From Tribonema minus (Eukaryota; Sar; Xanthophyceae; Tribonematales; Tribonemataceae): a DNA stretch of 64,000 nucleotides. Below, in pieces: positions 1-64,000 of this stretch. Within the stretch, counting starts at the first letter, position 1, and every line of letters begins with the position of its first letter. A model generated the notes under the pieces. It had not been told where the DNA came from. It did no database searches and worked only from the letters and a program-made list of their open reading frames with translations. A program made the position numbers and the translations under genes. Where the stretch lies: positions 186,001 through 250,000 of the forward strand of contig JAFCMP010000099.1 in assembly GCA_017506865.1 (NCBI GenBank), read 5' to 3'.

Positions 1-189
1 AACTTCAAGTGATGGCTCTCTACTGCTGCTTCTTGAGCCTCTACGCAAAAACTTCACATTCTATTCCATACGCGCGTTCCCCTTAGCTCCACCTTACTGC
101 AACGAGGCAGCCGGACTGTGACCGCCGCCATGACCGCTCTGCGTTGCGGGGCGTGACTGCGCTATGCGACCTCGAAACTGATGAAGAGA

Positions 190-460
190 TTAGCAGAGGC
201 GATTGCGACATCTCAGTCGACATGCGGCGGTGATGCGCCGGCAGGAACATCGCCCGTTATGTGCAGTGTGCATATGGCTCTGATGCCTGCGGCCGCGATG
301 GCTGCGCATGCACTGGCGTGTTGCTGATTAAAAAAAATTCTCAAAGGCGATGCGGCATCGCAGTCAAATTGCGGCGGCGATGCTCCGGCATGAACATTGC
401 CCACTATACGCAGTGCATACGGCTTCAATGCCTGCGGCTGCGATGGTCGCATTACACTGG
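190..460. repeat. two-copy tandem repeat, ~145-bp unit
   Basis: The block around 197-300 recurs around 343-445 with about 80% identity (GCGGCGRTGMKCCGGCA, CAGTGYRCATAYGGCT, TGCCTGCGGC). No coding meaning found on either strand. It may be an echo array of an exon of the oxidoreductase gene that I could not identify. Confidence 0.6.
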
Positions 461-854
461 CGTCTTGCCGATGTGATGATAAACAGACTCTTGAAAATGG
501 ATCGTATGACTGACAACATCAAATGGCTCAGCGGTTCAAAGGAACTGTGTGTATTGTGACTATGAGCCGCAGTCGGAAGAGAGGGCTCGAATCCCTCCTG
601 CGCTCGATCTGCTGTTGCTGGTGAGACTCATATCACCACACCACGCATCCGACATGCACCAGTCCCGCCCCTTGCCTTGGCCAACATGCCCCAGCTTCGT
701 GCATTACAACTTCATGCACGTTGATACATGAGGTGGGTCTGCATCCACAATAACACTGATATGCATTCACCTGGCCAGGCGTACACATGTGAAAAGCCTA
801 AAAACTTTAAACTACGAAATTCTGCCTGAACATGAGATTCTGCCACTTTAGACA

Positions 855-1290
855 CTATGAGGTTCTGCCACTTGACTTGGCCACCCGCTTCGACGCGGTC
901 CAGTTAACGGCGTGGTACTGGTCATGAGATTCTGCCACTTTAGACATTATGATATGCCAGGTTCTGCCACTTGACTTGGCCACCCGCTTCGACGCAGTCC
1001 AGTTAACGGCGTGGTACTGGTCATTTAAGCCTGCCTAGATGACCACATGAGAGATTCTGCCGCTTCATACTTCTTGATTTGTGAAATTCTGCCACTTGCC
1101 TTGGCCAACCGTTGCAATGCGTCCCACCCGCCGGCGGCGGCATGTTACTGGTCGTCACATGAGCCTGCCTAGATGTACATACGGGGCAAGCCTACATTTC
1201 TGATAATGCGTAAAAATCTTCCACTTGCCGTGGCCAACCGCTTCGACGTGTCCCAACTACCGCTGACGGCGTGGTACTGGTCATATGAGC
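855..1290 (-). repeat. donor-side exon echoes of oxidoreductase exon 5
   Basis: Four degenerate copies (near 858, 960, 1085 and 1208) repeat the last ~60 bp of the exon at 1358-1496 plus the start of its intron. Each carries CTTGRCTTGGCCAMCC and GGCGTGGTACTGGT. Spacing is about 100-130 bp. The GC donor context is retained in some copies. Confidence 0.8.
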
Positions 1291-1357
1291 CTCTCTACAT
1301 GTACACATGAGATTCTGCCACTGTATACTTCTTGATTTGCAAAATTCTGCCACTTGC

Positions 1358-4300
1358 CTTGGCCAACCGCCTTGATGCATCCCAGCTACCGCCGGCGGCG
1401 TGGTACTGGTTGTCGCTGGCGGCGCGCAGCGAGTACGCCATGACAATGTCCATCGGGTACTCAAGCACTGCTGCAAAGCTGCACGTCAGGATCATGCTGC
1501 GGCGGGGGGGGGGGGGGGGAGCGCGACGCGGGGCCTTGAGAGCAGCACTGGCCGACAATGTGGCTCACACAGGCACTGAGATGTGGTTTTGATGGTATGC
1601 TTTTGTTCACATAATTTGGAAGTATAGCCAACGTTACTAATATTTTTATCTGGTTGACGTCAAAAAAAAAAACAGTGCTTGAATGCAGGCTCCCAAGGTG
1701 CCACCCTGAAACCACAATCGGCTCACAATGTTCGCCCAGAGGTTGGGAGTGTCACTCATCACCCCTACGCAACACAGGAAGTGTAGTTCTGAAGGGCCTT
1801 GAGCCCTTTGACAAGCACCTCGCGAAGCGGTTTGTGCATTGCATCCGCCCTGCTTACATCAGCTGATGATCCGCTATACACAAGCAGGCGCGCTACAGAT
1901 GTTTTGCGTGGCAGCAGCCACAACGTCCGCCAAGAAACGACTAGGCAACCACGCAGTAGCGCTAGGCACCCGCCGACGCGTGTGGGCACGGCGTTCACAT
2001 GGGCGGCGGTCATGCCCTAACCCTACCCTACCCCTACCCTAAACCTGACCCTAACCTTGCCCTTAGGTGCGCACTTGGCGCAGCCGCTGCACGGCCTGCC
2101 GGGCATGACCTAGGGCTAGGGTTGAGCGTCCAGGTGTTGTCGACAACACCTGGGCGCACAGGGGGGGGGATCGCCCGGCGCGACTGTTCTGACATCTGTT
2201 GCGCGCGCGTGCGCGGCCTGCACGCTGCCCTCAAGACAGTTGCCAGCTTCAGTGCCAGTCAGCCTGAGGGCAGCCAGATGCAAGCATCCTTGCTGCCACT
2301 GCCCCCTGCGCGTACATGCTGGCTCCAGTACCTTTGCGCCGAGGCCTCTGGAAGTCACAACAGCGCACTCGTACGCAGCGACGCCAATTGCGCGTTGCCA
2401 CGCGGGTCCTGCCCTCTGCAGCCATGCTGGTCTCCAGCATGGTCATCAAGCCACAATCGCCGTCCTTGCAGCACTGCCCTTTTCAACTACATCCGAAGCA
2501 ATTCAAAGTATGCCTCTTCATATGCTCGCGGTTGCCGGTCTTGCATACATCACGAGTGAACCTCTTGCGACTAGCTAGCGAGCACTGCTTGCCCGCAAGT
2601 CTGCTCCCTAACCACCCAGGGCGAAGTTCCGTCTTGGTACTGCAGAATACTAAAGATTGCCATCAAATCATCTCAAACTGATTTCCCGCTTCTCTTGTAC
2701 TGAGCTGCGGCGCACTCGCCCTCCTTCCAGCCTGCACCAGGTTCAGGTCTAACAATGCCCTAAAAATTCCACTGCTGGTCTCATGACTGTACAGTAGCTT
2801 ACACGAATTCATCGTGGAATACAGGTCAAGTCCGCGCGCGTCTCGAATACGTGCTCCTGCAAGCTTTAGGGGTACCCTACAGAAGCCACTGGATCCCCTG
2901 GTGCGTCAGTGGTATCGGTGTGCTGCAATAACGTCATTTGCGGTCTTATTGATAAGTTACTGCCGGGCATCGAGAGCGCACATGTCCAGTCCTTACTGGA
3001 CCCGAGTGCGCGACCCCTGGCCAAGCCCTTCGCTGCCCTAAATCAGGGGCTTGCATCTTTTCCTTTGAAAGACATTCGCGCACGTAACCGCCCGTCACGA
3101 AATACGGCACTCGCGACAACGCAAACCAAACCCAAGGCACAGCGCACCTGTAGAGAGGCAGGAACACTCTGTCGACGTACTCTGAGGAGTTGGCCTTCGC
3201 CGCCAGGTACTGCCCCACGCTCAACGCGCACATGTCGGGGTCGTGCGCGTCGCACCTCACGTCATGAAATATGGCGCTTACTATAATGCGCATCCAACCC
3301 AACCCGACCTGCACCGTACCTGTACAGAGGCAGGAACACTCTGTCGACGTACTCCGAGGAGTACGCCTTCGCCGCCAGGTACTGCCCCACGCTCAGCGCG
3401 CACATGTCGGGGTCGTGCGCGTCGCGCCTGACGTCGCGGAAGTAGCGCAGGCCATCGCGCACGATGCGCGCTGCACGCAGCAGCAGCATTCACGCAGATG
3501 TCAGGTTCACAGTCCAAAACCTTTTAATTGATGATCAGAAGAGGTACCTCAGAGTGTGAGCAGCGCTCTCGGTCAGGTTGACAGTCCTTTCTGAGAAATT
3601 GATGACCGGAGCAGGTCACTTCTTCAGAGTATGAGCAGTGCTCTCGTCAACAGTCGAGCAGTACTGCTGTCAGCAGCACCATGTGACAAGGAGAGCAAGA
3701 ACCACCGCCAGCAGAGGCGCTGCTTGCACAGGCCCTGGGGTACAACTGATACTTCACAATGACGCCTCGGGGCGGCAACATGCACCTGCACATGAGATTA
3801 GAGTCAAGGACTGTGCTGTTGGCATAAAGAACCCATGTAGGCGCCGCTTACTCGCACAAAATTTACTGTACTACGACTTCACAGTGCACCTCTGGTCAGC
3901 TGTCAGCGCTTACTGTTGAGCGCTGGTGTGACTACCTGTCCTCATCTCTGCTTACTCGCACACAAATGACTGCACTGCGACCTCACAACGCATCTCATCA
4001 GCTATGCTATCAAGTGGTCACTGTTGAGCACTGCCGTTACCACCCGTCTGCATCTTGAGCCCGGGTCGCATCCGGCCAGGGAAGCATATCAAGCACAGGC
4101 TGGTGCGAGCGCCACTCATGATTGCGTGCGCGCTTGGGCTGGTTGATTCACAAAGGCCATCATACACATGGCCACGACACGTACTCAGGTGACCTACGCC
4201 AGGCATGACCCTGTCGCCTGCGAGAACACATTCAACACAGCCACAACACATACTCAGGCGAACTACGCCATGCCCGCACCTACATACCTGTTGCGGGCGA

Positions 4301-7300
4301 GAACGCGCGCCACAGCTGGCCCGGGAAGCACGGCAGGCGCCACCTGCACAGGCGCCGCTCGCGCGCAGAGGCCACAGGCTGATACGAAGGCCGCCCACAA
4401 AGACGTGCACGCGTGGGGTGAGCGATTCACCCAAGGCCACAACACACACGGCCGCGACACGTACTCAGGCGCACTACGCCAGGCAGATACATACCTGTTG
4501 CCGGCGAGAACGCGTGCCACAGCTGGCCCGGGAAGCACGGCAGGCGCCATCCGAACAGGCGCCGCTCGCGCACGCAGAGGTAGGCGCGCGGCGCGCCCGC
4601 CATCGAGAGCGAATACCCCCAGTCGAACGGCTCCACCGCGACGCCTGCGCGCCGAGTTCGGGAGGAGTGGCACGTATCGCAGGATCTGACGTGGAGCTTG
4701 ATGATAGGTCTGCTATGGATGGGGCATCGGCATAGGATGTGAGGGGGTGTGTCTGACAGCAAAAGAAGTCGACCGCTTTTACTACGACAGCGAGTCCCCC
4801 CAGTCGAACGGCTCCACCGCGACACCTGCGCGCGGGGCCAGGAGGGAACTGATGTGAAGCTTTCCGGTGGTTCAGCCTGGCGCTTATGGATGGGCTCTAT
4901 CACGCTATGGATTGCGCATCGGCACGGGATATGAGAGGGAGCCTGTGTGGTGTGCGCTGACTGTAAAATGAGTCGAGCGGTTTACCAGCACCCCCAGTCG
5001 AACGGCTCCACCGCGACGCCTGCGCGCCGAGTCGGGTCGGGAGGAGTGGCGCCCGCGTCACAGGATCTGACGTGGGGCTTTCCAGTACTTCAACTCGGCG
5101 CTCATGGATGGGCTCTATCAAGTGTTGCGGATTGCGTATCGACACGGGATGCGAGAAGCAGTCTGCACCGGGTCAGGAGCAATGCGCGTCCGTCGCAAGT
5201 AATGGACTCCAAGTAAACTGTATTGATGGCTGACCCTGGGTGTGTGGACAGGCTCGTCACCTGCCATAGACTGGCCATCAGCAGAGACTACAAGAGCGCC
5301 TTTGGCCAAGCTATAAGGAGCATTGGCGCTCTATCATGCGATTCAGGTTCAAAGAAGGGTTGGCAAGCCAATCGAGCAAGTAGACAACTGGCCGCAGACT
5401 CTGCGTCGTCAAGCCAGAAATCAGTAGCATATGGTGATCAGGTGCAGGCAGGAAGCTGCGGCATGGATGCGGGAACCTGCCGCTGCGGAAATACAGTTAC
5501 TGCGTCACACACGAGTGCCCATGCAGCACCCAACTGCCAGACGCATGCAAGGGGACCCGCCAGAGTCAGCTCAGGCCGCGTCGTTCACCCGCGAACTCAT
5601 ACATGGCCATGACATGCAGAGAGTACGCCCTGCTGAGGTGGCGCAGCAATGGATCCATGCCGTGCAGCTTGCGCCTTCACAGTACCACAAGAGCCATGCA
5701 GACCAGGCACCGCTGAGCAATTGCCGCATATGGCAAGCAGGTGCAGACAGCGCGTCCTTCCAAAGCTGATGTCACGGATGCGGTAGCCAAAGCTGATGCC
5801 GCTGTGTGACCAAGTGCTGCTGCCCGCAAAAGCGCCCGTGCACAGTCGCTGCTGCACGCACGCGAGCCCCCTTTCCCCCCCCCCTCCCCCACCCAAGTCA
5901 GCACGTCGGTTACCTGCGAGCTCGTACATGGGCCAAATGTTGCGGGTAGTACGCCCTGCTGAAGTTGGACGCACGCGAGCCCCTCCCCCCCCCCCTCCCA
6001 TGTCAGCCCGTCAGTTACCTGCAAGCTCGTACATGGCCATGAGGTGCGGGTAATACGCCCTGCTGAAGCTGCGCGGCGGCGAGTCCACGCGGTACGGCCG
6101 GCCCTGCGCATCCGCGCCCTCGCACAGGTCGATGCCCTGGCTGTCCAGCCCGAGCCGCTCCTGTACCGGAAGCAGAGAGAGAGAAAAGGGCATGGCAGTC
6201 AGTTGATGATGAATGCAGTCAGAGGGAGAAGATTGCCACAGAGAGAGAGAAGAAGGCACAGCAGTGACATCGCAGTGTATGCAGTCACAAGAAGATTGCC
6301 ACGCGCAATCAGGTTCACGCTTCGCGGCGCGTGAGCGTTCACATCCGTGCCGGGCGACTGCGCGTGTGCAGGTGTTGGGGCGCTGATGAGAGAAGGACTC
6401 CGGCCGTGCTCAACACAGACAGTGCTACACCACTACATTACTGCATTTATGACTGACGTCTGTCTCCAAGTGGTAGTGGTCATAACGCCTCCTCCCGCCC
6501 CCCGCATCTGCTGAGTTTGGTAAGATTGGGCCCCCCCTGGCCCCCACCCCATGCCATGTCCACTCCCTGCACAAGTTGTTGCTGTGCAGCCCGAATTCAT
6601 TGTGCATCCAGCCCAATTTGCTCCTGCAGCAGGATTGCGCTTGATACTGGACTCCGAAAGATGTCCCAGCGACAACAAACGATCACAATGTAGGTTATAC
6701 AAGCTCGCCGTGCACGTGTGCTGCCACACACAGGTGCATGCCCTGGGTGTGCAATCCTGTTGTGTGTGCACATGAATATTCAACATGCAGTCGAACCAGC
6801 TACATGATTTCCACATTGTCCGCAAATCAATACAGTATACTATATGTGGTTGCAGATTGTGCACTGTGCGGTAACTTTGATGCTCAACAAAAGAATGCAG
6901 TTTCAAGCGCGTCCGCAGCTGCCATTTTATATCATAGACAAGGTATGTCCTGGAAACAGTTTGCAGCTGGATCAAAAAGTGCTGCTGTGCTCTCGCGCAT
7001 ACATAGAACCACAAAGCAGCTACATACTGTCCCAAGCTTTAAACAGCAGAGTGGCATGTCTGAGCTGAGATTATAGATAAGACTTGGTATTATCCTGTTA
7101 ATAGTGAAGCTGCTTTACGTTGGCACAATGTGTGAGCATTTCCTCATCATAAACCTGTTCATGACCTTGGTATTGGGCCTGCAATTGAGTTGCTGTCAGC
7201 ATCACAGCTGCTAAATGCTTGCTATCGTTCTGCAGATGTTGTGCTGTCATCAGCAAGCAGGACTTGACCAGTAGCTTGGGCGTAGTAGGTACAGGGTGTC

Positions 7301-7641
7301 CTGACTGCACTGATGGTCACATAGGTGGTGCATTCAGCTTCGTGACTGACTGAGCTTCGTGACTGACTGAGCTAGCCATTCTTGCAAGCCGTGAAATTGG
7401 TGAGTCATCGGTACCACAATCACGTAATTGATGCCACAACACAAGGATAATGCCATATCCTGGCAAAAACGAAATTGTGTGTCGAGAATCTGCCTATCGT
7501 CAATCAGCTGTACGTGGTTGAATGTCTTGCCTCTCTTTCGAAGATGGTGACATCATATTTTGTCGAGAGCAGGTACGCCGCAGCCAGCCCTGCGATTCCA
7601 CTGCCAATGATCGCCACCGACTGCCGCCTCCCGTCCTCCAT
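1358..7641 (-). CDS. FAD/NAD(P)-binding amine-oxidase-type oxidoreductase, 3'-incomplete
   Basis: Five exons on the minus strand join in phase: 7531-7641, 6019-6160, 4495-4644, 3320-3470 and 1358-1496, giving 231 codons. Exon 1 starts at ATG 7641 and encodes a Rossmann nucleotide-binding fold, VAIIGSGIAGLAAAYLL (GxGxxG), followed by the strand VTIFERE. Exon 2 has GRPYRVDSPPRSF and YYPHLMAMYELA, exon 3 VAVEPFDWGYSL and RLFGWRLPCFPGQLWHAF, exon 4 LSVGQYLAAKAYSSEYVDR and FLPLY, exon 5 MILTCSFAAVLEYPMDIVMA and GGSW. This motif order is that of predicted FAD-dependent oxidoreductases of the flavin amine oxidase superfamily (COG2907-like and a fungal branch), from memory. The substrate is unknown. 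Introns after exons 1 and 5 use GC donors (GAG|GCAAGA, AAG|GCAAGT). The last exon ends in phase 0 without a stop, so the C-terminal half lies further left, unrecognised or outside the window. Introns carry echo repeats of the neighbouring exons. Confidence 0.8.
2010..2060. repeat. interstitial telomere-like tract
   Basis: A run of degenerate CCCTAA/CCCTACC units lies in the intron between oxidoreductase exons 4 and 5. Similar short tracts occur at 30857-30868, 56738-56775, 58972-59035, 59145-59205 and 59305-59390. The units mix CCCTAA, CCCTAAA and CCCTAC. Confidence 0.6.
3130..3280 (-). repeat. donor-side echo of oxidoreductase exon 4
   Basis: About 130 bp repeats the last two thirds of exon 3320-3470 at ~180-bp distance, including the text for SEYVDRVFLPLYR and MCALSVGQYLAAKA. 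Two or three substitutions and a diverged end show it is not a functional alternative exon. Confidence 0.8.
4165..4440 (-). repeat. donor-side echoes of oxidoreductase exon 3
   Basis: The segment near 4268-4440 repeats the 3' half of exon 4495-4644 and its following intron (ACATACCTGTTG, CCACAGCTGGCCCGGGAAGC). A second, weaker copy of the intron part lies at about 4170-4235. Confidence 0.75.
4785..5045 (-). repeat. acceptor-side echoes of oxidoreductase exon 3
   Basis: Two copies (near 4797 and 4992) repeat the acceptor and first ~35 bp of exon 4495-4644 (CCCCCAGTCGAACGGCTCC, GCGACRCCTGCGCGC), each ending at a different point inside the exon. The interval between copies is ~195 bp and includes shared intron text. 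Confidence 0.8.
5585..5995 (-). repeat. donor-side echoes of oxidoreductase exon 2
   Basis: Two copies (near 5600 and 5905-5970) repeat the last ~70 bp of exon 6019-6160 (ARCTCRTACATGG, TACGCCCTGCTGA). The nearer copy also carries the poly-C intron segment, so exon end, donor and pyrimidine tract were duplicated together. Confidence 0.8.
6171..6256. repeat. AG-rich microsatellite
   Basis: Interrupted (AG)n at 6171-6185 and 6238-6252. It forms the pyrimidine tract before the acceptor of oxidoreductase exon 2 on the minus strand. Confidence 0.7.
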
Positions 7642-7862
7642 GCTCTCGCTGCCTCCTGCGCAAGTGCGCGAGCACTGCTATCAGGGCTAATTGATGCACC
7701 GCGTCGGGCCGCGCCGCACGCCTTAGCCCGCCTTTGCTCTCTTAGCACACAAACCTCGACTCATTGCACGAAGTTGTCAGCTTGAAGTGTGACTTGCCAC
7801 TTTTTAAATCAGAGCAGCGTTAGTTTGCGAGAGACTGCTCCTGCGGTGTTTTCGGCGACTAC
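7642..7862. promoter_or_regulatory. divergent intergenic region, likely shared promoter
   Basis: Only 221 bp separate the ATG of the minus-strand oxidoreductase (7641) from the ATG of the plus-strand 5'-nucleotidase gene (7863). The interval is free of recognisable coding sequence. It has a GC-rich left half and an A/T-rich patch, CACTTTTTAAATCAG, near 7798-7812 that could act as a TATA-like element for the plus-strand gene. A bidirectional promoter is inferred from the arrangement only. Confidence 0.45.
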
Positions 7863-10800
7863 ATGCTGTCACTCACACGGCTCATAGTGGCTTCAACTCT
7901 AGCCAGCAGCAGCAGCGCACTGGTGAGGTCTTGCAGACTGGAGGGGAGGTGGCTTGCGCACAGGACAAGGAGACCAGGATTGGGAAGCAGACACATGGCG
8001 ACGGCCACGGAGACAGTGGTGCACAAGCAGCAGCACTCCAGCAGTGTCATGCTGGCTGCATCACTCAGGGGCGGAGATGACGGGCACATCATACGGGGCC
8101 CGCAATATAACCAGAGAGTTGAGGCCATCAGGCAACTTCTCGCTGGTGGCAGTTCAGCGACAGCGGTAGCGGTGGCAAAAGAGGGAGCACCAGCCGGAGC
8201 GGCCGGTCTGCTGGTGATTGCAGATTTCGATCTGACACTCACGGCGCCAGGGTCACTGCAGTGTCACCATATGTTTGGCAGGTGAGCCTTTGACGCAGCT
8301 CTTCAATCGCTCACAAGGCTTGTGCCTGCTGGCGCACAAACTTCAATACTTGAAAACTCAAAAGTTCTCATCACTCCCGCCGCGCCCTGCTGCCCTGTGG
8401 ATCGAAGCTGCCGATGGACCGTGCGTGTGTCAGGACAAACCTCAATATTTGAAGCACTTTAAGTCACCATTACTTTCGAGATGTACCTCCCGGGCGTGCT
8501 GCCGGGGGCCACGCGCCGCTGCAAACTCAAAGTTCAACAATTGAATAACTTCAAATTACTTTCCAGCTTGACTTGGCCTCGCGTTCTGTCGCAGATCGAA
8601 GCTGTTGACGAAACGCGCGCACATGGAGGTGTACCTTACAACCATGCTGCCGGAGGGCCAAGTCCCACTGCTTTAACACAGAGACGAACACTCGAAGAAA
8701 GTTACTGCAACAAAAACTTAAAGGACTTCAAGAGTTCATTAATTTCCAGTACCTCACAAATGGCTGCACCCTGCTGCCAGCGCAGATCGAAGCTGCTGAC
8801 GGACACTAACCGCGCGCACATGGAGATGTACCTCACCGGCGTGCTGCCTGAAGGTCACGCGCCGCTGCTGGCACACAAACTTCAACAATTAAAAAAACTT
8901 CAAGTTCTCATTAATTTCCAGTACCTCACAAATGGCTGCACCCTGCTGCCAGCGCAGATCGAAGCTGCTGACGGACACTAACCGCGCGCACATGGAGATG
9001 TACCTCACCGGCGTGCTGCCTGAAGGTCACGCGCCGCTGCTGGCACACAAACTTCAACAATTAAAAAAACTTCAAGTTCTCATTAGTTTTCAGTACTTGA
9101 CATTGGCCAAACCGTGATGCTGCTGTCACAGATCGAAGCTGCTCACGGACGCGAACCGCGCGCACATGGAGATGTACCTCACCGGCGTGCTGCCTGAAGG
9201 CCACGCGCCGCTGCTGGCGCACGGCGAGTGGTGGGACCGCGTGCACGCGCTGCTCGCTGAGCATCCGATGACGCGCAAGGACATCGAAGAAATGGTGGGA
9301 AACAAAACTATGAAAACAGTGAATACTATAGACACAAAACTCTGTGGAAATTTAGTGACCTGTTGTTGAATCTGTGGAAATTTAGTGACCTGTTCTTGAA
9401 GGACCGTGTGTGCACGCGCTGCTGGCAGAGCATCCGCTAACACGCAAGCACATTGACGAAGTGGTTAGGAAATAAATTGTGGAAGGTAGTGAAAGTAGAC
9501 GCAAATGTCTGGAAAAATGACATTTTTGGGGGGACTGCGTGCACGCGCTGCTCGTGGAGCATCCGATGACGCGCAAAGACATCGAAGAAATGGTGGGAAC
9601 AACATTATGAAAAACAGTGCAACTAGAAAAATTGTTGGAGACGGTGACATGCTTTTGGGGGGATGTGTCCACGGCTGCGCTTGTGGAGCATCCGATAACG
9701 TGCAAGGACATTCAATGAATATTTTTGGGAACAGACACAAAACATGGAAATGTTGAATTCTTTTTAAGGACCACCGTGTGCACACGCTGTTTGCGGAGCA
9801 TTTGATGACGTGCAATATTATTGTGTGGTGGGGGAAAACCTCTGGAAACTATTTGAAGTACAAACAATTTTCTCTTTGAAAGAACAGTAGTGGATTGGCG
9901 AGATAAACACTGTGGACCTGGCAATTTTTCGAAGGACGTGCGCAGGGCTGCTCACGAAGCCTCCGATCATCCTTCAGGACATTGAATAAAAAAGGTGAGA
10001 ACTGTTGACAAAATTCAACGCTTTCATCATCCACGCTGCACATTGTCAATGCTGTACTTCGAAGTACTTCAGATGCTTTGAGGTCTTTGCCACGCCTGCA
10101 CACCTCCCTCTCATACCTACCCTCTGATGCCTACCCCCCGCCTTGCAGGTAAGAGAGAACGTTGAGAGCGGCCAGCTGCGGCTGCGGCCAGGCACCGCCG
10201 ACTTCATCGTTTCCTGCAACACACTCCCTCTCATACCTGCCCGCTGATACCTGTGTTACCTAATCTCTGCCTCTCAGGTAACAGAGAACGTGGAGAGCGG
10301 ACAGCTGCGGCTGCGGCCGGGCGCCGCCGACTTCATCCGCCTGTGCCACAGCTGGGACATCCCGCTGCTGGTGGGTGCTGCGCAGCGCTGCGCACTTGAA
10401 CTCAATAACATGAACTCAATAATGTACTTGTAAGTAGGTACCCAGGGAAGCCGGTTCAGGGCGCGTGCTGATGACCTTCGAAAGGAACCTACGGACCATT
10501 GACCTCACTGAGTGAACTCACTGAGAGGATTGCTGAACTGTGTATGCATATGCTGCGCACTTGAACTCAGCAATGTCACTCGAAGTACCCAGGAAAGCGG
10601 GTCCAAAGCTTGTGCTGATGAGAGTCCTTGACATGAATCCTCAAGCGACGGACCGCTGAACTCATTCAGAGTATCGGCACCTCTGTATGCGCATGTTAGC
10701 TACCCCTGCGGGGCACATAAACTCGATACATACCCCTACACGCGTACCCAGGACAGCTGGTCCAAAGCTTATGCTGACGAGAGCCCTTGGTCTAGAGCTT

Positions 10801-13800
10801 GTGCTGATGAAAGCCCGTTTACAAGAGTTGTTCAGCTACGGACTACTGGACTCATGGAGAGGATTACCGTTATGACCTACAGACCACTGAACTCACTGAG
10901 AGATTGAGCGAACTGTGTATGCGTATGTCAGCTACCCCTGCGGGGCGCCAGGACGCATCGGGCCCAGTCGTCAAGTCAGTGCTTCGGCAGCGCTAAACGC
11001 GGGCTGCGGTTGAACCCTATCCTGATTTTTGGCAGTCAGGGCGTGTCTCCGCGGGACAGTGCGCCCTCAGAGAGGCGCAACATTGCAACACGCGCAACAC
11101 GCTGCAGGACATCCCCATAAATTTATCAAATTTATATATTTTAAAAGAGTAAGGAGTACAATTATGAAATCATCTTTGCTCTACCATATTAACCAATTTT
11201 TGGTGGAAGTACTGGTGGATGGCTTCGTGCAGCTGAAGTAGAAGAAAAATATGCTATAACTTGGACAAGTCCAAAAGAGCAAATTTTTGAAATGCCTACA
11301 GGTGGTGCCGCTGTAATGTTAATAGGTGAAAATTTATTATACTTAGCCTGAAAAAAGTACAATGCAAATATGTAGTTTGGCTTTGTCTTGCATCTCAAGT
11401 ACTCTGAAGTCAGTTTCTGGTTGATGTTTAAGTAGTGGAAAATAACCTGTAGTTGCGCTCAGAGAGCAAAATACCTCTTGTTATTCGTTTGGTGTTTGTA
11501 TAGAGCATCAGTTTTTGAAAGTCAGCAAAATTCTATATGAGTGTGCAATCAATAAACTTACACACTCATTGGAAGCACTCAATGGTTATGCTTCTGGAGT
11601 ATGAGCAACTGCTGATGTCGAGCGCTGTGACTGACGCTGCTCGTGCACCCCCACCTGCTCCTTGCAGCTTGTGTCAGCAATTACTGATGTTGAATGCTGC
11701 GACTGACGAAGCCCTCATTGCTGTTCGTGGCACCCCTGCCTGCCCCCTGCAGATTGTGTCAGCACTTACTGATGTTGAATGCTGCGACTGACGCCGCCCT
11801 CATTGCTATTCGCGGCACCCCCTGCCTGCCCCTTGCAGATTGTGTCAGCGGGTGTCAGCGACGTCATAGAGGAGACGCTACGGCATCAAGGTCAGCAACA
11901 CCACTGCAAACATCACTCAAGCAAGATGGAAGGGTGTCTTTAAATTCGTTGCATGTAGCTGCACGTGCTGCTGAGCAGTGCTGCCTGCATTGGCGCCGCT
12001 GGCGTGCTTGTGCTTCCTGTTGCTTTGAGCATGGATGTGCTAGCGTCATACTGGGTGGTACATGCATGCCCGCGACCTGCAGTGAAGTGTGGTGAATGTG
12101 ACATTTGAGATGATTCTGAAGCATCATACTCAATGTTATGGCAGCTGTAAGTCCAAATATAACCGGTTTTGTGTCAAATTCATCAGACCGCCCCTCATTG
12201 CTCTGGCATGCAATGCAGCAGTGCTCAGAGTTGGGGGATCACGTTCAGCCGCTGCATAGCGCAGTCATGCATTTGAAGGCTGGTGCCAACAGCACAACAG
12301 TTGATGGGCTCGGCCACTGTCACTGGGGTGGTTGATGCAGCATGCACTTGCGCAGAAGCACACGGTGCAGCAATGCGCTGTGCTCTCAGTGTGCCACTCG
12401 GCATCTGCACTGCACTTGAAGCGCACCACTTCATTCAGGCTGTACCCGCAATGTACTTTATAATTAATTTCGCTCAGGGCGCGAAAAAGCCCAGATGAAT
12501 GGCATCTAAGTTGAAGCTTGCTGTACGGAATCTACACGTCGTGTGACAGTCTGAAAGCGTCTCAACGACAACCCCGCAATGTACCACTGGCGATTCGCGC
12601 TGTACTCGCAATGTACTGTTTGCGACTGAGCACTGCCCCACGCTGATCTCCTGCGCACAGGCGTGCTGCTGCCCAACGTGCGCATCCACTCCAACAGCAT
12701 GGTGTACTGCGAGACGTCAGGCGGTCTCAAGGCGTTCTCCACTGCCGTCGTGCACAGCCGCAATAAGGTGACATCACCTGATGACAGGCTGCACATGGCG
12801 CTCTTGTGCACATTCTATGCACACATACAACACGTATAGACTAGTCGGATGTGTGTACTATGTGAAGTGTGTGATCAGGTGTACTTCGAGACATCAGGCG
12901 GGCTCAAGGCGTTTTCCACCGCCGTCGTGCACAGCCGCGACCAGGTGACAACGTTTGATGAGAGGCTGCTTTTGTGCACATGTTGTGCACATTTCATGCA
13001 CGCATACAAAACATTTACCAGTTTAGACCAGTCCAGTTGGCAGTGTATACTTTGCGAAGTGTATGAGCAGGTATGTACTGCGAGATGTCAGGTGGTCTCA
13101 AGGCGTTCTCCACTGCCGTCGTGCACAGCCGTAACAAGGTGACAACACTTGATGACAGGCTGCACGTGATGTGATCGAGCACGTGTTGTTGTATATAGAG
13201 AAGTACTTGCACTACTACTAGAGTATTCACATCATCGAGCACGTGCTTTTGTATATAGAGAAGTACTTTTGTATATAGAGAAGTGCTTAGACTACTCCTA
13301 GACTATGAATATTGGATTGTCTATACAATTGTATGGGTGCAATGCAAGAAGGTGGGCGGTCCCAGGGCGTTCTCAACTGCCTACGTGCACAGCCGCAGTA
13401 AGGCGGTTACGCGCAACAAGAGGCTGCGCTTAACGCAATCAGGCAGGTTTCGCTGGTATGAGACTTGCTAGTGTTTGTCGGTGTTGTCTGTGGATTCGGG
13501 GCGTTGTCCAATATAGCTGCCCATGCAACTTGCCAAACAACAGCTTATTCAATAGGCTTTAGGTAGGTGCTCTGTGTAACGCCTGCAGAAACCCCTAGAC
13601 TGCTGCACATGCTTGAAAGCATGCGCACACACTCTTTAAAGTGCCTGCGTTTGCAGAATTCTATGGCTGCGTGCTCCCCCTTCAATGCGCTTGTTGCTAA
13701 ATTGTCTTGTGCAACACCGGGTTGCCGGTGCAGGGACATAATTTTCTTTGAGCGGGGACGGCTTGCAGCCAAGACCCTGGCCCTACCCCATATTCGCATC

Positions 13801-16066
13801 TTGAGTGATTCGGGATCGCACACTCTTCTGATCAGTTCTTCAATGCCAGCGATGGTCTTTCCACCATCTACACTTCAAAGTACACTTCACCACTGCACCG
13901 ACAATTTCCTCTAGAATAACCCAGGCTATGCGTAGTTCGCAATGTCGGTTCACCACGCGCCTGACGCCTCGGCACGCTCTCTCTTGGGCGACCTCTGCGC
14001 AGCACGAGAGCCACCAGCGCGAGCGCGAATTCTTTGAGGGCATGCAGCGCGCCGGCAGGACGTGCGCGCTCATCTTGGGCGACAAGGTGAGAGTCTCGGT
14101 GTTTCTATAATATGCACACTTTGGAGTACATGGAAACGGTGGCGTTTCTATAATATGCTATACACGCGTACCTCGAAGTACATGGAAAGTAATCAAAAGA
14201 TCGCAGAGCTTCAAGACCAGGCGACAATGTGTGTTGGCCCCAAGTGCCTTGCACCAATAACCGTGGTCGCCGCTGCTGCAGTCATTGGCCACGAGTCAAA
14301 CAGTGCCATTGTATCCACAGCAGTCAAAAGACTTCTGTGTTCAAGCTTCCTGACGTCCAAGGCATTGCGCTTGTTATGCTCAATGCGCCACTTCTGTGAG
14401 TGACTGCTCGCTGATTGAAGGGTGGTTCTCAGCGGCAACGTGGGATTTCCCAGCTGTTTGGTGTTGGTAGATGTGATGGGCACCTTCAGCTGCGCCTATG
14501 GTGGGTTCTCACAGGTATACTTACAGTACAGCAATGATCAGTCCTCGTGCACAGAAAGGTAGACGAGCGAGGCAAGGCAACGACCTCAAACGACCGTTGG
14601 CAGATTGTCCATTGCTGCTCGATTGGAGTCGCAGTGCCAGCGCAGCGCATCCAGGCACTTGCCCCCCCCTTCCACATCATAGCAGCACAGCGTCAAGCGT
14701 CGCCGTTGCTGCAGGCTGGGCGGTATGCTTATCCTGATCACTGCTAAGCGTATGTGCATACGCACCGATAGTATGTGCGGCACCGGGTGGACCTGCCTTT
14801 TGGCTAGCACGCAAAGGTTCCAGTTCAGCTACAGCAGTGTGCAGAGGAGCCTGCTGCGCCTACAGCACATCCTTATGGTGAATGTGCCGAAGAAATGCGT
14901 GTGTACCCTTCACCCGTCACCTTACCCTTTCAAACCTCAGGTCAATGCAATTTTCCGCTCTTTGGTACGCGCTTTCACGCAGCCCTCAAGAAGTCTCCCT
15001 CACGCAAATCAATACTCCTATTATCAAAGTATATCATTGATGTATTCTCACGCATCGCCGCTGCCGCACGAAGCCGCAGATGCCCAGCCGCTCTCACGCA
15101 GCGCTCCTGAATTCCGCCTTACGCAAGCTGCTGCTTCCTTGAACTATGGCGTTCTGCATTTCTCGTGTCGCCACCGCTGCCGAAACGAAACTGCCGCCGT
15201 AGCCGCTCTCACGCAGCCCTCCAATAATCCCGCCTCACTTCAGCCGCTGCGTCCACGTACCTTAAAGCATTTCGATCTGCCTTTTCACGTGTCACCGCCG
15301 CTGCCAAACAGAAATCGCAGCCGTGCCGCAGCCGCACGATCAGAAGTCCGCCTCACGCAAACCAACACTCACACTTCAAGCATCACATTCCGCCTTCTCA
15401 CGCGTCGCCACCGCTGCCACGGCCGCTCTCACGCAGCCCTCCAGAATACTGCCTCACGCGAGCCGCTGCTTCCATGTACATCCATGTACCTGGCAACATG
15501 TACCTTGCAACATGACGTTTCTGCTTTCTCACCGTCGCCGCCGCTGCTAAACCAAAACCACCGCTGCCGCCGCAGCCGCACCATCAGAAGCCCACCTCAC
15601 GCAAATCAACGCCTACACTTCAAGCATCATGTTCCGCTTTTTCACGTGTCGCCGCCGCCAAAACAAAACTGCCGCCGCGGCCGCTCTCACGCAGCCCTTC
15701 AGAATCCCGCCTCATGTAAGCTCATAAATATGTACCTTCAAGTGTAATAATCTTTTTTTCTCGTGTCGCCACCGCTGCCAAACCGCCGCCGCGCCGCAGC
15801 CGCACGACGCCAGGGTCGCGGACGGCGCGCCGCTCGCCGCGACGCTCGCCGTGAGCTTCTACGACGCCGCAGAGTGCGCGCTCAACGCGCTCGCGCTCGC
15901 CGACTACACGGCCGCGTTCGATGCGTGCTGCACGGGCGAGTCCATGGGCATTGTCGCGGACCTCGTGCGCGATCTGACGGGCGGGGTCCCGCCAGCGGCG
16001 GTGGCGGCGACGGCGGCGGTGCAGGCTGATGGTTCTGGTGGTGCCGGCGGTGCCGTGGCGTTGTGA
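7863..16066 (+). CDS. NT5C3: cytosolic 5'-nucleotidase III (UMPH-1/NT5C3) homologue, HAD superfamily
   Basis: Seven exons join in phase: 7863-8281, 9132-9294, 10278-10370, 11839-11890, 12661-12767, 14003-14086 and 15800-16066, giving 394 aa. HAD motif I is [12 protein letters not shown] in exon 1 (nucleophile Asp). [18 protein letters not shown] in exon 2 matches the family's EEWW...H.LL helix. [17 protein letters not shown] across exons 3-4 is motif II with its Ser. [11 protein letters not shown] and [14 protein letters not shown] in exon 5 and [14 protein letters not shown] across exons 6-7 (motif III/IV acidic residues) complete the fold. The end, [13 protein letters not shown], aligns with the plant and animal C-terminus. 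The family removes phosphate from pyrimidine monophosphates such as UMP and CMP. The first ~45 residues are rich in Ser, Arg and Ala and hydroxyl-poor in acids, perhaps an organelle-targeting leader; an alternative start is the Met at MATATETV. All donors are GT. The introns hold echo arrays and a plastid DNA scrap. Confidence 0.88.
8383..9085 (+). repeat. acceptor-side echo array of nucleotidase exon 2
   Basis: Four or five copies precede the real exon at 9132. The last two, near 8781 and 8953, are almost perfect 172-bp units holding the acceptor, the first ~100 bp of the exon (ATCGAAGCTGCTGACGGAC, ATGTACCTCACCGGCGTGCT) and an A/T-rich intron tail. Earlier copies near 8400-8530 and 8594-8670 are more diverged. 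Every copy loses the exon at the same point (GCTGGCRCAC), so none has a donor; the continuous frame across them is not a real gene. Confidence 0.9.
9395..9995 (+). repeat. donor-side echo array of nucleotidase exon 2
   Basis: Five degenerate ~125-bp units follow exon 2, near 9400, 9530, 9655, 9770 and 9930. Each keeps text from GTGYACGCGCTG through CATCCGATGACGCGCAA to the donor area. Divergence rises away from the exon. Confidence 0.85.
10135..10260 (+). repeat. acceptor-side echo of nucleotidase exon 3
   Basis: One copy of the acceptor and first ~70 bp of exon 10278-10370 lies at 10140-10215 (GAGAACGTTGAGAGCGG, CTGCGGCTGCGGCCAGG). It is preceded by the same CCTCTCATACCTRCC intron text as the real exon. 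Its frame begins with a stop-prone GTAAGA. Confidence 0.85.
11110..11375 (+). pseudogene. psaD: nuclear plastid DNA fragment containing decayed psaD
   Basis: An A/T-rich island sits in the third intron of the nucleotidase gene. After the T-run at about 11200 its frame reads [20 protein letters not shown] then [19 protein letters not shown] and GENLLYLA, the conserved N-terminal half of photosystem I subunit II. One extra T shifts the frame before GGSTGG, and a C-to-T change plus an indel break it after LLYLA. Upstream A/T-rich DNA with a plausible plastid leader (AAGGAGTACAATTATG) is included. Composition is starkly unlike the flanks. psaD is plastid-encoded in red algae and red-derived plastids and nuclear in green plants, so this is a NUPT and a lineage marker. 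Confidence 0.85.
11640..11838 (+). repeat. acceptor-side echoes of nucleotidase exon 4
   Basis: Two ~85-bp copies (near 11655 and 11740) repeat CCCCTTGCAGATTGTGTCAGC, i.e. acceptor plus first 12 bp of exon 4, followed by intron-like text. A cryptic acceptor is present in each. Confidence 0.85.
12868..13405 (+). repeat. donor-side echoes of nucleotidase exon 5
   Basis: Three copies (near 12880, 13070 and 13350) repeat the last ~65 bp of exon 12661-12767 with its donor (GGCGGKCTCAAGGCGTT, GTCGTGCACAGCCG, GTGACA). Spacing is ~190-280 bp. The first two preserve the frame and a GT donor, but with no usual acceptor. Confidence 0.85.
14880..15799 (+). repeat. degenerate tandem array before nucleotidase exon 7
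   Basis: About eight to ten units of roughly 75-110 bp share CGYCGCCRCCGCTGCC, GCCGCAGCCGCTCTCACG and CAGCCCTCMAGAATCCCGCCTCACGCAA. They duplicate the intron's acceptor context (GCCGCAG) just before the real exon at 15800. A 340-codon frame runs through the array but is an artefact of the repeat length. Confidence 0.75.
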
Positions 16067-16074
16067 TATCACTG

Positions 16075-16335
16075 ATCATATCAGGTAGTTGCGCTCGTAG
16101 TGCATCGTCACGGACCTCGTGCGCCATCTGACGGGCAGGGGGGCGCCCACGGCGGCGACGGCAGCGGTGCGGCTGATGGTTCCGCTGCCGCTGGCGCTGC
16201 CGCGGCATTGTGATAGGGCGCAGCGCTCAGACTGCGGCAGCGCTGCAGGGGCAGTGCTTGGTGTTGGCGGCGCCGCCGCCGCCGCCGGCGCTGCCGCGGC
16301 GTTGTGATAGGACGCAGCGTGAGAGTGCGGTGCGC
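16075..16335 (+). repeat. post-stop echoes of the nucleotidase last exon
   Basis: Two or three copies of the end of exon 7 follow the stop at 16066. GGACCTCGTGCGCCATCTGACGG, shortened here to GGACCTCGTGCGC, and GGTGCGGCTGATGGTTC recur near 16110-16185, and GGCGCTGCCGCGGCRTTGTGATAGG recurs (as GCCGCGGCATTGTGATAG and a variant) near 16198-16215 and 16291-16310. Each reproduces the TGA stop context, so the 3' exon end was copied like internal junctions. Confidence 0.75.
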
Positions 16336-16339
16336 AGCG

Positions 16340-17495
16340 CTCCACGGGCGGTGTTTAGAGCATGTAGCAGTGTTGCTGCTGTCTGGGGTTGTCAGCGCGA
16401 TGGTCCAGGGTGCGCCTGCGATGGCGCACTGTGCGCAGCGCGCTGCACAGAGCGGTATGGAGGAAGGGGTCCTCTCGTCTTTGCACAGGGGGTACTTTTG
16501 GAGCGCAACGGGGTTGCACGCGATCTGATGAGTTGGCCAGAGAAGGCGGCTCGGCCTGGCCAGAGCCCAGCTGCAGGAGCGCAGTTGGCTGCCGCAGTTG
16601 CAGCAGGTGATTTCAGCGTAGCGGCATAGTTATCCAAAGGATTGGTTTTGCGTGCCCATCATTGGACGGTGCAGTTCATCACAGTGCGTTTCGCGTGAGC
16701 CACTTACAGCGCCGGTGGTCAATGGCTTGCAGTAGCAGGGTGTATGCGGCAGCAGCGACGGCAGACATGTACATATGAGGGTGCACGTCAGCGATGTCAG
16801 CGGCAGTAGCTGTGCACCATCGCTTTGGACACGTTGTCACATGAACAAAAGGCGTGGGCATTGAAGTCATATGCGGAGTCACTTGTGGCCGTGCTCGTTT
16901 GCAGCGTGCAACTTGATTACAGCTCTTTGCTTCAATTGCGTTCGGCCACCCTGAACCTCTGCGCGTTGGTCCAGGGAAGCATTGATAACTCTTTGAGCAA
17001 CCGCGCTGGCACGATCTGCAGCAAGTCGCTGCTCATGTTGCTGTGGTGTCTCTCGCGCACGAGCATCAGACCAAGGGGTCTAGACGACCTTGATCAGAGA
17101 CTGCCTCGCACGGTGCGCAGCGAGACGTTGCTCTCGTTGCTCTGAGGTCTCTCGCACAGCCCGCCTAGCACGATCAACAGCAGACCGTTGCTCACGTTGT
17201 GCTGGTGTCTTTCGCACAGACCGCCTAGTAGGTCAACAACAAAGCCATGCTCGCTGCTTTATCGCGGTGTCCACTAGCCACTCTTCGCTTGCGACCTTGC
17301 GGCTCTGCTGCGACGGCCGATGAAGTGCTACTGCTGCTAGCTGCGGCTGCTGTTACTGCTGCCGCCACTGTCGCCGAGCGCCTGCTCGCTGAGCTTTTCC
17401 GAGGGTTTGGGTTCAAGGTTTTCCGGTTTCGAAGTTGTATATTATGTCCTGGACCGCATGGGTTGAGCGCACGATAAATCGGGCAATAACTAAAT
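16340..17495. other. intergenic, no gene seen
   Basis: Between the last nucleotidase echo and the stop of the membrane-protein gene. A two- to three-fold repeat near 17085-17240 (CTCGCACRG, AGACCGYTGCTC) is visible. Short frames lack motifs. Confidence 0.4.
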
Positions 17496-18194
17496 CTACG
17501 GAGGGGCCGGCGGTTCGGCGCTGGCCGGCGAGGGCCGCGGCACTTGCAACAGTGCAATGCGGCGGTAAGCGCTGAGGTCGCCATCAGGGGCAGTGACTGC
17601 GTTCCAGTTGTCGATCACGACGCGTGTGAGCGCGCGCTGTAGCGCGAGGGAGGTGCGGCGGCGCCAGAAGGCAACGCGTTGCGCGAGATTGTAGCTGCCC
17701 TGCGAGCTCTGCTCGGCGAGTGCGTGTAGCAGCGCTTGGGTGTCGCGTGACATAGCGCCGAAGTGGTCAAAGGCTGCGGAAAATAGGGTGTGTGTAGTGG
17801 GGTCCAGGGCCCTTGAGACTACGTATGTGTCTATCTTTTCCTGCGAAGCCGATTCAAGCACGCGCTGCACATCGCGCACGCCCCCCTGAAGCTCAACATT
17901 TGGAGTCACTGACACGTTGAACTTTTGTTCACCTCCATGCAAAGTAGAAGGCGCGTGCGCGACCGTGACGCCGATAATAAAAGCCCCAGAAAAGGATAGC
18001 AGAATAGCCCCCGTCCCGATCGTAAGAATTATGGTGGTGATGGCGGCGACAAAGAAGACGGCTCGTCTCCTGGCTCTATATGCTTCTTGCGACGCCAAAG
18101 CGGAGGCAAGCCAACAGCAACCCGGTAAGATATGCGATGCTTGGTTCTTCCGCTCGCTCTCGTCGGAAAAAAAGTCATCTGCTAGGTACAGCAA
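17496..18194 (-). CDS. single-pass membrane protein of unknown function, 5' end unresolved
   Basis: A continuous minus-strand reading frame of about 232 codons ends with a stop at 17496. Its N-terminal ~45 residues are hydrophilic. A strongly hydrophobic stretch follows at about residues 47-85 (AVFFVAAITTIILTIGTGAI and onward), preceded by the basic ARRRAV, which suggests type II or simple anchor topology with the remaining ~145 residues on the other side. That part is Gln/Ala-rich and contains RVLESASQEKIDTYVV and SLALQRALTRVVIDNWNA, perhaps helical. The C-terminus is Pro/Ala-rich. I recognise no family. No ATG opens the frame: an in-frame stop sits just upstream of a TTG near 18194, so the true start probably lies in an upstream exon, with a possible acceptor near 18184. 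The gene faces the F-box gene. Confidence 0.6.
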   Translation of the reverse strand: MLYLADDFFSDESERKNQASHILPGCCWLASALASQEAYRARRRAVFFVAAITTIILTIGTGAILLSFSGAFIIGVTVAHAPSTLHGGEQKFNVSVTPNVELQGGVRDVQRVLESASQEKIDTYVVSRALDPTTHTLFSAAFDHFGAMSRDTQALLHALAEQSSQGSYNLAQRVAFWRRRTSLALQRALTRVVIDNWNAVTAPDGDLSAYRRIALLQVPRPSPASAEPPAPP

Positions 18195-18338
18195 AATTTG
18201 CCGAGCAAATTAATGACATCGCGCATGTTGGACCTCCGAACGCGTGTGTTTTTGTAGCTTGTGGCCTGCATCTCTTGCTGGTCTTTTGAGGTGCCTGCGA
18301 CTGACTCTCAACGCCTCCACACTTGCTGACGATTTCAG
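18195..18338. promoter_or_regulatory. short gap between divergent membrane-protein and F-box genes
   Basis: About 140 bp lie between the two divergently read frames. It must contain the 5' ends of both genes, so short first exons may hide here; an ATG at 18213 on the plus strand opens only 14 codons. I cannot place start sites. Its 3' end is the acceptor for the F-box exon, with a plausible branch point, CTGAC, at 18326-18330. Confidence 0.3.
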
Positions 18339-19064
18339 ACGTGTGGAGGAAAATCTTCGACTTCCTGCCACGCGGGCACTACCTCCAGCTTGCATCCGTG
18401 AGCACTGCGTGGCGTGCGCTATATGTCAGGAGCCTGCAGCCGAGGGGGCCGGCACGTTGTAAGCAACACACTGATGCGCTAGCCATGGTCTTGTCGATGC
18501 CTCTAATTCAGTGGGCAGTGGCAAACGGGTGCACCATGACCACGAGTGTACTGAGCAGCGCCGCCGTGTGTGGCACTCTTGAAGTGGTGCAGTTTGTGTA
18601 TGCGAAGGTGCTGCACGGGCACACCCACTACTTTCGGGATGTGCCAGTATGCCAGGCCGCTGCTGCACGTGGGGATCTGGACATGTTGCAGTGGGCACGT
18701 GCCCGGAGGTTTGACTGGGGCGCATCCACAAGCGAGGCAGCGGCGTTCGGGGGGCACCTGGAGGTGCTGCAGTGGGCACATGCCAGCGGATGCCCCCTAG
18801 ACGTCAGCACCTGCACTGCAGCAGCCTGCGGAGGGCACCTGGAGGTGCTGAGGTGGGCACACGACGCCGGATGTGAGTGGAATGAGCACACATGCAATGC
18901 CGCCGCAGCAGGCGGCCATCTGCTCGTCCTCCAGTATGCTCGAAGCCACGGCTGTCCGTGGAGCACTCATACGCCATCCGGCGCGGCCTATCACGGTCAT
19001 CTCCAGCTTCTACAATGGGCGCACGCAAACGGGTGCCCCTTCGACGCATTCGCGTACTCGGCGG
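18339..19064 (+). pseudogene. F-box/ankyrin-repeat protein gene, part 5' of the Copia insertion
   Basis: An exon opens after the acceptor TGACGATTTCAG (18338) with an F-box-like segment, DVWRKIFDFLP...LASVSTAWRALYV. The Leu-Pro start of the F-box and the initiator Met must come from an unplaced upstream exon. From about 18500 the frame encodes ankyrin-type repeats of about 27 residues with the algal consensus GGHLEVLQWAHASGCP: six or more units. F-box proteins normally recruit substrates to SCF ubiquitin ligases; the ankyrin units would be the substrate arm (inference). The frame is cut at 19064 by a Copia element and then reads 14 residues into its LTR to a stop at 19106-19108. Removing the element and one copy of the duplicated GGCGG restores one open frame with the 3' part at 23801-24216, so the host gene was intact just before insertion. 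Confidence 0.78.
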
Positions 19065-19344
19065 TTGCAAGATTGACATCGCGCAAATCACCGTGCAGAG
19101 GAACCTGAGCTTGAGCCATCACAGCAACAAGTCACACACACGTGCTAGTGTGTAGGAAAGGAAGGAAGTGATATTACAAAGCACAGCAAGCCTGGGCATT
19201 CCAGCTCAGGATTGCTGAGTCATGCATGCAAAAGATCTCGAACTGATCTCGAATTGATCTCGAACAGATCTCGAACAAACTGCAACGTCAAGTGCATAAC
19301 TTCAAGCGCAACCTGACTACTACAAAACAGTGCTCATTTCAACA
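19065..19344 (-). repeat. Copia 3' LTR (element sense)
   Basis: 280 bp, identical to 23516-23795. It contains four tandem copies of an 11-bp unit, GATCTCGAAYW, at about 19234-19277, which in element sense lies upstream of the gag start and could be an enhancer-like or promoter array. Confidence 0.95.
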
Positions 19345-19353
19345 CCCTCCCCC
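19345..19353 (-). other. Copia polypurine tract
   Basis: In element sense GGGGGAGGG directly abuts the 3' LTR, the expected position for plus-strand priming. A second purine run, CTCTGGGGGAG, lies 15 bp further in. Confidence 0.8.
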
Positions 19354-19451
19354 AGTCAAGACTCCCCCAGAGCTTGACTGTCAAAACTGAAATGACAACT
19401 GTGACAGAGCCTGGTGCCTTACTCTGCGCTGCCACTAAACAACAACTGCAA

Positions 19452-22400
19452 TCATGCGCTGCCCAAAAGCGCCGCTGTGTGGAAGTGGTGCTGAACTGCG
19501 CCTAGCACTTTGGTCAGCACATCTGCATGCTGCTCCTGTGTGCGCACTGACTCTACTGAAACTAGTCCGTTCTGCACTTGCTCGCGCACATAATGGTACT
19601 TTACATCAATGTGCTTAGTGCGCTGCGAGGCACCTGCGTCCGCAGCTAAATGGATCGCAGCTGCGTTGTCCTCCATAATGCGTACCACCCCTTGCTCCGC
19701 GCCAAGAAACTCCAGCAGCTGCGCCAAAGGCCGCACCTCCTTGCTAGCCTCGCAAAGCGCCACGTACTCCGCCTCTGTTGAAGAAAGCGTGACGCAAGGC
19801 TGCAGCTTTGACCGCCAAACTACCGCCGCTCCGCAGAGCAGAAACGCGTAGCCGGTCTGACTGCGCCGCGTAGAGCTGTCGCTGGCGAACGACGCGTCCG
19901 CATAGCCGACCAGCTGCAGCTGCGCTCCCTCCTGCCGCCTGTAGGTGACACCTGTGGGGTGGCCCATCAGGTAATGCAGCACGCGCTTGGCTGCCTCCAT
20001 GTGGCACCGCTTGGGCTGCGCCATGTGCCGCTGTAGCTGCGACACCGTAAAGCTGATGTCCGGCCGCGTGCAAGTGGCTATCCACTGCAGTCCGCCAACC
20101 ATGCTCTGGTACTCTGCTTCCTGAGCTCCCTCCAGCTGCGCTGACTCCTCTGCTGCAATAGCCGTTGTCGCCGCTGGGGTGTGTGCCGGATGCGCGCCTA
20201 GCTGGTGGTGACGCTCCAGCAGCGTGTTGATGTAGTCTGGTTGCGAGAGCGTGATGCTGCCGTCGTCGTGGCGCGTGAAGTTGATGCCGAGGAACCGCGT
20301 GGGAAATCCCAGGTCCTTGATGGCGAACTTGCTGGCGATGAGGTCAACGGTCGCCTGCAACACGCCGCTGTCCGTGCTGCCCGTTGTGAACACGTCGTCC
20401 ACGTAGATGACCACGATGACTCCGTTGCTGCAGTTGCGCAGCACGCAAGCGTCCGCCGGTGACTGAACAAAGCCGTGCTCCAGCAGAAAGTCGATCAGCT
20501 TCCTGTGCCAAAGCGCTGGGCTCTGGTGCAAGCCGTAAAGTCCCTTGTGCAGCTGCATCACAAGAGGCTCGCCGTCTGCTCCGCGCTGCACGTAGCCCTC
20601 CGGCTGCCGCACGAATGTAGGCTTGTCGATGTCGGCTTGGACGAACGCGTTCATGACGTCGCAGATGTGTAGCTGCCAGCCGTGATGAGCAGCTAGCGCC
20701 ACAACAGACCGTAGTGACTTGATGTCTGCGGTGGGCGCGTAGACGTCGTCGAAGTCGATGCCGGGTCGCTGCTGATCGCCCCGCACTACTAGCCGCGCCT
20801 TGTGACGAACAACCTCGCCTTGCTCGCCGAACTTGGTCTTGAAGACCCAATTGCAGCCAAGCACTTTGGCGCCCACCTCCACCTCGCTGCGTGGAATGAG
20901 ACTCCAAGTGCCCCTGCCCTGCAGCTCCGCAATCTCGCGATCACACGCCGCTCGCCACTTGCCGCCATCAGTGCCCGAGACAGCCTCCCTGTACGACTTG
21001 GGGTCTGCTGGAACCTGCTCCGCCAAGGCAGCAAATCTCGCGGCAGGCTGAGCCGAGTAACCGCGCCCGCTGCGCGTACGCGACGCCTCAGGTGCTACTC
21101 GGGCGCCCTCCCCGGGCTCTGCTGCTTCCACATCTGCTGCATCTGCTGCTGCGTCTGCTGCATCTGCTGCGTGCGCGCCAGTAGGTTGAGGCTGCTGCTG
21201 TTCTCCCTCCCCCACTGATGGCGCGTCAATTGTGGCAGGCGACTCTCCGGGCGTTTCTATGAAGGTGACATTCCTGCTGACCACTACTTGCCGGCTGCGC
21301 TCGTTGTAGATAAGGTATCCTCCGCGAACAGACTCTGACCAGCCGACCAGCCGCCCGCGCCAGCCCTTGTTGGTCATCTTGCCCTGTTCGCCTTCCGCGC
21401 ACACGTACGCATAGGAGCCAAACACCCGTATGTGCTCCAGGTTCGCCACCTTGCCCGTCCACGCCTCGTAAGGCGTCTGCCACCCTATGGCTGAATGAGG
21501 GCTCCTGTTGATGAGGTAAACTGCCGCCTGCACTGCATGCTCCCATAGAAATAGTGGGAGGGAGGCATGCTGCAGCATGCAGCGGGCCTTGCTGTTGATT
21601 GTGCGCCAAGCCCGCTCCGCGATGCCGTTGGACTCCGGAGTGTACGGCGAAGAGTGGCTGAGCAAGTACCCCGCCGAGCGCGCGTGCTCCTGAAGATCTG
21701 CGCTAATGAACTCCTTTGCGCAGTCCATGTGCAATTCGTGCATATGCACCGCTGCAGGCGCCAGTACCTCCCCGCGCAGCCGCTCCACGTCTGCCACCTG
21801 GTCACCCTTGTGCCGGTGACAGTAAACTACATGGTACCTAGATACCTCGTCGATGAACACCCGAGCGTAGAGGCTCCTGTTGCGGCTCTCCACCTCGTAG
21901 GGCCCGGCCGTGTCCGAGTGCCAAAGCTGTCCTTTGGCAGTAGCACCCTGTGTGGCCTGAGGGGGGTGCGGCTGGTGAGCTGCCTTGCCCAAATGGCAGG
22001 TCTCACAAGGCTCCAGCTCCCCAACTGGAAGTTGAACTCCGGTCCCCTCCGTACCCGCAAGCCTCCGCATGTCCGCCAGGTTGAGGTGTCCCAGCCGCTG
22101 ATGCCATCGCTGCAGAGAGACCTTCGCTGCATAAGCGGCTGCGCCCTGCTTACAGCCTCCAGCAAGCTGTGCGCCTTTGCTGTCGAGACGCACCCTGAAG
22201 CGGAAAAGGCCTCCGAAGGGCTCCAAACGTACCTCCTCGCGAGGTTCTCCCGGCAGAATTAACTTGGAGTGATGCTTGCTGAGAATGACAGTGCCGCCAT
22301 GCTTGGTCAGAAGTGAGGCACTGAGCAGTAACTGGCCTGACCCGGGAACTACTACCGCCTCCCGCACCAGCAGCTGCTCCTCGCGCCCATGCTTGACTGG

Positions 22401-23570
22401 CACCTTGATGTGCAAGTCGGCTACGCCCACCGACACCGTGACCTCCCCAGAAGCTGAAGCATGAGCAGTCTCCACCGGGATACGATCGGGCCGCCATGCT
22501 GAAACTACTGAGCTCAAGTCGACCCCAAGCTGCAAAGGGTCAATGATGTGCCGGTTTGCTCCACTGTCGACGTAAATGTAGACATCGCCAGACGCCTGCT
22601 GCTGAGGCACCGCTGCTACTAAAGCAGTGCCCTCGCCCTGCGACTCGCCGACCCGAGCGATGCAAGCCCGTGTAGGATCCTCGCCGCCTGCCTCTTGCTG
22701 ACGACGCTGCTGCTTCGCCAAGGACCTCTTTGCCGCAACTGACCCTGGCGCCGGCTTCTTGCCGGCCTTTTTCTGTTTGCACTCGTAGGCCCAGTGACCT
22801 ACGCGCCCGCACCAATGACACGCGCCCTTAACTTGAGGCACGCTCCTGTCCAGACCCTTGCCTGGAACCTGTGCTGCAAAGACTGATGCGCCCTTGCCGG
22901 TCCTCGCAGCTGCGACATCCGCGTCGTAGTGCGCCTTGAGCTGCCGCTCCGCCTCATCCAAGTCCATGCGTGGCATGCACCGGAGATTAGTAGCCACCAT
23001 CCGGTAACCTTCCGTGTTGGGGAGACCCCGCAACAAAAGCAGCAGCAGCTCGCCATCAGCCATCGCTATGCCCAGCGTGGCCAATCTGGACCGCAGGTAG
23101 CGCGCGTGACCGAAATACTCCGCCACCGAGCGCTCCCCCATCTCCAGAGAGTGCAGCTGGTCCGATATTGCCATGGCCGTACTGACGCTCCTCGGCTCGA
23201 ACCTCCGCTGCAACGCCCTGAAGGACTCCCTTCCGTGCCTGTTGTTCCCGTCGCGTAGTAGGATGTAGTGGACGTCAGTCGCCTTGCGGGACACGCAGGC
23301 GACCAACGCTGAGTAAATCCTGACGTCCAGCTCGTCGTAGACGCGCTGGTTGCTGACCCGCAGCCCAACGTCGAACTGCTCTCCCCATTGCACCATGCAT
23401 GCCGGGACACCTTCGCACAGCAGTGCCGACTCGAACGCGTTGGCGAACATAGGCCAATCCTCCTCCTTGCCGTCGAATAACTCTAGCTTCAGCTTGAGCT
23501 TCAGGCTCATAACCGTTGCAAGATTGACATCGCGCAAATCACCGTGCAGAGGAACCTGAGCTTGAGCCAT
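19452..23570 (-). CDS. Copia gag-pol polyprotein
   Basis: One frame of 1,372 codons runs from ATG 23570. The order is gag, protease, integrase, reverse transcriptase, RNase H, the Ty1/copia order. Visible are a zinc knuckle CHWCGRVGHWAYEC near residue 257 (CX2CX4HX4C), a protease site VDSGANRHI near 335, and an integrase HHCC (HQRLGHL...CETCHLGKAAH) near 490-530. The integrase acidic triad is WHSDTAGP, MDCAKEF and PESNGIAERAW (about 550, 617, 647). The RT has KARLVVRGD, DVMNAFVQ and the YVDD box near 1056, and RNase H has YADASFASD, LSSTEAEY and EDNAAAI. No frameshift separates gag from pol. The first ~18 codons lie inside the 5' LTR and a second in-frame ATG sits in the primer-binding site, so either could start translation. 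All catalytic residues I looked for are present. Confidence 0.95.
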   Translation of the reverse strand: MAQAQVPLHGDLRDVNLATVMSLKLKLKLELFDGKEEDWPMFANAFESALLCEGVPACMVQWGEQFDVGLRVSNQRVYDELDVRIYSALVACVSRKATDVHYILLRDGNNRHGRESFRALQRRFEPRSVSTAMAISDQLHSLEMGERSVAEYFGHARYLRSRLATLGIAMADGELLLLLLRGLPNTEGYRMVATNLRCMPRMDLDEAERQLKAHYDADVAAARTGKGASVFAAQVPGKGLDRSVPQVKGACHWCGRVGHWAYECKQKKAGKKPAPGSVAAKRSLAKQQRRQQEAGGEDPTRACIARVGESQGEGTALVAAVPQQQASGDVYIYVDSGANRHIIDPLQLGVDLSSVVSAWRPDRIPVETAHASASGEVTVSVGVADLHIKVPVKHGREEQLLVREAVVVPGSGQLLLSASLLTKHGGTVILSKHHSKLILPGEPREEVRLEPFGGLFRFRVRLDSKGAQLAGGCKQGAAAYAAKVSLQRWHQRLGHLNLADMRRLAGTEGTGVQLPVGELEPCETCHLGKAAHQPHPPQATQGATAKGQLWHSDTAGPYEVESRNRSLYARVFIDEVSRYHVVYCHRHKGDQVADVERLRGEVLAPAAVHMHELHMDCAKEFISADLQEHARSAGYLLSHSSPYTPESNGIAERAWRTINSKARCMLQHASLPLFLWEHAVQAAVYLINRSPHSAIGWQTPYEAWTGKVANLEHIRVFGSYAYVCAEGEQGKMTNKGWRGRLVGWSESVRGGYLIYNERSRQVVVSRNVTFIETPGESPATIDAPSVGEGEQQQPQPTGAHAADAADAAADAADVEAAEPGEGARVAPEASRTRSGRGYSAQPAARFAALAEQVPADPKSYREAVSGTDGGKWRAACDREIAELQGRGTWSLIPRSEVEVGAKVLGCNWVFKTKFGEQGEVVRHKARLVVRGDQQRPGIDFDDVYAPTADIKSLRSVVALAAHHGWQLHICDVMNAFVQADIDKPTFVRQPEGYVQRGADGEPLVMQLHKGLYGLHQSPALWHRKLIDFLLEHGFVQSPADACVLRNCSNGVIVVIYVDDVFTTGSTDSGVLQATVDLIASKFAIKDLGFPTRFLGINFTRHDDGSITLSQPDYINTLLERHHQLGAHPAHTPAATTAIAAEESAQLEGAQEAEYQSMVGGLQWIATCTRPDISFTVSQLQRHMAQPKRCHMEAAKRVLHYLMGHPTGVTYRRQEGAQLQLVGYADASFASDSSTRRSQTGYAFLLCGAAVVWRSKLQPCVTLSSTEAEYVALCEASKEVRPLAQLLEFLGAEQGVVRIMEDNAAAIHLAADAGASQRTKHIDVKYHYVREQVQNGLVSVESVRTQEQHADVLTKVLGAVQHHFHTAALLGSA
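23504..23514 (-). other. Copia primer-binding site, half-tRNA-Met type
   Basis: One base from the 5' LTR the element reads GGTTATGAGCC. Its complement, GGCTCATAACC, has the form of the anticodon arm and loop (CAU) of tRNA-Met rather than a tRNA 3' end. Drosophila copia and yeast Ty5 use this internal, half-tRNA primer. Assignment is from sequence match and position. Confidence 0.65.
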
Positions 23571-23795
23571 CACAGCAACAAGTCACACACACGTGCTAGT
23601 GTGTAGGAAAGGAAGGAAGTGATATTACAAAGCACAGCAAGCCTGGGCATTCCAGCTCAGGATTGCTGAGTCATGCATGCAAAAGATCTCGAACTGATCT
23701 CGAATTGATCTCGAACAGATCTCGAACAAACTGCAACGTCAAGTGCATAACTTCAAGCGCAACCTGACTACTACAAAACAGTGCTCATTTCAACA
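23516..23795 (-). repeat. Copia 5' LTR (element sense)
   Basis: 280 bp, identical to the other LTR. Because the element is on the minus strand, this copy drives it. It includes the ATG at 23570 that opens the gag-pol frame, and the same four-unit GATCTCGAAYW array near 23685-23728. Confidence 0.95.
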
Positions 23796-23800
23796 GGCGG

Positions 23801-24216
23801 CCGTGCGAGGAGGCCACCTGCATGTGCTGCGGTGGCTGCATGAGGTACGCTGCCCCTGCGACGCAGACGCGTGCGTGTCTGCCGCAGGGCAGGGGCGTAT
23901 TGACATCCTGCAGCTGCTGCGGGCGCAAGGCTGCCCGTGGGACGGGGAGGTCTGCACAATGGCGATGAACAGGGGTCGCATGGAGCTGCTGCAGTGGGCG
24001 CGCGCCAATGGCTGCCTGTGGAAGGTAGACGAGAGCTTAGAGTTTCTGGCAAGGATCCACTACATTTACGACGCGCGTGACTACATCAGCATAGTGTCAA
24101 CGGTAGAGTGGGCGCTGGCAAATGGCTGCCCATGCAGCGACAGGGGTAGGGCTCACTACATGAACCTGCGGCGCAGTGTGAACGCTAGGCAGGCAAGCGT
24201 CCCTCTGCGGCGCTGA
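23801..24216 (+). pseudogene. F-box/ankyrin-repeat protein gene, part 3' of the Copia insertion
   Basis: This continues the host frame immediately after the second GGCGG target copy, starting with AVRGGHLHVLRWLHEVRCP. At least three more ankyrin-type units follow (GRIDILQLLRAQGCPW, GRMELLQWARANGCLW, IVSTVEWALANGCPC). The stop is at 24214-24216. With the 5' part it gives 1,158 bases from the TTG-containing acceptor region at 18323, or about 380 codons from the acceptor. Codon use and repeat type match the 5' part exactly, so this is one gene, not a neighbour. In the sequenced allele it has no start of its own. Confidence 0.78.
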
Positions 24217-24874
24217 TAACTCATCAATCAGTTAGCGATTGCTGCAACAGTACATTCGTCACCATTTGCCGCACCAATACACAGAGAAAAACATTTTTAA
24301 TGTCCTTTTCTCCCGAGTATTGTCTGGTCTGCCATGTCTTGGAGTTGCGCAGCAGCTGCGTCCCATGCGGTCGACAGCGCCACTTGCATGTGCCGAGTGA
24401 TGCTGTGAACAGGCAGTACGTGTGCTCCACAGGAAAGATTGAGATTGACACATCGCTTTGCAACCCTTGTGCAATCCCAGAGTATTGAGAAACATGAGCT
24501 ATCTGCATTCTGCGTACTATGCCTCAAGGGTAGAGTACAGTCAATCTTTGCAGCACCATTCATTGACACACAGAATTGCAGACCTTGCTTTTTCTTACTC
24601 CCAAGGTTGACGAGAGTGAAGAGCCCCCACCACTAGGCCAATAGTGGCAGACAAAAAACCGCATCCATCATCGATCATCTTCATCTTCGAAACTTCCAAC
24701 CGTCGGATTCATACTTAAAGTTGATGTTGATGATCTGTGAAAGTGAGCTGAGGCCAGCCTCCACGATAGCAGCAGCATCTGTACGAGCAGCAGTTGTTTC
24801 TGGTAAGGCGACAGCTCTGCTGATTGCACGCTAGCCGGTGTCCAGTGGGACGTGGAGGTGGAGGTGGAGCTCAG
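24217..24874. other. intergenic, no gene seen
   Basis: 658 bp between the stop of the ankyrin gene and the ATG of the TBL2 homologue. Short frames occur, but none has family motifs, splice partners or composition like the real exons. The promoter of the downstream gene should lie here; I see no clear element. Confidence 0.4.
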
Positions 24875-27800
24875 ATGCTGGCGATCCTGGTAGCAGCGCT
24901 GGCAGGATTGGTGGCTATTGCCTACCTGTTTCTCAGGCCCAATACTGCATTTGCGGGTGGTGGCGGTGCAAAAGGAGCACACACACGAGGTGGGCTTGCT
25001 GCTGTCGTTCAAGTTGCACGCGCGAGCTAATTGTTGACAGTCCATATTGGCGGCAACATCAAGTGATTGTCGTGCAGCAACGTATAGTGCCGCAATGCAA
25101 GTGGTGTCTGCAGCTACAGAAAAAAGATCAAATCTGTTTACAGACGGCGCTTCACAATCATGTACATTCATCTTCAAGAAGTAGTCTGGCCTGGGTGCAC
25201 GCAGCTGCTGATGCAGTCTTGCAATCGCACCGTCAGCAAGGGCTGTGTAGGCTCATGTAAGCAGCCAAGGCACTGATGCGTCGTGCTGACCAGAACACCG
25301 CACACTGGCGGAGCCACATGTCCCAGCATGCTAGACAATTGCGCCTTCGTCATGACGTGCCCCGCGACTGTTGTGCTACAGTACCCTACACTGCAAAGTG
25401 TAATTGCAAGCCTAGTGCCAGCTCCAGCTGCGCACGCGGTTGTGCACGCTTGAACGCTGTGGTCACGTGCGGCAGCAGAGCGGACGCTTGCGTGCTGTGG
25501 TAGCACGGGAAGCCAATTCGCCATGCTCCAGCTGCTGCTGCGGACAGCCAAGCAGCTGTTTGTGTGTGCGCATGCGTGACTCCGCGTAGCAGGCAGTGCT
25601 GATAGGAATTGGCGCTGCAATACGTTTCAATGCTCCGTTCATATCCCCTGATTTTTATCAACATTGCATTTGCTCTCAAAATCTACTGTAGCTGGAGTGC
25701 TTGCCATGTTATCCGGCATGATGCAGTCAACTGACACCACCAACTAACCCCACCACGTGCATGGGAGACACATGGGCAGCCTTGAGCCTCAGCTTGCGGG
25801 CATTACGCTGCTGAACGCTGCCTTCATGGCACATGATGGCTGCAGCAACGCAATTAGGATGTCATTGTCATTTTGCCAGCAATTTGACTTCAAGTAGCTC
25901 TTGCTTAGCAGGTGCACCTGCTGGCACACCGTGTTTCAACGCGCTGAACTTTCCAACAAGTCAACTCTGCCATAGCAATCCTAGCCTCATACTTCTGCTA
26001 TAACAATGACATATCATGCTGAAAATGATTGCGGTGCTGGCAGTACTCATTATAACAAAATACTGATCACAGGCACTCAGCAAGTCACGCTGAGTTGGCG
26101 CTAGCGGCTACTTCAATGACGGTGGCAGATGCGCCAGCTGGCGTAGGCATAACTATCAATTGTGAACATCAACTTGCCGGTACAACTTCTGACTTGTCAA
26201 AGTATAGCAAGTGCTGGCTCTGACAACCCTACCGATGGCCTCATCATCGATCAACAGCTCCCCTGCACACATGCTAACCATAGTCATCAATAGACACTAG
26301 CGCCTCACGCATAGCTGGCGCGCGTGCGGTGCTGCAGATACACATGCTTATCTATGGCCTCAGCATCAATCACCGACGTCTCACATATACATCAGGGTAC
26401 ACACAACGTGGGGCCAACAACGCCTTGAACACGAGTTCAATTCCTATACGGGAAGCACAATGTGAGCAGTACAAAACCACCAGCTTCGGCAACCTATAAA
26501 CAGATATTTCTTCATACAAATATACTGTTGTTCCAATCATCAACTGGCGACTAACGCGCAGCTGGCGCCCATGCGGTACGCACTGCAGAGGCGCCGTCAG
26601 ACGCCCCCGCCGGCGCAGCGGCGGAGTGTGCGGCAGCGGAGCCCAGGGACAAGCGCCACAAGAGGCCCAAGGGGGGCGGCAACAAGGGGGGGCACAAGCC
26701 CAAGGCGGCGGCGGCACCCCACAAGGTGAGTCGCGATTGGTCGTGACGCACGGCGTGCGTGCACCTTGCTTGCGCATGTGCAATTCGCTGAGCTTCACAT
26801 GTCGCATCTTGCCGTCACCCATGTTGATCGCAGTGAACGCTGCGGCCGCCAGCCTCCTTGCGTGCGCGTCCCGCCGTGATGCGTGGGCACGGTCCAGCTT
26901 GAGTATGTACGCCATGCGATATGGTCTACAACAACCCAGCCCCCACTCCGTAACCGTCGATGCTAGCCAGAACCCCTCTCTCTGGGAAGTTGAAACGCCA
27001 TGCCAATGTAGCTGGGAGTGACGTATGCTCGCTGTGATGGCGTGCCAGATAGAAGACCCGCCGCTGCTGCCAGGTGCCTCCGCACGCCTACGTGTCTCTG
27101 TTCCAATATTCATGCCAGTGCTCAGATATTCACATCAGCGCTCATCGGGTTGCTCAGGGTTTTATGTCAGTGCTCAAATATTTACTCAGAAACATGGCAG
27201 GTGCTCAAATATTCATGTCAGTGCTCAGTTGGTTGCTCAGATATTCATCTCAACGCTCAGCGGGTTGCTCAGGGTTTCATGTCAATGCTTGGATATGAAT
27301 ATCCATGCTCAGCGAGTTGCTCAGTTCATGTCAGTGCTCAGATAATCATGTCAGTGCTCAGCGGGTTGCTCAGATATTCACGTCAATGCTCTGCGGATTG
27401 CTCAAGGTCTCGTGTCAATGCTCGGATATGCATACCCACGCTCAGCGAGTTGCTCAGATTTTCATGTCAGTGCTCAAATATCATGTCAGTGCAGTGAGTT
27501 GCTCATTCATGTTGGCGCTCGGCGCGTACCTTATCATGTTGTTTGTGCGACGCTTGCCTCAACGACCTTTTGAATCATTTTCATTCATGTCAGTGCTCAG
27601 TGAGTTGGTCAGATATCCATGTCAGCGCTCAGCGCGTGCCTCAAAACGTTGTTTGTGTGACGCTTGACCGCGCTCGCAGGCAAAGGTTATACCGCCGCCG
27701 CCGCACCTGCTGCTGCTGCGGGAGCTCAAGGGCCATTCGGAGACCGTAACGTCTGTGGCATTCAGGTATTATGGCCTCTTGCCACTGGTACGCACCACGA

Positions 27801-30800
27801 GCAATGTTAACTCTCTTGAACGTCAGCAGCGCTGGCTGCGGTAGCGCATTGAACGTGCATTTGAGAAAGTACTGAAGAAGACGCTGCTGCTGGCTGAGCC
27901 ACTTGCAAGGTAGGGTGCTTGTCAAACACACACTCAAGTACACATGTTTGCTGCTTGTCATGTGAGTAGATTTGGCCAGCGCACTGTGGATTATATTGTT
28001 CAAACTCAGAAGAATCCTCAGTGGTCAACGTTTGGGAGTTGTAGGTAATGTTGTACAGCGTGTGCTGTAAGGGCAACCTGCTGCTCTCACTCACCCTGCC
28101 GGGCTTCCAGCGCTCGGACGATGCCACGGCAAATGTCACAGTGCGCCATGCTGACCTGTTGTGTACATCGTGTGTATTTCGCTTGAAGGCTGCATCAGAC
28201 ACTGTGTTCTACCGCAGTCAGTGCGCAGAGCACCCGTCCGCCTGTGGCGTGTCCTCCGAGTGTACGCTGGTGTGTGTGCTGGCAGTGCAGCAATGCTTTG
28301 CAGATCCTCCCGATGCGGAGCATCAGGCATCTGGTTCATGCATCTGGCCTGGTGCCTGCACGGCGCCCCGCGGTTTGTTGATGCTGGGCGCATGACATTG
28401 ACGGTGCACGGCTGTTGCTGTTGCTGCTGCTGCTACTCTTGCTGCTGCTGCTGCTGCTGATGCTGCTGCTGCTGCAGAACTTGACTCGGAAAAAGACGTG
28501 GCATGTGTTTCATTGTTTCTTCGTGTGAACTAAGGGCCTGTTGCTGCTGCCGTCGCCGTTTGCCGCCGCCGCCGCCGCTGCTCCTGCTACTGCTGCTGCT
28601 GCAGCCCGGACGGCCGCTTCTTGGCCACCTCCAGCGAGGACGGCAGCATACGCCTCATACAGGCGGCGACGCTCAGTGACCCGGAGCCAAAGGTAACTGC
28701 TGCTGTGACCTTGAGCATCTGCTTCTTCACGTGTATAATTCAAACAAGAACTTTGAAGTATCGCGTGTACTTTTCGAAGTACCAAGGCCAGCAATCCGCC
28801 ATCAGTTCTATACCTCGTTGTTGTTTTCGGGAGGCGGTTGGGTGCCCCGCTCTTGTGCCACTGCTGCTTTTGTGATGACATATTGCTTCTTGCCGGAACG
28901 CCGGCCTAGGCAGTGCGGCCGTCGTTTCGGAAGGTTCCTACTGTTTTACTTAATGTCCTATTCTATGTGCATATAAGCCATACATTGCATTCACCCGCTG
29001 TATGCGTGTGCGTGCGCGTGGGGCAATTCTTTCGTTGATAATGAATATTTGAAATTGATCGGGACCTGCTTTATTCATGAATAATATTGTTATCACATTG
29101 GCAATATTTCTTATATATTGATTGCACTCAATAGTGTTTTGACATTTGTATTGTGTGCGGTCGAGACGGGAATGATGGAAGGTGCGCATGCCTGAGAGGG
29201 CACCCTTGTTGACTTCCTTCAAGTAGGAGCAAAGCCCAACTATCATTGCTCCATCACTGTGATCGATACGCCCGCCGCAGTATGCCATGATGTGCAAGTT
29301 CTCCGCGCGGGCGCCGCGTCACGAGTCGACGCGTCGTCAGCCGCACGGACGCGCGTGTTGGCGTATGAGACGCTGCTATGCTGCACAAATTAATTTATGC
29401 GCCGCATTCATACCACAAGAAACGCCGGGTACCCTAGTGGACAAGGCATAGGAGATGGGCCAGCATATGCTCGCAGCTCGCAGCTTTTTTTTTCCCATTT
29501 TCAGGAAGCATGAGTCGGAGGAGGGCTCCTTGCAGCAAGCTTCTCGTTACAGAGATCGTTATGCAGCTTCACCGAATCGGCATTGAGTGTTGCCATGTCA
29601 CATAGGGCCCACTGCGTGGAGTCTTCCTCCGCCTCCTACCTGCTACTTCGAAGTAGATGCTAAATTCACAAGACTTGTTGTGTACATACTCGTGCGTTTT
29701 TCAGGAACACTGCAATATGCCTGCCTCCATGGGTGTTATCGCTGCCGGTGGTGCTGTGTGCCTGGTACACACCCTTTGCCTCATAGGTACCCTGCTGTAT
29801 GGTCAGCTGCTGCGCAGACCCACCGCATGCTGCTGAGCTTTGACCACACCGCCACACTGAGAATCACTAAGGACTTGAAGCATGTATACGTTCCTGAAGT
29901 ACTCTGCGCCTCCAATGTTTTTGTCTTACCTGGTATGCGCAGTGCCTGATACATACCTCTTTCATGTTGGCTGCTGCGCAGACCCACCGCAAACCGCTGA
30001 GCTTTGACCACGCCGCAGCACGAAGAAACTACATCAAATTGAAGCTTTTCTAGCTTTTGTGAAGTGCCCGTGCCTCCAATGCTTTGCGTCGCCACCTGAA
30101 GTCCCATGCTTTGTAACGCCACCCAGTATGTGCAGTGCCTGATGCATACCTCTTTCATGTCGGCTGCGCAGACTCACCGCATCCCGCTGAGCTTTGACCA
30201 CGCCACGGCGCTGGCATTCAACGACAACACCAAGGTGCGAGAGCTACGCTGCACAGCATCACTGTTAGGTTTATATGTGACTTGGTCTATCCTGTGCGTG
30301 GTTAGGAACAGCAGCTTGCACTACATGGATCAATCGGCAGTTGCAGGTTCGACATGAATCAATTGGCAGTTGTAGGTTCGTGACATGCGCGACGCTGAAG
30401 CTGATGAACACACACAAATTGGTCTAGTTGTAGGTCCAATTATCAGCCCAACCAAATCTGGCCATTGTAACCCACCTCAGTGGTCAACTGGCTACAGTGA
30501 TAGCAGACTTTGTTATTTGCCACTGATGCCTCCCTGCTTGTGCAGACACAAGTTGAGCATACGTGAAGGCACCTTAATTGAAGTTGTGGTTGCGGCACGT
30601 GGTGTCCTCTCTTGTCTCTTCGCTATCATGCACCATGACTTTGCATCCCAGTGTTCAAGTTGTGCTTGCCGTTGCCCTCATCCCTGCCCCTGCTTGCAAG
30701 GTGGCAAGTACATGGAAACAGCGATTAAGCCGCACGTAGTCTGCACTGCCTCTGCGCTCCCATGCACCCGTGACCTTGTGTCCTGGTGTCCAAGTTGTGC

Positions 30801-33800
30801 TTGATGTTAAGCTCGTCCCTCCCCCTGCGACTCCCAGAGGGCGAGGCCTAGGCTGACCCTAACCCTGGCAGAAGGCGCATCCACCCCAGCTGCTATCACA
30901 GCGGCCCTTCACAACGCTCAGCGGTGATGCACCACAGACCCTGACTTCCGTCAGGGTCAGTTGACCCTCACTAAACTTCAACTGCTTCACAGCAGTTCAA
31001 CACAAACCCTGACAGCGATGCATTACACAACCTGACTTGCCTGTCTCGCCTGTCTTTGCTTGCTGCTGGCAGAGGCTGGCTGCGGTGACGTCCGACTACC
31101 GGAAATGCTGCCTCTTCAGCATACCGAGCGAAGCTGAGGCGAGTCGCTGCGCGCGTGAGCAGTGCCCTGCGTGGGGGCAGGGCTCAGTGCGCGTAGATGG
31201 CAGTATGTACTGGACCAATAGTACTTTGTGTATACACTCTCGTGTGCAGCTATGTGTGCATGGGCACGGGCCGACGCAGGGCAGGGCTCAGTGGGTGTAG
31301 ATCGCAGTGTGTGCTGGACCCGCATGACTTCTCTGTATATACACTCTCATGTGCAGAGATGCGTGCTTTATGTATACACTCTCAAGTGCAAATATGCGTG
31401 CGTGCACGCGGGCCCATGCAGTGCAGGGCTCCGTGGGTGTACATCGCAGTGCGTGCTGGACTGGTAGGACTTTCGCCATGTATACGCACTTGTGTGCGGA
31501 TATGCATGCGTGCGCGCGAGCCCAGGCATTGAGCAAGCACGCACACGTATGCATGTGCAAATGCATACTTCGAAGTAGACACAATCTCGTCACGACAGGT
31601 GCAGTGATCGCATGCCAGCGCGCTTCAACCACATCCATGATGTTCCATATTTTACGGCCAGGGTTCGGTGAGACATGGCATCGACGGCGCAGCATCCACC
31701 TCACACACTGTTGCACAGGCGCCTACGCCAGTTGCATTCATGTCTGCTGCAGCATGTTGCCGCCAGATGCTCGTTGTTATAACAAAATAACCGCATCGTA
31801 GTTTCATCACTTGCGAGGGAATGATGTGCAGTCACACGCATTGTATAATGCTCGTAGCAGAGTTGTCTGCTGCAGTCGAGCTCAATTAAAGAAATTGTGC
31901 TGGCGTGACTTCCCTTGCATGTACAGTAGTAGGCATACGCTTGCTGCTATTTAGAAGGCAGTTCTCATTGCGTCTGATGCCTGTGCACCTATTGCCTGCA
32001 TACGCCGCCTTGTGACGCAGATGAAGAAGGGCATTAAGCCGACGCTCATGAAGGAGTTCGAGACGGGACACAGCAACCCCATCATGGAGGCAAGTGGTGC
32101 AGGCAGCAGCGCTCAGTTTTTCTCACTGTGCCTCGCGGCCCGCCCAGACGCAGCGCTGGTGTAACACTGCTCGCCCATGCACGCACACACACCTGTGCAC
32201 ACGCGCACACAAGTGTTCACGCGCACGCTCGCGCACATTGCGCATACACATGCGAGCATGCCAAACATCATGAGGCGCGGTGCTGACAGCCAGCAACCTG
32301 CCAGATGTTGCGGACTGTGTGGACCAGGGTTTGAAAGGGGGAAGACTGCAGGCGACGGCGTATGCGTGCCCTCGACTGTGTGGCACTGAAGCTGCAATGG
32401 CACAGAGGTCCGGGAGACCTCCGCAGATTCCAGCAATACCTCAAGCGGGATTTTGACGTGTGCTGGGGATCCTATTCATGCAACACGCCCAGTTGCACTG
32501 ACAAGCAGGTCAATGACGTGCTGGTATTCCCACCCTCGCGTGCAGGTGATGCTGCTTGATGTGGAGAAGTGGATGGTCGTCGTGACGTGCGGCGCGGGCA
32601 GCGACACCATCGTCAACCTCTTCAGCGTCAAGGTGCGGCGGCAGCATGCGCGTACTGGTGTTTCAGCAAAGGCTGCTCACATGCTGGTCTTATGTCGCTG
32701 GATTAAATTTCACGTCGTGCACAGCAGCTGTTCAGAGGAGTTCACCAGGCTGAGGTTGTCCCGATCTGTTCACCGCCGTTCATCTGAGTGGGTCTCTCCC
32801 GTTTAACGCCCTGCAGCCAGCAATGATTGCAGGCATACTTGGGGTTGTTTTGCAAGGAACAGTTGCACTCTTTGCTTTCGAATCATTTTTGTCGAATCCG
32901 CGTTTTTCTTTCTAGTGCACCAAGACATCACACACGATGTCTACCCTTGCAGCTTCATGACTCAACTTCAAGTTCCCGTTCCGTACTCCCCTCTGCTTTC
33001 CGGCTCACCCTGAGCGTGCATTTACCAGTTTATTTCTGCTTGCTTGCTGCTGACCCTTACACGTGATGGTCCGTCATTCACTTCCATTGCTGTAGTCCAA
33101 TGACTACGGTGTGTGCGTGTGCCTGATACAGCCTGATAGAGCGCCAGGCGAGTCACGCAGAGCTGGTACGATCCTTGGCGGTTGTTCAAACTGGCGGAAG
33201 ATGGGGGGGCGCATCTGTTGCACATGAAAATCGTGCATTTGCTTTATTTTTTGTTGCTGGTGACGTGTTGTGTGCGCAGGGCGAGAAGCTGACGCACGCC
33301 GACACGGGGCACATCAAAAACAACGTGGCATGCGCAAGCGCAGACAACAGGTGCGCGCACGGATGCAGTATTTGTAATCTTCTTGTAGAGTTGTATGCAC
33401 AATTTATGACATGAACCTTAGGCATTGACGTATCTGCCAAAGTAAACTAGAAGTACAAAGTTTGGAAGCACACGATTTCACATCAAACCAAATAGTAGAA
33501 CCATCATCGTGAAATTGTTGCAGCCCCAGGTTATACTCCGCATTATGCTCTGTGCACGCAGCATGACAGTGCACAGTTCATACAACATACAATTGATTTT
33601 CAGTTTCAATGCCAGTGTGCTATACGGAAAATTGGAATCGCGCATGGGCTGCAATGTAATGTAGGTGCGCTTGAGCTGTACACCGTCGCCATTGCGTTTT
33701 TTTTAGAAATCAATGATGAAAGCTGCACAGACCCCTTTGCCGTGCTGGCTGCTCTTTGCCGTCGGTGTCCCTGCTGAAAGCGCAGAGAATGCTCGAAGTG

Positions 33801-36800
33801 CGCCGTAGTCGATTTCTAAATTGCTGTGACTATATCCCACTTTCAACTATGCATTGTGCGTAGACATTCATTGTGAAGGTGAATGACGGGCCAGCGCAGT
33901 GCAAATACACAAATGTTGGGTGTGTGCGCCCAGGTGTTGTCGATACAATGCATCTCGGTGCCTTTGGGCACTAGATACAACGCATCTCAGTACAACGCAT
34001 CTTGGTACCTGTATGACACTAGTGCATCTCGGTACCTGTAAGACACCACTGTGTGTCTTACAGGTACTGTGTGTCATACAGGTACCAAGATGCGTTGTAT
34101 CGACAGCACCTTGGCGCATAGGTGCTGACAGCTGGACCTCAAGCTTGACTTGCGCAGGTCATCGCCGTGGGCTGCTACCTGCAGGAGGTGACGCTCCTGG
34201 AGATGTACCCTGATTTATCTATAAATTGCTGCGACTGTTGCGCACTCCACAAAGTACATATTGTGCATACACATTCATTGTGAAGGTGAATTAATGGGCC
34301 AGTGCAGTGCAGTCATACAGATGTTGGGTGCCGACACCTAAACTTCAAACTTGACTTTTGCAGGTTCATCGCCGTGGGCTGCTACCTGCCGGAGGTGACG
34401 CTCCTGGAGGTGTGCCGCAAGAAGCAGACGGGCGAGTTTGACAAGCTCGCGCGCGCCATGACGCTCGGCGGGCACAAGGTGAGCGCTGCCTTTGCTGAAA
34501 AGTGGAAGATATTCCAGATACAATAGATTTAATTGATGACCTCAAACTACATCGTTGTTGCAAAGTATCTATGCAAAATAAATTTGAAACCTCCTTGTAG
34601 ATTCTACCAGTATTCCATCATAAATAAGGGTCTGAATTGTTTGAAAGCCTGTTTTTGTGAGCAGGTATTATGTTGCAGCACAGCGCTCAGGGCATGCATC
34701 ACATCTAGCAGCTACCGCGCTTACAGTCGTGGTGGCACAACAACGAGCTGCCATACGCAACGATGGCGGGCAGGTAATCTGGCGAGCACTGCTGATGGGG
34801 CACCTCAAAAAGTGAACTCGTGTGATGACACTCAACATTATTGACAGCAGCATGTAGCTGCAACACTTTCCAAACTTCGTGACAACTGTTGGACGACCTT
34901 GAGCCACTCGCTCGGGATTGCTCCTTACTTCTTTTAGGCTTCATTATCCCCCAATGATCTTCTGCGCTCCTCACTGCTAGCTGATGGATAGGCTGTGTAC
35001 TATATGCAATATTCTGCAACACGGCGACCTTCGCATTCATACCAGATCCCATTTGCATTGCCCACACGCTGCCCTCGCCTGTCAAGCCCTGTGCGCCAAT
35101 AAAAGCCTGTCTCTTATGAGTACTATGCAGAGCCGCACGTGGCCATCAGCAAGTTTGCTCTCTGGTGCCGGTGCAAACAAGGCAGGCGACGCACAGGAAT
35201 CAGCGGCGCTGCTCTTTGCGCACGGGCGCCGCGGGTCAGGCCTGAAACATGTTGTTCTGCAGTCAACGATTTGGGCACTTGTGTGCGCTATGCATCTGTG
35301 CGCAAAGCATCTCCAAGACAGTTGTGCACTGTATACCAGAGGCCGCCACAAGCAGATTTGGGAGACTTGCCAACTGTGTCGCCTGTGCCGTGCACCACCG
35401 CTGCGTCATGTCACAGGGGCAGGTGGTGGGGGTGGCCATCAATTCGACCACGACGCGCGCAGCAACAGTGTCTTTGGACGGCACGTGGCGCGTCTGGGAC
35501 ATCACGGTGAGGCTTCAGTTCACACGTGAAGTATGATGTAGCTCACAGTTGAAGTTTTTCATGATGGGGCAGCCTGGCATTTAGTCACACACCACTGCAT
35601 GCATATCTGTGCCTGCTTCTGCACTATAACGCATGCAGCATATGATTGCGATGTTGTGGTGTCATCCTGATTTGAACCGCAATTGTGGATCCGCCGGTCC
35701 ACGGACATGCACACTCCAACTGTGAAGTCTATGTTACGTGAGTTTGGAACATCACAGAGCCTGTCAGACGTGCCCTCAGTGAGTATGCTCCGGGCAGGTG
35801 TGCGGTGCGATAACTTCAGTTCTGAGGTAAACTGCCATTGTGATGGCAGCAATCCTCAACCATAGCTGCCTCTGATAGGTGGATCCAATGCAGCAATCTG
35901 ATGGCATAGTGATGACATGAGCGCTGCTCCATTGAACAGCCACATGACTGTCAGAGATGCACCAAAGCGCAGCCTGAGGGTTGTCAATCAAAGCTTACGA
36001 TGCAGTCTGTTGAGCTATGCCGCAAATTGTATCAACAGAAACGCCAAGGTGGTTGATGAAGTCTCACAAAGACCCGCTTAGGCAGCGCTGGCAGTGCACC
36101 ATCTGAGCGATTCTGACTGCCTACACAGCCTATTCTCTCGTGTGGCACAGCCCAGGTGGTGCGCCACCTGAGCAATTATGACGGCCTACACAGCCCATTG
36201 TCTCGTGTGGCACTGCCCATTGTCTCGTGTGGCACCGAAAACGTTTTTTTCCCCTGCGTGGTGACTTGCGTTCCACTAGGTGCGCTACAACTTGGATGAG
36301 GACCCCAGGTGTCAGGGTACCTACCCATTAGACGCCACAAAAGGTGAGCGCTGATACGCATGCTTGCATGCGCACATTTCTGCAAGAACGGCCGGCAGTA
36401 CTTGCAGAGTACTGAAGGGCTTCAAATCTGCACTACTGGAGGTATCGCCATCAAACACGTAATTCTGTACGCCTTCCTCATAGCAGCAAGCGCATGAACT
36501 CTGGACCTGGAATTCATCAGGATCATGGTGGCTTGGCAGTTCACACTGACGGCATTGCGCTACAGCGTGTTCAAGGCTGACAGCACACGCGCGCTCACCT
36601 CTGTCGCACAGACGGTTTTCCGTCGTGCCGGATGCAGCCTCACAAACCGCAGTAATTTGTCGTGATACGCAGCAGCGCACGTGAGGCACATGTGAAGCGT
36701 TTGACAATATGTTTAATTATTAACTGGGCCCGTTTCAGTTTCTAGCGCGCTTCTGTTGGCGACGCCGTGCGTTGAGGAGGCAGCAGCAGGCCATGGGGCC

Positions 36801-38492
36801 AGCGGAATTCAATCATGCATGGTGTTACATGTCTGTAGCAGCCGCTGTGTCAGATGCGGTGTCATTGCAATCGGTTTGTGCCAAATGCAAAGTGGCACTT
36901 GACCATCGCTACGGGTCTTGTGCACACGAAAACGGGCAACTTTTATGACAACATCGCAATACAAATCTGCGGAAAGCTTGCAAGCATGTCTGGCATCACG
37001 CTTGGCTCACATCCAGCGGTAACAGTGCTCAGCACGCACTCAATGCATACTGCGCGTATGCCTGCAAGCCTGACTGGAAGTAGGTGTTCAAAGCCATCTG
37101 TCACCCTTGTGCTAATTTCCCAAACAAGAAAGCATGCTGCAAATTTGCTGCTGCCATCTGCCGCTGGGGGGCATGCCATTGGGTATCGCCTCTAATTATG
37201 TTGAACGTTGATGACAAACAAATGTCTTTGATTTCAGACCTTGACCGTGTTTTTAGCGCAAGTGATCTGCAGTGCTGCTTACATCAACTGCGGCCAAAAT
37301 TTGCTTGCACTCCACCGCCGCCGCTGCTGCTCTTGGTGTGCGTTGGCCGATGGCCATGTACAACGGCCACAATGAGAGCACTGAACGAAACTTCCCACAA
37401 TTGGCGCAACTCGTTCATTCCAAGTGTTTCTGGCAACGGTCCTGGCAACGGCAACTTTGCACGTTTCCTCCACCTGCAAAACTAGCCTCAGGCTGCTTGA
37501 CATGACTTTTGAGAAACCCACGACATGTGGTCCTTCAGCCTCCTGCCTTCCTTACAGTGGTCAACTGGAAGCGACAAGGTTTATCCCACTGAGTCCTCTG
37601 CTTGGCATGCTGTCAGTCTCTAACGTGTACTCTTGTTTGTTTCGCTGTGCAGGCGTGCCAACGGGCATTGCGTTTGGCCCAGGGGGCAAAGTCGTGGCCA
37701 TCAGCGCCGGCAAACGGCTCCTCTACTTTTCAGCGGAAACGGGCGCACAGGTACACACACGTATGCCGAGATGCCATTTGGCGGCGGCGGCGTTTGAGTG
37801 GTTGTCGTTGAGACTGGCACACGACATGTAGTTCCGTACAGCAAGCTTCAAGTTAGATGCCATTCATCTGGGCTTTTTCGCGCCCTGAGCGAGAATTAAT
37901 AAAAAGTACACTCACCTCGAACTGTGCATGCACGTTCAAGCTAAACACACATGTAAACAAAGAAGTAAGAAAATATGATGATCCAGCGCATGCATGGCAG
38001 CGGCTGTGGCAAATGCCCGTGGCATCGGCTGCGACAAGAGGGTCCTCTACTTGGCAGTATTGGTGTTCTGCACGAAGAGCGTCGTTTGGGCGCTTTTGAT
38101 TGGGTAACTTGCACACAAGATTACACCAACATAATGGCAGCGACCAACTGCTGGGGCCACGCTTCTGTTCATGCGAGAGTGGCATTTGAATTCACACGCC
38201 AGCGCCGCCATCACGGTGCAGCATCAGCGCACAGCGCCGCCAGTTGTTTTCCAGTACGCTCTTTCTGTCTGTTCACCACTTCAGCGTATTGCAGACCGCT
38301 TTTCTGTTTTGTCCCACCACACCTCCTGCGACTGCACTGCGTGTGACCCTTGTGCGGCAGGTCGGCGAGGTCGCTGACGCGTGCGGCACAGGCAGCATCG
38401 TCGGCCTCAAGAGCCCGCGCGACGCGCACTGCGTCGCCGTCGTCGCCAGTGGCAACAAGCACGCGTTTCTGTGGAAGTTTCCGGATGTCTGA
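24875..38492 (+). CDS. TBL2: transducin beta-like 2 (TBL2) homologue, ER-anchored WD40 protein
   Basis: Fourteen exons join with perfect phase to 426 aa: 24875-24989, 26589-26725, 27680-27765, 28605-28692, 30172-30234, 31073-31138, 32021-32089, 32546-32632, 33280-33350, 34364-34478, 35417-35506, 36280-36343, 37653-37750, 38361-38492. Human TBL2 is ~447 aa. Exon 1 is a signal anchor (MLAILVAALAGLVAIAYLFL), exon 2 a basic linker (RDKRHKRPKGGG). WD40 blades follow: LKGHSETVTSVAF, SPDGRFLATSSEDGSIRL, RIPLSFDHATALAF (TBL2: ELDHATLVRF), SDTIVNLFSVK, TGHIKNNVACAS, FIAVGCYLPEVTLLEV, SLDGTWRVWD, GIAFGPGGKVVAIS and a last blade ending FLWKFPDV. TBL2 is an ER membrane protein linked in mammals to the PERK stress pathway; that role here is inference. 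Exons 6 and 7 end in GC donors (GAG|GCGAGT, GAG|GCAAGT). Exon 12 needs a donor at 36344, not the nearer GT, to keep phase. Confidence 0.9.
27105..27645 (+). repeat. intronic minisatellite, TTCATGTCAGTGCTCA family
   Basis: Roughly fifteen degenerate units of 30-40 bp built from ATATTCATGTCAGTGCTCA and GCGGGTTGCTCAG fill most of intron 2 of the TBL2 gene. No exon text is included, so this array differs from the echo repeats. Confidence 0.9.
28410..28604 (+). repeat. (CTG)n-rich tract before TBL2 exon 4
   Basis: Interrupted CTG/TTG/CCG triplets at 28414-28478 and 28540-28604 end in the acceptor CTGCTGCTGCAG. Long triplet runs are natural pyrimidine-poor but AG-free lead-ins to the splice site. 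Confidence 0.8.
29785..30025 (+). repeat. acceptor-side echoes of TBL2 exon 5
   Basis: Two copies (near 29815 and 29980) of the acceptor and first ~35 bp of exon 30172-30234: GCAGACCCACCGCA, CTGAGCTTTGACCACRCCG. Each is preceded by TACCYTSTTTCATGT-like intron text at ~165-185-bp spacing. Confidence 0.85.
31190..31530 (+). repeat. intronic tandem repeat after TBL2 exon 6
   Basis: About three to four ~100-bp units share TGTATACACTCTCRTGTGCAG, shortened as TATACACTCTC, and GCAGGGCTCMGTGGGTGTA and CGCAGTGYGTGCTGGAC. The first unit includes text continuous with the end of exon 6, so it may have begun as a donor-side echo. Confidence 0.75.
33900..34210 (+). repeat. acceptor-side echo of TBL2 exon 10 plus local GGTACC repeats
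   Basis: 34155-34202 copies the acceptor and first 45 bp of exon 34364-34478 (ATCGCCGTGGGCTGCTACCT, GAGGTGACGCTCCTGGAG). The flanking text TGTGAAGGTGAAT...CAGTGCAG also recurs at ~33870 and ~34280. An inverted pair around 34040-34090 (CACTGTGTGTCTTACAGGTAC and CTGTGTGTCATACAGGTAC) is direct, with a GGTACC-rich core. Confidence 0.75.
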
Positions 38493-38937
38493 GCGCTGCG
38501 GCGCCAGCGCCAGCAGTTCTCACACTGAATGCAACAGCATGGCGTTCTTGAAGAATTCGCCCGTATTGTGCTGCTGCTCTTCTGTTGAGGCGTGTGCATG
38601 TTATTGTCAGGAACTTGAAGCAGAAGCGTTGGTTGGGAAGCCATTTGTGCGGCCATGCTTGAGCTGCTGGCGCCTGGTGCAGTCTGATCCAAAATTGGCT
38701 GTGCAATGGAGTGGTTACACAGCCTGTCTTATGGCAGTCAAAGCAGCCGGCAGCGACCAAGTGCAACTGTATACATACCTGCACCTTCGTGCGCCACGTT
38801 TGTAAACCGCCATTCAACTTGCAAAGAGTATGACTATCTTTTATGATTTTCATTAGAGCACACGGTATGTTGGCACGCAGGACAGTGTTTGAGGAGTGTT
38901 CGAAGTGAAGGGTTGGCACACGTTTTAACAGCACAGG

Positions 38938-39305
38938 TGTACTTTTGGACTTGTAGTCATAAGGGCCCCTTAAATGAGGGCGGGTTTCCTATGCATCGCT
39001 ACGTTTACGCCTACTTTACCTAAGCAGCACCTAGTGTGCACCGCGCCTCAAGAGCTTGAACATCAGCGCTGCAACTCAGCCCATCTGCGTTCTGCTTGTG
39101 TTTGCCATGATGCGCTCCGCCAGCTCCGTGCCAACGACATACTCAGGTCAGTGAGGATGTGACGCTTAAGCTAAAGCTAAAGCTAGCCCAGCCGTGCAAC
39201 ACATCTGCCTTGCCCCCGCCTGATCACAGTTGCCTGACACAAAGCTTGAAGCTCGTCTGCTTTTTGACGAATGGCACAAAGGCCCAAGATGCCGTCGAAT
39301 GTGCG
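38938..39305 (-). mobile_element. decayed 3' fragment of the non-LTR retrotransposon at 48450-53080
   Basis: Side-by-side reading shows collinear similarity to about 48450-48830. Both have GGACTTGTA near the 3' end, TTTCCTATGCA versus TTGCCTATGCA, GCGCTCCGCCARCTCC, RATCTGACGCTTA-like text, CACATCTGCCTT, and GAATGGCACAAARGCCCAAG. Small indels, one internal loss of ~20 bp and a local triplication of an AAGCTA unit break the frame. Only the last ~100 codons and the 3' UTR remain, as expected for a 5'-truncated, old insertion in the same orientation. It lies just upstream of the secreted-propeller gene. Confidence 0.8.
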
Positions 39306-39731
39306 TCGCATCGTGCCCCACTTTGTGTCGATTCGGTTTCTGCCGTTAGGCGAGGATTTTGCTTCATGGATGGCTTGCAATCCCGCTTTGTGGAGCCGGA
39401 TCTACCTGTTTTGAAGTGGATCTATCTTGAAGTAGATGTCCGTGCTGGAAGAGACTACCGACGTGGTCCACATTACCATGCGAGCGATGTGCTGCACCAG
39501 CAAGACTACGAGTTTCGTTGGAGGCGAGGCCCGGCTGAGTGTTCCTTTGATCTAATACTACCGAGGTGACTCGCCAACTTCACCTGAACCCTAAGTCGCC
39601 TTCCCGGAGAAACTAGGCCTGAAGCGAAGCCTGTGTGTGTCTGTGCCTGTTTGGGCACCACCACCGTGCCACAGGGCCGCCCCTTTTGGTGTGTGTGCCT
39701 TTCAGCCGCTTGAGGCCTCTTTGAGGTTTTC

Positions 39732-42700
39732 ATGAACTCTTTGCTCAGAAGTGCGCTTCGCTGCGCTGCTGCACGCCAGGTTGCTGCGCTCCTTTTGCTG
39801 ATGCTGAGCGTGCAAGGGCTTCATTCCGATACGGAGGTGAGTTGCCACAGTGTTCTCGCCATGCCTAGTGCAAAAATGACTTCTGGCGCTATTTTCGGCG
39901 TGGGTTCCGTGCAATGCCTTCGGTATGTAATTACTGCGCCTCTGCGAATTCAACAACAAAAGGTGCTGGGTGCTACATCCTTCCCCAGGTGCTGCTCCTG
40001 CGTGCATGTGAGCCATGTTATGGGTCACAGGCAATCTCACCAGTCATAAAGGGCTGGGTTCAGGAATACATATACAACTACATGATGTACTTGCTGATTT
40101 GCACTGCTATTCAACCGCACATGACAAACTGCATCATGTGACAGGCCAAGACTCTGAAGTATGTCGCAGCTGCTGGACACCCGCCTCTGCCTCCAGGTTT
40201 TCTGAAGCACGCCGCAGCACGCAAGATAAGCACTGTGACACCTCTCAAGACGCCTGCTGCCAAGCTCATCAGCGAGGAAACCACTTGCAGCTCTTCGGCT
40301 ACCTGCGCAACAAACTGCCAAGCGGAATGCCCGGCCATCTGCAAGATGCTGGGCGCCACATACTACACGCCCAAGCAGTGCAAGCCCAGCGCCACACGTC
40401 ACGACCTTGCGGAAGGTCCGACAAAGGTGACATTGTCGTTCGACTAGGCCACCTATGTAGATTAGATACGTGTGAGACTATGCCATTGATGTCTGCTTGA
40501 CATGCTGCGCGCTATGGCACCAAGGTAAGTACTTCCCATAAATGGGTGTGTGGGTGCATTCCTTAACTTGAGTGATACTATCTGAAAATGTGTAGTGCAA
40601 ATGTAGTGCAAATGCTGGCTGATGTTACAGCCTTTTGACTGCCTCTTGTCTCAGGGTTGTCAGTCATCACTTAGAGCATATGAAGGTGAGTAGTGCAAAT
40701 GCTGGCTAATGTTACAGGCCAACTTTTCGTCTCTGCCTTGTCACTTGTGAAGAGACCTTGCACTGATTGCCACACTTACAGGTGGTCAGCAATTGCAGCA
40801 TCATGGTCTGACGACGCACCTCACTGTTGGCCTCACCAACCGCATCAAGTCAACTCATGTGTGCTATAGCTCATGGGCTGCCCCCGTGGAAGGCAGTGTG
40901 TGCGCAGGCAGGCGCTGACACACATGATATTGTGCTAGCCCTACTCAGCAGATGAGGCGCAATTTAAGCACTGAGAGCTGAAGCACACATGTCGTCGTAT
41001 CTGGCACCTTGCCTTAGTACTCCTGATCGCACTGATCCATGATCGACCACCTTTATCGTATGCCAAATTTTGAACCAGACCCATGCCGTGACCGCTGCGC
41101 AGATCTGCCAACTGGCCGCGGGCCCTGGGTTTATGGGCACGTGCTGCAGCTGCGACAACACAAGTCCTTCGAGAGCCGCTGCGGTAACAATGGCAAGCCC
41201 ACCTACGCGCGCTCCCACGGCCAGGCCAACCTCCCGACGTCCGACGTCAAGGAAGCCAACTTCAAGAAAGCCGACTTCACGAAAGCCAACCTCAAGAAAA
41301 CCAACTTCAAGAAAACCAACTGCGAGGCCAACAGCAGCGCCAACTATTGTGCCATTGACTGTTGCGGCGACGGCGCTGTACACGGCGCCAGCAGACTCGA
41401 ACTTCGGCGCACACATTGAAGGGGCGAGTGTGGACAAGGACGGCCGCGTGTATGCTGTCAACTATCTGCTCGGGTTTGACGGCGCGGCTCTGACGCCGGA
41501 AGCGTCCAAGGCAACGCTTGGGGAGATCACCGGCAGGCGAGTCATTGCTATATTTACTCTCTGCACATAATTTCCTCTGTGAAATGTACCTGGCATTGCC
41601 ATGCGATGCCCGGCTTGAGAGCCGTTTTACCGCTGCAAAGCAGTGTGTGAGTTAAATGCCCACTCATGAGGCTCAATTCGTCTAGATGCAGTATGCTCCA
41701 ATCTCTTCCGCATGAAATGTGGACTTTCTGCAGGGAATGCAGTCTGAGAGACTTGGCCTGGTAGGCATGCATATGCGCACGTAGGTAAGCTGGTGAAGCC
41801 TGGAACTGAACGTAAGCAGTGCTGTCATTATTGTGGTACTGAACGCAGGCAAGCTTCACTTTACTTACTCTGCGATTGCTCATCCTAGTCAAGCGCCCCT
41901 TGGTTCGGGGGAAGCTGAATTGCTCCAAGCCGTATCAGCAGCACCCATGCGCGTGAACATGGTGCAGGTGGGATACCCACTTGTTCTTCGTGCGTCCAGC
42001 ACGTGTGATGGGACCTTTGTGAGGTGTTGAAGAATTGCACAATAGCCTCTGTTGGCGGCAGAAAGTAGATCTGCAACACACACACATTGTCTTGATCTCT
42101 GCAGACGGAGTACATTACATAACTTCGAAGTACACAAATCATTCATGAGTGCACTTGTGCCTCAACTGTTTTGAAAAATGCGAGCAGGTTCTAAACTGTG
42201 CAGAGCTGTCAAGTTGGTTGTATAATTTCAACCGCAGTCCCCGCCAGTCTCTAACGACAATCACTTCAACTGCAGCCTTCAAGGTACGACCAGCTGACGT
42301 CTCATGCTGCTTTCGGGCGCCCGTTTCATATACTTCGAAGTATTGTACTTTAAGTAAGCATTTTGTTGTAGGCAAGCTTTCTAAACATATGTGAACCATT
42401 GTAACACAAAGGCTGATGGGCCACAAGCGACTTTTCTGCTTCTTTACGCAACAACTTGGAGACCAGATTTTTTTTGGGCAAACTCGACTGGCACGATGCC
42501 AGTCGACAAATCCTTTTTTACAATCAGCGTTAAGCGAGGATCACACTTGACACCTTTTCTCCGGCTCGCTTGTTCCCCCTGCAATTTTTTTTTAACAGGC
42601 AGCCGAACCGGAACGCAGACGGGTCATCCAGCTTAGTCGTGGCAAATGATGTGGGAACATTCAACGGGGCAGGCTTTGTCAACCCGGCTGTGGCGCCGGC

Positions 42701-45700
42701 CCCTTCACAAAGCATGTCAGCTTACAAGACGGTGCTGCTGCCAGATCCTGAGGCACACATAGTGTGGCAAGCGTGGATTGGAGGCGCCATACAGCCCCCT
42801 CCTGTTGCCAAGTTTTGCGGCGACCCTGCGATGTTCATGCCTAATGACCTGGCGGTGGCAGCGAGTGGTCGCATCTTTTTAAGTGGTTACAGGCCCACTT
42901 CGACCACAGCTGCAGGCAAGCTTTATTGGCGTACTTCAGCAACGGAGGTGTACAGTAGGCATGTCATGCGATGCATGCAAGGCAGAGATCGTTCATTCCA
43001 TGTTCATGCCTACAATAAGTGATGTGGAGCTCCTGCAGCATTCATATTCGGTGCCGCCGCAACCTGCGTTAGGATCCTTCAAGTTGACTGTTAGTTGCTG
43101 ATCTGTTCGCGCACCTGTGTGTCATCAGCAACTGACAAACGTCAGGCTTATACCTACGTCAGCAACATAGCCGAATTAGCAAGATGGCCGAATGCTGTAG
43201 GGAGCCTGTTTGTCTGTAGCAGTAGACACGCCTTTGCCTATGCCGGCGATCTGAAGCATCATTGGTGGCACGGTGCAGCACATGATGCCAGCATGCAACT
43301 TGCAGCTTACCACTGCGCCTCCATGCTATGCACATAAAAACTCTCGTGGATATGAACATAAGGATGAGTCGAAAAAGCGGTTGCGCACAGGTACAGAGGA
43401 CCCAGGGAAGCCAAAATGATTTCTGCAAGAGCCAGTGCCTCGCCTCCCCTCAAAGCGAGATCAGCGCGGTCAACACTCATCAAAGTGTACCTCATCTCTA
43501 TTTTCCGCAGGCGATGGAGACATCTGGACGTGCTCCCCCGCCACAACCATCGGAGAAAGCGTGGCAACACGAGTGGATGACAAGACATTGCACCGCACCA
43601 ACGGCATTGAGCTCAGGTGCGCTTCGCAGTGCGACCCGATGTCACCTGTCGGTCCTGTGCTGTGGTGGCTTAAAACCAGTATCGCTGCTGTGGAGCACAG
43701 CTGCTATTGCTGCTGAGCACCCCGCTTCACTACTCTGCTGGAACTACTTTACTCACTGACAACTGCTTCCAATGGCTAACTCTGCTTTGCCTGTGGACTG
43801 CGCTTGCAGCTTGACGTCATTGCGGATTCTGGAGCGAATCGGCCAAAGCACAGCTGCGCAACTGCACAGACAGCTGCCTCTGAGTCGAAGCATGTTTGAG
43901 TGTGGCACATATGAGGTCTTGCGTGTTCAAATCTCTCACTTACACTGATGTGCATTGGCCTGTCGCTCACATCTGGGTTTCAAAGGATCTGTGGACTAAA
44001 CCCGCCATATTCAAAACAACAGCTCACAAATGATGTCACGTCATCCTCACTGTTAGGCCAACACGACACACAAGATAAAAGTGTTCCATACAGTACCTAT
44101 CAATACACACAAACTTCCGTGCTTGGCCTTCGCAAGGTTCAAAAACGTTTGCCTGATGCTGTAGATTATAGTTCATACTTCTTGTTCAAAGTAATACACC
44201 ATATGACATTTTCGTACACTGTGTTACGCCTGCAGTCCGGACAACAAACTGCTTTACGTCACTGACGTCCCCACAACCAACAACGTGCGGTCGGGTGTCA
44301 AAATATGGGTCCATGACGTCGACACTGCGACGGGGACTATCGCGAACAAGCGCTTGTTTGTCGATTTCACAGCACTGGACAACAGTGGCGGTCTGGGACT
44401 CGATGGCATGAGGATGGATGTCAAGGGCAATTTGTACACAACCAGAACAGGTGGCAAGCAGGTACGGTTCCTGCATGCTCGTCCCAGGCAGCTTGGATTC
44501 GATTTTTGCAAAGCGCAGTGAGGGGTGGCTGCTGGGTCAGCCGATGTAGCAGCTTGTTCTTCGCAATGTTTTGACTTTGATGAACTGTATGTAGCCAGCA
44601 GCCAGTTGTTGCTTTTTGTCACTGCATCCAGCAACATTGGCGTAGTGCTGAGGCGCCCAAGCGCATGGCAGTGACAACATGTACTTGAAGTGTACTCTTA
44701 TGAATGTGTACATGTATCGCATGCATGACAGCTGATTGCGCCCCCACCGCTGATGTGTCTCCTTGGATGATGCAATATTGCGCGATGATTTGTTTCAGCC
44801 CACATGTCAGCTGAAAATAGCAGACACCTCAAACTGTGACACAACCTTCAAGATGTACTGTGCTAAGTCCTTGAGGTAGCCTGATGTTGCACACCAGCAC
44901 CAGTTGCCGGCCACGCCTAGAAGAGCCCTGCAGAGCCAGAGGCAGGTTAAACTGAAAATTTCAATCTCAAGCACTAGCTTTTTCCACTCTTACTGCAGTC
45001 TAAAATTTTGGCAACAATACCAGCTCCAAGTGTACGAGGTCTGCTAACGGATCCATTACGATGCAATTTCCTTGATTACATAAAGAGCTTGCCTCAACTA
45101 TGATACATTATGTTGATTGTCAAATTATTTCCTTGATTTCATCAACAGCTTGCCTCAATCATGATATATGATTATCAAATTGGGGGGGCAAGGGATTGGC
45201 GTTCTTTTAAGTGAACACATTTTATTTCACACTGTGCCTGGTTTCTGCACTCACCAAAATTGGTTTTTATGAATATGTTTGGGATACTCAAAAATGGTAT
45301 CGGAAACTCCTTTCATGAAAAAAGTCAATCAAAGCTTCAGCATTTGCTAAATTTTGCAGGGCTGACCTAGAGGGAATGTAATCCCTGTTGTTTGTACTGT
45401 AATGTTGCTCTGTCTTTTGATCACCTTCTCTGGTGTCTTGCCCTCCTGCAGGTGATGGTGTTCTCTCCCAATGGACAACTGCTGCAACGTATTCAGCTCA
45501 CCATGACCTTTCCCACCAACCTCGAGTTCGGCGGCGCTGATGGACGTTTGCTACACATTGTTGGCAGGTAAAATGCACTCTGCATCATCAGCAATCAGCT
45601 CTACAGGTCTGGTCGTGTACTGCACATTTCAAGGACATCCAATGGCCCTTGTCTGCTATGTATACTTGAGGTACTTCCGCTTGAGGGGCGGAAACCCCAT

Positions 45701-46645
45701 GACTGCATGTCGTATACAACACGTATGCCCCTATTGAGCTCGTGCATGCTTTCCCTGCTGGGATATCTCGAGCAAAACTTCAAACCCTCCCAAAGCTATC
45801 TACAGACGAGACTGACATGGGGCCTCCTCCGCCGCTATCCCATATGACCACGAGGGTGCCGTACCATTACATGCAGAGTGTACGTATTTTTGGCCGTCGC
45901 TCACATACATAGGTTCTTGTGCATATGTTGAAGCATGAGCCTTCCGATCCTCTGGCGCCATTCACCATGCTGAGCCAGTACAAACAACCCGTGGGTCAAC
46001 ACCTCGCAAAAAAATTTGACGGCATACAAAAGAATGAGTACACCAACATGTACTTGTGGACGGCAGGGTGTACTTCTTCGCATTATGGTACTTGAACATG
46101 TAGCGAAGTAGACACAAGGCGGCATGCTCAGTGCCTTATTAAGCAGCACACTCGTTGTCAACGTCATCATCAACGCCTGGCCTGCTAGAAAAACTACACT
46201 GCACCATGAGAGCATAATGTGATAACACACGGCTGTATAGATTTTTCTCACAGAAGACAGGGAGAAGCTATCCTCCACAAATGCACCGATCATTGCGCAT
46301 CCAGTACTTGCCGTACTGCGCATTCAGTCATCTCCGTCGAGTCGTGCAATGCGTCAATGTGCAGCAGCGCATGTTGTCACCCATGACATGTCACATGAGC
46401 CAACCGACGACAGATATGCGCCTGCTGTAGTATGTCTTCCTCACTTTCTGAACATCTGCACTTGCAGCTCCCATGTACACATGTGTATGCGCAGCAACTT
46501 GCGTTTCATGAGCTTGAGTTTTGAAGCAATTGACACTTTCCTTCTAGCACAACTTTCTCGATTCAGGTTGATACTCAAGTGGAGGTTCAACAACTCTTGG
46601 CGTACGACACCGGGGTTTATTTGGAATTTGGAGGAATTTCTCTAG
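39732..46645 (+). CDS. secreted Cys-rich and SMP-30/gluconolactonase-like beta-propeller protein
   Basis: Eight exons join in phase to 544 aa: 39732-39836, 40145-40426, 41103-41536, 42599-42885, 43511-43616, 44236-44461, 45452-45567 and 46567-46645. Exon 1 is a signal peptide (RQVAALLLLMLSVQG). Exons 2-3 hold a Cys-rich region with about ten Cys (CSSSATCATNCQAECPAIC, GTCCSCD). A low-complexity linker of repeated PTSRK units follows (about 41230-41330). A propeller domain then carries SMP-30-type motifs: EGASVDKDGRVYAVNY, PNDLAVAASGRIFLSG|DGDIW, TNGIEL|SPDNKLLYVTD, LGLDGMRMDVKGNLYTT, VMVFSPNGQLL, NLEFGGADGRLLHIVG. SMP-30-type propellers are metal-dependent lactonases or sugar-binding proteins; the substrate here is unknown. 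Exon 3 ends in a GC donor (CAG|GCGAGT). The final exon is accepted on phase and stop only; its 25 residues match nothing I know. Confidence 0.78.
41215..41335 (+). repeat. coding minisatellite for the PTSRK linker
   Basis: Eight or so 15-bp units (AARCCAACTTCAAGA-like) encode repeated PTSRK in exon 3 of the secreted-propeller gene. Unit length is a multiple of three, so copy-number change keeps the frame. Confidence 0.85.
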
Positions 46646-48449
46646 GAGCTCTACACCAGAGAGCACGGCTGCCTTGCCCGCCCAGCAAGGTACACCTGTG
46701 CACTTCTTGGCACATGCGGCCATGCAGCGCTCACATAATGTGGCCGCTTTTAGCAGCTGGCTTTGTGACGCAAGCGTCTGAATATTTTGTGCATGCACTC
46801 ATAACGCTGTGTTTTAAACATCGGTTAAACAGGGCCAACTCTGCAGGCACAGCCTGCTGGGCACCAGCCCGCATGCGCTCCCCCAAAAACTGGCGTGGTC
46901 GTGCTGCGGGAAGTGTTCCCCATCTCAATGGCGCACTGAACACAAATCAAGCGGGACATGGTTTAATCAGTATAGCACTGAGACAAAAAGACAGATGCGC
47001 CGCAAGCATTTGCACACAAGGGACTGTAGGTTACTAGCTGAAAAGTTGTGTTGCGCCAAACCTGCAGCACATTACACGCTCAGTTGACTTCCAGGTTTTT
47101 TTTCGTTGTGCGCCACGCTATGGTGTTGTGTTCCCGGTGCCACCATATGTACTTAGCACATGATGTCTGCTGGTGCCCTGTGTGATACTTCGAAGTACGC
47201 CTGCATGACAGAGTTTGGTCTTGTGCTCTGCAGTACACAACCAGAATACCACAAGTATACAACGCACTGGAGCATTGGTGTGAGATCAACGGCACCCATT
47301 ACTGCAGCTCAACTCCGCCAGTGTAAATTTGTGCACAGTGCAAAAAATCCCTTGACAGCAGGCAACAGGCACTGATGATAAGAGAACCACTGGCATCTGC
47401 AGGTTCAAAACAGACACACACCAAGAGCATGCATTGAAGAGTTGATTGTGCATCACACATGCTTATCTTGTGTAGAAATGTCAATGAGCATTTTACTAAT
47501 GCCACGCATCAGTGCTGGCCCTGCTGGGCAGCGGCGCTAGCTGTACCTACCGTTGAGGCCCTTTGAACTTCAACAGCTGTTTGCACTCTTTTCACCGGTC
47601 TGTCATGCTTTGCATGGCACTTGAATTGCGGCTCTAAAGGGCAAGCAGTGACTCTCCACTGGCAAATTTGAGCCAATGCTGAGCACTGAGGTCACCTGCA
47701 AGTAGCACCACACATCACAGTACTACAGCTACAACTGCCAGTGCCCCTGCAGTAGGCAGAAATCATGAGGTGGTAAGCATGGTACTGTCAGTCTTCCATG
47801 AGCTGCGCTTGCATGCACCAAGCATCGAGACCGCGGAGAAGTACCGTGTATCACAGAATTTCAGCAGCGGCAGATGCCTCTTTGGAGGGCCGAGGATACT
47901 GGCTTGCATGCGCTTGCCGCTTCTGGTGCTGAGGGCTTGTTAAGCCTACTGTCGGTCACACTAAAAAAAGAGTTAATGAATTCTTGTAAATTCTTGACGA
48001 CCGCAATACGCAGTGCGGCAATCCACAAGCCCACCCTCTGGTGTCTGCAGAAGTGCAACGATTACGCCTTGCAGCCCACGACCCTGCCGGCACCAGTCTT
48101 CATGTGCCTTGCAACATGGCCCAGGACCTCCCTACGTAAGGCGCGAGGTAGGTGTCCACGCAGCCTGCATTGGCCGTGTACAGAGTCTGCTGGCACCTGT
48201 GATGCGGGTAGAGCGAGGCAGGTATAAAATCTACCACTGGTCAAGCTACGTCATTATTGTGAAGCGGCATTTGGGGGCGCGGAAGTGCTCAGCAGGAGGA
48301 GTGGCGATCTGCTCTCCCTGGTTGAGTGAGCGCCGCTGCTGGTCACAATGGAGCAGGGTGAGTAGGCTAGCGCAAGATTTACATACAGGCCAGCATACCA
48401 TCAGTGGTCCATCACGCACGCGGCTCGACGGTCTTCTAGAGCCAGTGCA
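46646..48449. other. 1.8-kb gap, no gene seen
   Basis: Between the last exon of the secreted-propeller gene and the 3' end of the non-LTR element. Scattered short frames have no recognisable motifs. It contains one TACTTCGAAGTA palindrome (47186-47197). I see no RNA gene. Confidence 0.4.
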
Positions 48450-51400
48450 TGTACGTATGGACTTGTATTTATAAAGGCCCAAGGGAGGCCGGGTTGCCTA
48501 TGCAATCGAAAAGCTTGCGTCAACGCAGCAGCCTAGTCTGCGCTGTGCCCTAGGAGCTTGGATACCGGCGCCGCAACACAGCCCAGCATTCGCGCTCCAC
48601 GTGTGTACGCCATAACGCGCTCCGCCAACTCCCGCGCCAGCGATATGCTCAGCTCAATGAGGATCTGACGCTTAGCTAACCCGGCCTTGCGTAACACATC
48701 TGCCTTCCCCCCCCCTGAGCACAGTGCTGAGTGCATTGCCAACTCCTTAACAAAAAGGCTTGTCTGCTTGCCCAGCCGTCCGTACGACTCCTGCACGAAT
48801 GGCACAAAAGCCCAAGATGACGTCAAGGTGCCGGTGTGGTGCTTGACCTTCGCGTCCTCCCCCACCCCAGCAGCATAGCCGTCCGTGTTCGAGGCATTTG
48901 TTCTGCCTGTCAGGTTCGAGCTCGCTGTGGGCGCGCGCACACTTGTGTCTAGCACTATTCCCTTGTTACGGTATGCACTGCTAAAGTGCAGACACCCTGG
49001 GTCAATGACTGTGTCCGCCCGATACCCCGGTACCTTGAAGACGCTAGCGTCCTCATTGCGGACAATAGAGACATGGTGCTGTCTCAAGATGCGCTGCAGG
49101 CACCGCTTTTGGGCAGTGTGTGTCGCGTTGTGCCCCCGTATGTGCTGGCTGGGGCAGCTGATCGCATGCGTGGAGGTGGGGCTCACATCACTGCACCGCC
49201 ATGGGCACACCTCGCCCTGTATGCCCCACCCGTCTATGAAGATCGCAATCAAAATCATCGTGGCTGCTGCCATACTGGACATGGGCGCCGCACCCGGGCG
49301 GTCATTGGCAGTGGGTGGCACGCTCATCCACGCCATTGCCCCGGACGCACGCTGGCTGCGCAGCTGCGCCAGGACCCGTGCGCTAGCCTGTTGGCGGCGG
49401 CGGCTGGTGTCGCGCGAGTCACCAATAGGTGCAGCCTGCGTCGGCTTGCCCACGGCACCAGCCGAGGCAGCCTCTAGGTCCTCCACCAGGCAATCCTCGT
49501 ATTGACGTCGAAGAACATTTGAAAGGCCGGCTTGTAGTCCGTGCGTGAAGTGACCGCGCCGGCGGCGGGGCACTACCTTCCTGCAGATCTCATCAGCATA
49601 GGCCTCCCAGTCGTCGTCGTCGTCCTCCTGCCCGCCGCTGCAGCTGCTTTCTTCCGCGCTAGTTTGTGTTTTAGCGGGCGTGGAAGGGGCAGCCGCGGCA
49701 GCGGCTTGAGGGCCAGGTACGGTCGCCGCCGCAGCGGCCGCCTCGGCGCCAGGCACAATGCCGTGGGTGTGTGGGGCTGGCTCAGTGGTCACTGTCTCCG
49801 TGACGGCAGTTGCGGCGTAGATCGCTTGCACCGCAGTGGGGAGCGTCGACGCTGCGGCCGTCGTATCTGCTGCCCACCGTAGCAACGATGCTGGGAGCTG
49901 CTCGGCCACAGCTGTGCGTGATTTTTCGCCGCCATCAGCTGTCAGCGCTCGCGTAGAGCGTCGCACGGCCTCGATGATTGGCGGCAGTCCCTGGTCCTCG
50001 CGTATTGCGCATGAGTGCTGCGCGAACCAGGTGACTGCGCCGTGTTCGTCAGTGCCGAGCCTCAGGGCCCCTGCTGCCACAGTGGCATGAATTATTGCCG
50101 GCCTCAGTGTTGTGCATGCCTGGGCCGTGTATGCGGCTGGTGCCAGTAGCCCCAAAAGCGGCATGCCCAGACCGCCTCGTCGCTCCGGCAACCGTGACGC
50201 CCGCAGTGGCACTGCGATGTCCGTGAGTTCTGGCGGGCCCAAGCGCGGCAATACCAGCACGCTGCCACTGCTGGCTTCCTCATTGTCACCAGCAGTGCAG
50301 GCGGCCAGCAGGTGTGACTTCATGGCTGCCGCGGTAGAGCAGCCGTGCAGATGCAGCATGCGTTCGAGCGTCCATGCACAGAACCCGTCAAACGCGTGCA
50401 ACCATGTCTCACTCAAAGCCGTGTCAACGACCCGAGCTAAGAAGCCCATGCGCTTCGTCAGTGACCTGCGTAGAATGAACTGTGCTGCCTGTAGGTGATG
50501 CCGCGCCATTCCAGCTAGCTGCCACGACAATCGCCATGTCCCTGCGTCGACAAGATGCTTGCTCATGGCAGCGTGCACATAGGCTGGGTGCCCTACCGGT
50601 ACCCCGACCGATGTAAAGCCCTGACTGGATTCTGGCATGGTGGTGTCCACAAACGGTATGTCAAGGGCGCGCAGGCGTGCTCTGGCCGCTTCATCAAACA
50701 CTGTGCCGCGCATGGCGATGGCCAGCGACTTGTCTGGTCGAACGCGTAGGCCCCCTGCCGCCAGCCGGCGGATCACCTCTGCCACCCCAGCGGCCGCTGC
50801 ATCGTCGAAGTAGGCAGCTTGCAGCACGTTGAGGTCATCCAGGAAAGCGCAGTGCGGGGCTGGCGGTTCCGCTGTGCTGTGGCCGTAGGCCGGCATACTG
50901 CCGGGCGTCGCATTCACTCCATCAGGGTAGAAGAGTAGGAAGGCCGCTGCCACTGCAAAGTACAGCGGCCCTAGAGGGTCCCCTTGCTGGCACCCTAGGT
51001 GGGAGCAGATAATGCGAGCTTCACCGTTCACCTCCACCCGCATCTCTGGGGCAGTGTCACCACAGTATACGGACTCAAAGTGCGGGAGCAGCTCCGGACA
51101 GAAGAGCATAAGCCCCCGCACAATGGCGGCGCGATCCACACTGTTAAATGCGTTCTCACAGTCCAGTTGGATAGTGGTGCCATACAGCTCGTGCCACACG
51201 CGCGCGCGCGCTGCCACATGCTCGACGCCAGACCGGTATCCTACGCCAAACTGCGACATGGAGGCCAGCAGCCCCGATATCTTGCCCTTGACACTCCGTG
51301 CCGCTGTGGACCCGAGGAGTCTGCGCCAGACACTGGAGCAGGCGATCGGACGCCGCTTCTGTCCTATGCCTGAGAGGGCCGCGGCGCGGAGAAGCCGTTG

Positions 51401-53080
51401 CGATTGCTCCGGCAGCAGTTCGGGCTCAACAAGCAGCGTCGTGAACACCTTGGCCAGGTGATGAGCGAATGCCGGTTCCATCACATCTGATTCTGAATCA
51501 CCAGCTAGTCCTGGCGAGGCACTGCTCACGGGGCGGGTGGCTGCTTTCACTGGTGCACCAGGCCCAGCGGCCATCAAGAGGTGTTCATAGCGTAGGCCGT
51601 CCAGCCCTCCTGCCTTCCCCGCCCCTGCTGCGGACAAGGTCGACAGTATGTCTGCCGCCTCCACCTCGAGGCGCCGTCCGGCTGCGCTGGCAGCATCCTC
51701 AGGCCTATCGCTGTGATCATGTGCCTGACCCGATTCGAAGACAGGACTGCCGCTGCCAGCTGGCCCGGTGGTCGTTGCCACCCCTGCGCTGTGTAAGCAG
51801 TGCCGCCGGGCGTCGCGTACCAGGCCGCGCACTTGCTCCATTGGCGTATCGACTACCCCCGGCCGGGTGCCAGTTTCAGGGTGCTTTGCTGCCAGCACCT
51901 GTGCCGTGACCTCGTCTGCTGGGGCGCATGCTTCACGCGCCTCTAGTCGTGCGGCAGCCAAGCCTACCCCCCGTCGCTTGCCTGAGAGGGCAGCGCATGC
52001 TGTTTGCTGCCTGGAGTCAGCCTCCGTCCAGTCGGCATCGAAGTTCGTTTGTGCCGACGCCATAGCTGCGTTGTTTGGTTTGGGGGCCCGCAGCGCCGCT
52101 GCTGCTGACAGCGTCTTTCTCAGTAGCTCCGCGAAGTCGCCAGACAGCAACGCTGCCAGCCGGGCCGCAGGCGGCATACCGGTTCCCTCCGGTTGCCTAC
52201 CAAAGGCCATCGCTGCTAGCAGGTGCAGCAGCCTGTAGCCGCGCTGCACTAGAGTCTGAGAAACCTGATGAGCAAACGCCCCGGCACCATGGTGGAGGCG
52301 CACCCGTGCCGCCTCACGTGCACTGTCTGTGGCGTCCGCCAGTAGTCGTGTGGCGTGCTCCACTAGCCGTGCCCACTGGGTGCACTGCAGCTGAGTGCGG
52401 AAGGGGTTGGCAGTCGTGGTGAACCGCAGCAGCAGTAGATCCGCCTCATTGGTCTGGTCAAGTGCGTGGACGACCGAGGGCGTCGAGAGGTCCCAAGCCA
52501 GGGATGCTCGTGCCTGGGGCTTTGAGGGCCTGCCACTGGTGGTGGTGGTCGGGGGGGGCGGTGACGCGGCATCGTCCGGCGGGTCCACGTCCATGTCCGC
52601 CCATCCCACGGCCGTCCCGCGGGGGGGGCTGCTGTCCTGCAGCCTCAGGCTGTCAGACTGAGTGCGGCTGCCGGCGCTGCTAGGCGGTGCCGCAGCAGCT
52701 GCCGTTCGGCGCCGGCGTTGCGCGCCGGTTGCCGTGGCCGCCGGGCGTTTCTTGCTAGACTTTGAGTTGGCAGCGCCACTAGCCGGCACCGCCGGTAGTT
52801 TTGGAGGTGTCGCTGCGGCAGCCCCCGCCGCCGCGGCCGCGCCGTCGCTACCCGCACCCCCGCCCTCGGACTGGCCCGGGGGTACTGCCGGGCGTGCGCG
52901 CGTGGGGGCGCTTCCATTCCGTCGACACGTGTGGCATGGCGAGGTCAGCGCGCATTGCCTCTGCCCCGCGCTGGCTGACATATGGACCAGGCCGCAGGCA
53001 CCTGTGCATGCACTCAGCTTCCTTACCGCCCGTAGGAAGTCTTCTGCCGTGCAACCATACATGGTGCTCATCTCCTGCAC
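48450..53080 (-). mobile_element. intact R2/NeSL-like non-LTR retrotransposon with restriction-like endonuclease
   Basis: The element is built around one 1,511-codon frame. Its 3' boundary near 48450 is set by where similarity to the older copy at 38938 stops; the 5' boundary and target-site duplication could not be placed. There are no LTRs and no obvious poly(A). Domain order (N-terminal Cys/His-poor basic region, RT, CCHC, PD-(D/E)XK-like nuclease) is that of the early-branching RLE-bearing non-LTR group, whose members often insert at fixed target sites. Confidence 0.82.
48533..53071 (-). CDS. non-LTR retrotransposon ORF: reverse transcriptase plus restriction-like endonuclease
   Basis: The frame opens at ATG 53071 (QEMSTMYG) and stops at 48533. 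The first ~400 residues are Ala/Pro/Thr-rich with a Cys/His cluster near residues 20-55 (CHTCRR). RT motifs follow: RRPIACSSVWRRLLG, the first catalytic Asp in IQLDCENAFNSVDR (near 640), GCQQGDPLGPLYFA (motif B), and the catalytic pair in CAFLDDLNVLQ (near 745), a FLDD rather than the usual YADD. A tail has AMAWMSVPPT, then a CCHC, CPWRC...H AISC (C-X3-C-X8-H-X3-C, near 1290), then YRADTVIDPG and GIVLDTSVRAP (near 1357-1380), which fit the PD...DxK-like core of RLE nucleases. The C-terminal WAFVPFVQESYGRLG matches the usual end of this group. No frame breaks were found. It acts in the nucleus by target-primed reverse transcription (family knowledge). Confidence 0.88.
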   Translation of the reverse strand: MSTMYGCTAEDFLRAVRKLSACTGACGLVHMSASAGQRQCALTSPCHTCRRNGSAPTRARPAVPPGQSEGGGAGSDGAAAAAGAAAATPPKLPAVPASGAANSKSSKKRPAATATGAQRRRRTAAAAAPPSSAGSRTQSDSLRLQDSSPPRGTAVGWADMDVDPPDDAASPPPPTTTTSGRPSKPQARASLAWDLSTPSVVHALDQTNEADLLLLRFTTTANPFRTQLQCTQWARLVEHATRLLADATDSAREAARVRLHHGAGAFAHQVSQTLVQRGYRLLHLLAAMAFGRQPEGTGMPPAARLAALLSGDFAELLRKTLSAAAALRAPKPNNAAMASAQTNFDADWTEADSRQQTACAALSGKRRGVGLAAARLEAREACAPADEVTAQVLAAKHPETGTRPGVVDTPMEQVRGLVRDARRHCLHSAGVATTTGPAGSGSPVFESGQAHDHSDRPEDAASAAGRRLEVEAADILSTLSAAGAGKAGGLDGLRYEHLLMAAGPGAPVKAATRPVSSASPGLAGDSESDVMEPAFAHHLAKVFTTLLVEPELLPEQSQRLLRAAALSGIGQKRRPIACSSVWRRLLGSTAARSVKGKISGLLASMSQFGVGYRSGVEHVAARARVWHELYGTTIQLDCENAFNSVDRAAIVRGLMLFCPELLPHFESVYCGDTAPEMRVEVNGEARIICSHLGCQQGDPLGPLYFAVAAAFLLFYPDGVNATPGSMPAYGHSTAEPPAPHCAFLDDLNVLQAAYFDDAAAAGVAEVIRRLAAGGLRVRPDKSLAIAMRGTVFDEAARARLRALDIPFVDTTMPESSQGFTSVGVPVGHPAYVHAAMSKHLVDAGTWRLSWQLAGMARHHLQAAQFILRRSLTKRMGFLARVVDTALSETWLHAFDGFCAWTLERMLHLHGCSTAAAMKSHLLAACTAGDNEEASSGSVLVLPRLGPPELTDIAVPLRASRLPERRGGLGMPLLGLLAPAAYTAQACTTLRPAIIHATVAAGALRLGTDEHGAVTWFAQHSCAIREDQGLPPIIEAVRRSTRALTADGGEKSRTAVAEQLPASLLRWAADTTAAASTLPTAVQAIYAATAVTETVTTEPAPHTHGIVPGAEAAAAAATVPGPQAAAAAAPSTPAKTQTSAEESSCSGGQEDDDDDWEAYADEICRKVVPRRRRGHFTHGLQAGLSNVLRRQYEDCLVEDLEAASAGAVGKPTQAAPIGDSRDTSRRRQQASARVLAQLRSQRASGAMAWMSVPPTANDRPGAAPMSSMAAATMILIAIFIDGWGIQGEVCPWRCSDVSPTSTHAISCPSQHIRGHNATHTAQKRCLQRILRQHHVSIVRNEDASVFKVPGYRADTVIDPGCLHFSSAYRNKGIVLDTSVRAPTASSNLTGRTNASNTDGYAAGVGEDAKVKHHTGTLTSSWAFVPFVQESYGRLGKQTSLFVKELAMHSALCSGGGKADVLRKAGLAKRQILIELSISLARELAERVMAYTRGARMLGCVAAPVSKLLGHSAD

Positions 53081-53647
53081 ATGCTTGGCATGGTGTGCCC
53101 CAGTGCTGCAGGTACTGCTGCCAGTGCATGTACTCTAGCCCCCTGACGCCAACTGAATCAAGCTCTGCGCATCACATGCTCACATATGTGAGTCAGTACT
53201 TCGAAGTATACTACAGTGATAGGGTGACATCCTAGGGTTGCTGCACTGTAAGATGATCAAAATGAGCATATTTTCAAACGACAACAAGAGCAGTGGATGC
53301 AGCATAGGGTCAAGTTCACAACGGCGTACAGCACACTCAAGTGGTCATTGATCCCATGGCACAGCCATACTAGTCATCCTTGCAGGGGGCAGCTCAAAGC
53401 AAACCCCACGCCTGGCCAACCTCAAGTCGCATGTGGCATTGCCATCAGTGCGCTCACCCAAATCACATCGCAAGCGCCCGTCTACTCCCGCGCCCAAATA
53501 AAGTGCTACCACCACTTCCACTCCAGGACAGCACACACACAAACGGCGGCGCCGCACTCCCTCAGTTTACAACATACACAACTCGATCAACAGCCCGAAA
53601 CACTGAAAGCCCTCGACAGCAGCGCTCAACACCCCCCCTTCCCCCCT
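53081..53647. other. gap between the non-LTR element and the multidomain gene
   Basis: Probably includes the 5' UTR of the retrotransposon (right edge unplaced) and the 3' UTR of the minus-strand multidomain gene. One TACTTCGAAGTA palindrome lies at 53197-53208. Confidence 0.35.
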
Positions 53648-56600
53648 CTACACGGCGCGTACCGCGCTCTGCCCGCCGCCGCTGCTGCGCACCAGGATGT
53701 TGCCGGTAACCGTCTGGCGCACGTCGATGACGTACGGGCCGGTGCCGAGCACTGACACGGAGCCGAGCGCGGTGTCCGTCACGACGCCCAGCACGATGGT
53801 GCGCGCGAAGAGCGTGAGCGTGCGCGCGCCCTCGGGGCGCGCGACGAGGCCGCCCAGCACGCGGAAGCGCCCCACGCGCGCGCGCACGTCGGTGATGGTG
53901 ACCTGCGATGGGGGGGGTGGGGGGGTGGGGGGGCACAGTTCAGTGCACGGTTGTGTGTGTGTTGGGGGGGGGGGGATCACAGTTGAGGGAGAGGAGCGTG
54001 AGCGTGCGCGTGCCCTTCGTTGCGCGCGATGAGGCCGCCCAGCTCGCGGAATCGCCCCACGCGCGCGCGCACGTCGGTGATGGTGACCTACCTGCGCGGG
54101 GGGGGGTGGGGGGGGGTGAAGGGGGGGGGGGGGAGACAGTTCAGTGGTGGGTGGGTGGGTGGGTGGGGGGGGGGAGGGGCAGGGATGGGCAAAGTCGTGG
54201 GGGGGGGGGGGGGGGGCGAGGCGAGAGGCACAAGTTCGTTCAGTGCACCGTATTGCGGGCTGAGAAACGGGGCAGGGGGCACCTCGATAATTGCATGAGC
54301 GCGTACGCTGCACCGCTCGCTGCAGCAGCGCTCTACGTACGGCTGCGATGTCCGGCGGCAACAGTCACGGTACCGGTCTGAGACGACGTCTTCACAGTGC
54401 TTCAGCAGTACATGAGCTGCGGACTTCAAAGCGAGAACTTCGACAAACACTTACGTCGTCGACGACCGCGACGGCTGCCGTGGTGACCGTCACGGGCCCC
54501 GCCTGAGCGCTGAGGACGCCGTTGAGCCCTGCCGCGCGTGCGGTAAAGGTGTACGCGGTGCCCGTCGCGAGGCCCGTGAAGGGCACGCTGGTGGTCATGG
54601 CGGGGACCTCCTGCGACAGCGGCGCCGCCAGCGCCGGGCTGGTCACCTGGCAGAAAGGGGAGGGGGGGGGAGAGGGGTGTTAGGTTTATATAGAGGGAGG
54701 GGCGTGCGAAGGGTAGCAACGGGGGGAGGGTCGCGTGCTGGCTGATTCAGGCAATCGGCACTAGGCGCACAGGTATAGTGGGGATCGCTTGCGACAGTGG
54801 CGCCGCCAGCGCCGGGCTGGTCTTGTGGGTTGTGCCTAATCTGGGCGGGGTGCACAGCTCAGCCCAGAAAAAGTGCCATTTCAGAATAACTCAAGCACCC
54901 TCATATTAGTGGCATACTCTGCCAAAAAGCCTGTAGCCGCGATGCTGCTCACGGGGCGGTGTGTACGATTTGCGCTTGACTCAAAGATGCACTACCCAGA
55001 CTTCCGCCCTTCCAGCACGAGCTGCATGTGCAGCTATGTTCAGCGCACTGGCGTATGCACACCCTTGCTGCAATTTGTGAAAGGCGAGTTGCGCTTTCAG
55101 GTTTGCATAGACAACTGATAGTGCACCTGGCAACATAGGCATACTTGCATGCCCCCCTGACGTGAGACTCAGGCAGACGACACAAGCGCAAGCATGTCGT
55201 ACTTCAAAACCTGTTAGGCAGTTGAACTACTGCAGGTGACGCACCTGAATGATGAACTTCAGCGTGTCCAAGTTGACGCCGGGAACGGGCGCCGTCGCAG
55301 TGATGGCGACGTCAATCCTGCCGGCAACAGTGGGGCTGGCAACGGCGTTGATCACAGGCGGCAGTGCGGCGATGGCTCCGTAGAAGCCGCCATCTGCTTC
55401 AGGAAAGATCACAGTTGAAGTTTGGGTGAGTGATAGGGGAGCTGGCAGTAGACGTTAGGCAGAGCAACTTGCGGGCTCGCGTGTGGGGTGAGTTTGCGGT
55501 TTGAGGTAGGGTTTGAGTTAGCCCTAAATGAGCAGTATCAAGGGCGCGCCGCGCTGCTCTCCGCTGATGATCCGCTTGGCTGTTTTGCGGATCTCAATTG
55601 GAGTTGGGGCTACGGCTGCATCAGATGCCAGGCCGAGCAGCTTGAGGGCTGATGCGAGGGCAAGCCGAGGGATAACGCTTGCCCTAGGCATGTAAAATTC
55701 ACGCGGGCTCGAGCCACACTGCTACTGTTGTGGTCGGGGGGGGGTTAACTCGACACTCTCTCATGGGTGCGCATTCGGGAAGGTCGAAACGGCTGCCGCG
55801 TGGTCTGCGAACTGGAGTGTGCCTGTGCGGCTGCAGGTACTTTCCTAGATGACCCGACGCACGTGATAGCACAGCTGTTGATGTGCACCAGGGCTGACAG
55901 CAGTGATCCGCATATATGTCTTATGCCAGGGCTGGAAGCAGTGACTGCGTGTATTTCGCTGGGAAAATGTGACACTTTGGAGAAGATGTCTTGAAATCAA
56001 GTACGCTGTCACTATCGAGAACACGCCTGAATGAACTCCTATTGAAGTACATTGTCATGGTGAGAACACACCGTCAGAGCAGAGTGGGACCCGTCATCCA
56101 TGTGTAAATGTGTAAAAAGCTGCCGCCAGGGCTGGAAGCATCGCTACCGCATGTATTTCATGGGAAAGATTGTGAAGCTTTCAAGAGCACGTCTGAATGT
56201 CAATAAAGTCAAATGGAAGTAAATTATCATGACGAGAGCGCACCGACCGTCAGCGGAGTGGCACCCGTATAAAGTACACTATCACTTGCGAGAGCATGTT
56301 TTAACTTATAAAATAAGTCTTGATGCAGTACATCGTCATGGTGAGAACGCCCCGTCAGCCAAGTGGGACCTGTTGTTCTCGTACACGGGCCACTCGAGGT
56401 GCGCCCTGATGGCCCTGATGGGTATTGATGAAGTCTTTCAAATTGAGCCTCGTTGGAACATAATACATTGTCATGGCAAGAACGCACCGTCAGCCGAGTG
56501 AGACCCGTCGTTCTTGTACACGGTCCACTTGAGGTGCGCCCTGATGGCCCTGATGGGTATCGGGCCCGTGTAGAGGACGGCAGCGGCAGTGGGGAGGCCG

Positions 56601-59600
56601 GTCTGCACGAGCGCGTAAAATTGAAGTTGAAATTAGGGCTGGTTTTGGTCTTAGGTAAACTGAGCATTAGGGTTGAGGTACACTTCATAGTGGCGAGGCC
56701 AGTTGGCGAGAGCGCAAATTGTGCAAGGTAGAGGGCAGCAGCTTTTGGGTTAGGGTTTGGCACTAGGGCTAGGGTAGCGGCCAGGGAAGGCCAGATTGCG
56801 TCAACACAAACGTTAAACGGGAAAAGGGAAAAAAGTGCAAGAGAAAGTATGTTGCAGACACTGCACGGCAGCCATGGTGATGCAGTCAAAAAACACCTCG
56901 CTGGCGCTGATGGCACATGGGCCATGGCTTTTGTCAACAGGCCATTGGCATTGTGAAGAGAAGGTCTCCTGCCATGATGATCAGAAGACTTTGTGACATG
57001 AACAGTGTGCATCAATCACGGCACCTTCTTGACCCAGGCGGACTATCAGAAAGAGTGCTACAGCTGGGGGTAAACTGCACGGCAGTGTGCAATTTGGCAG
57101 CTGCGCTGTGCGCAGTGTTAAGTAGTTTGTTATTTTTACAAGACCTTTCCTCAGTGGACTTGCCAGCAGTCTTCGCGTGCATCGTGTGCACCAGACAATC
57201 TCTGTGTGCCTTTTGTGAGAACCACCGAGCAACAAGTTATGACACAAGCCAAATAGAGCAAGTGACTGATTCACACCCTTGCGATGGCAAGTTGTAGCAC
57301 GCTGGTGTGTGCGGACAGATGGATCGTCAGCATCGTCAATCGATATCGCAATGCACAAGACGTGTGCAGCGGGGCCCAAATCGAGTCAGAATCAAAGTGC
57401 ACAAGTCACTCGCGAGCGTGCTGGCGATGTCTTATCTGAATATGTAGCATCGTGCACCTCCTAGTGGAACACGTGTGCAGCACCGCTCGGAGTGAGACAC
57501 AAGTGAGTACATGAGTCACTCACCAGGGCTCAGCGCAAGTCCGAAGCGCGTAACACGAGTCACTCACCAGCTACACGAGTCACTCACCAGCGTGTTGACG
57601 ACGTCCGTGGCAACGGGCGTCACGGCGGCGTCGCTCGTCTCGGTCATGGTGTAGAAGATGTAGCCCGGCAGGCCGCCGGTGATGCTCAGCGTGAGCTCAT
57701 CCACGGGAGTGTACACCGCCGGCACGGCGGTGCCGCGTGGTGCTGTGCCACGCGCGCATTTTGACAGGTGGCAGGGACGGCGTCGGCAGCGGGGGCGGGC
57801 GTCGGCAACGGAGGCGGCAGTAGCAGCGGCAGCGGCAGCGGCAGCAGTGGCACAAAGTCAGGTGCGGTCGCAGAGCAGTTGCAGAGTTCTTGAAAAACTG
57901 GCCTCGGAATTGGAACCTCCAGAAGCTGCACGAGATTCTTGGAACGTCGCATTCACAGCACCATCACTGGCAGAAAGCAGGACCATTGCAGCGGCTGCCT
58001 GGTTTGCGCTGCGTCGCTGTTCTCGGTACACAATTGGCGCCAAAGCAGAGGCGTGCTTGTGCGCCGGCGTGCGTCCATCGTCTGCTTTGATGAACAAGTA
58101 CTCGCGAATGTGCATCAGGGAATTCATGAAAGCAACCCCAAGCGGACACAACCAACACTGATAAACGCGGCGTTGGCAGCAAATTGTGCACGCAGCGCTG
58201 AAATCACACGCCTTTGTTCACAACACACACACGCACAGCACAACACGCACAACAGGCAGCACTTCGCAGCCAAAGCAGACGCGGTGCACACCTGAGGCGT
58301 CGACGGCGAGCGCATTCGTCGCGCCGACGCTCGGCGCGACCGTTGCCGGCAGCAGCGCCGTCGCCGGCTCGCTGATGCGCACCGGCGGCACCACAGCCGT
58401 CCCCGTGATGCTGTTGACCTCCGCCGTATAGTCACGCCCCGCAACCAGCCCCGCGATCGTGGCGTGCTCCGCCCCCTGAGGGACCCCGGCAACGGCAGTT
58501 ACAACTGCGGGGGCCTGACGCACGCCGAGGACGTCTAGTGGCAGCGGCGGGAGAGTCACCGGCGCCGTGAGGAGCGCGTTGTAGGCGGTCACGGCGGGGG
58601 AGGAGGGGGCGGGCTTAGACTGCGCCCAGTAGACGTCGGCGGTGGTTGTGCTGGAGCGGATGACGGCGGTAGCGGGGGGCTTGGGGGCGGCCAGGAAGAC
58701 GGGGCCCTGCAGGTGGTGGGGGGGGGGGGGGGGAGATGAACATGGTTTGATTTAATGGAAGGTGGTGGTGTTGGGCAGGTTGGTATCTAGGGGCACGCCG
58801 ACTGTCATGGTACTGTACGCTGAAAGTTGCATGGCGTCGCTTTACGCCTGACATGCGCAGAGCGCTGCGTCACGCACCGCCGGGCACCCCCAAAAGCCCG
58901 GCCCGCCGGCCTCGAGGTACTTGCTGATGGTGATGCAGATGGCAAACGCGGCGGCGTCCTGCGCAAGCCACAACCCTTAACCCTCACCCTAACTCTAGCC
59001 CTAGCCATGTCCCCACCCTAACCCTGACTCTAGCGTGCTCACACATCGCGGGACAGCCGCCGAACCCCGGCTCGCCGACACCGACCTCGAGATTCTCGCT
59101 GATGGTGATGCAGATGGCAAATGTGGCGGCGTCCTGCGCGAGCCACAACCCTTAACCCTGACCCTAACTCTGGCCCTAGCCATGTCCCTAATCCTAACCC
59201 CGACTAGCGCGCGCTCACGCACCGCGGGGCAGCCGCCGAACCCCGGCCCGCTGACCTCCATGTACTCGCTGATGGTGATGCAGATGGTGAACGCGGCGGC
59301 ATCCTGACCCTAAATCCTAACCCTAACACTAACCTGGATCGTAAGCCCTAGCACTGGCTGGCTTAGATTAGGGTTAGGGTAAGTATTAGAGTTAACGCGC
59401 TCACGCACCGAGGGGCACCCTCCGAAGCCCGGCCCGCCGACCTCCAGGTACTCGCTGATGGTGATGCAGATCGCGAACGCGGCGGCGTCCTGCGCGAGCC
59501 ACGACAGCACGCGCGCGCCGCCGTCCACCGCGAGCTGCGCGAGCTCGCGCGTCGTGAAGTCAAACGTCGCGCGGAAGCGCCCGAGCCCCGGCCCCGTGCT

Positions 59601-62554
59601 GCCCGGGATGACCTCGAGGACGGAGGCGTAGCCGGCGCTGGCGACGAGGGGGGGGGCGGCGGCGAGGTTGAGCGCTGCGCGCACGTCGCGGCGCCCCACG
59701 ACGGTGCCTACCCAGTCCGGGTTGATGATGCGGAAGTCGAGGAAGCCCTGGGCGGTGAGGCTGGGGGCGATGGGGGGGGGAGGGGGGGGGGGGGGAGTGA
59801 GGGTGAGAGGCGTTCTCTAGTCTCTAGGCGGATTGCGCTCAAATGGAGGGAAGTTGGCACGGGTTTGAAGGTTTCATAGAGCGGAGTTCAGGTGCCTGCT
59901 GACAAGCTCAGCGCGGCCTTTCAGACATCCTCGAATGTCGCCCTGCACTGCACGGCGGTTGAAGTTTGCAGTGGCAGCATGAGTTTGTTGTTGTGCAAAT
60001 GTGCATGCCAGTTGCTAGTACAAAAGCGACCTGCGCTTGCCTCAGAGATCATGGCAGGTGCACAGGTGGAGTTGTTGTCTGCTGGCAGTACGTGCAACTG
60101 CTGTCAGAAGGCTAGGTCAGGGCTACAAAAGGTTTGTGGCTATAAAGCGCCAACCAGGAGCTCGAAAGTATGGTGCCTGCAGATTCCATGGTGCCCTCAA
60201 AGCTTATGTGGAATGGCCAGGGTTTACAGACCACGGCCACTGGCAATACGGAACTGCGCCAAGGTTGAGTCATCTTTCCTCCCGGCACCAGAGGCCAGAC
60301 GCACGCCAAACACACATCCACAGCCAAGGACACAGACAGCGCCAGCACACCAGCGGCACTCACGCGGTCTCCATGGTCCCCTCGAAGATCACGCGGAACG
60401 GCGCCACCGTCGCCGCCGCCGGCGGCGGTATGCGCGTGTCGATGAACGTGTTGACGAGGCGGCACTCGGCGACGTTCGCCGTGTCCACCTGCACCGTGAT
60501 GACGTCGTTCGCCACGAGGTCCGGCGTCACCTGGTAGTCGGCGACGGTGTCGATCTCGAGCTGCGCGAGCGCGGGCGTCGCGGGCGCGGGCGGCGGCGGC
60601 GCGATGCCGCCCCAGCAGATGGCTGCGGCAGCGGCAGCGGCGGCGGCAGCGGCATTAAGCACGTCAAACAGCGCACGCACATCACGGGGGCACAGGCTGC
60701 AACGGCGGCGGCGGAGGCGCTGGTGGCAGCGGCGGCAGCGGAGGCAGTGGCATGTGAGTACAGAGGCTGGCGCATGCAGATCGTGCGGTCAGCGATTGCG
60801 GCGGCAGCGGCGGAGGCGGCAGCGGCGGCGGCGGCGACGGCGGCAGCGGCATGTCAGCACAGCAACCAGCGCAGGCAGATTATGTGGGCACAGGCCGCAG
60901 CAGCTGCAGCAGATGGCTGCGGAGGTGGATGCTTGCGAAATGGCAGTACGCGGAAGCAGCCCCACAATCCACGTGTCTTTGGAAAGTGTACGAAAGAGAT
61001 GGGTGGTCGCCGAGTGCGCAACGGTGGGCGATGCCTGAGCGAGTGACCATGCCAAGCGTTGAACCTGACCAATACCTGAAGCGTAAAGGCTTCAACGCAC
61101 GTGGAAGCATGGATGCATACATCGATGGAGTGATTAGTGAGTAGCGCCTGGCTGCCCCAATCACGCGTGCTCACGTACATAGGGTCAGGGCCAGATCACA
61201 CGCACGCCTCCCCCCAGGCAGTCATTCACCCTCACACGCCACGATGCCGCGGCTGAGGACGGCGTTAGCTGCGGCAACGCGCCCGTCGTTGCAGTAGAGC
61301 ACGTTTCAGCGACACCGTCGAGCCGGAGGAGACACTTGCCGTGCTGCAACGCGGCTGCGGGCCCCCCACATTCACCTCAACTCTCAACTTCAAGTCCCTG
61401 CCCGGACGTCAACTCTCAACAACGGCGTCGAGCCGCAGAGGGTACCCCGAAGGCGTGCTCCTCAACATCCCGCAAGCTCTGCTCGGATTACACTGTCTTG
61501 ACGCTGCACACCCTGGCCTAGGCAGTCGCGCTGCGCCCTCATCTGACCGCCAGCTTGTGCACGTACTTGCACATTCGCAGTCACGAGGGCCCCAAGGAAG
61601 GCAAGATGCCCGGTGCGCGCGTGCAGCGTCAGTTCACACGCAGCAGCTCCACACCCCTGCGCCGTACTTTAGGAGCGTGCCCGCTGGCGCCGCCGCTGCA
61701 CACAGCGCGGCATTCCCGCTCTATCGCGCGCACTGTAACATTCACGTGAAGTTTGAGCTCACCACCTATTGAAGATAAAGTTGAAATTTACGCTCACCTG
61801 CGCTGCGCCCCAGGAGCGCGCTGGCTGGCGCCGCTGCAGTCCCGCTCCTTCGCGCGCGCTTCCAATGCACTTCAAGTTTGTGCGCTTCCGGTAATACACT
61901 TGATGTGTGCGCCTCACCTCCGGGGTGGTTGACATAGAACGCCACGTCGCCGCCGCTGAACATCGGATTGGCACTTGAAGTCTGCGCTCACCAAAATACA
62001 CCTGAAGTTTGCGCCTCACCTCCGGGGTGGGGTTGACCTCGATGCCATGCCACGTCACCACCGCTGAACACTGGAATGGCCGCTCCGACGTGCTGCGCGC
62101 GCCGCGCGTTGCCACTTGAAGTTTGCGCGCACCACCACCCAGGAATACACTTGAAGTTTGCACTCACCTCCGGGGTGGTTGACCTCGAACGCCACGTCGC
62201 CGCCGCTGAACACCGGAATGGCACCTTGAAAGTCCGCTCACGACCTATGTAATAAAGTTGATTTTTAAACTCACCTCCGGGGTGGTTGACCTTGAACGCC
62301 ACGTCACCACCGCTGAACATCGGAATTGCACTTGAAGTTTGCGCTCACTGGTAGTACACTTTGAAGTTTGTGCTCACCTCCAGGGTGGTTGACCTCAAAC
62401 GCCACGTCGCCGCCGCTGAACACCGGAATGGCCGCGCCGACGCGCTGCGTGCCGCGCGTTGCTATGAGGGCGCCGCGCTTGCCGGCATACTCTTGAAATC
62501 CCTCCACAGTCACAAAGTCACGGTCCGGGAAGAGGACAATGTTGCTGGGGGGCA
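53648..62554 (-). CDS. multidomain secreted/surface protein with RDFV-NHPG and fibronectin III-like domains, 5'-incomplete
   Basis: Nine minus-strand exons join in phase to about 689 codons: 62378-62554, 60364-60622, 59409-59760, 58292-58706, 57588-57742, 56488-56602, 55245-55393, 54455-54646, 53648-53902. The stop is at 53648-53650. Exon 1 here reads NIVLFPDRDFVTVEGF ... GGDVAFEVNHPG, and the next continues ICWGGIAPP and TPDLVANDVITVQVD. From memory, this RDFV...NHPGG-ICWGG module occurs mostly in bacterial secreted Ig/FN3 proteins. Exon 3 ends EYLEVGGPGFGGCP. Exons 4 and 8 look like FN3 domains (TTTADVYWAQSK, VTAYNALL; VPFTGLATGTAYTFTARAAG). Exons 5-7 carry YIFYTMTETSDAAV and VLYTGPIPIRAI, chitobiase-like 'YYT' edges. 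The last exon is VTITDVRARVGRFRVLGGLV onward. All eight donors are GT; acceptors follow long C-runs. The signal-peptide exon is missing, probably to the right. The function is unknown; binding or adhesion is a guess. Confidence 0.75.
53930..54225 (-). repeat. poly-G/poly-C tracts with an acceptor-side echo of the last exon
   Basis: 54000-54090 copies the first ~85 bp of exon 53648-53902 (CGCGCGCGCGCACGTCGGTG, ATGGTGACC). It is followed by G-runs of up to ~17 at about 53960-53972, 54099-54132 and 54160-54218. On the transcript strand these are C-runs preceding splice acceptors. Confidence 0.85.
54765..54835 (-). repeat. acceptor-side echo of the FN3 exon at 54455-54646
   Basis: A copy of the first ~50 bp of the exon: TGCGACAGTGGCGCCGCC, AGCGCCGGGCTGGTC. 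It stands 165 bp upstream in transcript order, where the splice AG context has diverged. Confidence 0.8.
56225..56445 (-). repeat. donor-side echoes of the exon at 56488-56602
   Basis: Two copies (near 56340-56440 and 56225-56270) repeat the exon's 3' half with donor: CGCACCGTCAGCC, GAGGTGCGCCCTGATGGCCC. The nearer copy spans ~100 bp at ~130-bp spacing and is the better preserved. Confidence 0.85.
57515..57590 (-). repeat. short donor repeats after the exon at 57588-57742
   Basis: The donor motif with its flank, CACGAGTCACTCACCAG, occurs three times in ~75 bp (AGCTGGTGAGTGACTCGTG on the transcript strand). Only the outermost gives a usable phase with the next exon. Confidence 0.8.
58855..59310 (-). 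repeat. donor-side echo array of the exon at 59409-59760
   Basis: Three ~180-bp units repeat the last ~90 bp of the exon (GARGTACTCGCTGATGGTGATGCAGAT region, encoding FAICITISEYLEVGGPGFGG) with its donor and a telomere-like CCCTAACCCT stretch. Divergence increases with distance: EYMEV, then residues altered at several positions. Confidence 0.9.
60622..60860 (-). repeat. GCN/GGCAGC triplet tract before the exon at 60364-60622
   Basis: Interrupted GCGGCAGCGGCG runs flank 60622-60660 and 60700-60860. On the minus strand they read as GCC/GCT/TGC triplets leading into the acceptor GCCGCAG. Confidence 0.75.
61790..62345 (-). repeat. donor-side echo array of the NHPG exon at 62378-62554
   Basis: Four copies (near 61910, 62015, 62165 and 62268) repeat the exon's last ~55-90 bp with donor: CTCACCTCCGGGGTGGTTGAC, shortened to CTCCGGGGTGGTTGAC, and GCCACGTCGCCGCCGCTGAAC. 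Their frames still read SGGDVAFxVNHPGG, so selection or recency keeps them close. Spacing is ~105-150 bp, with ACTTGAAGTTTG in every intron part. Confidence 0.9.
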
Positions 62555-64000
62555 CTGTTGTGGGGGGAGGGGGGGGGGGGGGGGGGTCATCGTGTGCAGC
62601 GATATGCTTGACGAATCAAACACTGAAAATACGAAAAAGACCACACATCTGTTAAAATAGGCACTGATTAGTAGTAGGCTGCAGCAGGTGCGCGATCATG
62701 CGCCCTGCACTGTGTGCGACTGCCAAGTTGCTACTTTGGGAGCCAACATGACGACAAGGTTAGTTGGTCTCTGCAGCTGCTGCTGACTCCGGAAATCTGC
62801 GTGGTGCTTGCGCATGTGCGGCTTCTTGGCCCGTTCTAGGCACACCGTTGGCACACATCGTCGTCACTTCAAAAGCACCAGCGAAGGTAGAACTCCAGCC
62901 AGATTGGAAAGGCCAGATCCCTTGTCTTTGACAAAGAATCATGCTATTCGGACAGCGACCAATGACGGTACGACGCCACTTCCAGTCAAGGGACTACATG
63001 GTCGCTGTCGCGGTGTCTGATGAAAGCGCTATGTTTTTTACGAGGTGAGCGCTGTGCTGTGCCTCGGTGCTGTCTTGTGCACGAAAGGTCAACTAGTCCT
63101 GTGCACTGGCTATCGCGTACCTGGAAGGGCCGCCAGCGCAATCAGGGGAAGCCCGAATACCAGCTGCGACGACACACAAACGCGACACGCCATCTTGAGT
63201 GCAGAGTATGTACAAGCACATGACATATCTTGTGATCGCCGGAAAGGGAGAAACCGAATCCAGTGCCGCCGTGTTCAGCTTACCCCTGCTTGCGCAGCGC
63301 GCCTTGCTGTCCAGCCCACCATGGCTGACAGTAATCACAGATCCAGCAGGCCTCAAAAGTCGCGCGCTGCTGTTGTGTTGACTCAATGAGGCGTAGACAG
63401 TTTGCGATCAATTACCCACTTAACGTCTGCTCGTGCTCTTGTAACTGTCGTTCAGCTCTGACGCTTCGTTCTTCGTCGTGTGGCGGTTGCAATTCATCAA
63501 CCGCGGTTATTGGGGGTTCCTCGAAATCAACGTGAGTAGAAGTTTTTGTCCCCCATCATCATGCCCTCTCTCTCATGCATATCCTCATCCCCATCATCAT
63601 GCCCTCCTCCTCTCATGCAGAACTAAATAGAGCACATGGTATGAAAAAGAGGCCATCTGCACCACCGCTGTAAACAAGGCAAGCGCGCGTACGCAGGCTG
63701 ACAGACATGCAGAGAGCTAAAGGGGGTAGGTAGCATTGCACTGGCAGACTGCATGCAGCTGCACTAGCAGCTAGACAGAGCTGTGGGGCATTTCAACATG
63801 GCTGAAAGCAGGCAAATTCAGCAACTCCCCGCACTTTGTGGGCAAATGACACACAAAATGTAATGTGTATTTGTGCACGTTGTCATGACTTCGATGGAAG
63901 CTTGAAGGAGAGGGAGACTGGACTTTGGCTGTTGCAGCGGGTGGCCCCGCTGCAAAGATGGTGTCAAATGACATGGGCTGTGACATGTGCTCTCAAGCCG
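62555..64000. other. right-hand end, no gene supported
   Basis: The missing first exon or exons of the multidomain minus-strand gene should lie here or beyond. I found no signal peptide on the minus strand, and no exon with the needed phase 1 donor that I would defend. G-run at 62558-62586; CATCATGCCCTC direct repeat at 63558-63612. Confidence 0.4.

What the first reader, a model, noticed from the sequence alone, without database searches (positions are those of the whole stretch)
855..62345. Exon-junction 'echoes': degenerate tandem copies of exon ends inside adjoining introns
In four of five host genes, introns contain one to several tandem copies of the neighbouring exon's first or last 30-100 bp with its splice site. 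Clear cases lie at 855-1290, 3130-3280, 4785-5045, 8383-9085, 9395-9995, 12868-13405, 29785-30025, 56225-56445, 58855-59310 and 61790-62345. Copies occur on the donor side, the acceptor side or both, with divergence generally rising with distance from the exon. This suggests a mutational process that repeatedly duplicates DNA centred on junctions, lengthens introns and seeds cryptic splice sites. Caveat: exons are the easiest sequence to recognise, so junction bias must be tested against general tandem duplication. I know of tandem-duplication models for intron origin but not of this pattern.
Basis: partly seen in the sequence, partly recalled or inferred. Interest (0 to 1): 0.9.

Follow-up and report, generated by a model that had tools for sequence, protein, structure and literature searches.

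The report
Tandem echoes of exon ends
In the yellow-green alga Tribonema minus many introns carry one to several decaying head-to-tail copies of the end of the neighbouring exon with its splice site; this looks like ordinary local DNA duplication that survives where it is harmless and keeps being re-copied where a conserved exon anchors it, so the genome records how introns grow.

Summary
The window is contig C99:186001-250000 of a 158-Mb genome, Tribonema minus by an annotated protein on a contig of the same length. Tandem arrays overlap all ten listed places; shuffled sequence gave none. Tandem duplication is genome-wide. In 16 modelled genes 53 of 76 intron arrays span a splice junction; 44 of 129 good junctions carry one. 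In 51 good introns 36 of 48 arrays span, against 20.1 +/- 3.0 for uniform placement; counting only arrays also visible with exons masked, 23 of 35 against 13.3 +/- 2.5. The excess sits in multi-copy arrays (21 of 23); simple pairs visible in intron alone show none (2 of 12, 3.5 expected). The nearest copy is more similar than the farthest in 20 of 22 arrays. One paralogue pair suggests exon-echo gene conversion. Best reading: background duplication, filtered by selection, roughly 3-5-fold over-represented at junctions, then re-duplicated and homogenised against the conserved exon. Single junction-crossing duplications are known; multi-copy arrays on this scale did not appear in my nine literature searches.

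The parts
8478..9131 (+). acceptor-side echoes: several copies of intron end + first ~90 bp of exon 9132-9294 of the 5'-nucleotidase gene
   Evidence: exon by P0001 and relatives
9132..9294 (+). real exon of the 5'-nucleotidase (UMPH-1) gene, echoed on both sides
   Evidence: tblastn of P0001, 100% over 9130-9297
9295..9815 (+). donor-side echoes of exon 9132-9294
10095..10212 (+). acceptor-side echo of exon 10278-10370; annotated as an extra coding exon in P0001
11604..11838 (+). acceptor-side array ahead of exon 11839-11890; the unit takes in only ~11 bp of exon
12768..13403 (+). three donor-side echoes of exon 12661-12767; the first is annotated as an extra coding exon in P0001
14970..15807 (+). 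array abutting the start of a late exon of the 5'-nucleotidase gene (about 15800)
15948..16356 (+). array at the 3' end of the same gene; a second copy is translated at the end of P0001
830..1414 (-). array of about four copies with a coding-like right flank: probable donor-side echo of a minus-strand exon
   Evidence: no homologue tested
3087..3435 (-). end of a minus-strand exon (about 3320-3489) and its donor-side echo with GT and intron head
   Evidence: found only at its own locus in the genome; no homologue tested
4604..5165 (-). probable acceptor-side array of a minus-strand exon
   Evidence: coding-like flank only, 2.6 against threshold 2.2
53807..54177 (-). acceptor-side echo of the last annotated fibronectin-gene exon (53651-53908)
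54602..54822 (-). echo of the first ~50 bp of fibronectin-gene exon 54494-54655 (acceptor side; aligned part stops ~11 bp short of the junction)
56043..56560 (-). donor-side echoes of fibronectin-gene exon 56480-56602
58861..59505 (-). three donor-side echoes of fibronectin-gene exon 59409-59762
61866..62462 (-). several donor-side echoes of a fibronectin-gene exon (about 62378-62546); one is translated out of frame in P0135
29806..30204 (-). three-copy array of the finding; exon anchor weak
   Evidence: coding-like flank only, 2.6 against threshold 2.2

Best explanation
The echoes are the visible result of a genome-wide process of short local tandem duplication (best-pair offset 63-241 bp in 95 of 122 sampled clusters). 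Duplications inside exons are lost to selection. Those that straddle one splice junction leave the protein unchanged, because the extra copy falls inside the intron when the outermost junction is used. Junction-straddling units are over-represented, roughly 3-5-fold in simulation. Once an array includes the exon, the exon, held constant by selection, stays a template: homology-dependent exchange (unequal crossing-over, slippage, gene conversion) keeps making and refreshing copies next to it and pushes older, more decayed copies into the intron, which lengthens it. Shown: the arrays, their junction excess, the gradient, the longer introns. Supported by one case: exon-echo gene conversion. Inferred: the selection filter, the anchoring step, why seeds favour junctions.
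For: 122 tandem clusters in 20 stretches of 10 kb, 0 in their shuffles. 53 of 76 arrays in 16 genes span a junction; 36 of 48 against 20.1 +/- 3.0 in good introns, 23 of 35 against 13.3 +/- 2.5 when also visible with exons masked. Multi-pair arrays 21 of 23 spanning; simple pairs 15 of 25, or 2 of 12 when intron-only; same contrast counting intron-resident copies only, 14 of 16 against 9 of 18 anchored. Without gene models: 84 of 144 arrays in the window plus sampled stretches have exactly one coding-like flank, against 323 of 1440 random intervals, and 53 of 74 multi-copy against 31 of 66 simple arrays (4 arrays with both flanks coding left out). Gradient in 20 of 22 arrays. Paralogues L034/L035 share one echo with the same exon-side boundary and homologous intron before it, yet echo letters follow each gene's own exon at three sites. 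In simulations the best scores had a 3-5-fold junction preference; with homology-dependent re-duplication added, the share of multi-copy arrays and the lack of excess among intron-only pairs also came close. The splice model of L027 (8 of 12 good junctions echoed) is contained letter for letter, 504 residues, in the annotated protein P0015.
Against: Simulations with uniform seeds plus re-duplication alone, the simplest form of this idea, scored worse (log-likelihood -9.7 to -28.6 in 6 settings) than the best with junction preference (-6.4 to -11.9 in 7 settings; the ranges overlap), so an unexplained preference must be added. The score left out the multi-copy share, and simulation noise is large. 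The rotation test gave p 0.066. The exon holds its sequence, so echoes stay detectable longer than intron-only copies; masking reduces but may not remove this. Gene conversion rests on one echo and three sites. Only 16 genes, not chosen at random and of unequal behaviour: L023, L024 and L033 have no spanned good junction, and L024 and L033 no array at all.
Confidence: 0.5

Rival explanations
1. Only uniform tandem duplication: introns are short and units are 100-200 bp, so many units must cross a junction; selection removes exon-internal ones; the constant exon makes crossing ones easier to see.
For: Simple intron-only pairs show no excess (2 of 12 spanning, 3.5 expected). Uniform placement alone already predicts 20.1 of 48 spanning. 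Arrays without a coding-like flank are common (56 of 144). The rotation test is only suggestive (p 0.066).
Against: 36 of 48 observed, 23 of 35 when also visible with exons masked; multi-copy arrays 21 of 23. Uniform simulations gave observed/expected ratios of about 0.9-1.3 for spanning arrays against 1.5 (simple) and 2.1 (multi-copy) in the data; the uniform setting scored -13.5.
Confidence: 0.22
2. A mutational process aimed at exon-intron junctions (for example coupled to transcription, splicing or exon-placed nucleosomes) repeatedly copies about 60 bp of exon with about 100 bp of intron.
For: Exon part of spanning units is narrow: 49 of 53 are 11-93 bp; relative position differs from uniform (48 with known exon length, KS p 0.0016). 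Donor and acceptor sides equal (26 and 27). Pair offsets peak at 140-200 bp. Pure junction preference scored well (-6.7).
Against: Predicts that simple pairs visible in intron alone mostly span junctions (29 of 53 and 26 of 42 in simulation), observed 2 of 12; predicts few multi-copy arrays (16 of 92), observed 23 of 48. Exon parts below 9 bp cannot be scored, and a long exon part may be selected against.
Confidence: 0.2
3. Echoes are functional alternative or decoy exons kept by selection.
For: 73 of 94 keep the splice dinucleotide; two echoes are annotated as in-frame exons in P0001; third codon positions differ most (257 of 1796 against 125 of 1814 and 94 of 1813).
Against: That ratio (2.1-2.7) is nearer to what a free echo against a constrained exon gives than to the 5 or more expected if both coded (my estimate, no call). 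Relatives of the nucleotidase lack the extra segments (P0002, P0004, read by eye); P0135 reads an echo out of frame; the CCT-theta protein P0015 contains the echo-free model whole. 20 of 94 carry an indel in the exon part.
Confidence: 0.04
4. Introner-like mobile elements or other dispersed repeats.
For: Repeats inside introns carrying splice sites.
Against: Arrays are copies of their own exon; DNA searches of the whole genome with two arrays found only the locus itself (the tool skips very common words).
Confidence: 0.02
5. Assembly artefact.
For: Not checked against reads.
Against: Copies differ by about 5-30% with indels, occur in 14 of 16 genes on several contigs, and one echo is shared by two paralogues with homologous flank.
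Confidence: 0.02

Closest known systems
Tandem duplication crossing an intron-exon boundary in a potato RdRp gene (Ma et al. 2016, PMC4974935; abstract and outline seen)
   Same: A duplicated segment holds intron end + exon start; both copies carry the acceptor. The P0001 model of echo 10095-10212 has the same layout.
   Different: One event, interpreted as intron gain. Here: many genes, donor and acceptor sides, multi-copy decaying arrays, no gain of an intron shown.
Intron gain by tandem duplication of an exonic AGGT segment (model described in the PMC4974935 abstract and PMC2891723 passages; original authors recalled only)
   Same: Local tandem duplication supplies duplicate splice signals.
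   Different: Duplicated DNA there is exonic and becomes an intron; here an existing intron takes in extra copies and lengthens.
Direct repeats near intron borders (Rogers and Bendich 2025, PMC11782384; abstract and outline seen)
   Same: Repeats at or near intron/exon borders.
   Different: 4-30 bp repeats around the two borders of an intron, read as insertion footprints; here copies of one exon's edge at offsets mostly of 60-400 bp.
Introner elements (e.g. Amoebophrya, PMC7789003; search listing only)
   Same: Genome-wide remodelling of introns.
   Different: Dispersed element families (recalled); here the arrays tested are local and unique.
Degenerate minisatellite-like tandem repeats (general knowledge)
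   Same: Head-to-tail copies, homogenisation, size change.
   Different: Anchored on a coding exon that is itself one of the copies.

Membership tests
Local tandem duplication / degenerate tandem repeat | head-to-tail copies on one strand, more than chance | tested here: met
   0 clusters or pairs in shuffles
Duplication crossing an intron-exon boundary (potato RdRp type) | unit contains part of exon, splice site and intron | tested here: met
   53 of 76 arrays in 16 genes; alignments
Duplication crossing an intron-exon boundary (potato RdRp type) | a new intron is spliced between the copies | tested here: inconclusive
   only implied by the gene model P0001; no RNA data
Intron gain by AGGT tandem duplication | duplicated segment is exonic and contains AG/GT used as the new splice sites | tested here: not met
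   the 53 spanning units contain intron as well as exon; extra copies lie inside introns between conserved exons
Intron gain by AGGT tandem duplication | intron absent in close relatives | not tested
   no related genome was available
Introner elements | similar sequence in many unrelated introns | tested here: not met
   whole-genome DNA searches with two arrays found only their own locus; only two arrays tried, and common words are skipped
Tandem duplicated (mutually exclusive) exons | whole exon copied with both splice sites, coding constraint on the copy | tested here: not met
   partial exons, exon part 11-139 bp in 52 of 53; weak codon signature, indels in 20 of 94
Concerted evolution by gene conversion | orthologous copies share gene-specific variants with their neighbour | tested here: met
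   one echo in paralogues L034/L035, three sites within 9 bp; one case only

The most novel reading that the evidence does not exclude
A duplication process targeted at exon edges, coupled to transcription, splicing or chromatin, runs genome-wide in this alga; exons and their intronic echoes then exchange sequence by gene conversion in both directions, so decaying decoys in introns can feed changes back into coding exons.
Probability: 0.2. Interest if true: 0.85.

Novelty: new variant of a known kind. Interest (0 to 1): 0.6.

Why it matters
About a third of good junctions in 16 genes carry decoy copies (44 of 129). That is unusual raw material for asking how introns lengthen, how splicing tells the real site from decoys 80-100% identical in their exon part a few hundred bases away, and whether duplications favour exon edges. 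It also warns that gene models of this genome can contain echo-derived peptides: 2 of the 3 annotated proteins I looked at (P0001, P0135; not P0015).

Tried and rejected
A self-trained gene finder drifted to thousands of false exons and was dropped; exon models then came from family hits plus splice sites. Pfam scans of read-through frames found no usable gene (one sub-threshold TFIIA match). GC content as driver: in the two longest pieces it is equal inside and outside arrays (0.57/0.56 and 0.60/0.60), but in 4 of the 10 single 10-kb stretches it differs by 0.11-0.15, in three upwards and in one downwards, so GC is not excluded everywhere. Mobile elements rejected. Scripts that failed and were rerun: as 21; as 74. 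A first version of the placement test on 13 genes gave 28 of 37 against 15.2 and is superseded.

Rows dropped before counts: 51 of 75 modelled introns and 129 of 150 junctions were good enough to use (splice scores, no missing exon); two family hits were set aside as echoes before modelling; pairs below 42 bits and offsets above 700 bp were left out. Gene choice was not random: compact, well-hit CCT and kinesin genes, a myosin pair chosen for being paralogous, one more myosin gene, and the window's own nucleotidase. I had seen signs of echoes in the hit table for three CCT genes before fetching two of them. The coding-flank test is impure: 43% of 23 non-spanning arrays also have a coding flank, and it misses some arrays known to touch exons.
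Full report
WHAT AND WHERE. The window is bases 186001-250000 of contig C99 (274,207 bases) of a 158,181,000-base genome in 554 contigs. A search with the translated exons of the gene at 8-14 kb returned an annotated protein of Tribonema minus, a yellow-green alga, on a contig of exactly 274,207 bases (P0001); two further annotated T. minus proteins lie on contigs whose lengths match C135 and C99. So the host is a eukaryote with real spliceosomal introns. The host genes I could name are a 5'-nucleotidase (UMPH-1 family, about 8.0-16.3 kb, plus strand) and a fibronectin type III protein (53.7-63.2 kb, minus strand).

THE OBSERVATION. Self-comparison finds tandem arrays overlapping all ten places. 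Alignments show exon, splice dinucleotide and intron copied as one piece; for example the last ~116 bases of the minus-strand exon ending at 3320, with its GT and intron head, recur once (84% over 182 columns), and the end of exon 12661-12767 recurs three times downstream. Shuffled sequence (first-order Markov) gave no tandem pair or cluster at the same threshold.

NOT ONLY EXONS. Twenty stretches of 10 kb from the same genome (ten contiguous on C99, ten from other contigs) hold 122 clusters, 95 of them with a best-pair offset of 63-241 bp. Pair offsets over these and the window peak at 140-200 bp. Of 32 arrays in the window 18 have exactly one coding-like flank and 14 none, though at least four of the 14 do touch exons.

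IS THERE A JUNCTION BIAS? I built exon models independent of the arrays for 16 genes: six CCT chaperonin genes, six kinesins, three myosins and the window's nucleotidase, from family hits and splice sites (nucleotidase by P0001 and relatives). The check is strong for L027: its 504-residue translation is contained letter for letter in the annotated CCT-theta protein. Of 150 modelled junctions 129 passed the splice-score filter; 44 carry a spanning array; 76 arrays lie in the introns and 53 span a junction, 26 donors and 27 acceptors. For 51 good introns I collapsed arrays to one unit and asked how often a unit dropped at random would span a junction: expected 20.1 +/- 3.0 of 48, observed 36. 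The exon is held constant by selection, so its echoes stay visible longer; keeping only arrays also detected with exons masked gives 23 of 35 against 13.3 +/- 2.5. In a first set of 13 genes coverage by tandem copies falls with distance from the junction, on the acceptor side from about 0.5 within 250 bp to 0.05 beyond 600, on the donor side from about 0.4 to 0.17. A check without gene models, on the window and sampled stretches, agrees: 84 of 144 arrays, against 323 of 1440 random intervals, have exactly one coding-like flank, and the share does not depend on identity (0.60, 0.58, 0.57 in three classes). This test is impure, since 43% of 23 known non-spanning arrays also score a coding flank.

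WHERE THE BIAS SITS. Arrays with one similar pair span junctions in 15 of 25 cases (10.1 expected), but only 2 of 12 (3.5 expected) when the pair must be seen in intron alone; arrays with more pairs span in 21 of 23 (9.9 expected). Counting intron-resident copies only, 9 of 18 single pairs and 14 of 16 larger arrays are exon-anchored (p 0.03). In the wider sample 31 of 66 simple and 53 of 74 multi-copy arrays have one coding flank (p 0.0035). Against this: rotating intron-only coverage within 31 introns of at least 600 bp gave p 0.066, and genes differ greatly; L023, L024 and L033 have no spanned good junction.

AGE AND ORDER. In 22 arrays with two or more echoes the nearest is more similar than the farthest in 20. 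Of 94 echoes 73 keep the AG or GT at the copied junction and 20 have an indel in the exon part. Mismatches by codon position of the exon are 125/1814, 94/1813 and 257/1796, roughly what a free-drifting echo against a constrained exon would give by my estimate. Introns with arrays are longer: 34 with median 845 bp against 17 with 451 bp; 34% of 40,592 good-intron bases are tandem copies.

GENE CONVERSION. Two paralogous myosin genes on C79 (L034, L035) share the donor-side echo of the same exon: the exon-side breakpoint is the same and the intron before the echo is homologous in both, so the duplication is most likely older than the paralogues. Yet at three sites within 9 bp each echo carries the letters of its own gene's exon; at five other sites one exon has changed alone and at two the L034 echo alone. 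The simplest reading is gene conversion between exon and echo after the paralogues split. It is one case. It means that similarity to the exon may underestimate the age of an echo.

EXON PART OF THE UNIT. In 53 spanning arrays the exon part is 11-139 bp except one value of 636; 49 are at most 93 bp; relative to the range allowed by unit and exon length (48 with known exon length) it is skewed to small values (KS p 0.0016). Either breakpoints favour exon edges or long exon parts are selected against, for instance because they look too much like exons.

SIMULATION. Genes evolved with mutation, purifying selection on exons and tandem duplication, measured by the same pipeline, gave observed/expected ratios for spanning arrays of about 0.9-1.3 under uniform duplication; the data show 1.5 (simple) and 2.1 (multi-copy). 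In one search uniform duplication scored a log-likelihood of -13.5; uniform seeds plus homology-dependent re-duplication -9.7 to -28.6 (6 settings); a 2-5-fold junction preference with re-duplication -6.4 to -11.9 (6 settings); junction preference without re-duplication -6.7, but with too many spanning intron-only pairs and too few multi-copy arrays. The combination with a 3-5-fold preference fits best overall; the ranges overlap, noise is large and the fits are coarse.

MECHANISM, AND WHAT IS SHOWN. Shown: genome-wide short tandem duplication, the junction excess concentrated in multi-copy arrays, the similarity gradient, longer introns, one likely case of conversion. Inferred: that straddling duplications survive because the outermost junction is used and the extra copy is spliced out; that the conserved exon acts as a lasting template for further exchange; that seeds favour junctions 3-5-fold for a reason I cannot name.

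CONSEQUENCE FOR ANNOTATION. P0001 contains two echoes as extra coding segments absent from P0002 and P0004 and a further copy at its end; P0135 contains an echo translated out of frame (residues about 85-110); P0015 contains the echo-free model whole. Whether RNA supports these is unknown.

NOVELTY. My literature searches (listings only, with passages of one paper and abstracts of two) brought up single duplications across a junction and models of intron gain, not multi-copy exon-edge arrays over a genome. The library holds open-licence papers only, and the DOI that I recalled for a T. minus genome paper is not in it, so this is not proof of absence. I file it as a new variant of a known kind.

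Noticed in passing
window 11193-11348 (+): An open piece that reads like plastid PsaD (recognised from memory, not searched; sequence) inside a nucleotidase intron: probably a nuclear insertion of plastid DNA.
   Followed up: no
window 19064-23795: A Copia-like element (by eye): 1373-aa frame at 19452-23573 (-) between two 281-bp direct repeats that are 100% identical, so probably a recent insertion; it seems to split an ankyrin-type gene (frames at 18323-19108 and 23743-24216).
   Followed up: no
window 48533-53080 (-), with 38938-39230 resembling 48450-48725: A 1515-aa frame that looks like a non-LTR element (by eye, untested); DNA overlapping its end recurs at 38.9 kb at 71%.
   Followed up: no
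window 2015-2056, 58970-59200, 59301-59345: Interstitial telomere-like CCCTAA repeats (and by eye), in the fibronectin gene lying inside the echo array.
   Followed up: no
L006-L008 (C99:100001-130000): Very dense tandem arrays, 59-67% of bases within cluster footprints; no Pfam match at E<=0.01 in six frames of L006.
   Followed up: partly
P0001 and P0135: Annotated T. minus proteins contain echo-derived peptides, once out of frame; a proteome-wide check for short tandem peptide repeats at exon joins would be worthwhile.
   Followed up: partly
L024, L033 against L027, L032: Genes differ strongly: none of 8 good junctions spanned in the first two, 14 of 19 in the last two; reason unknown.
   Followed up: no
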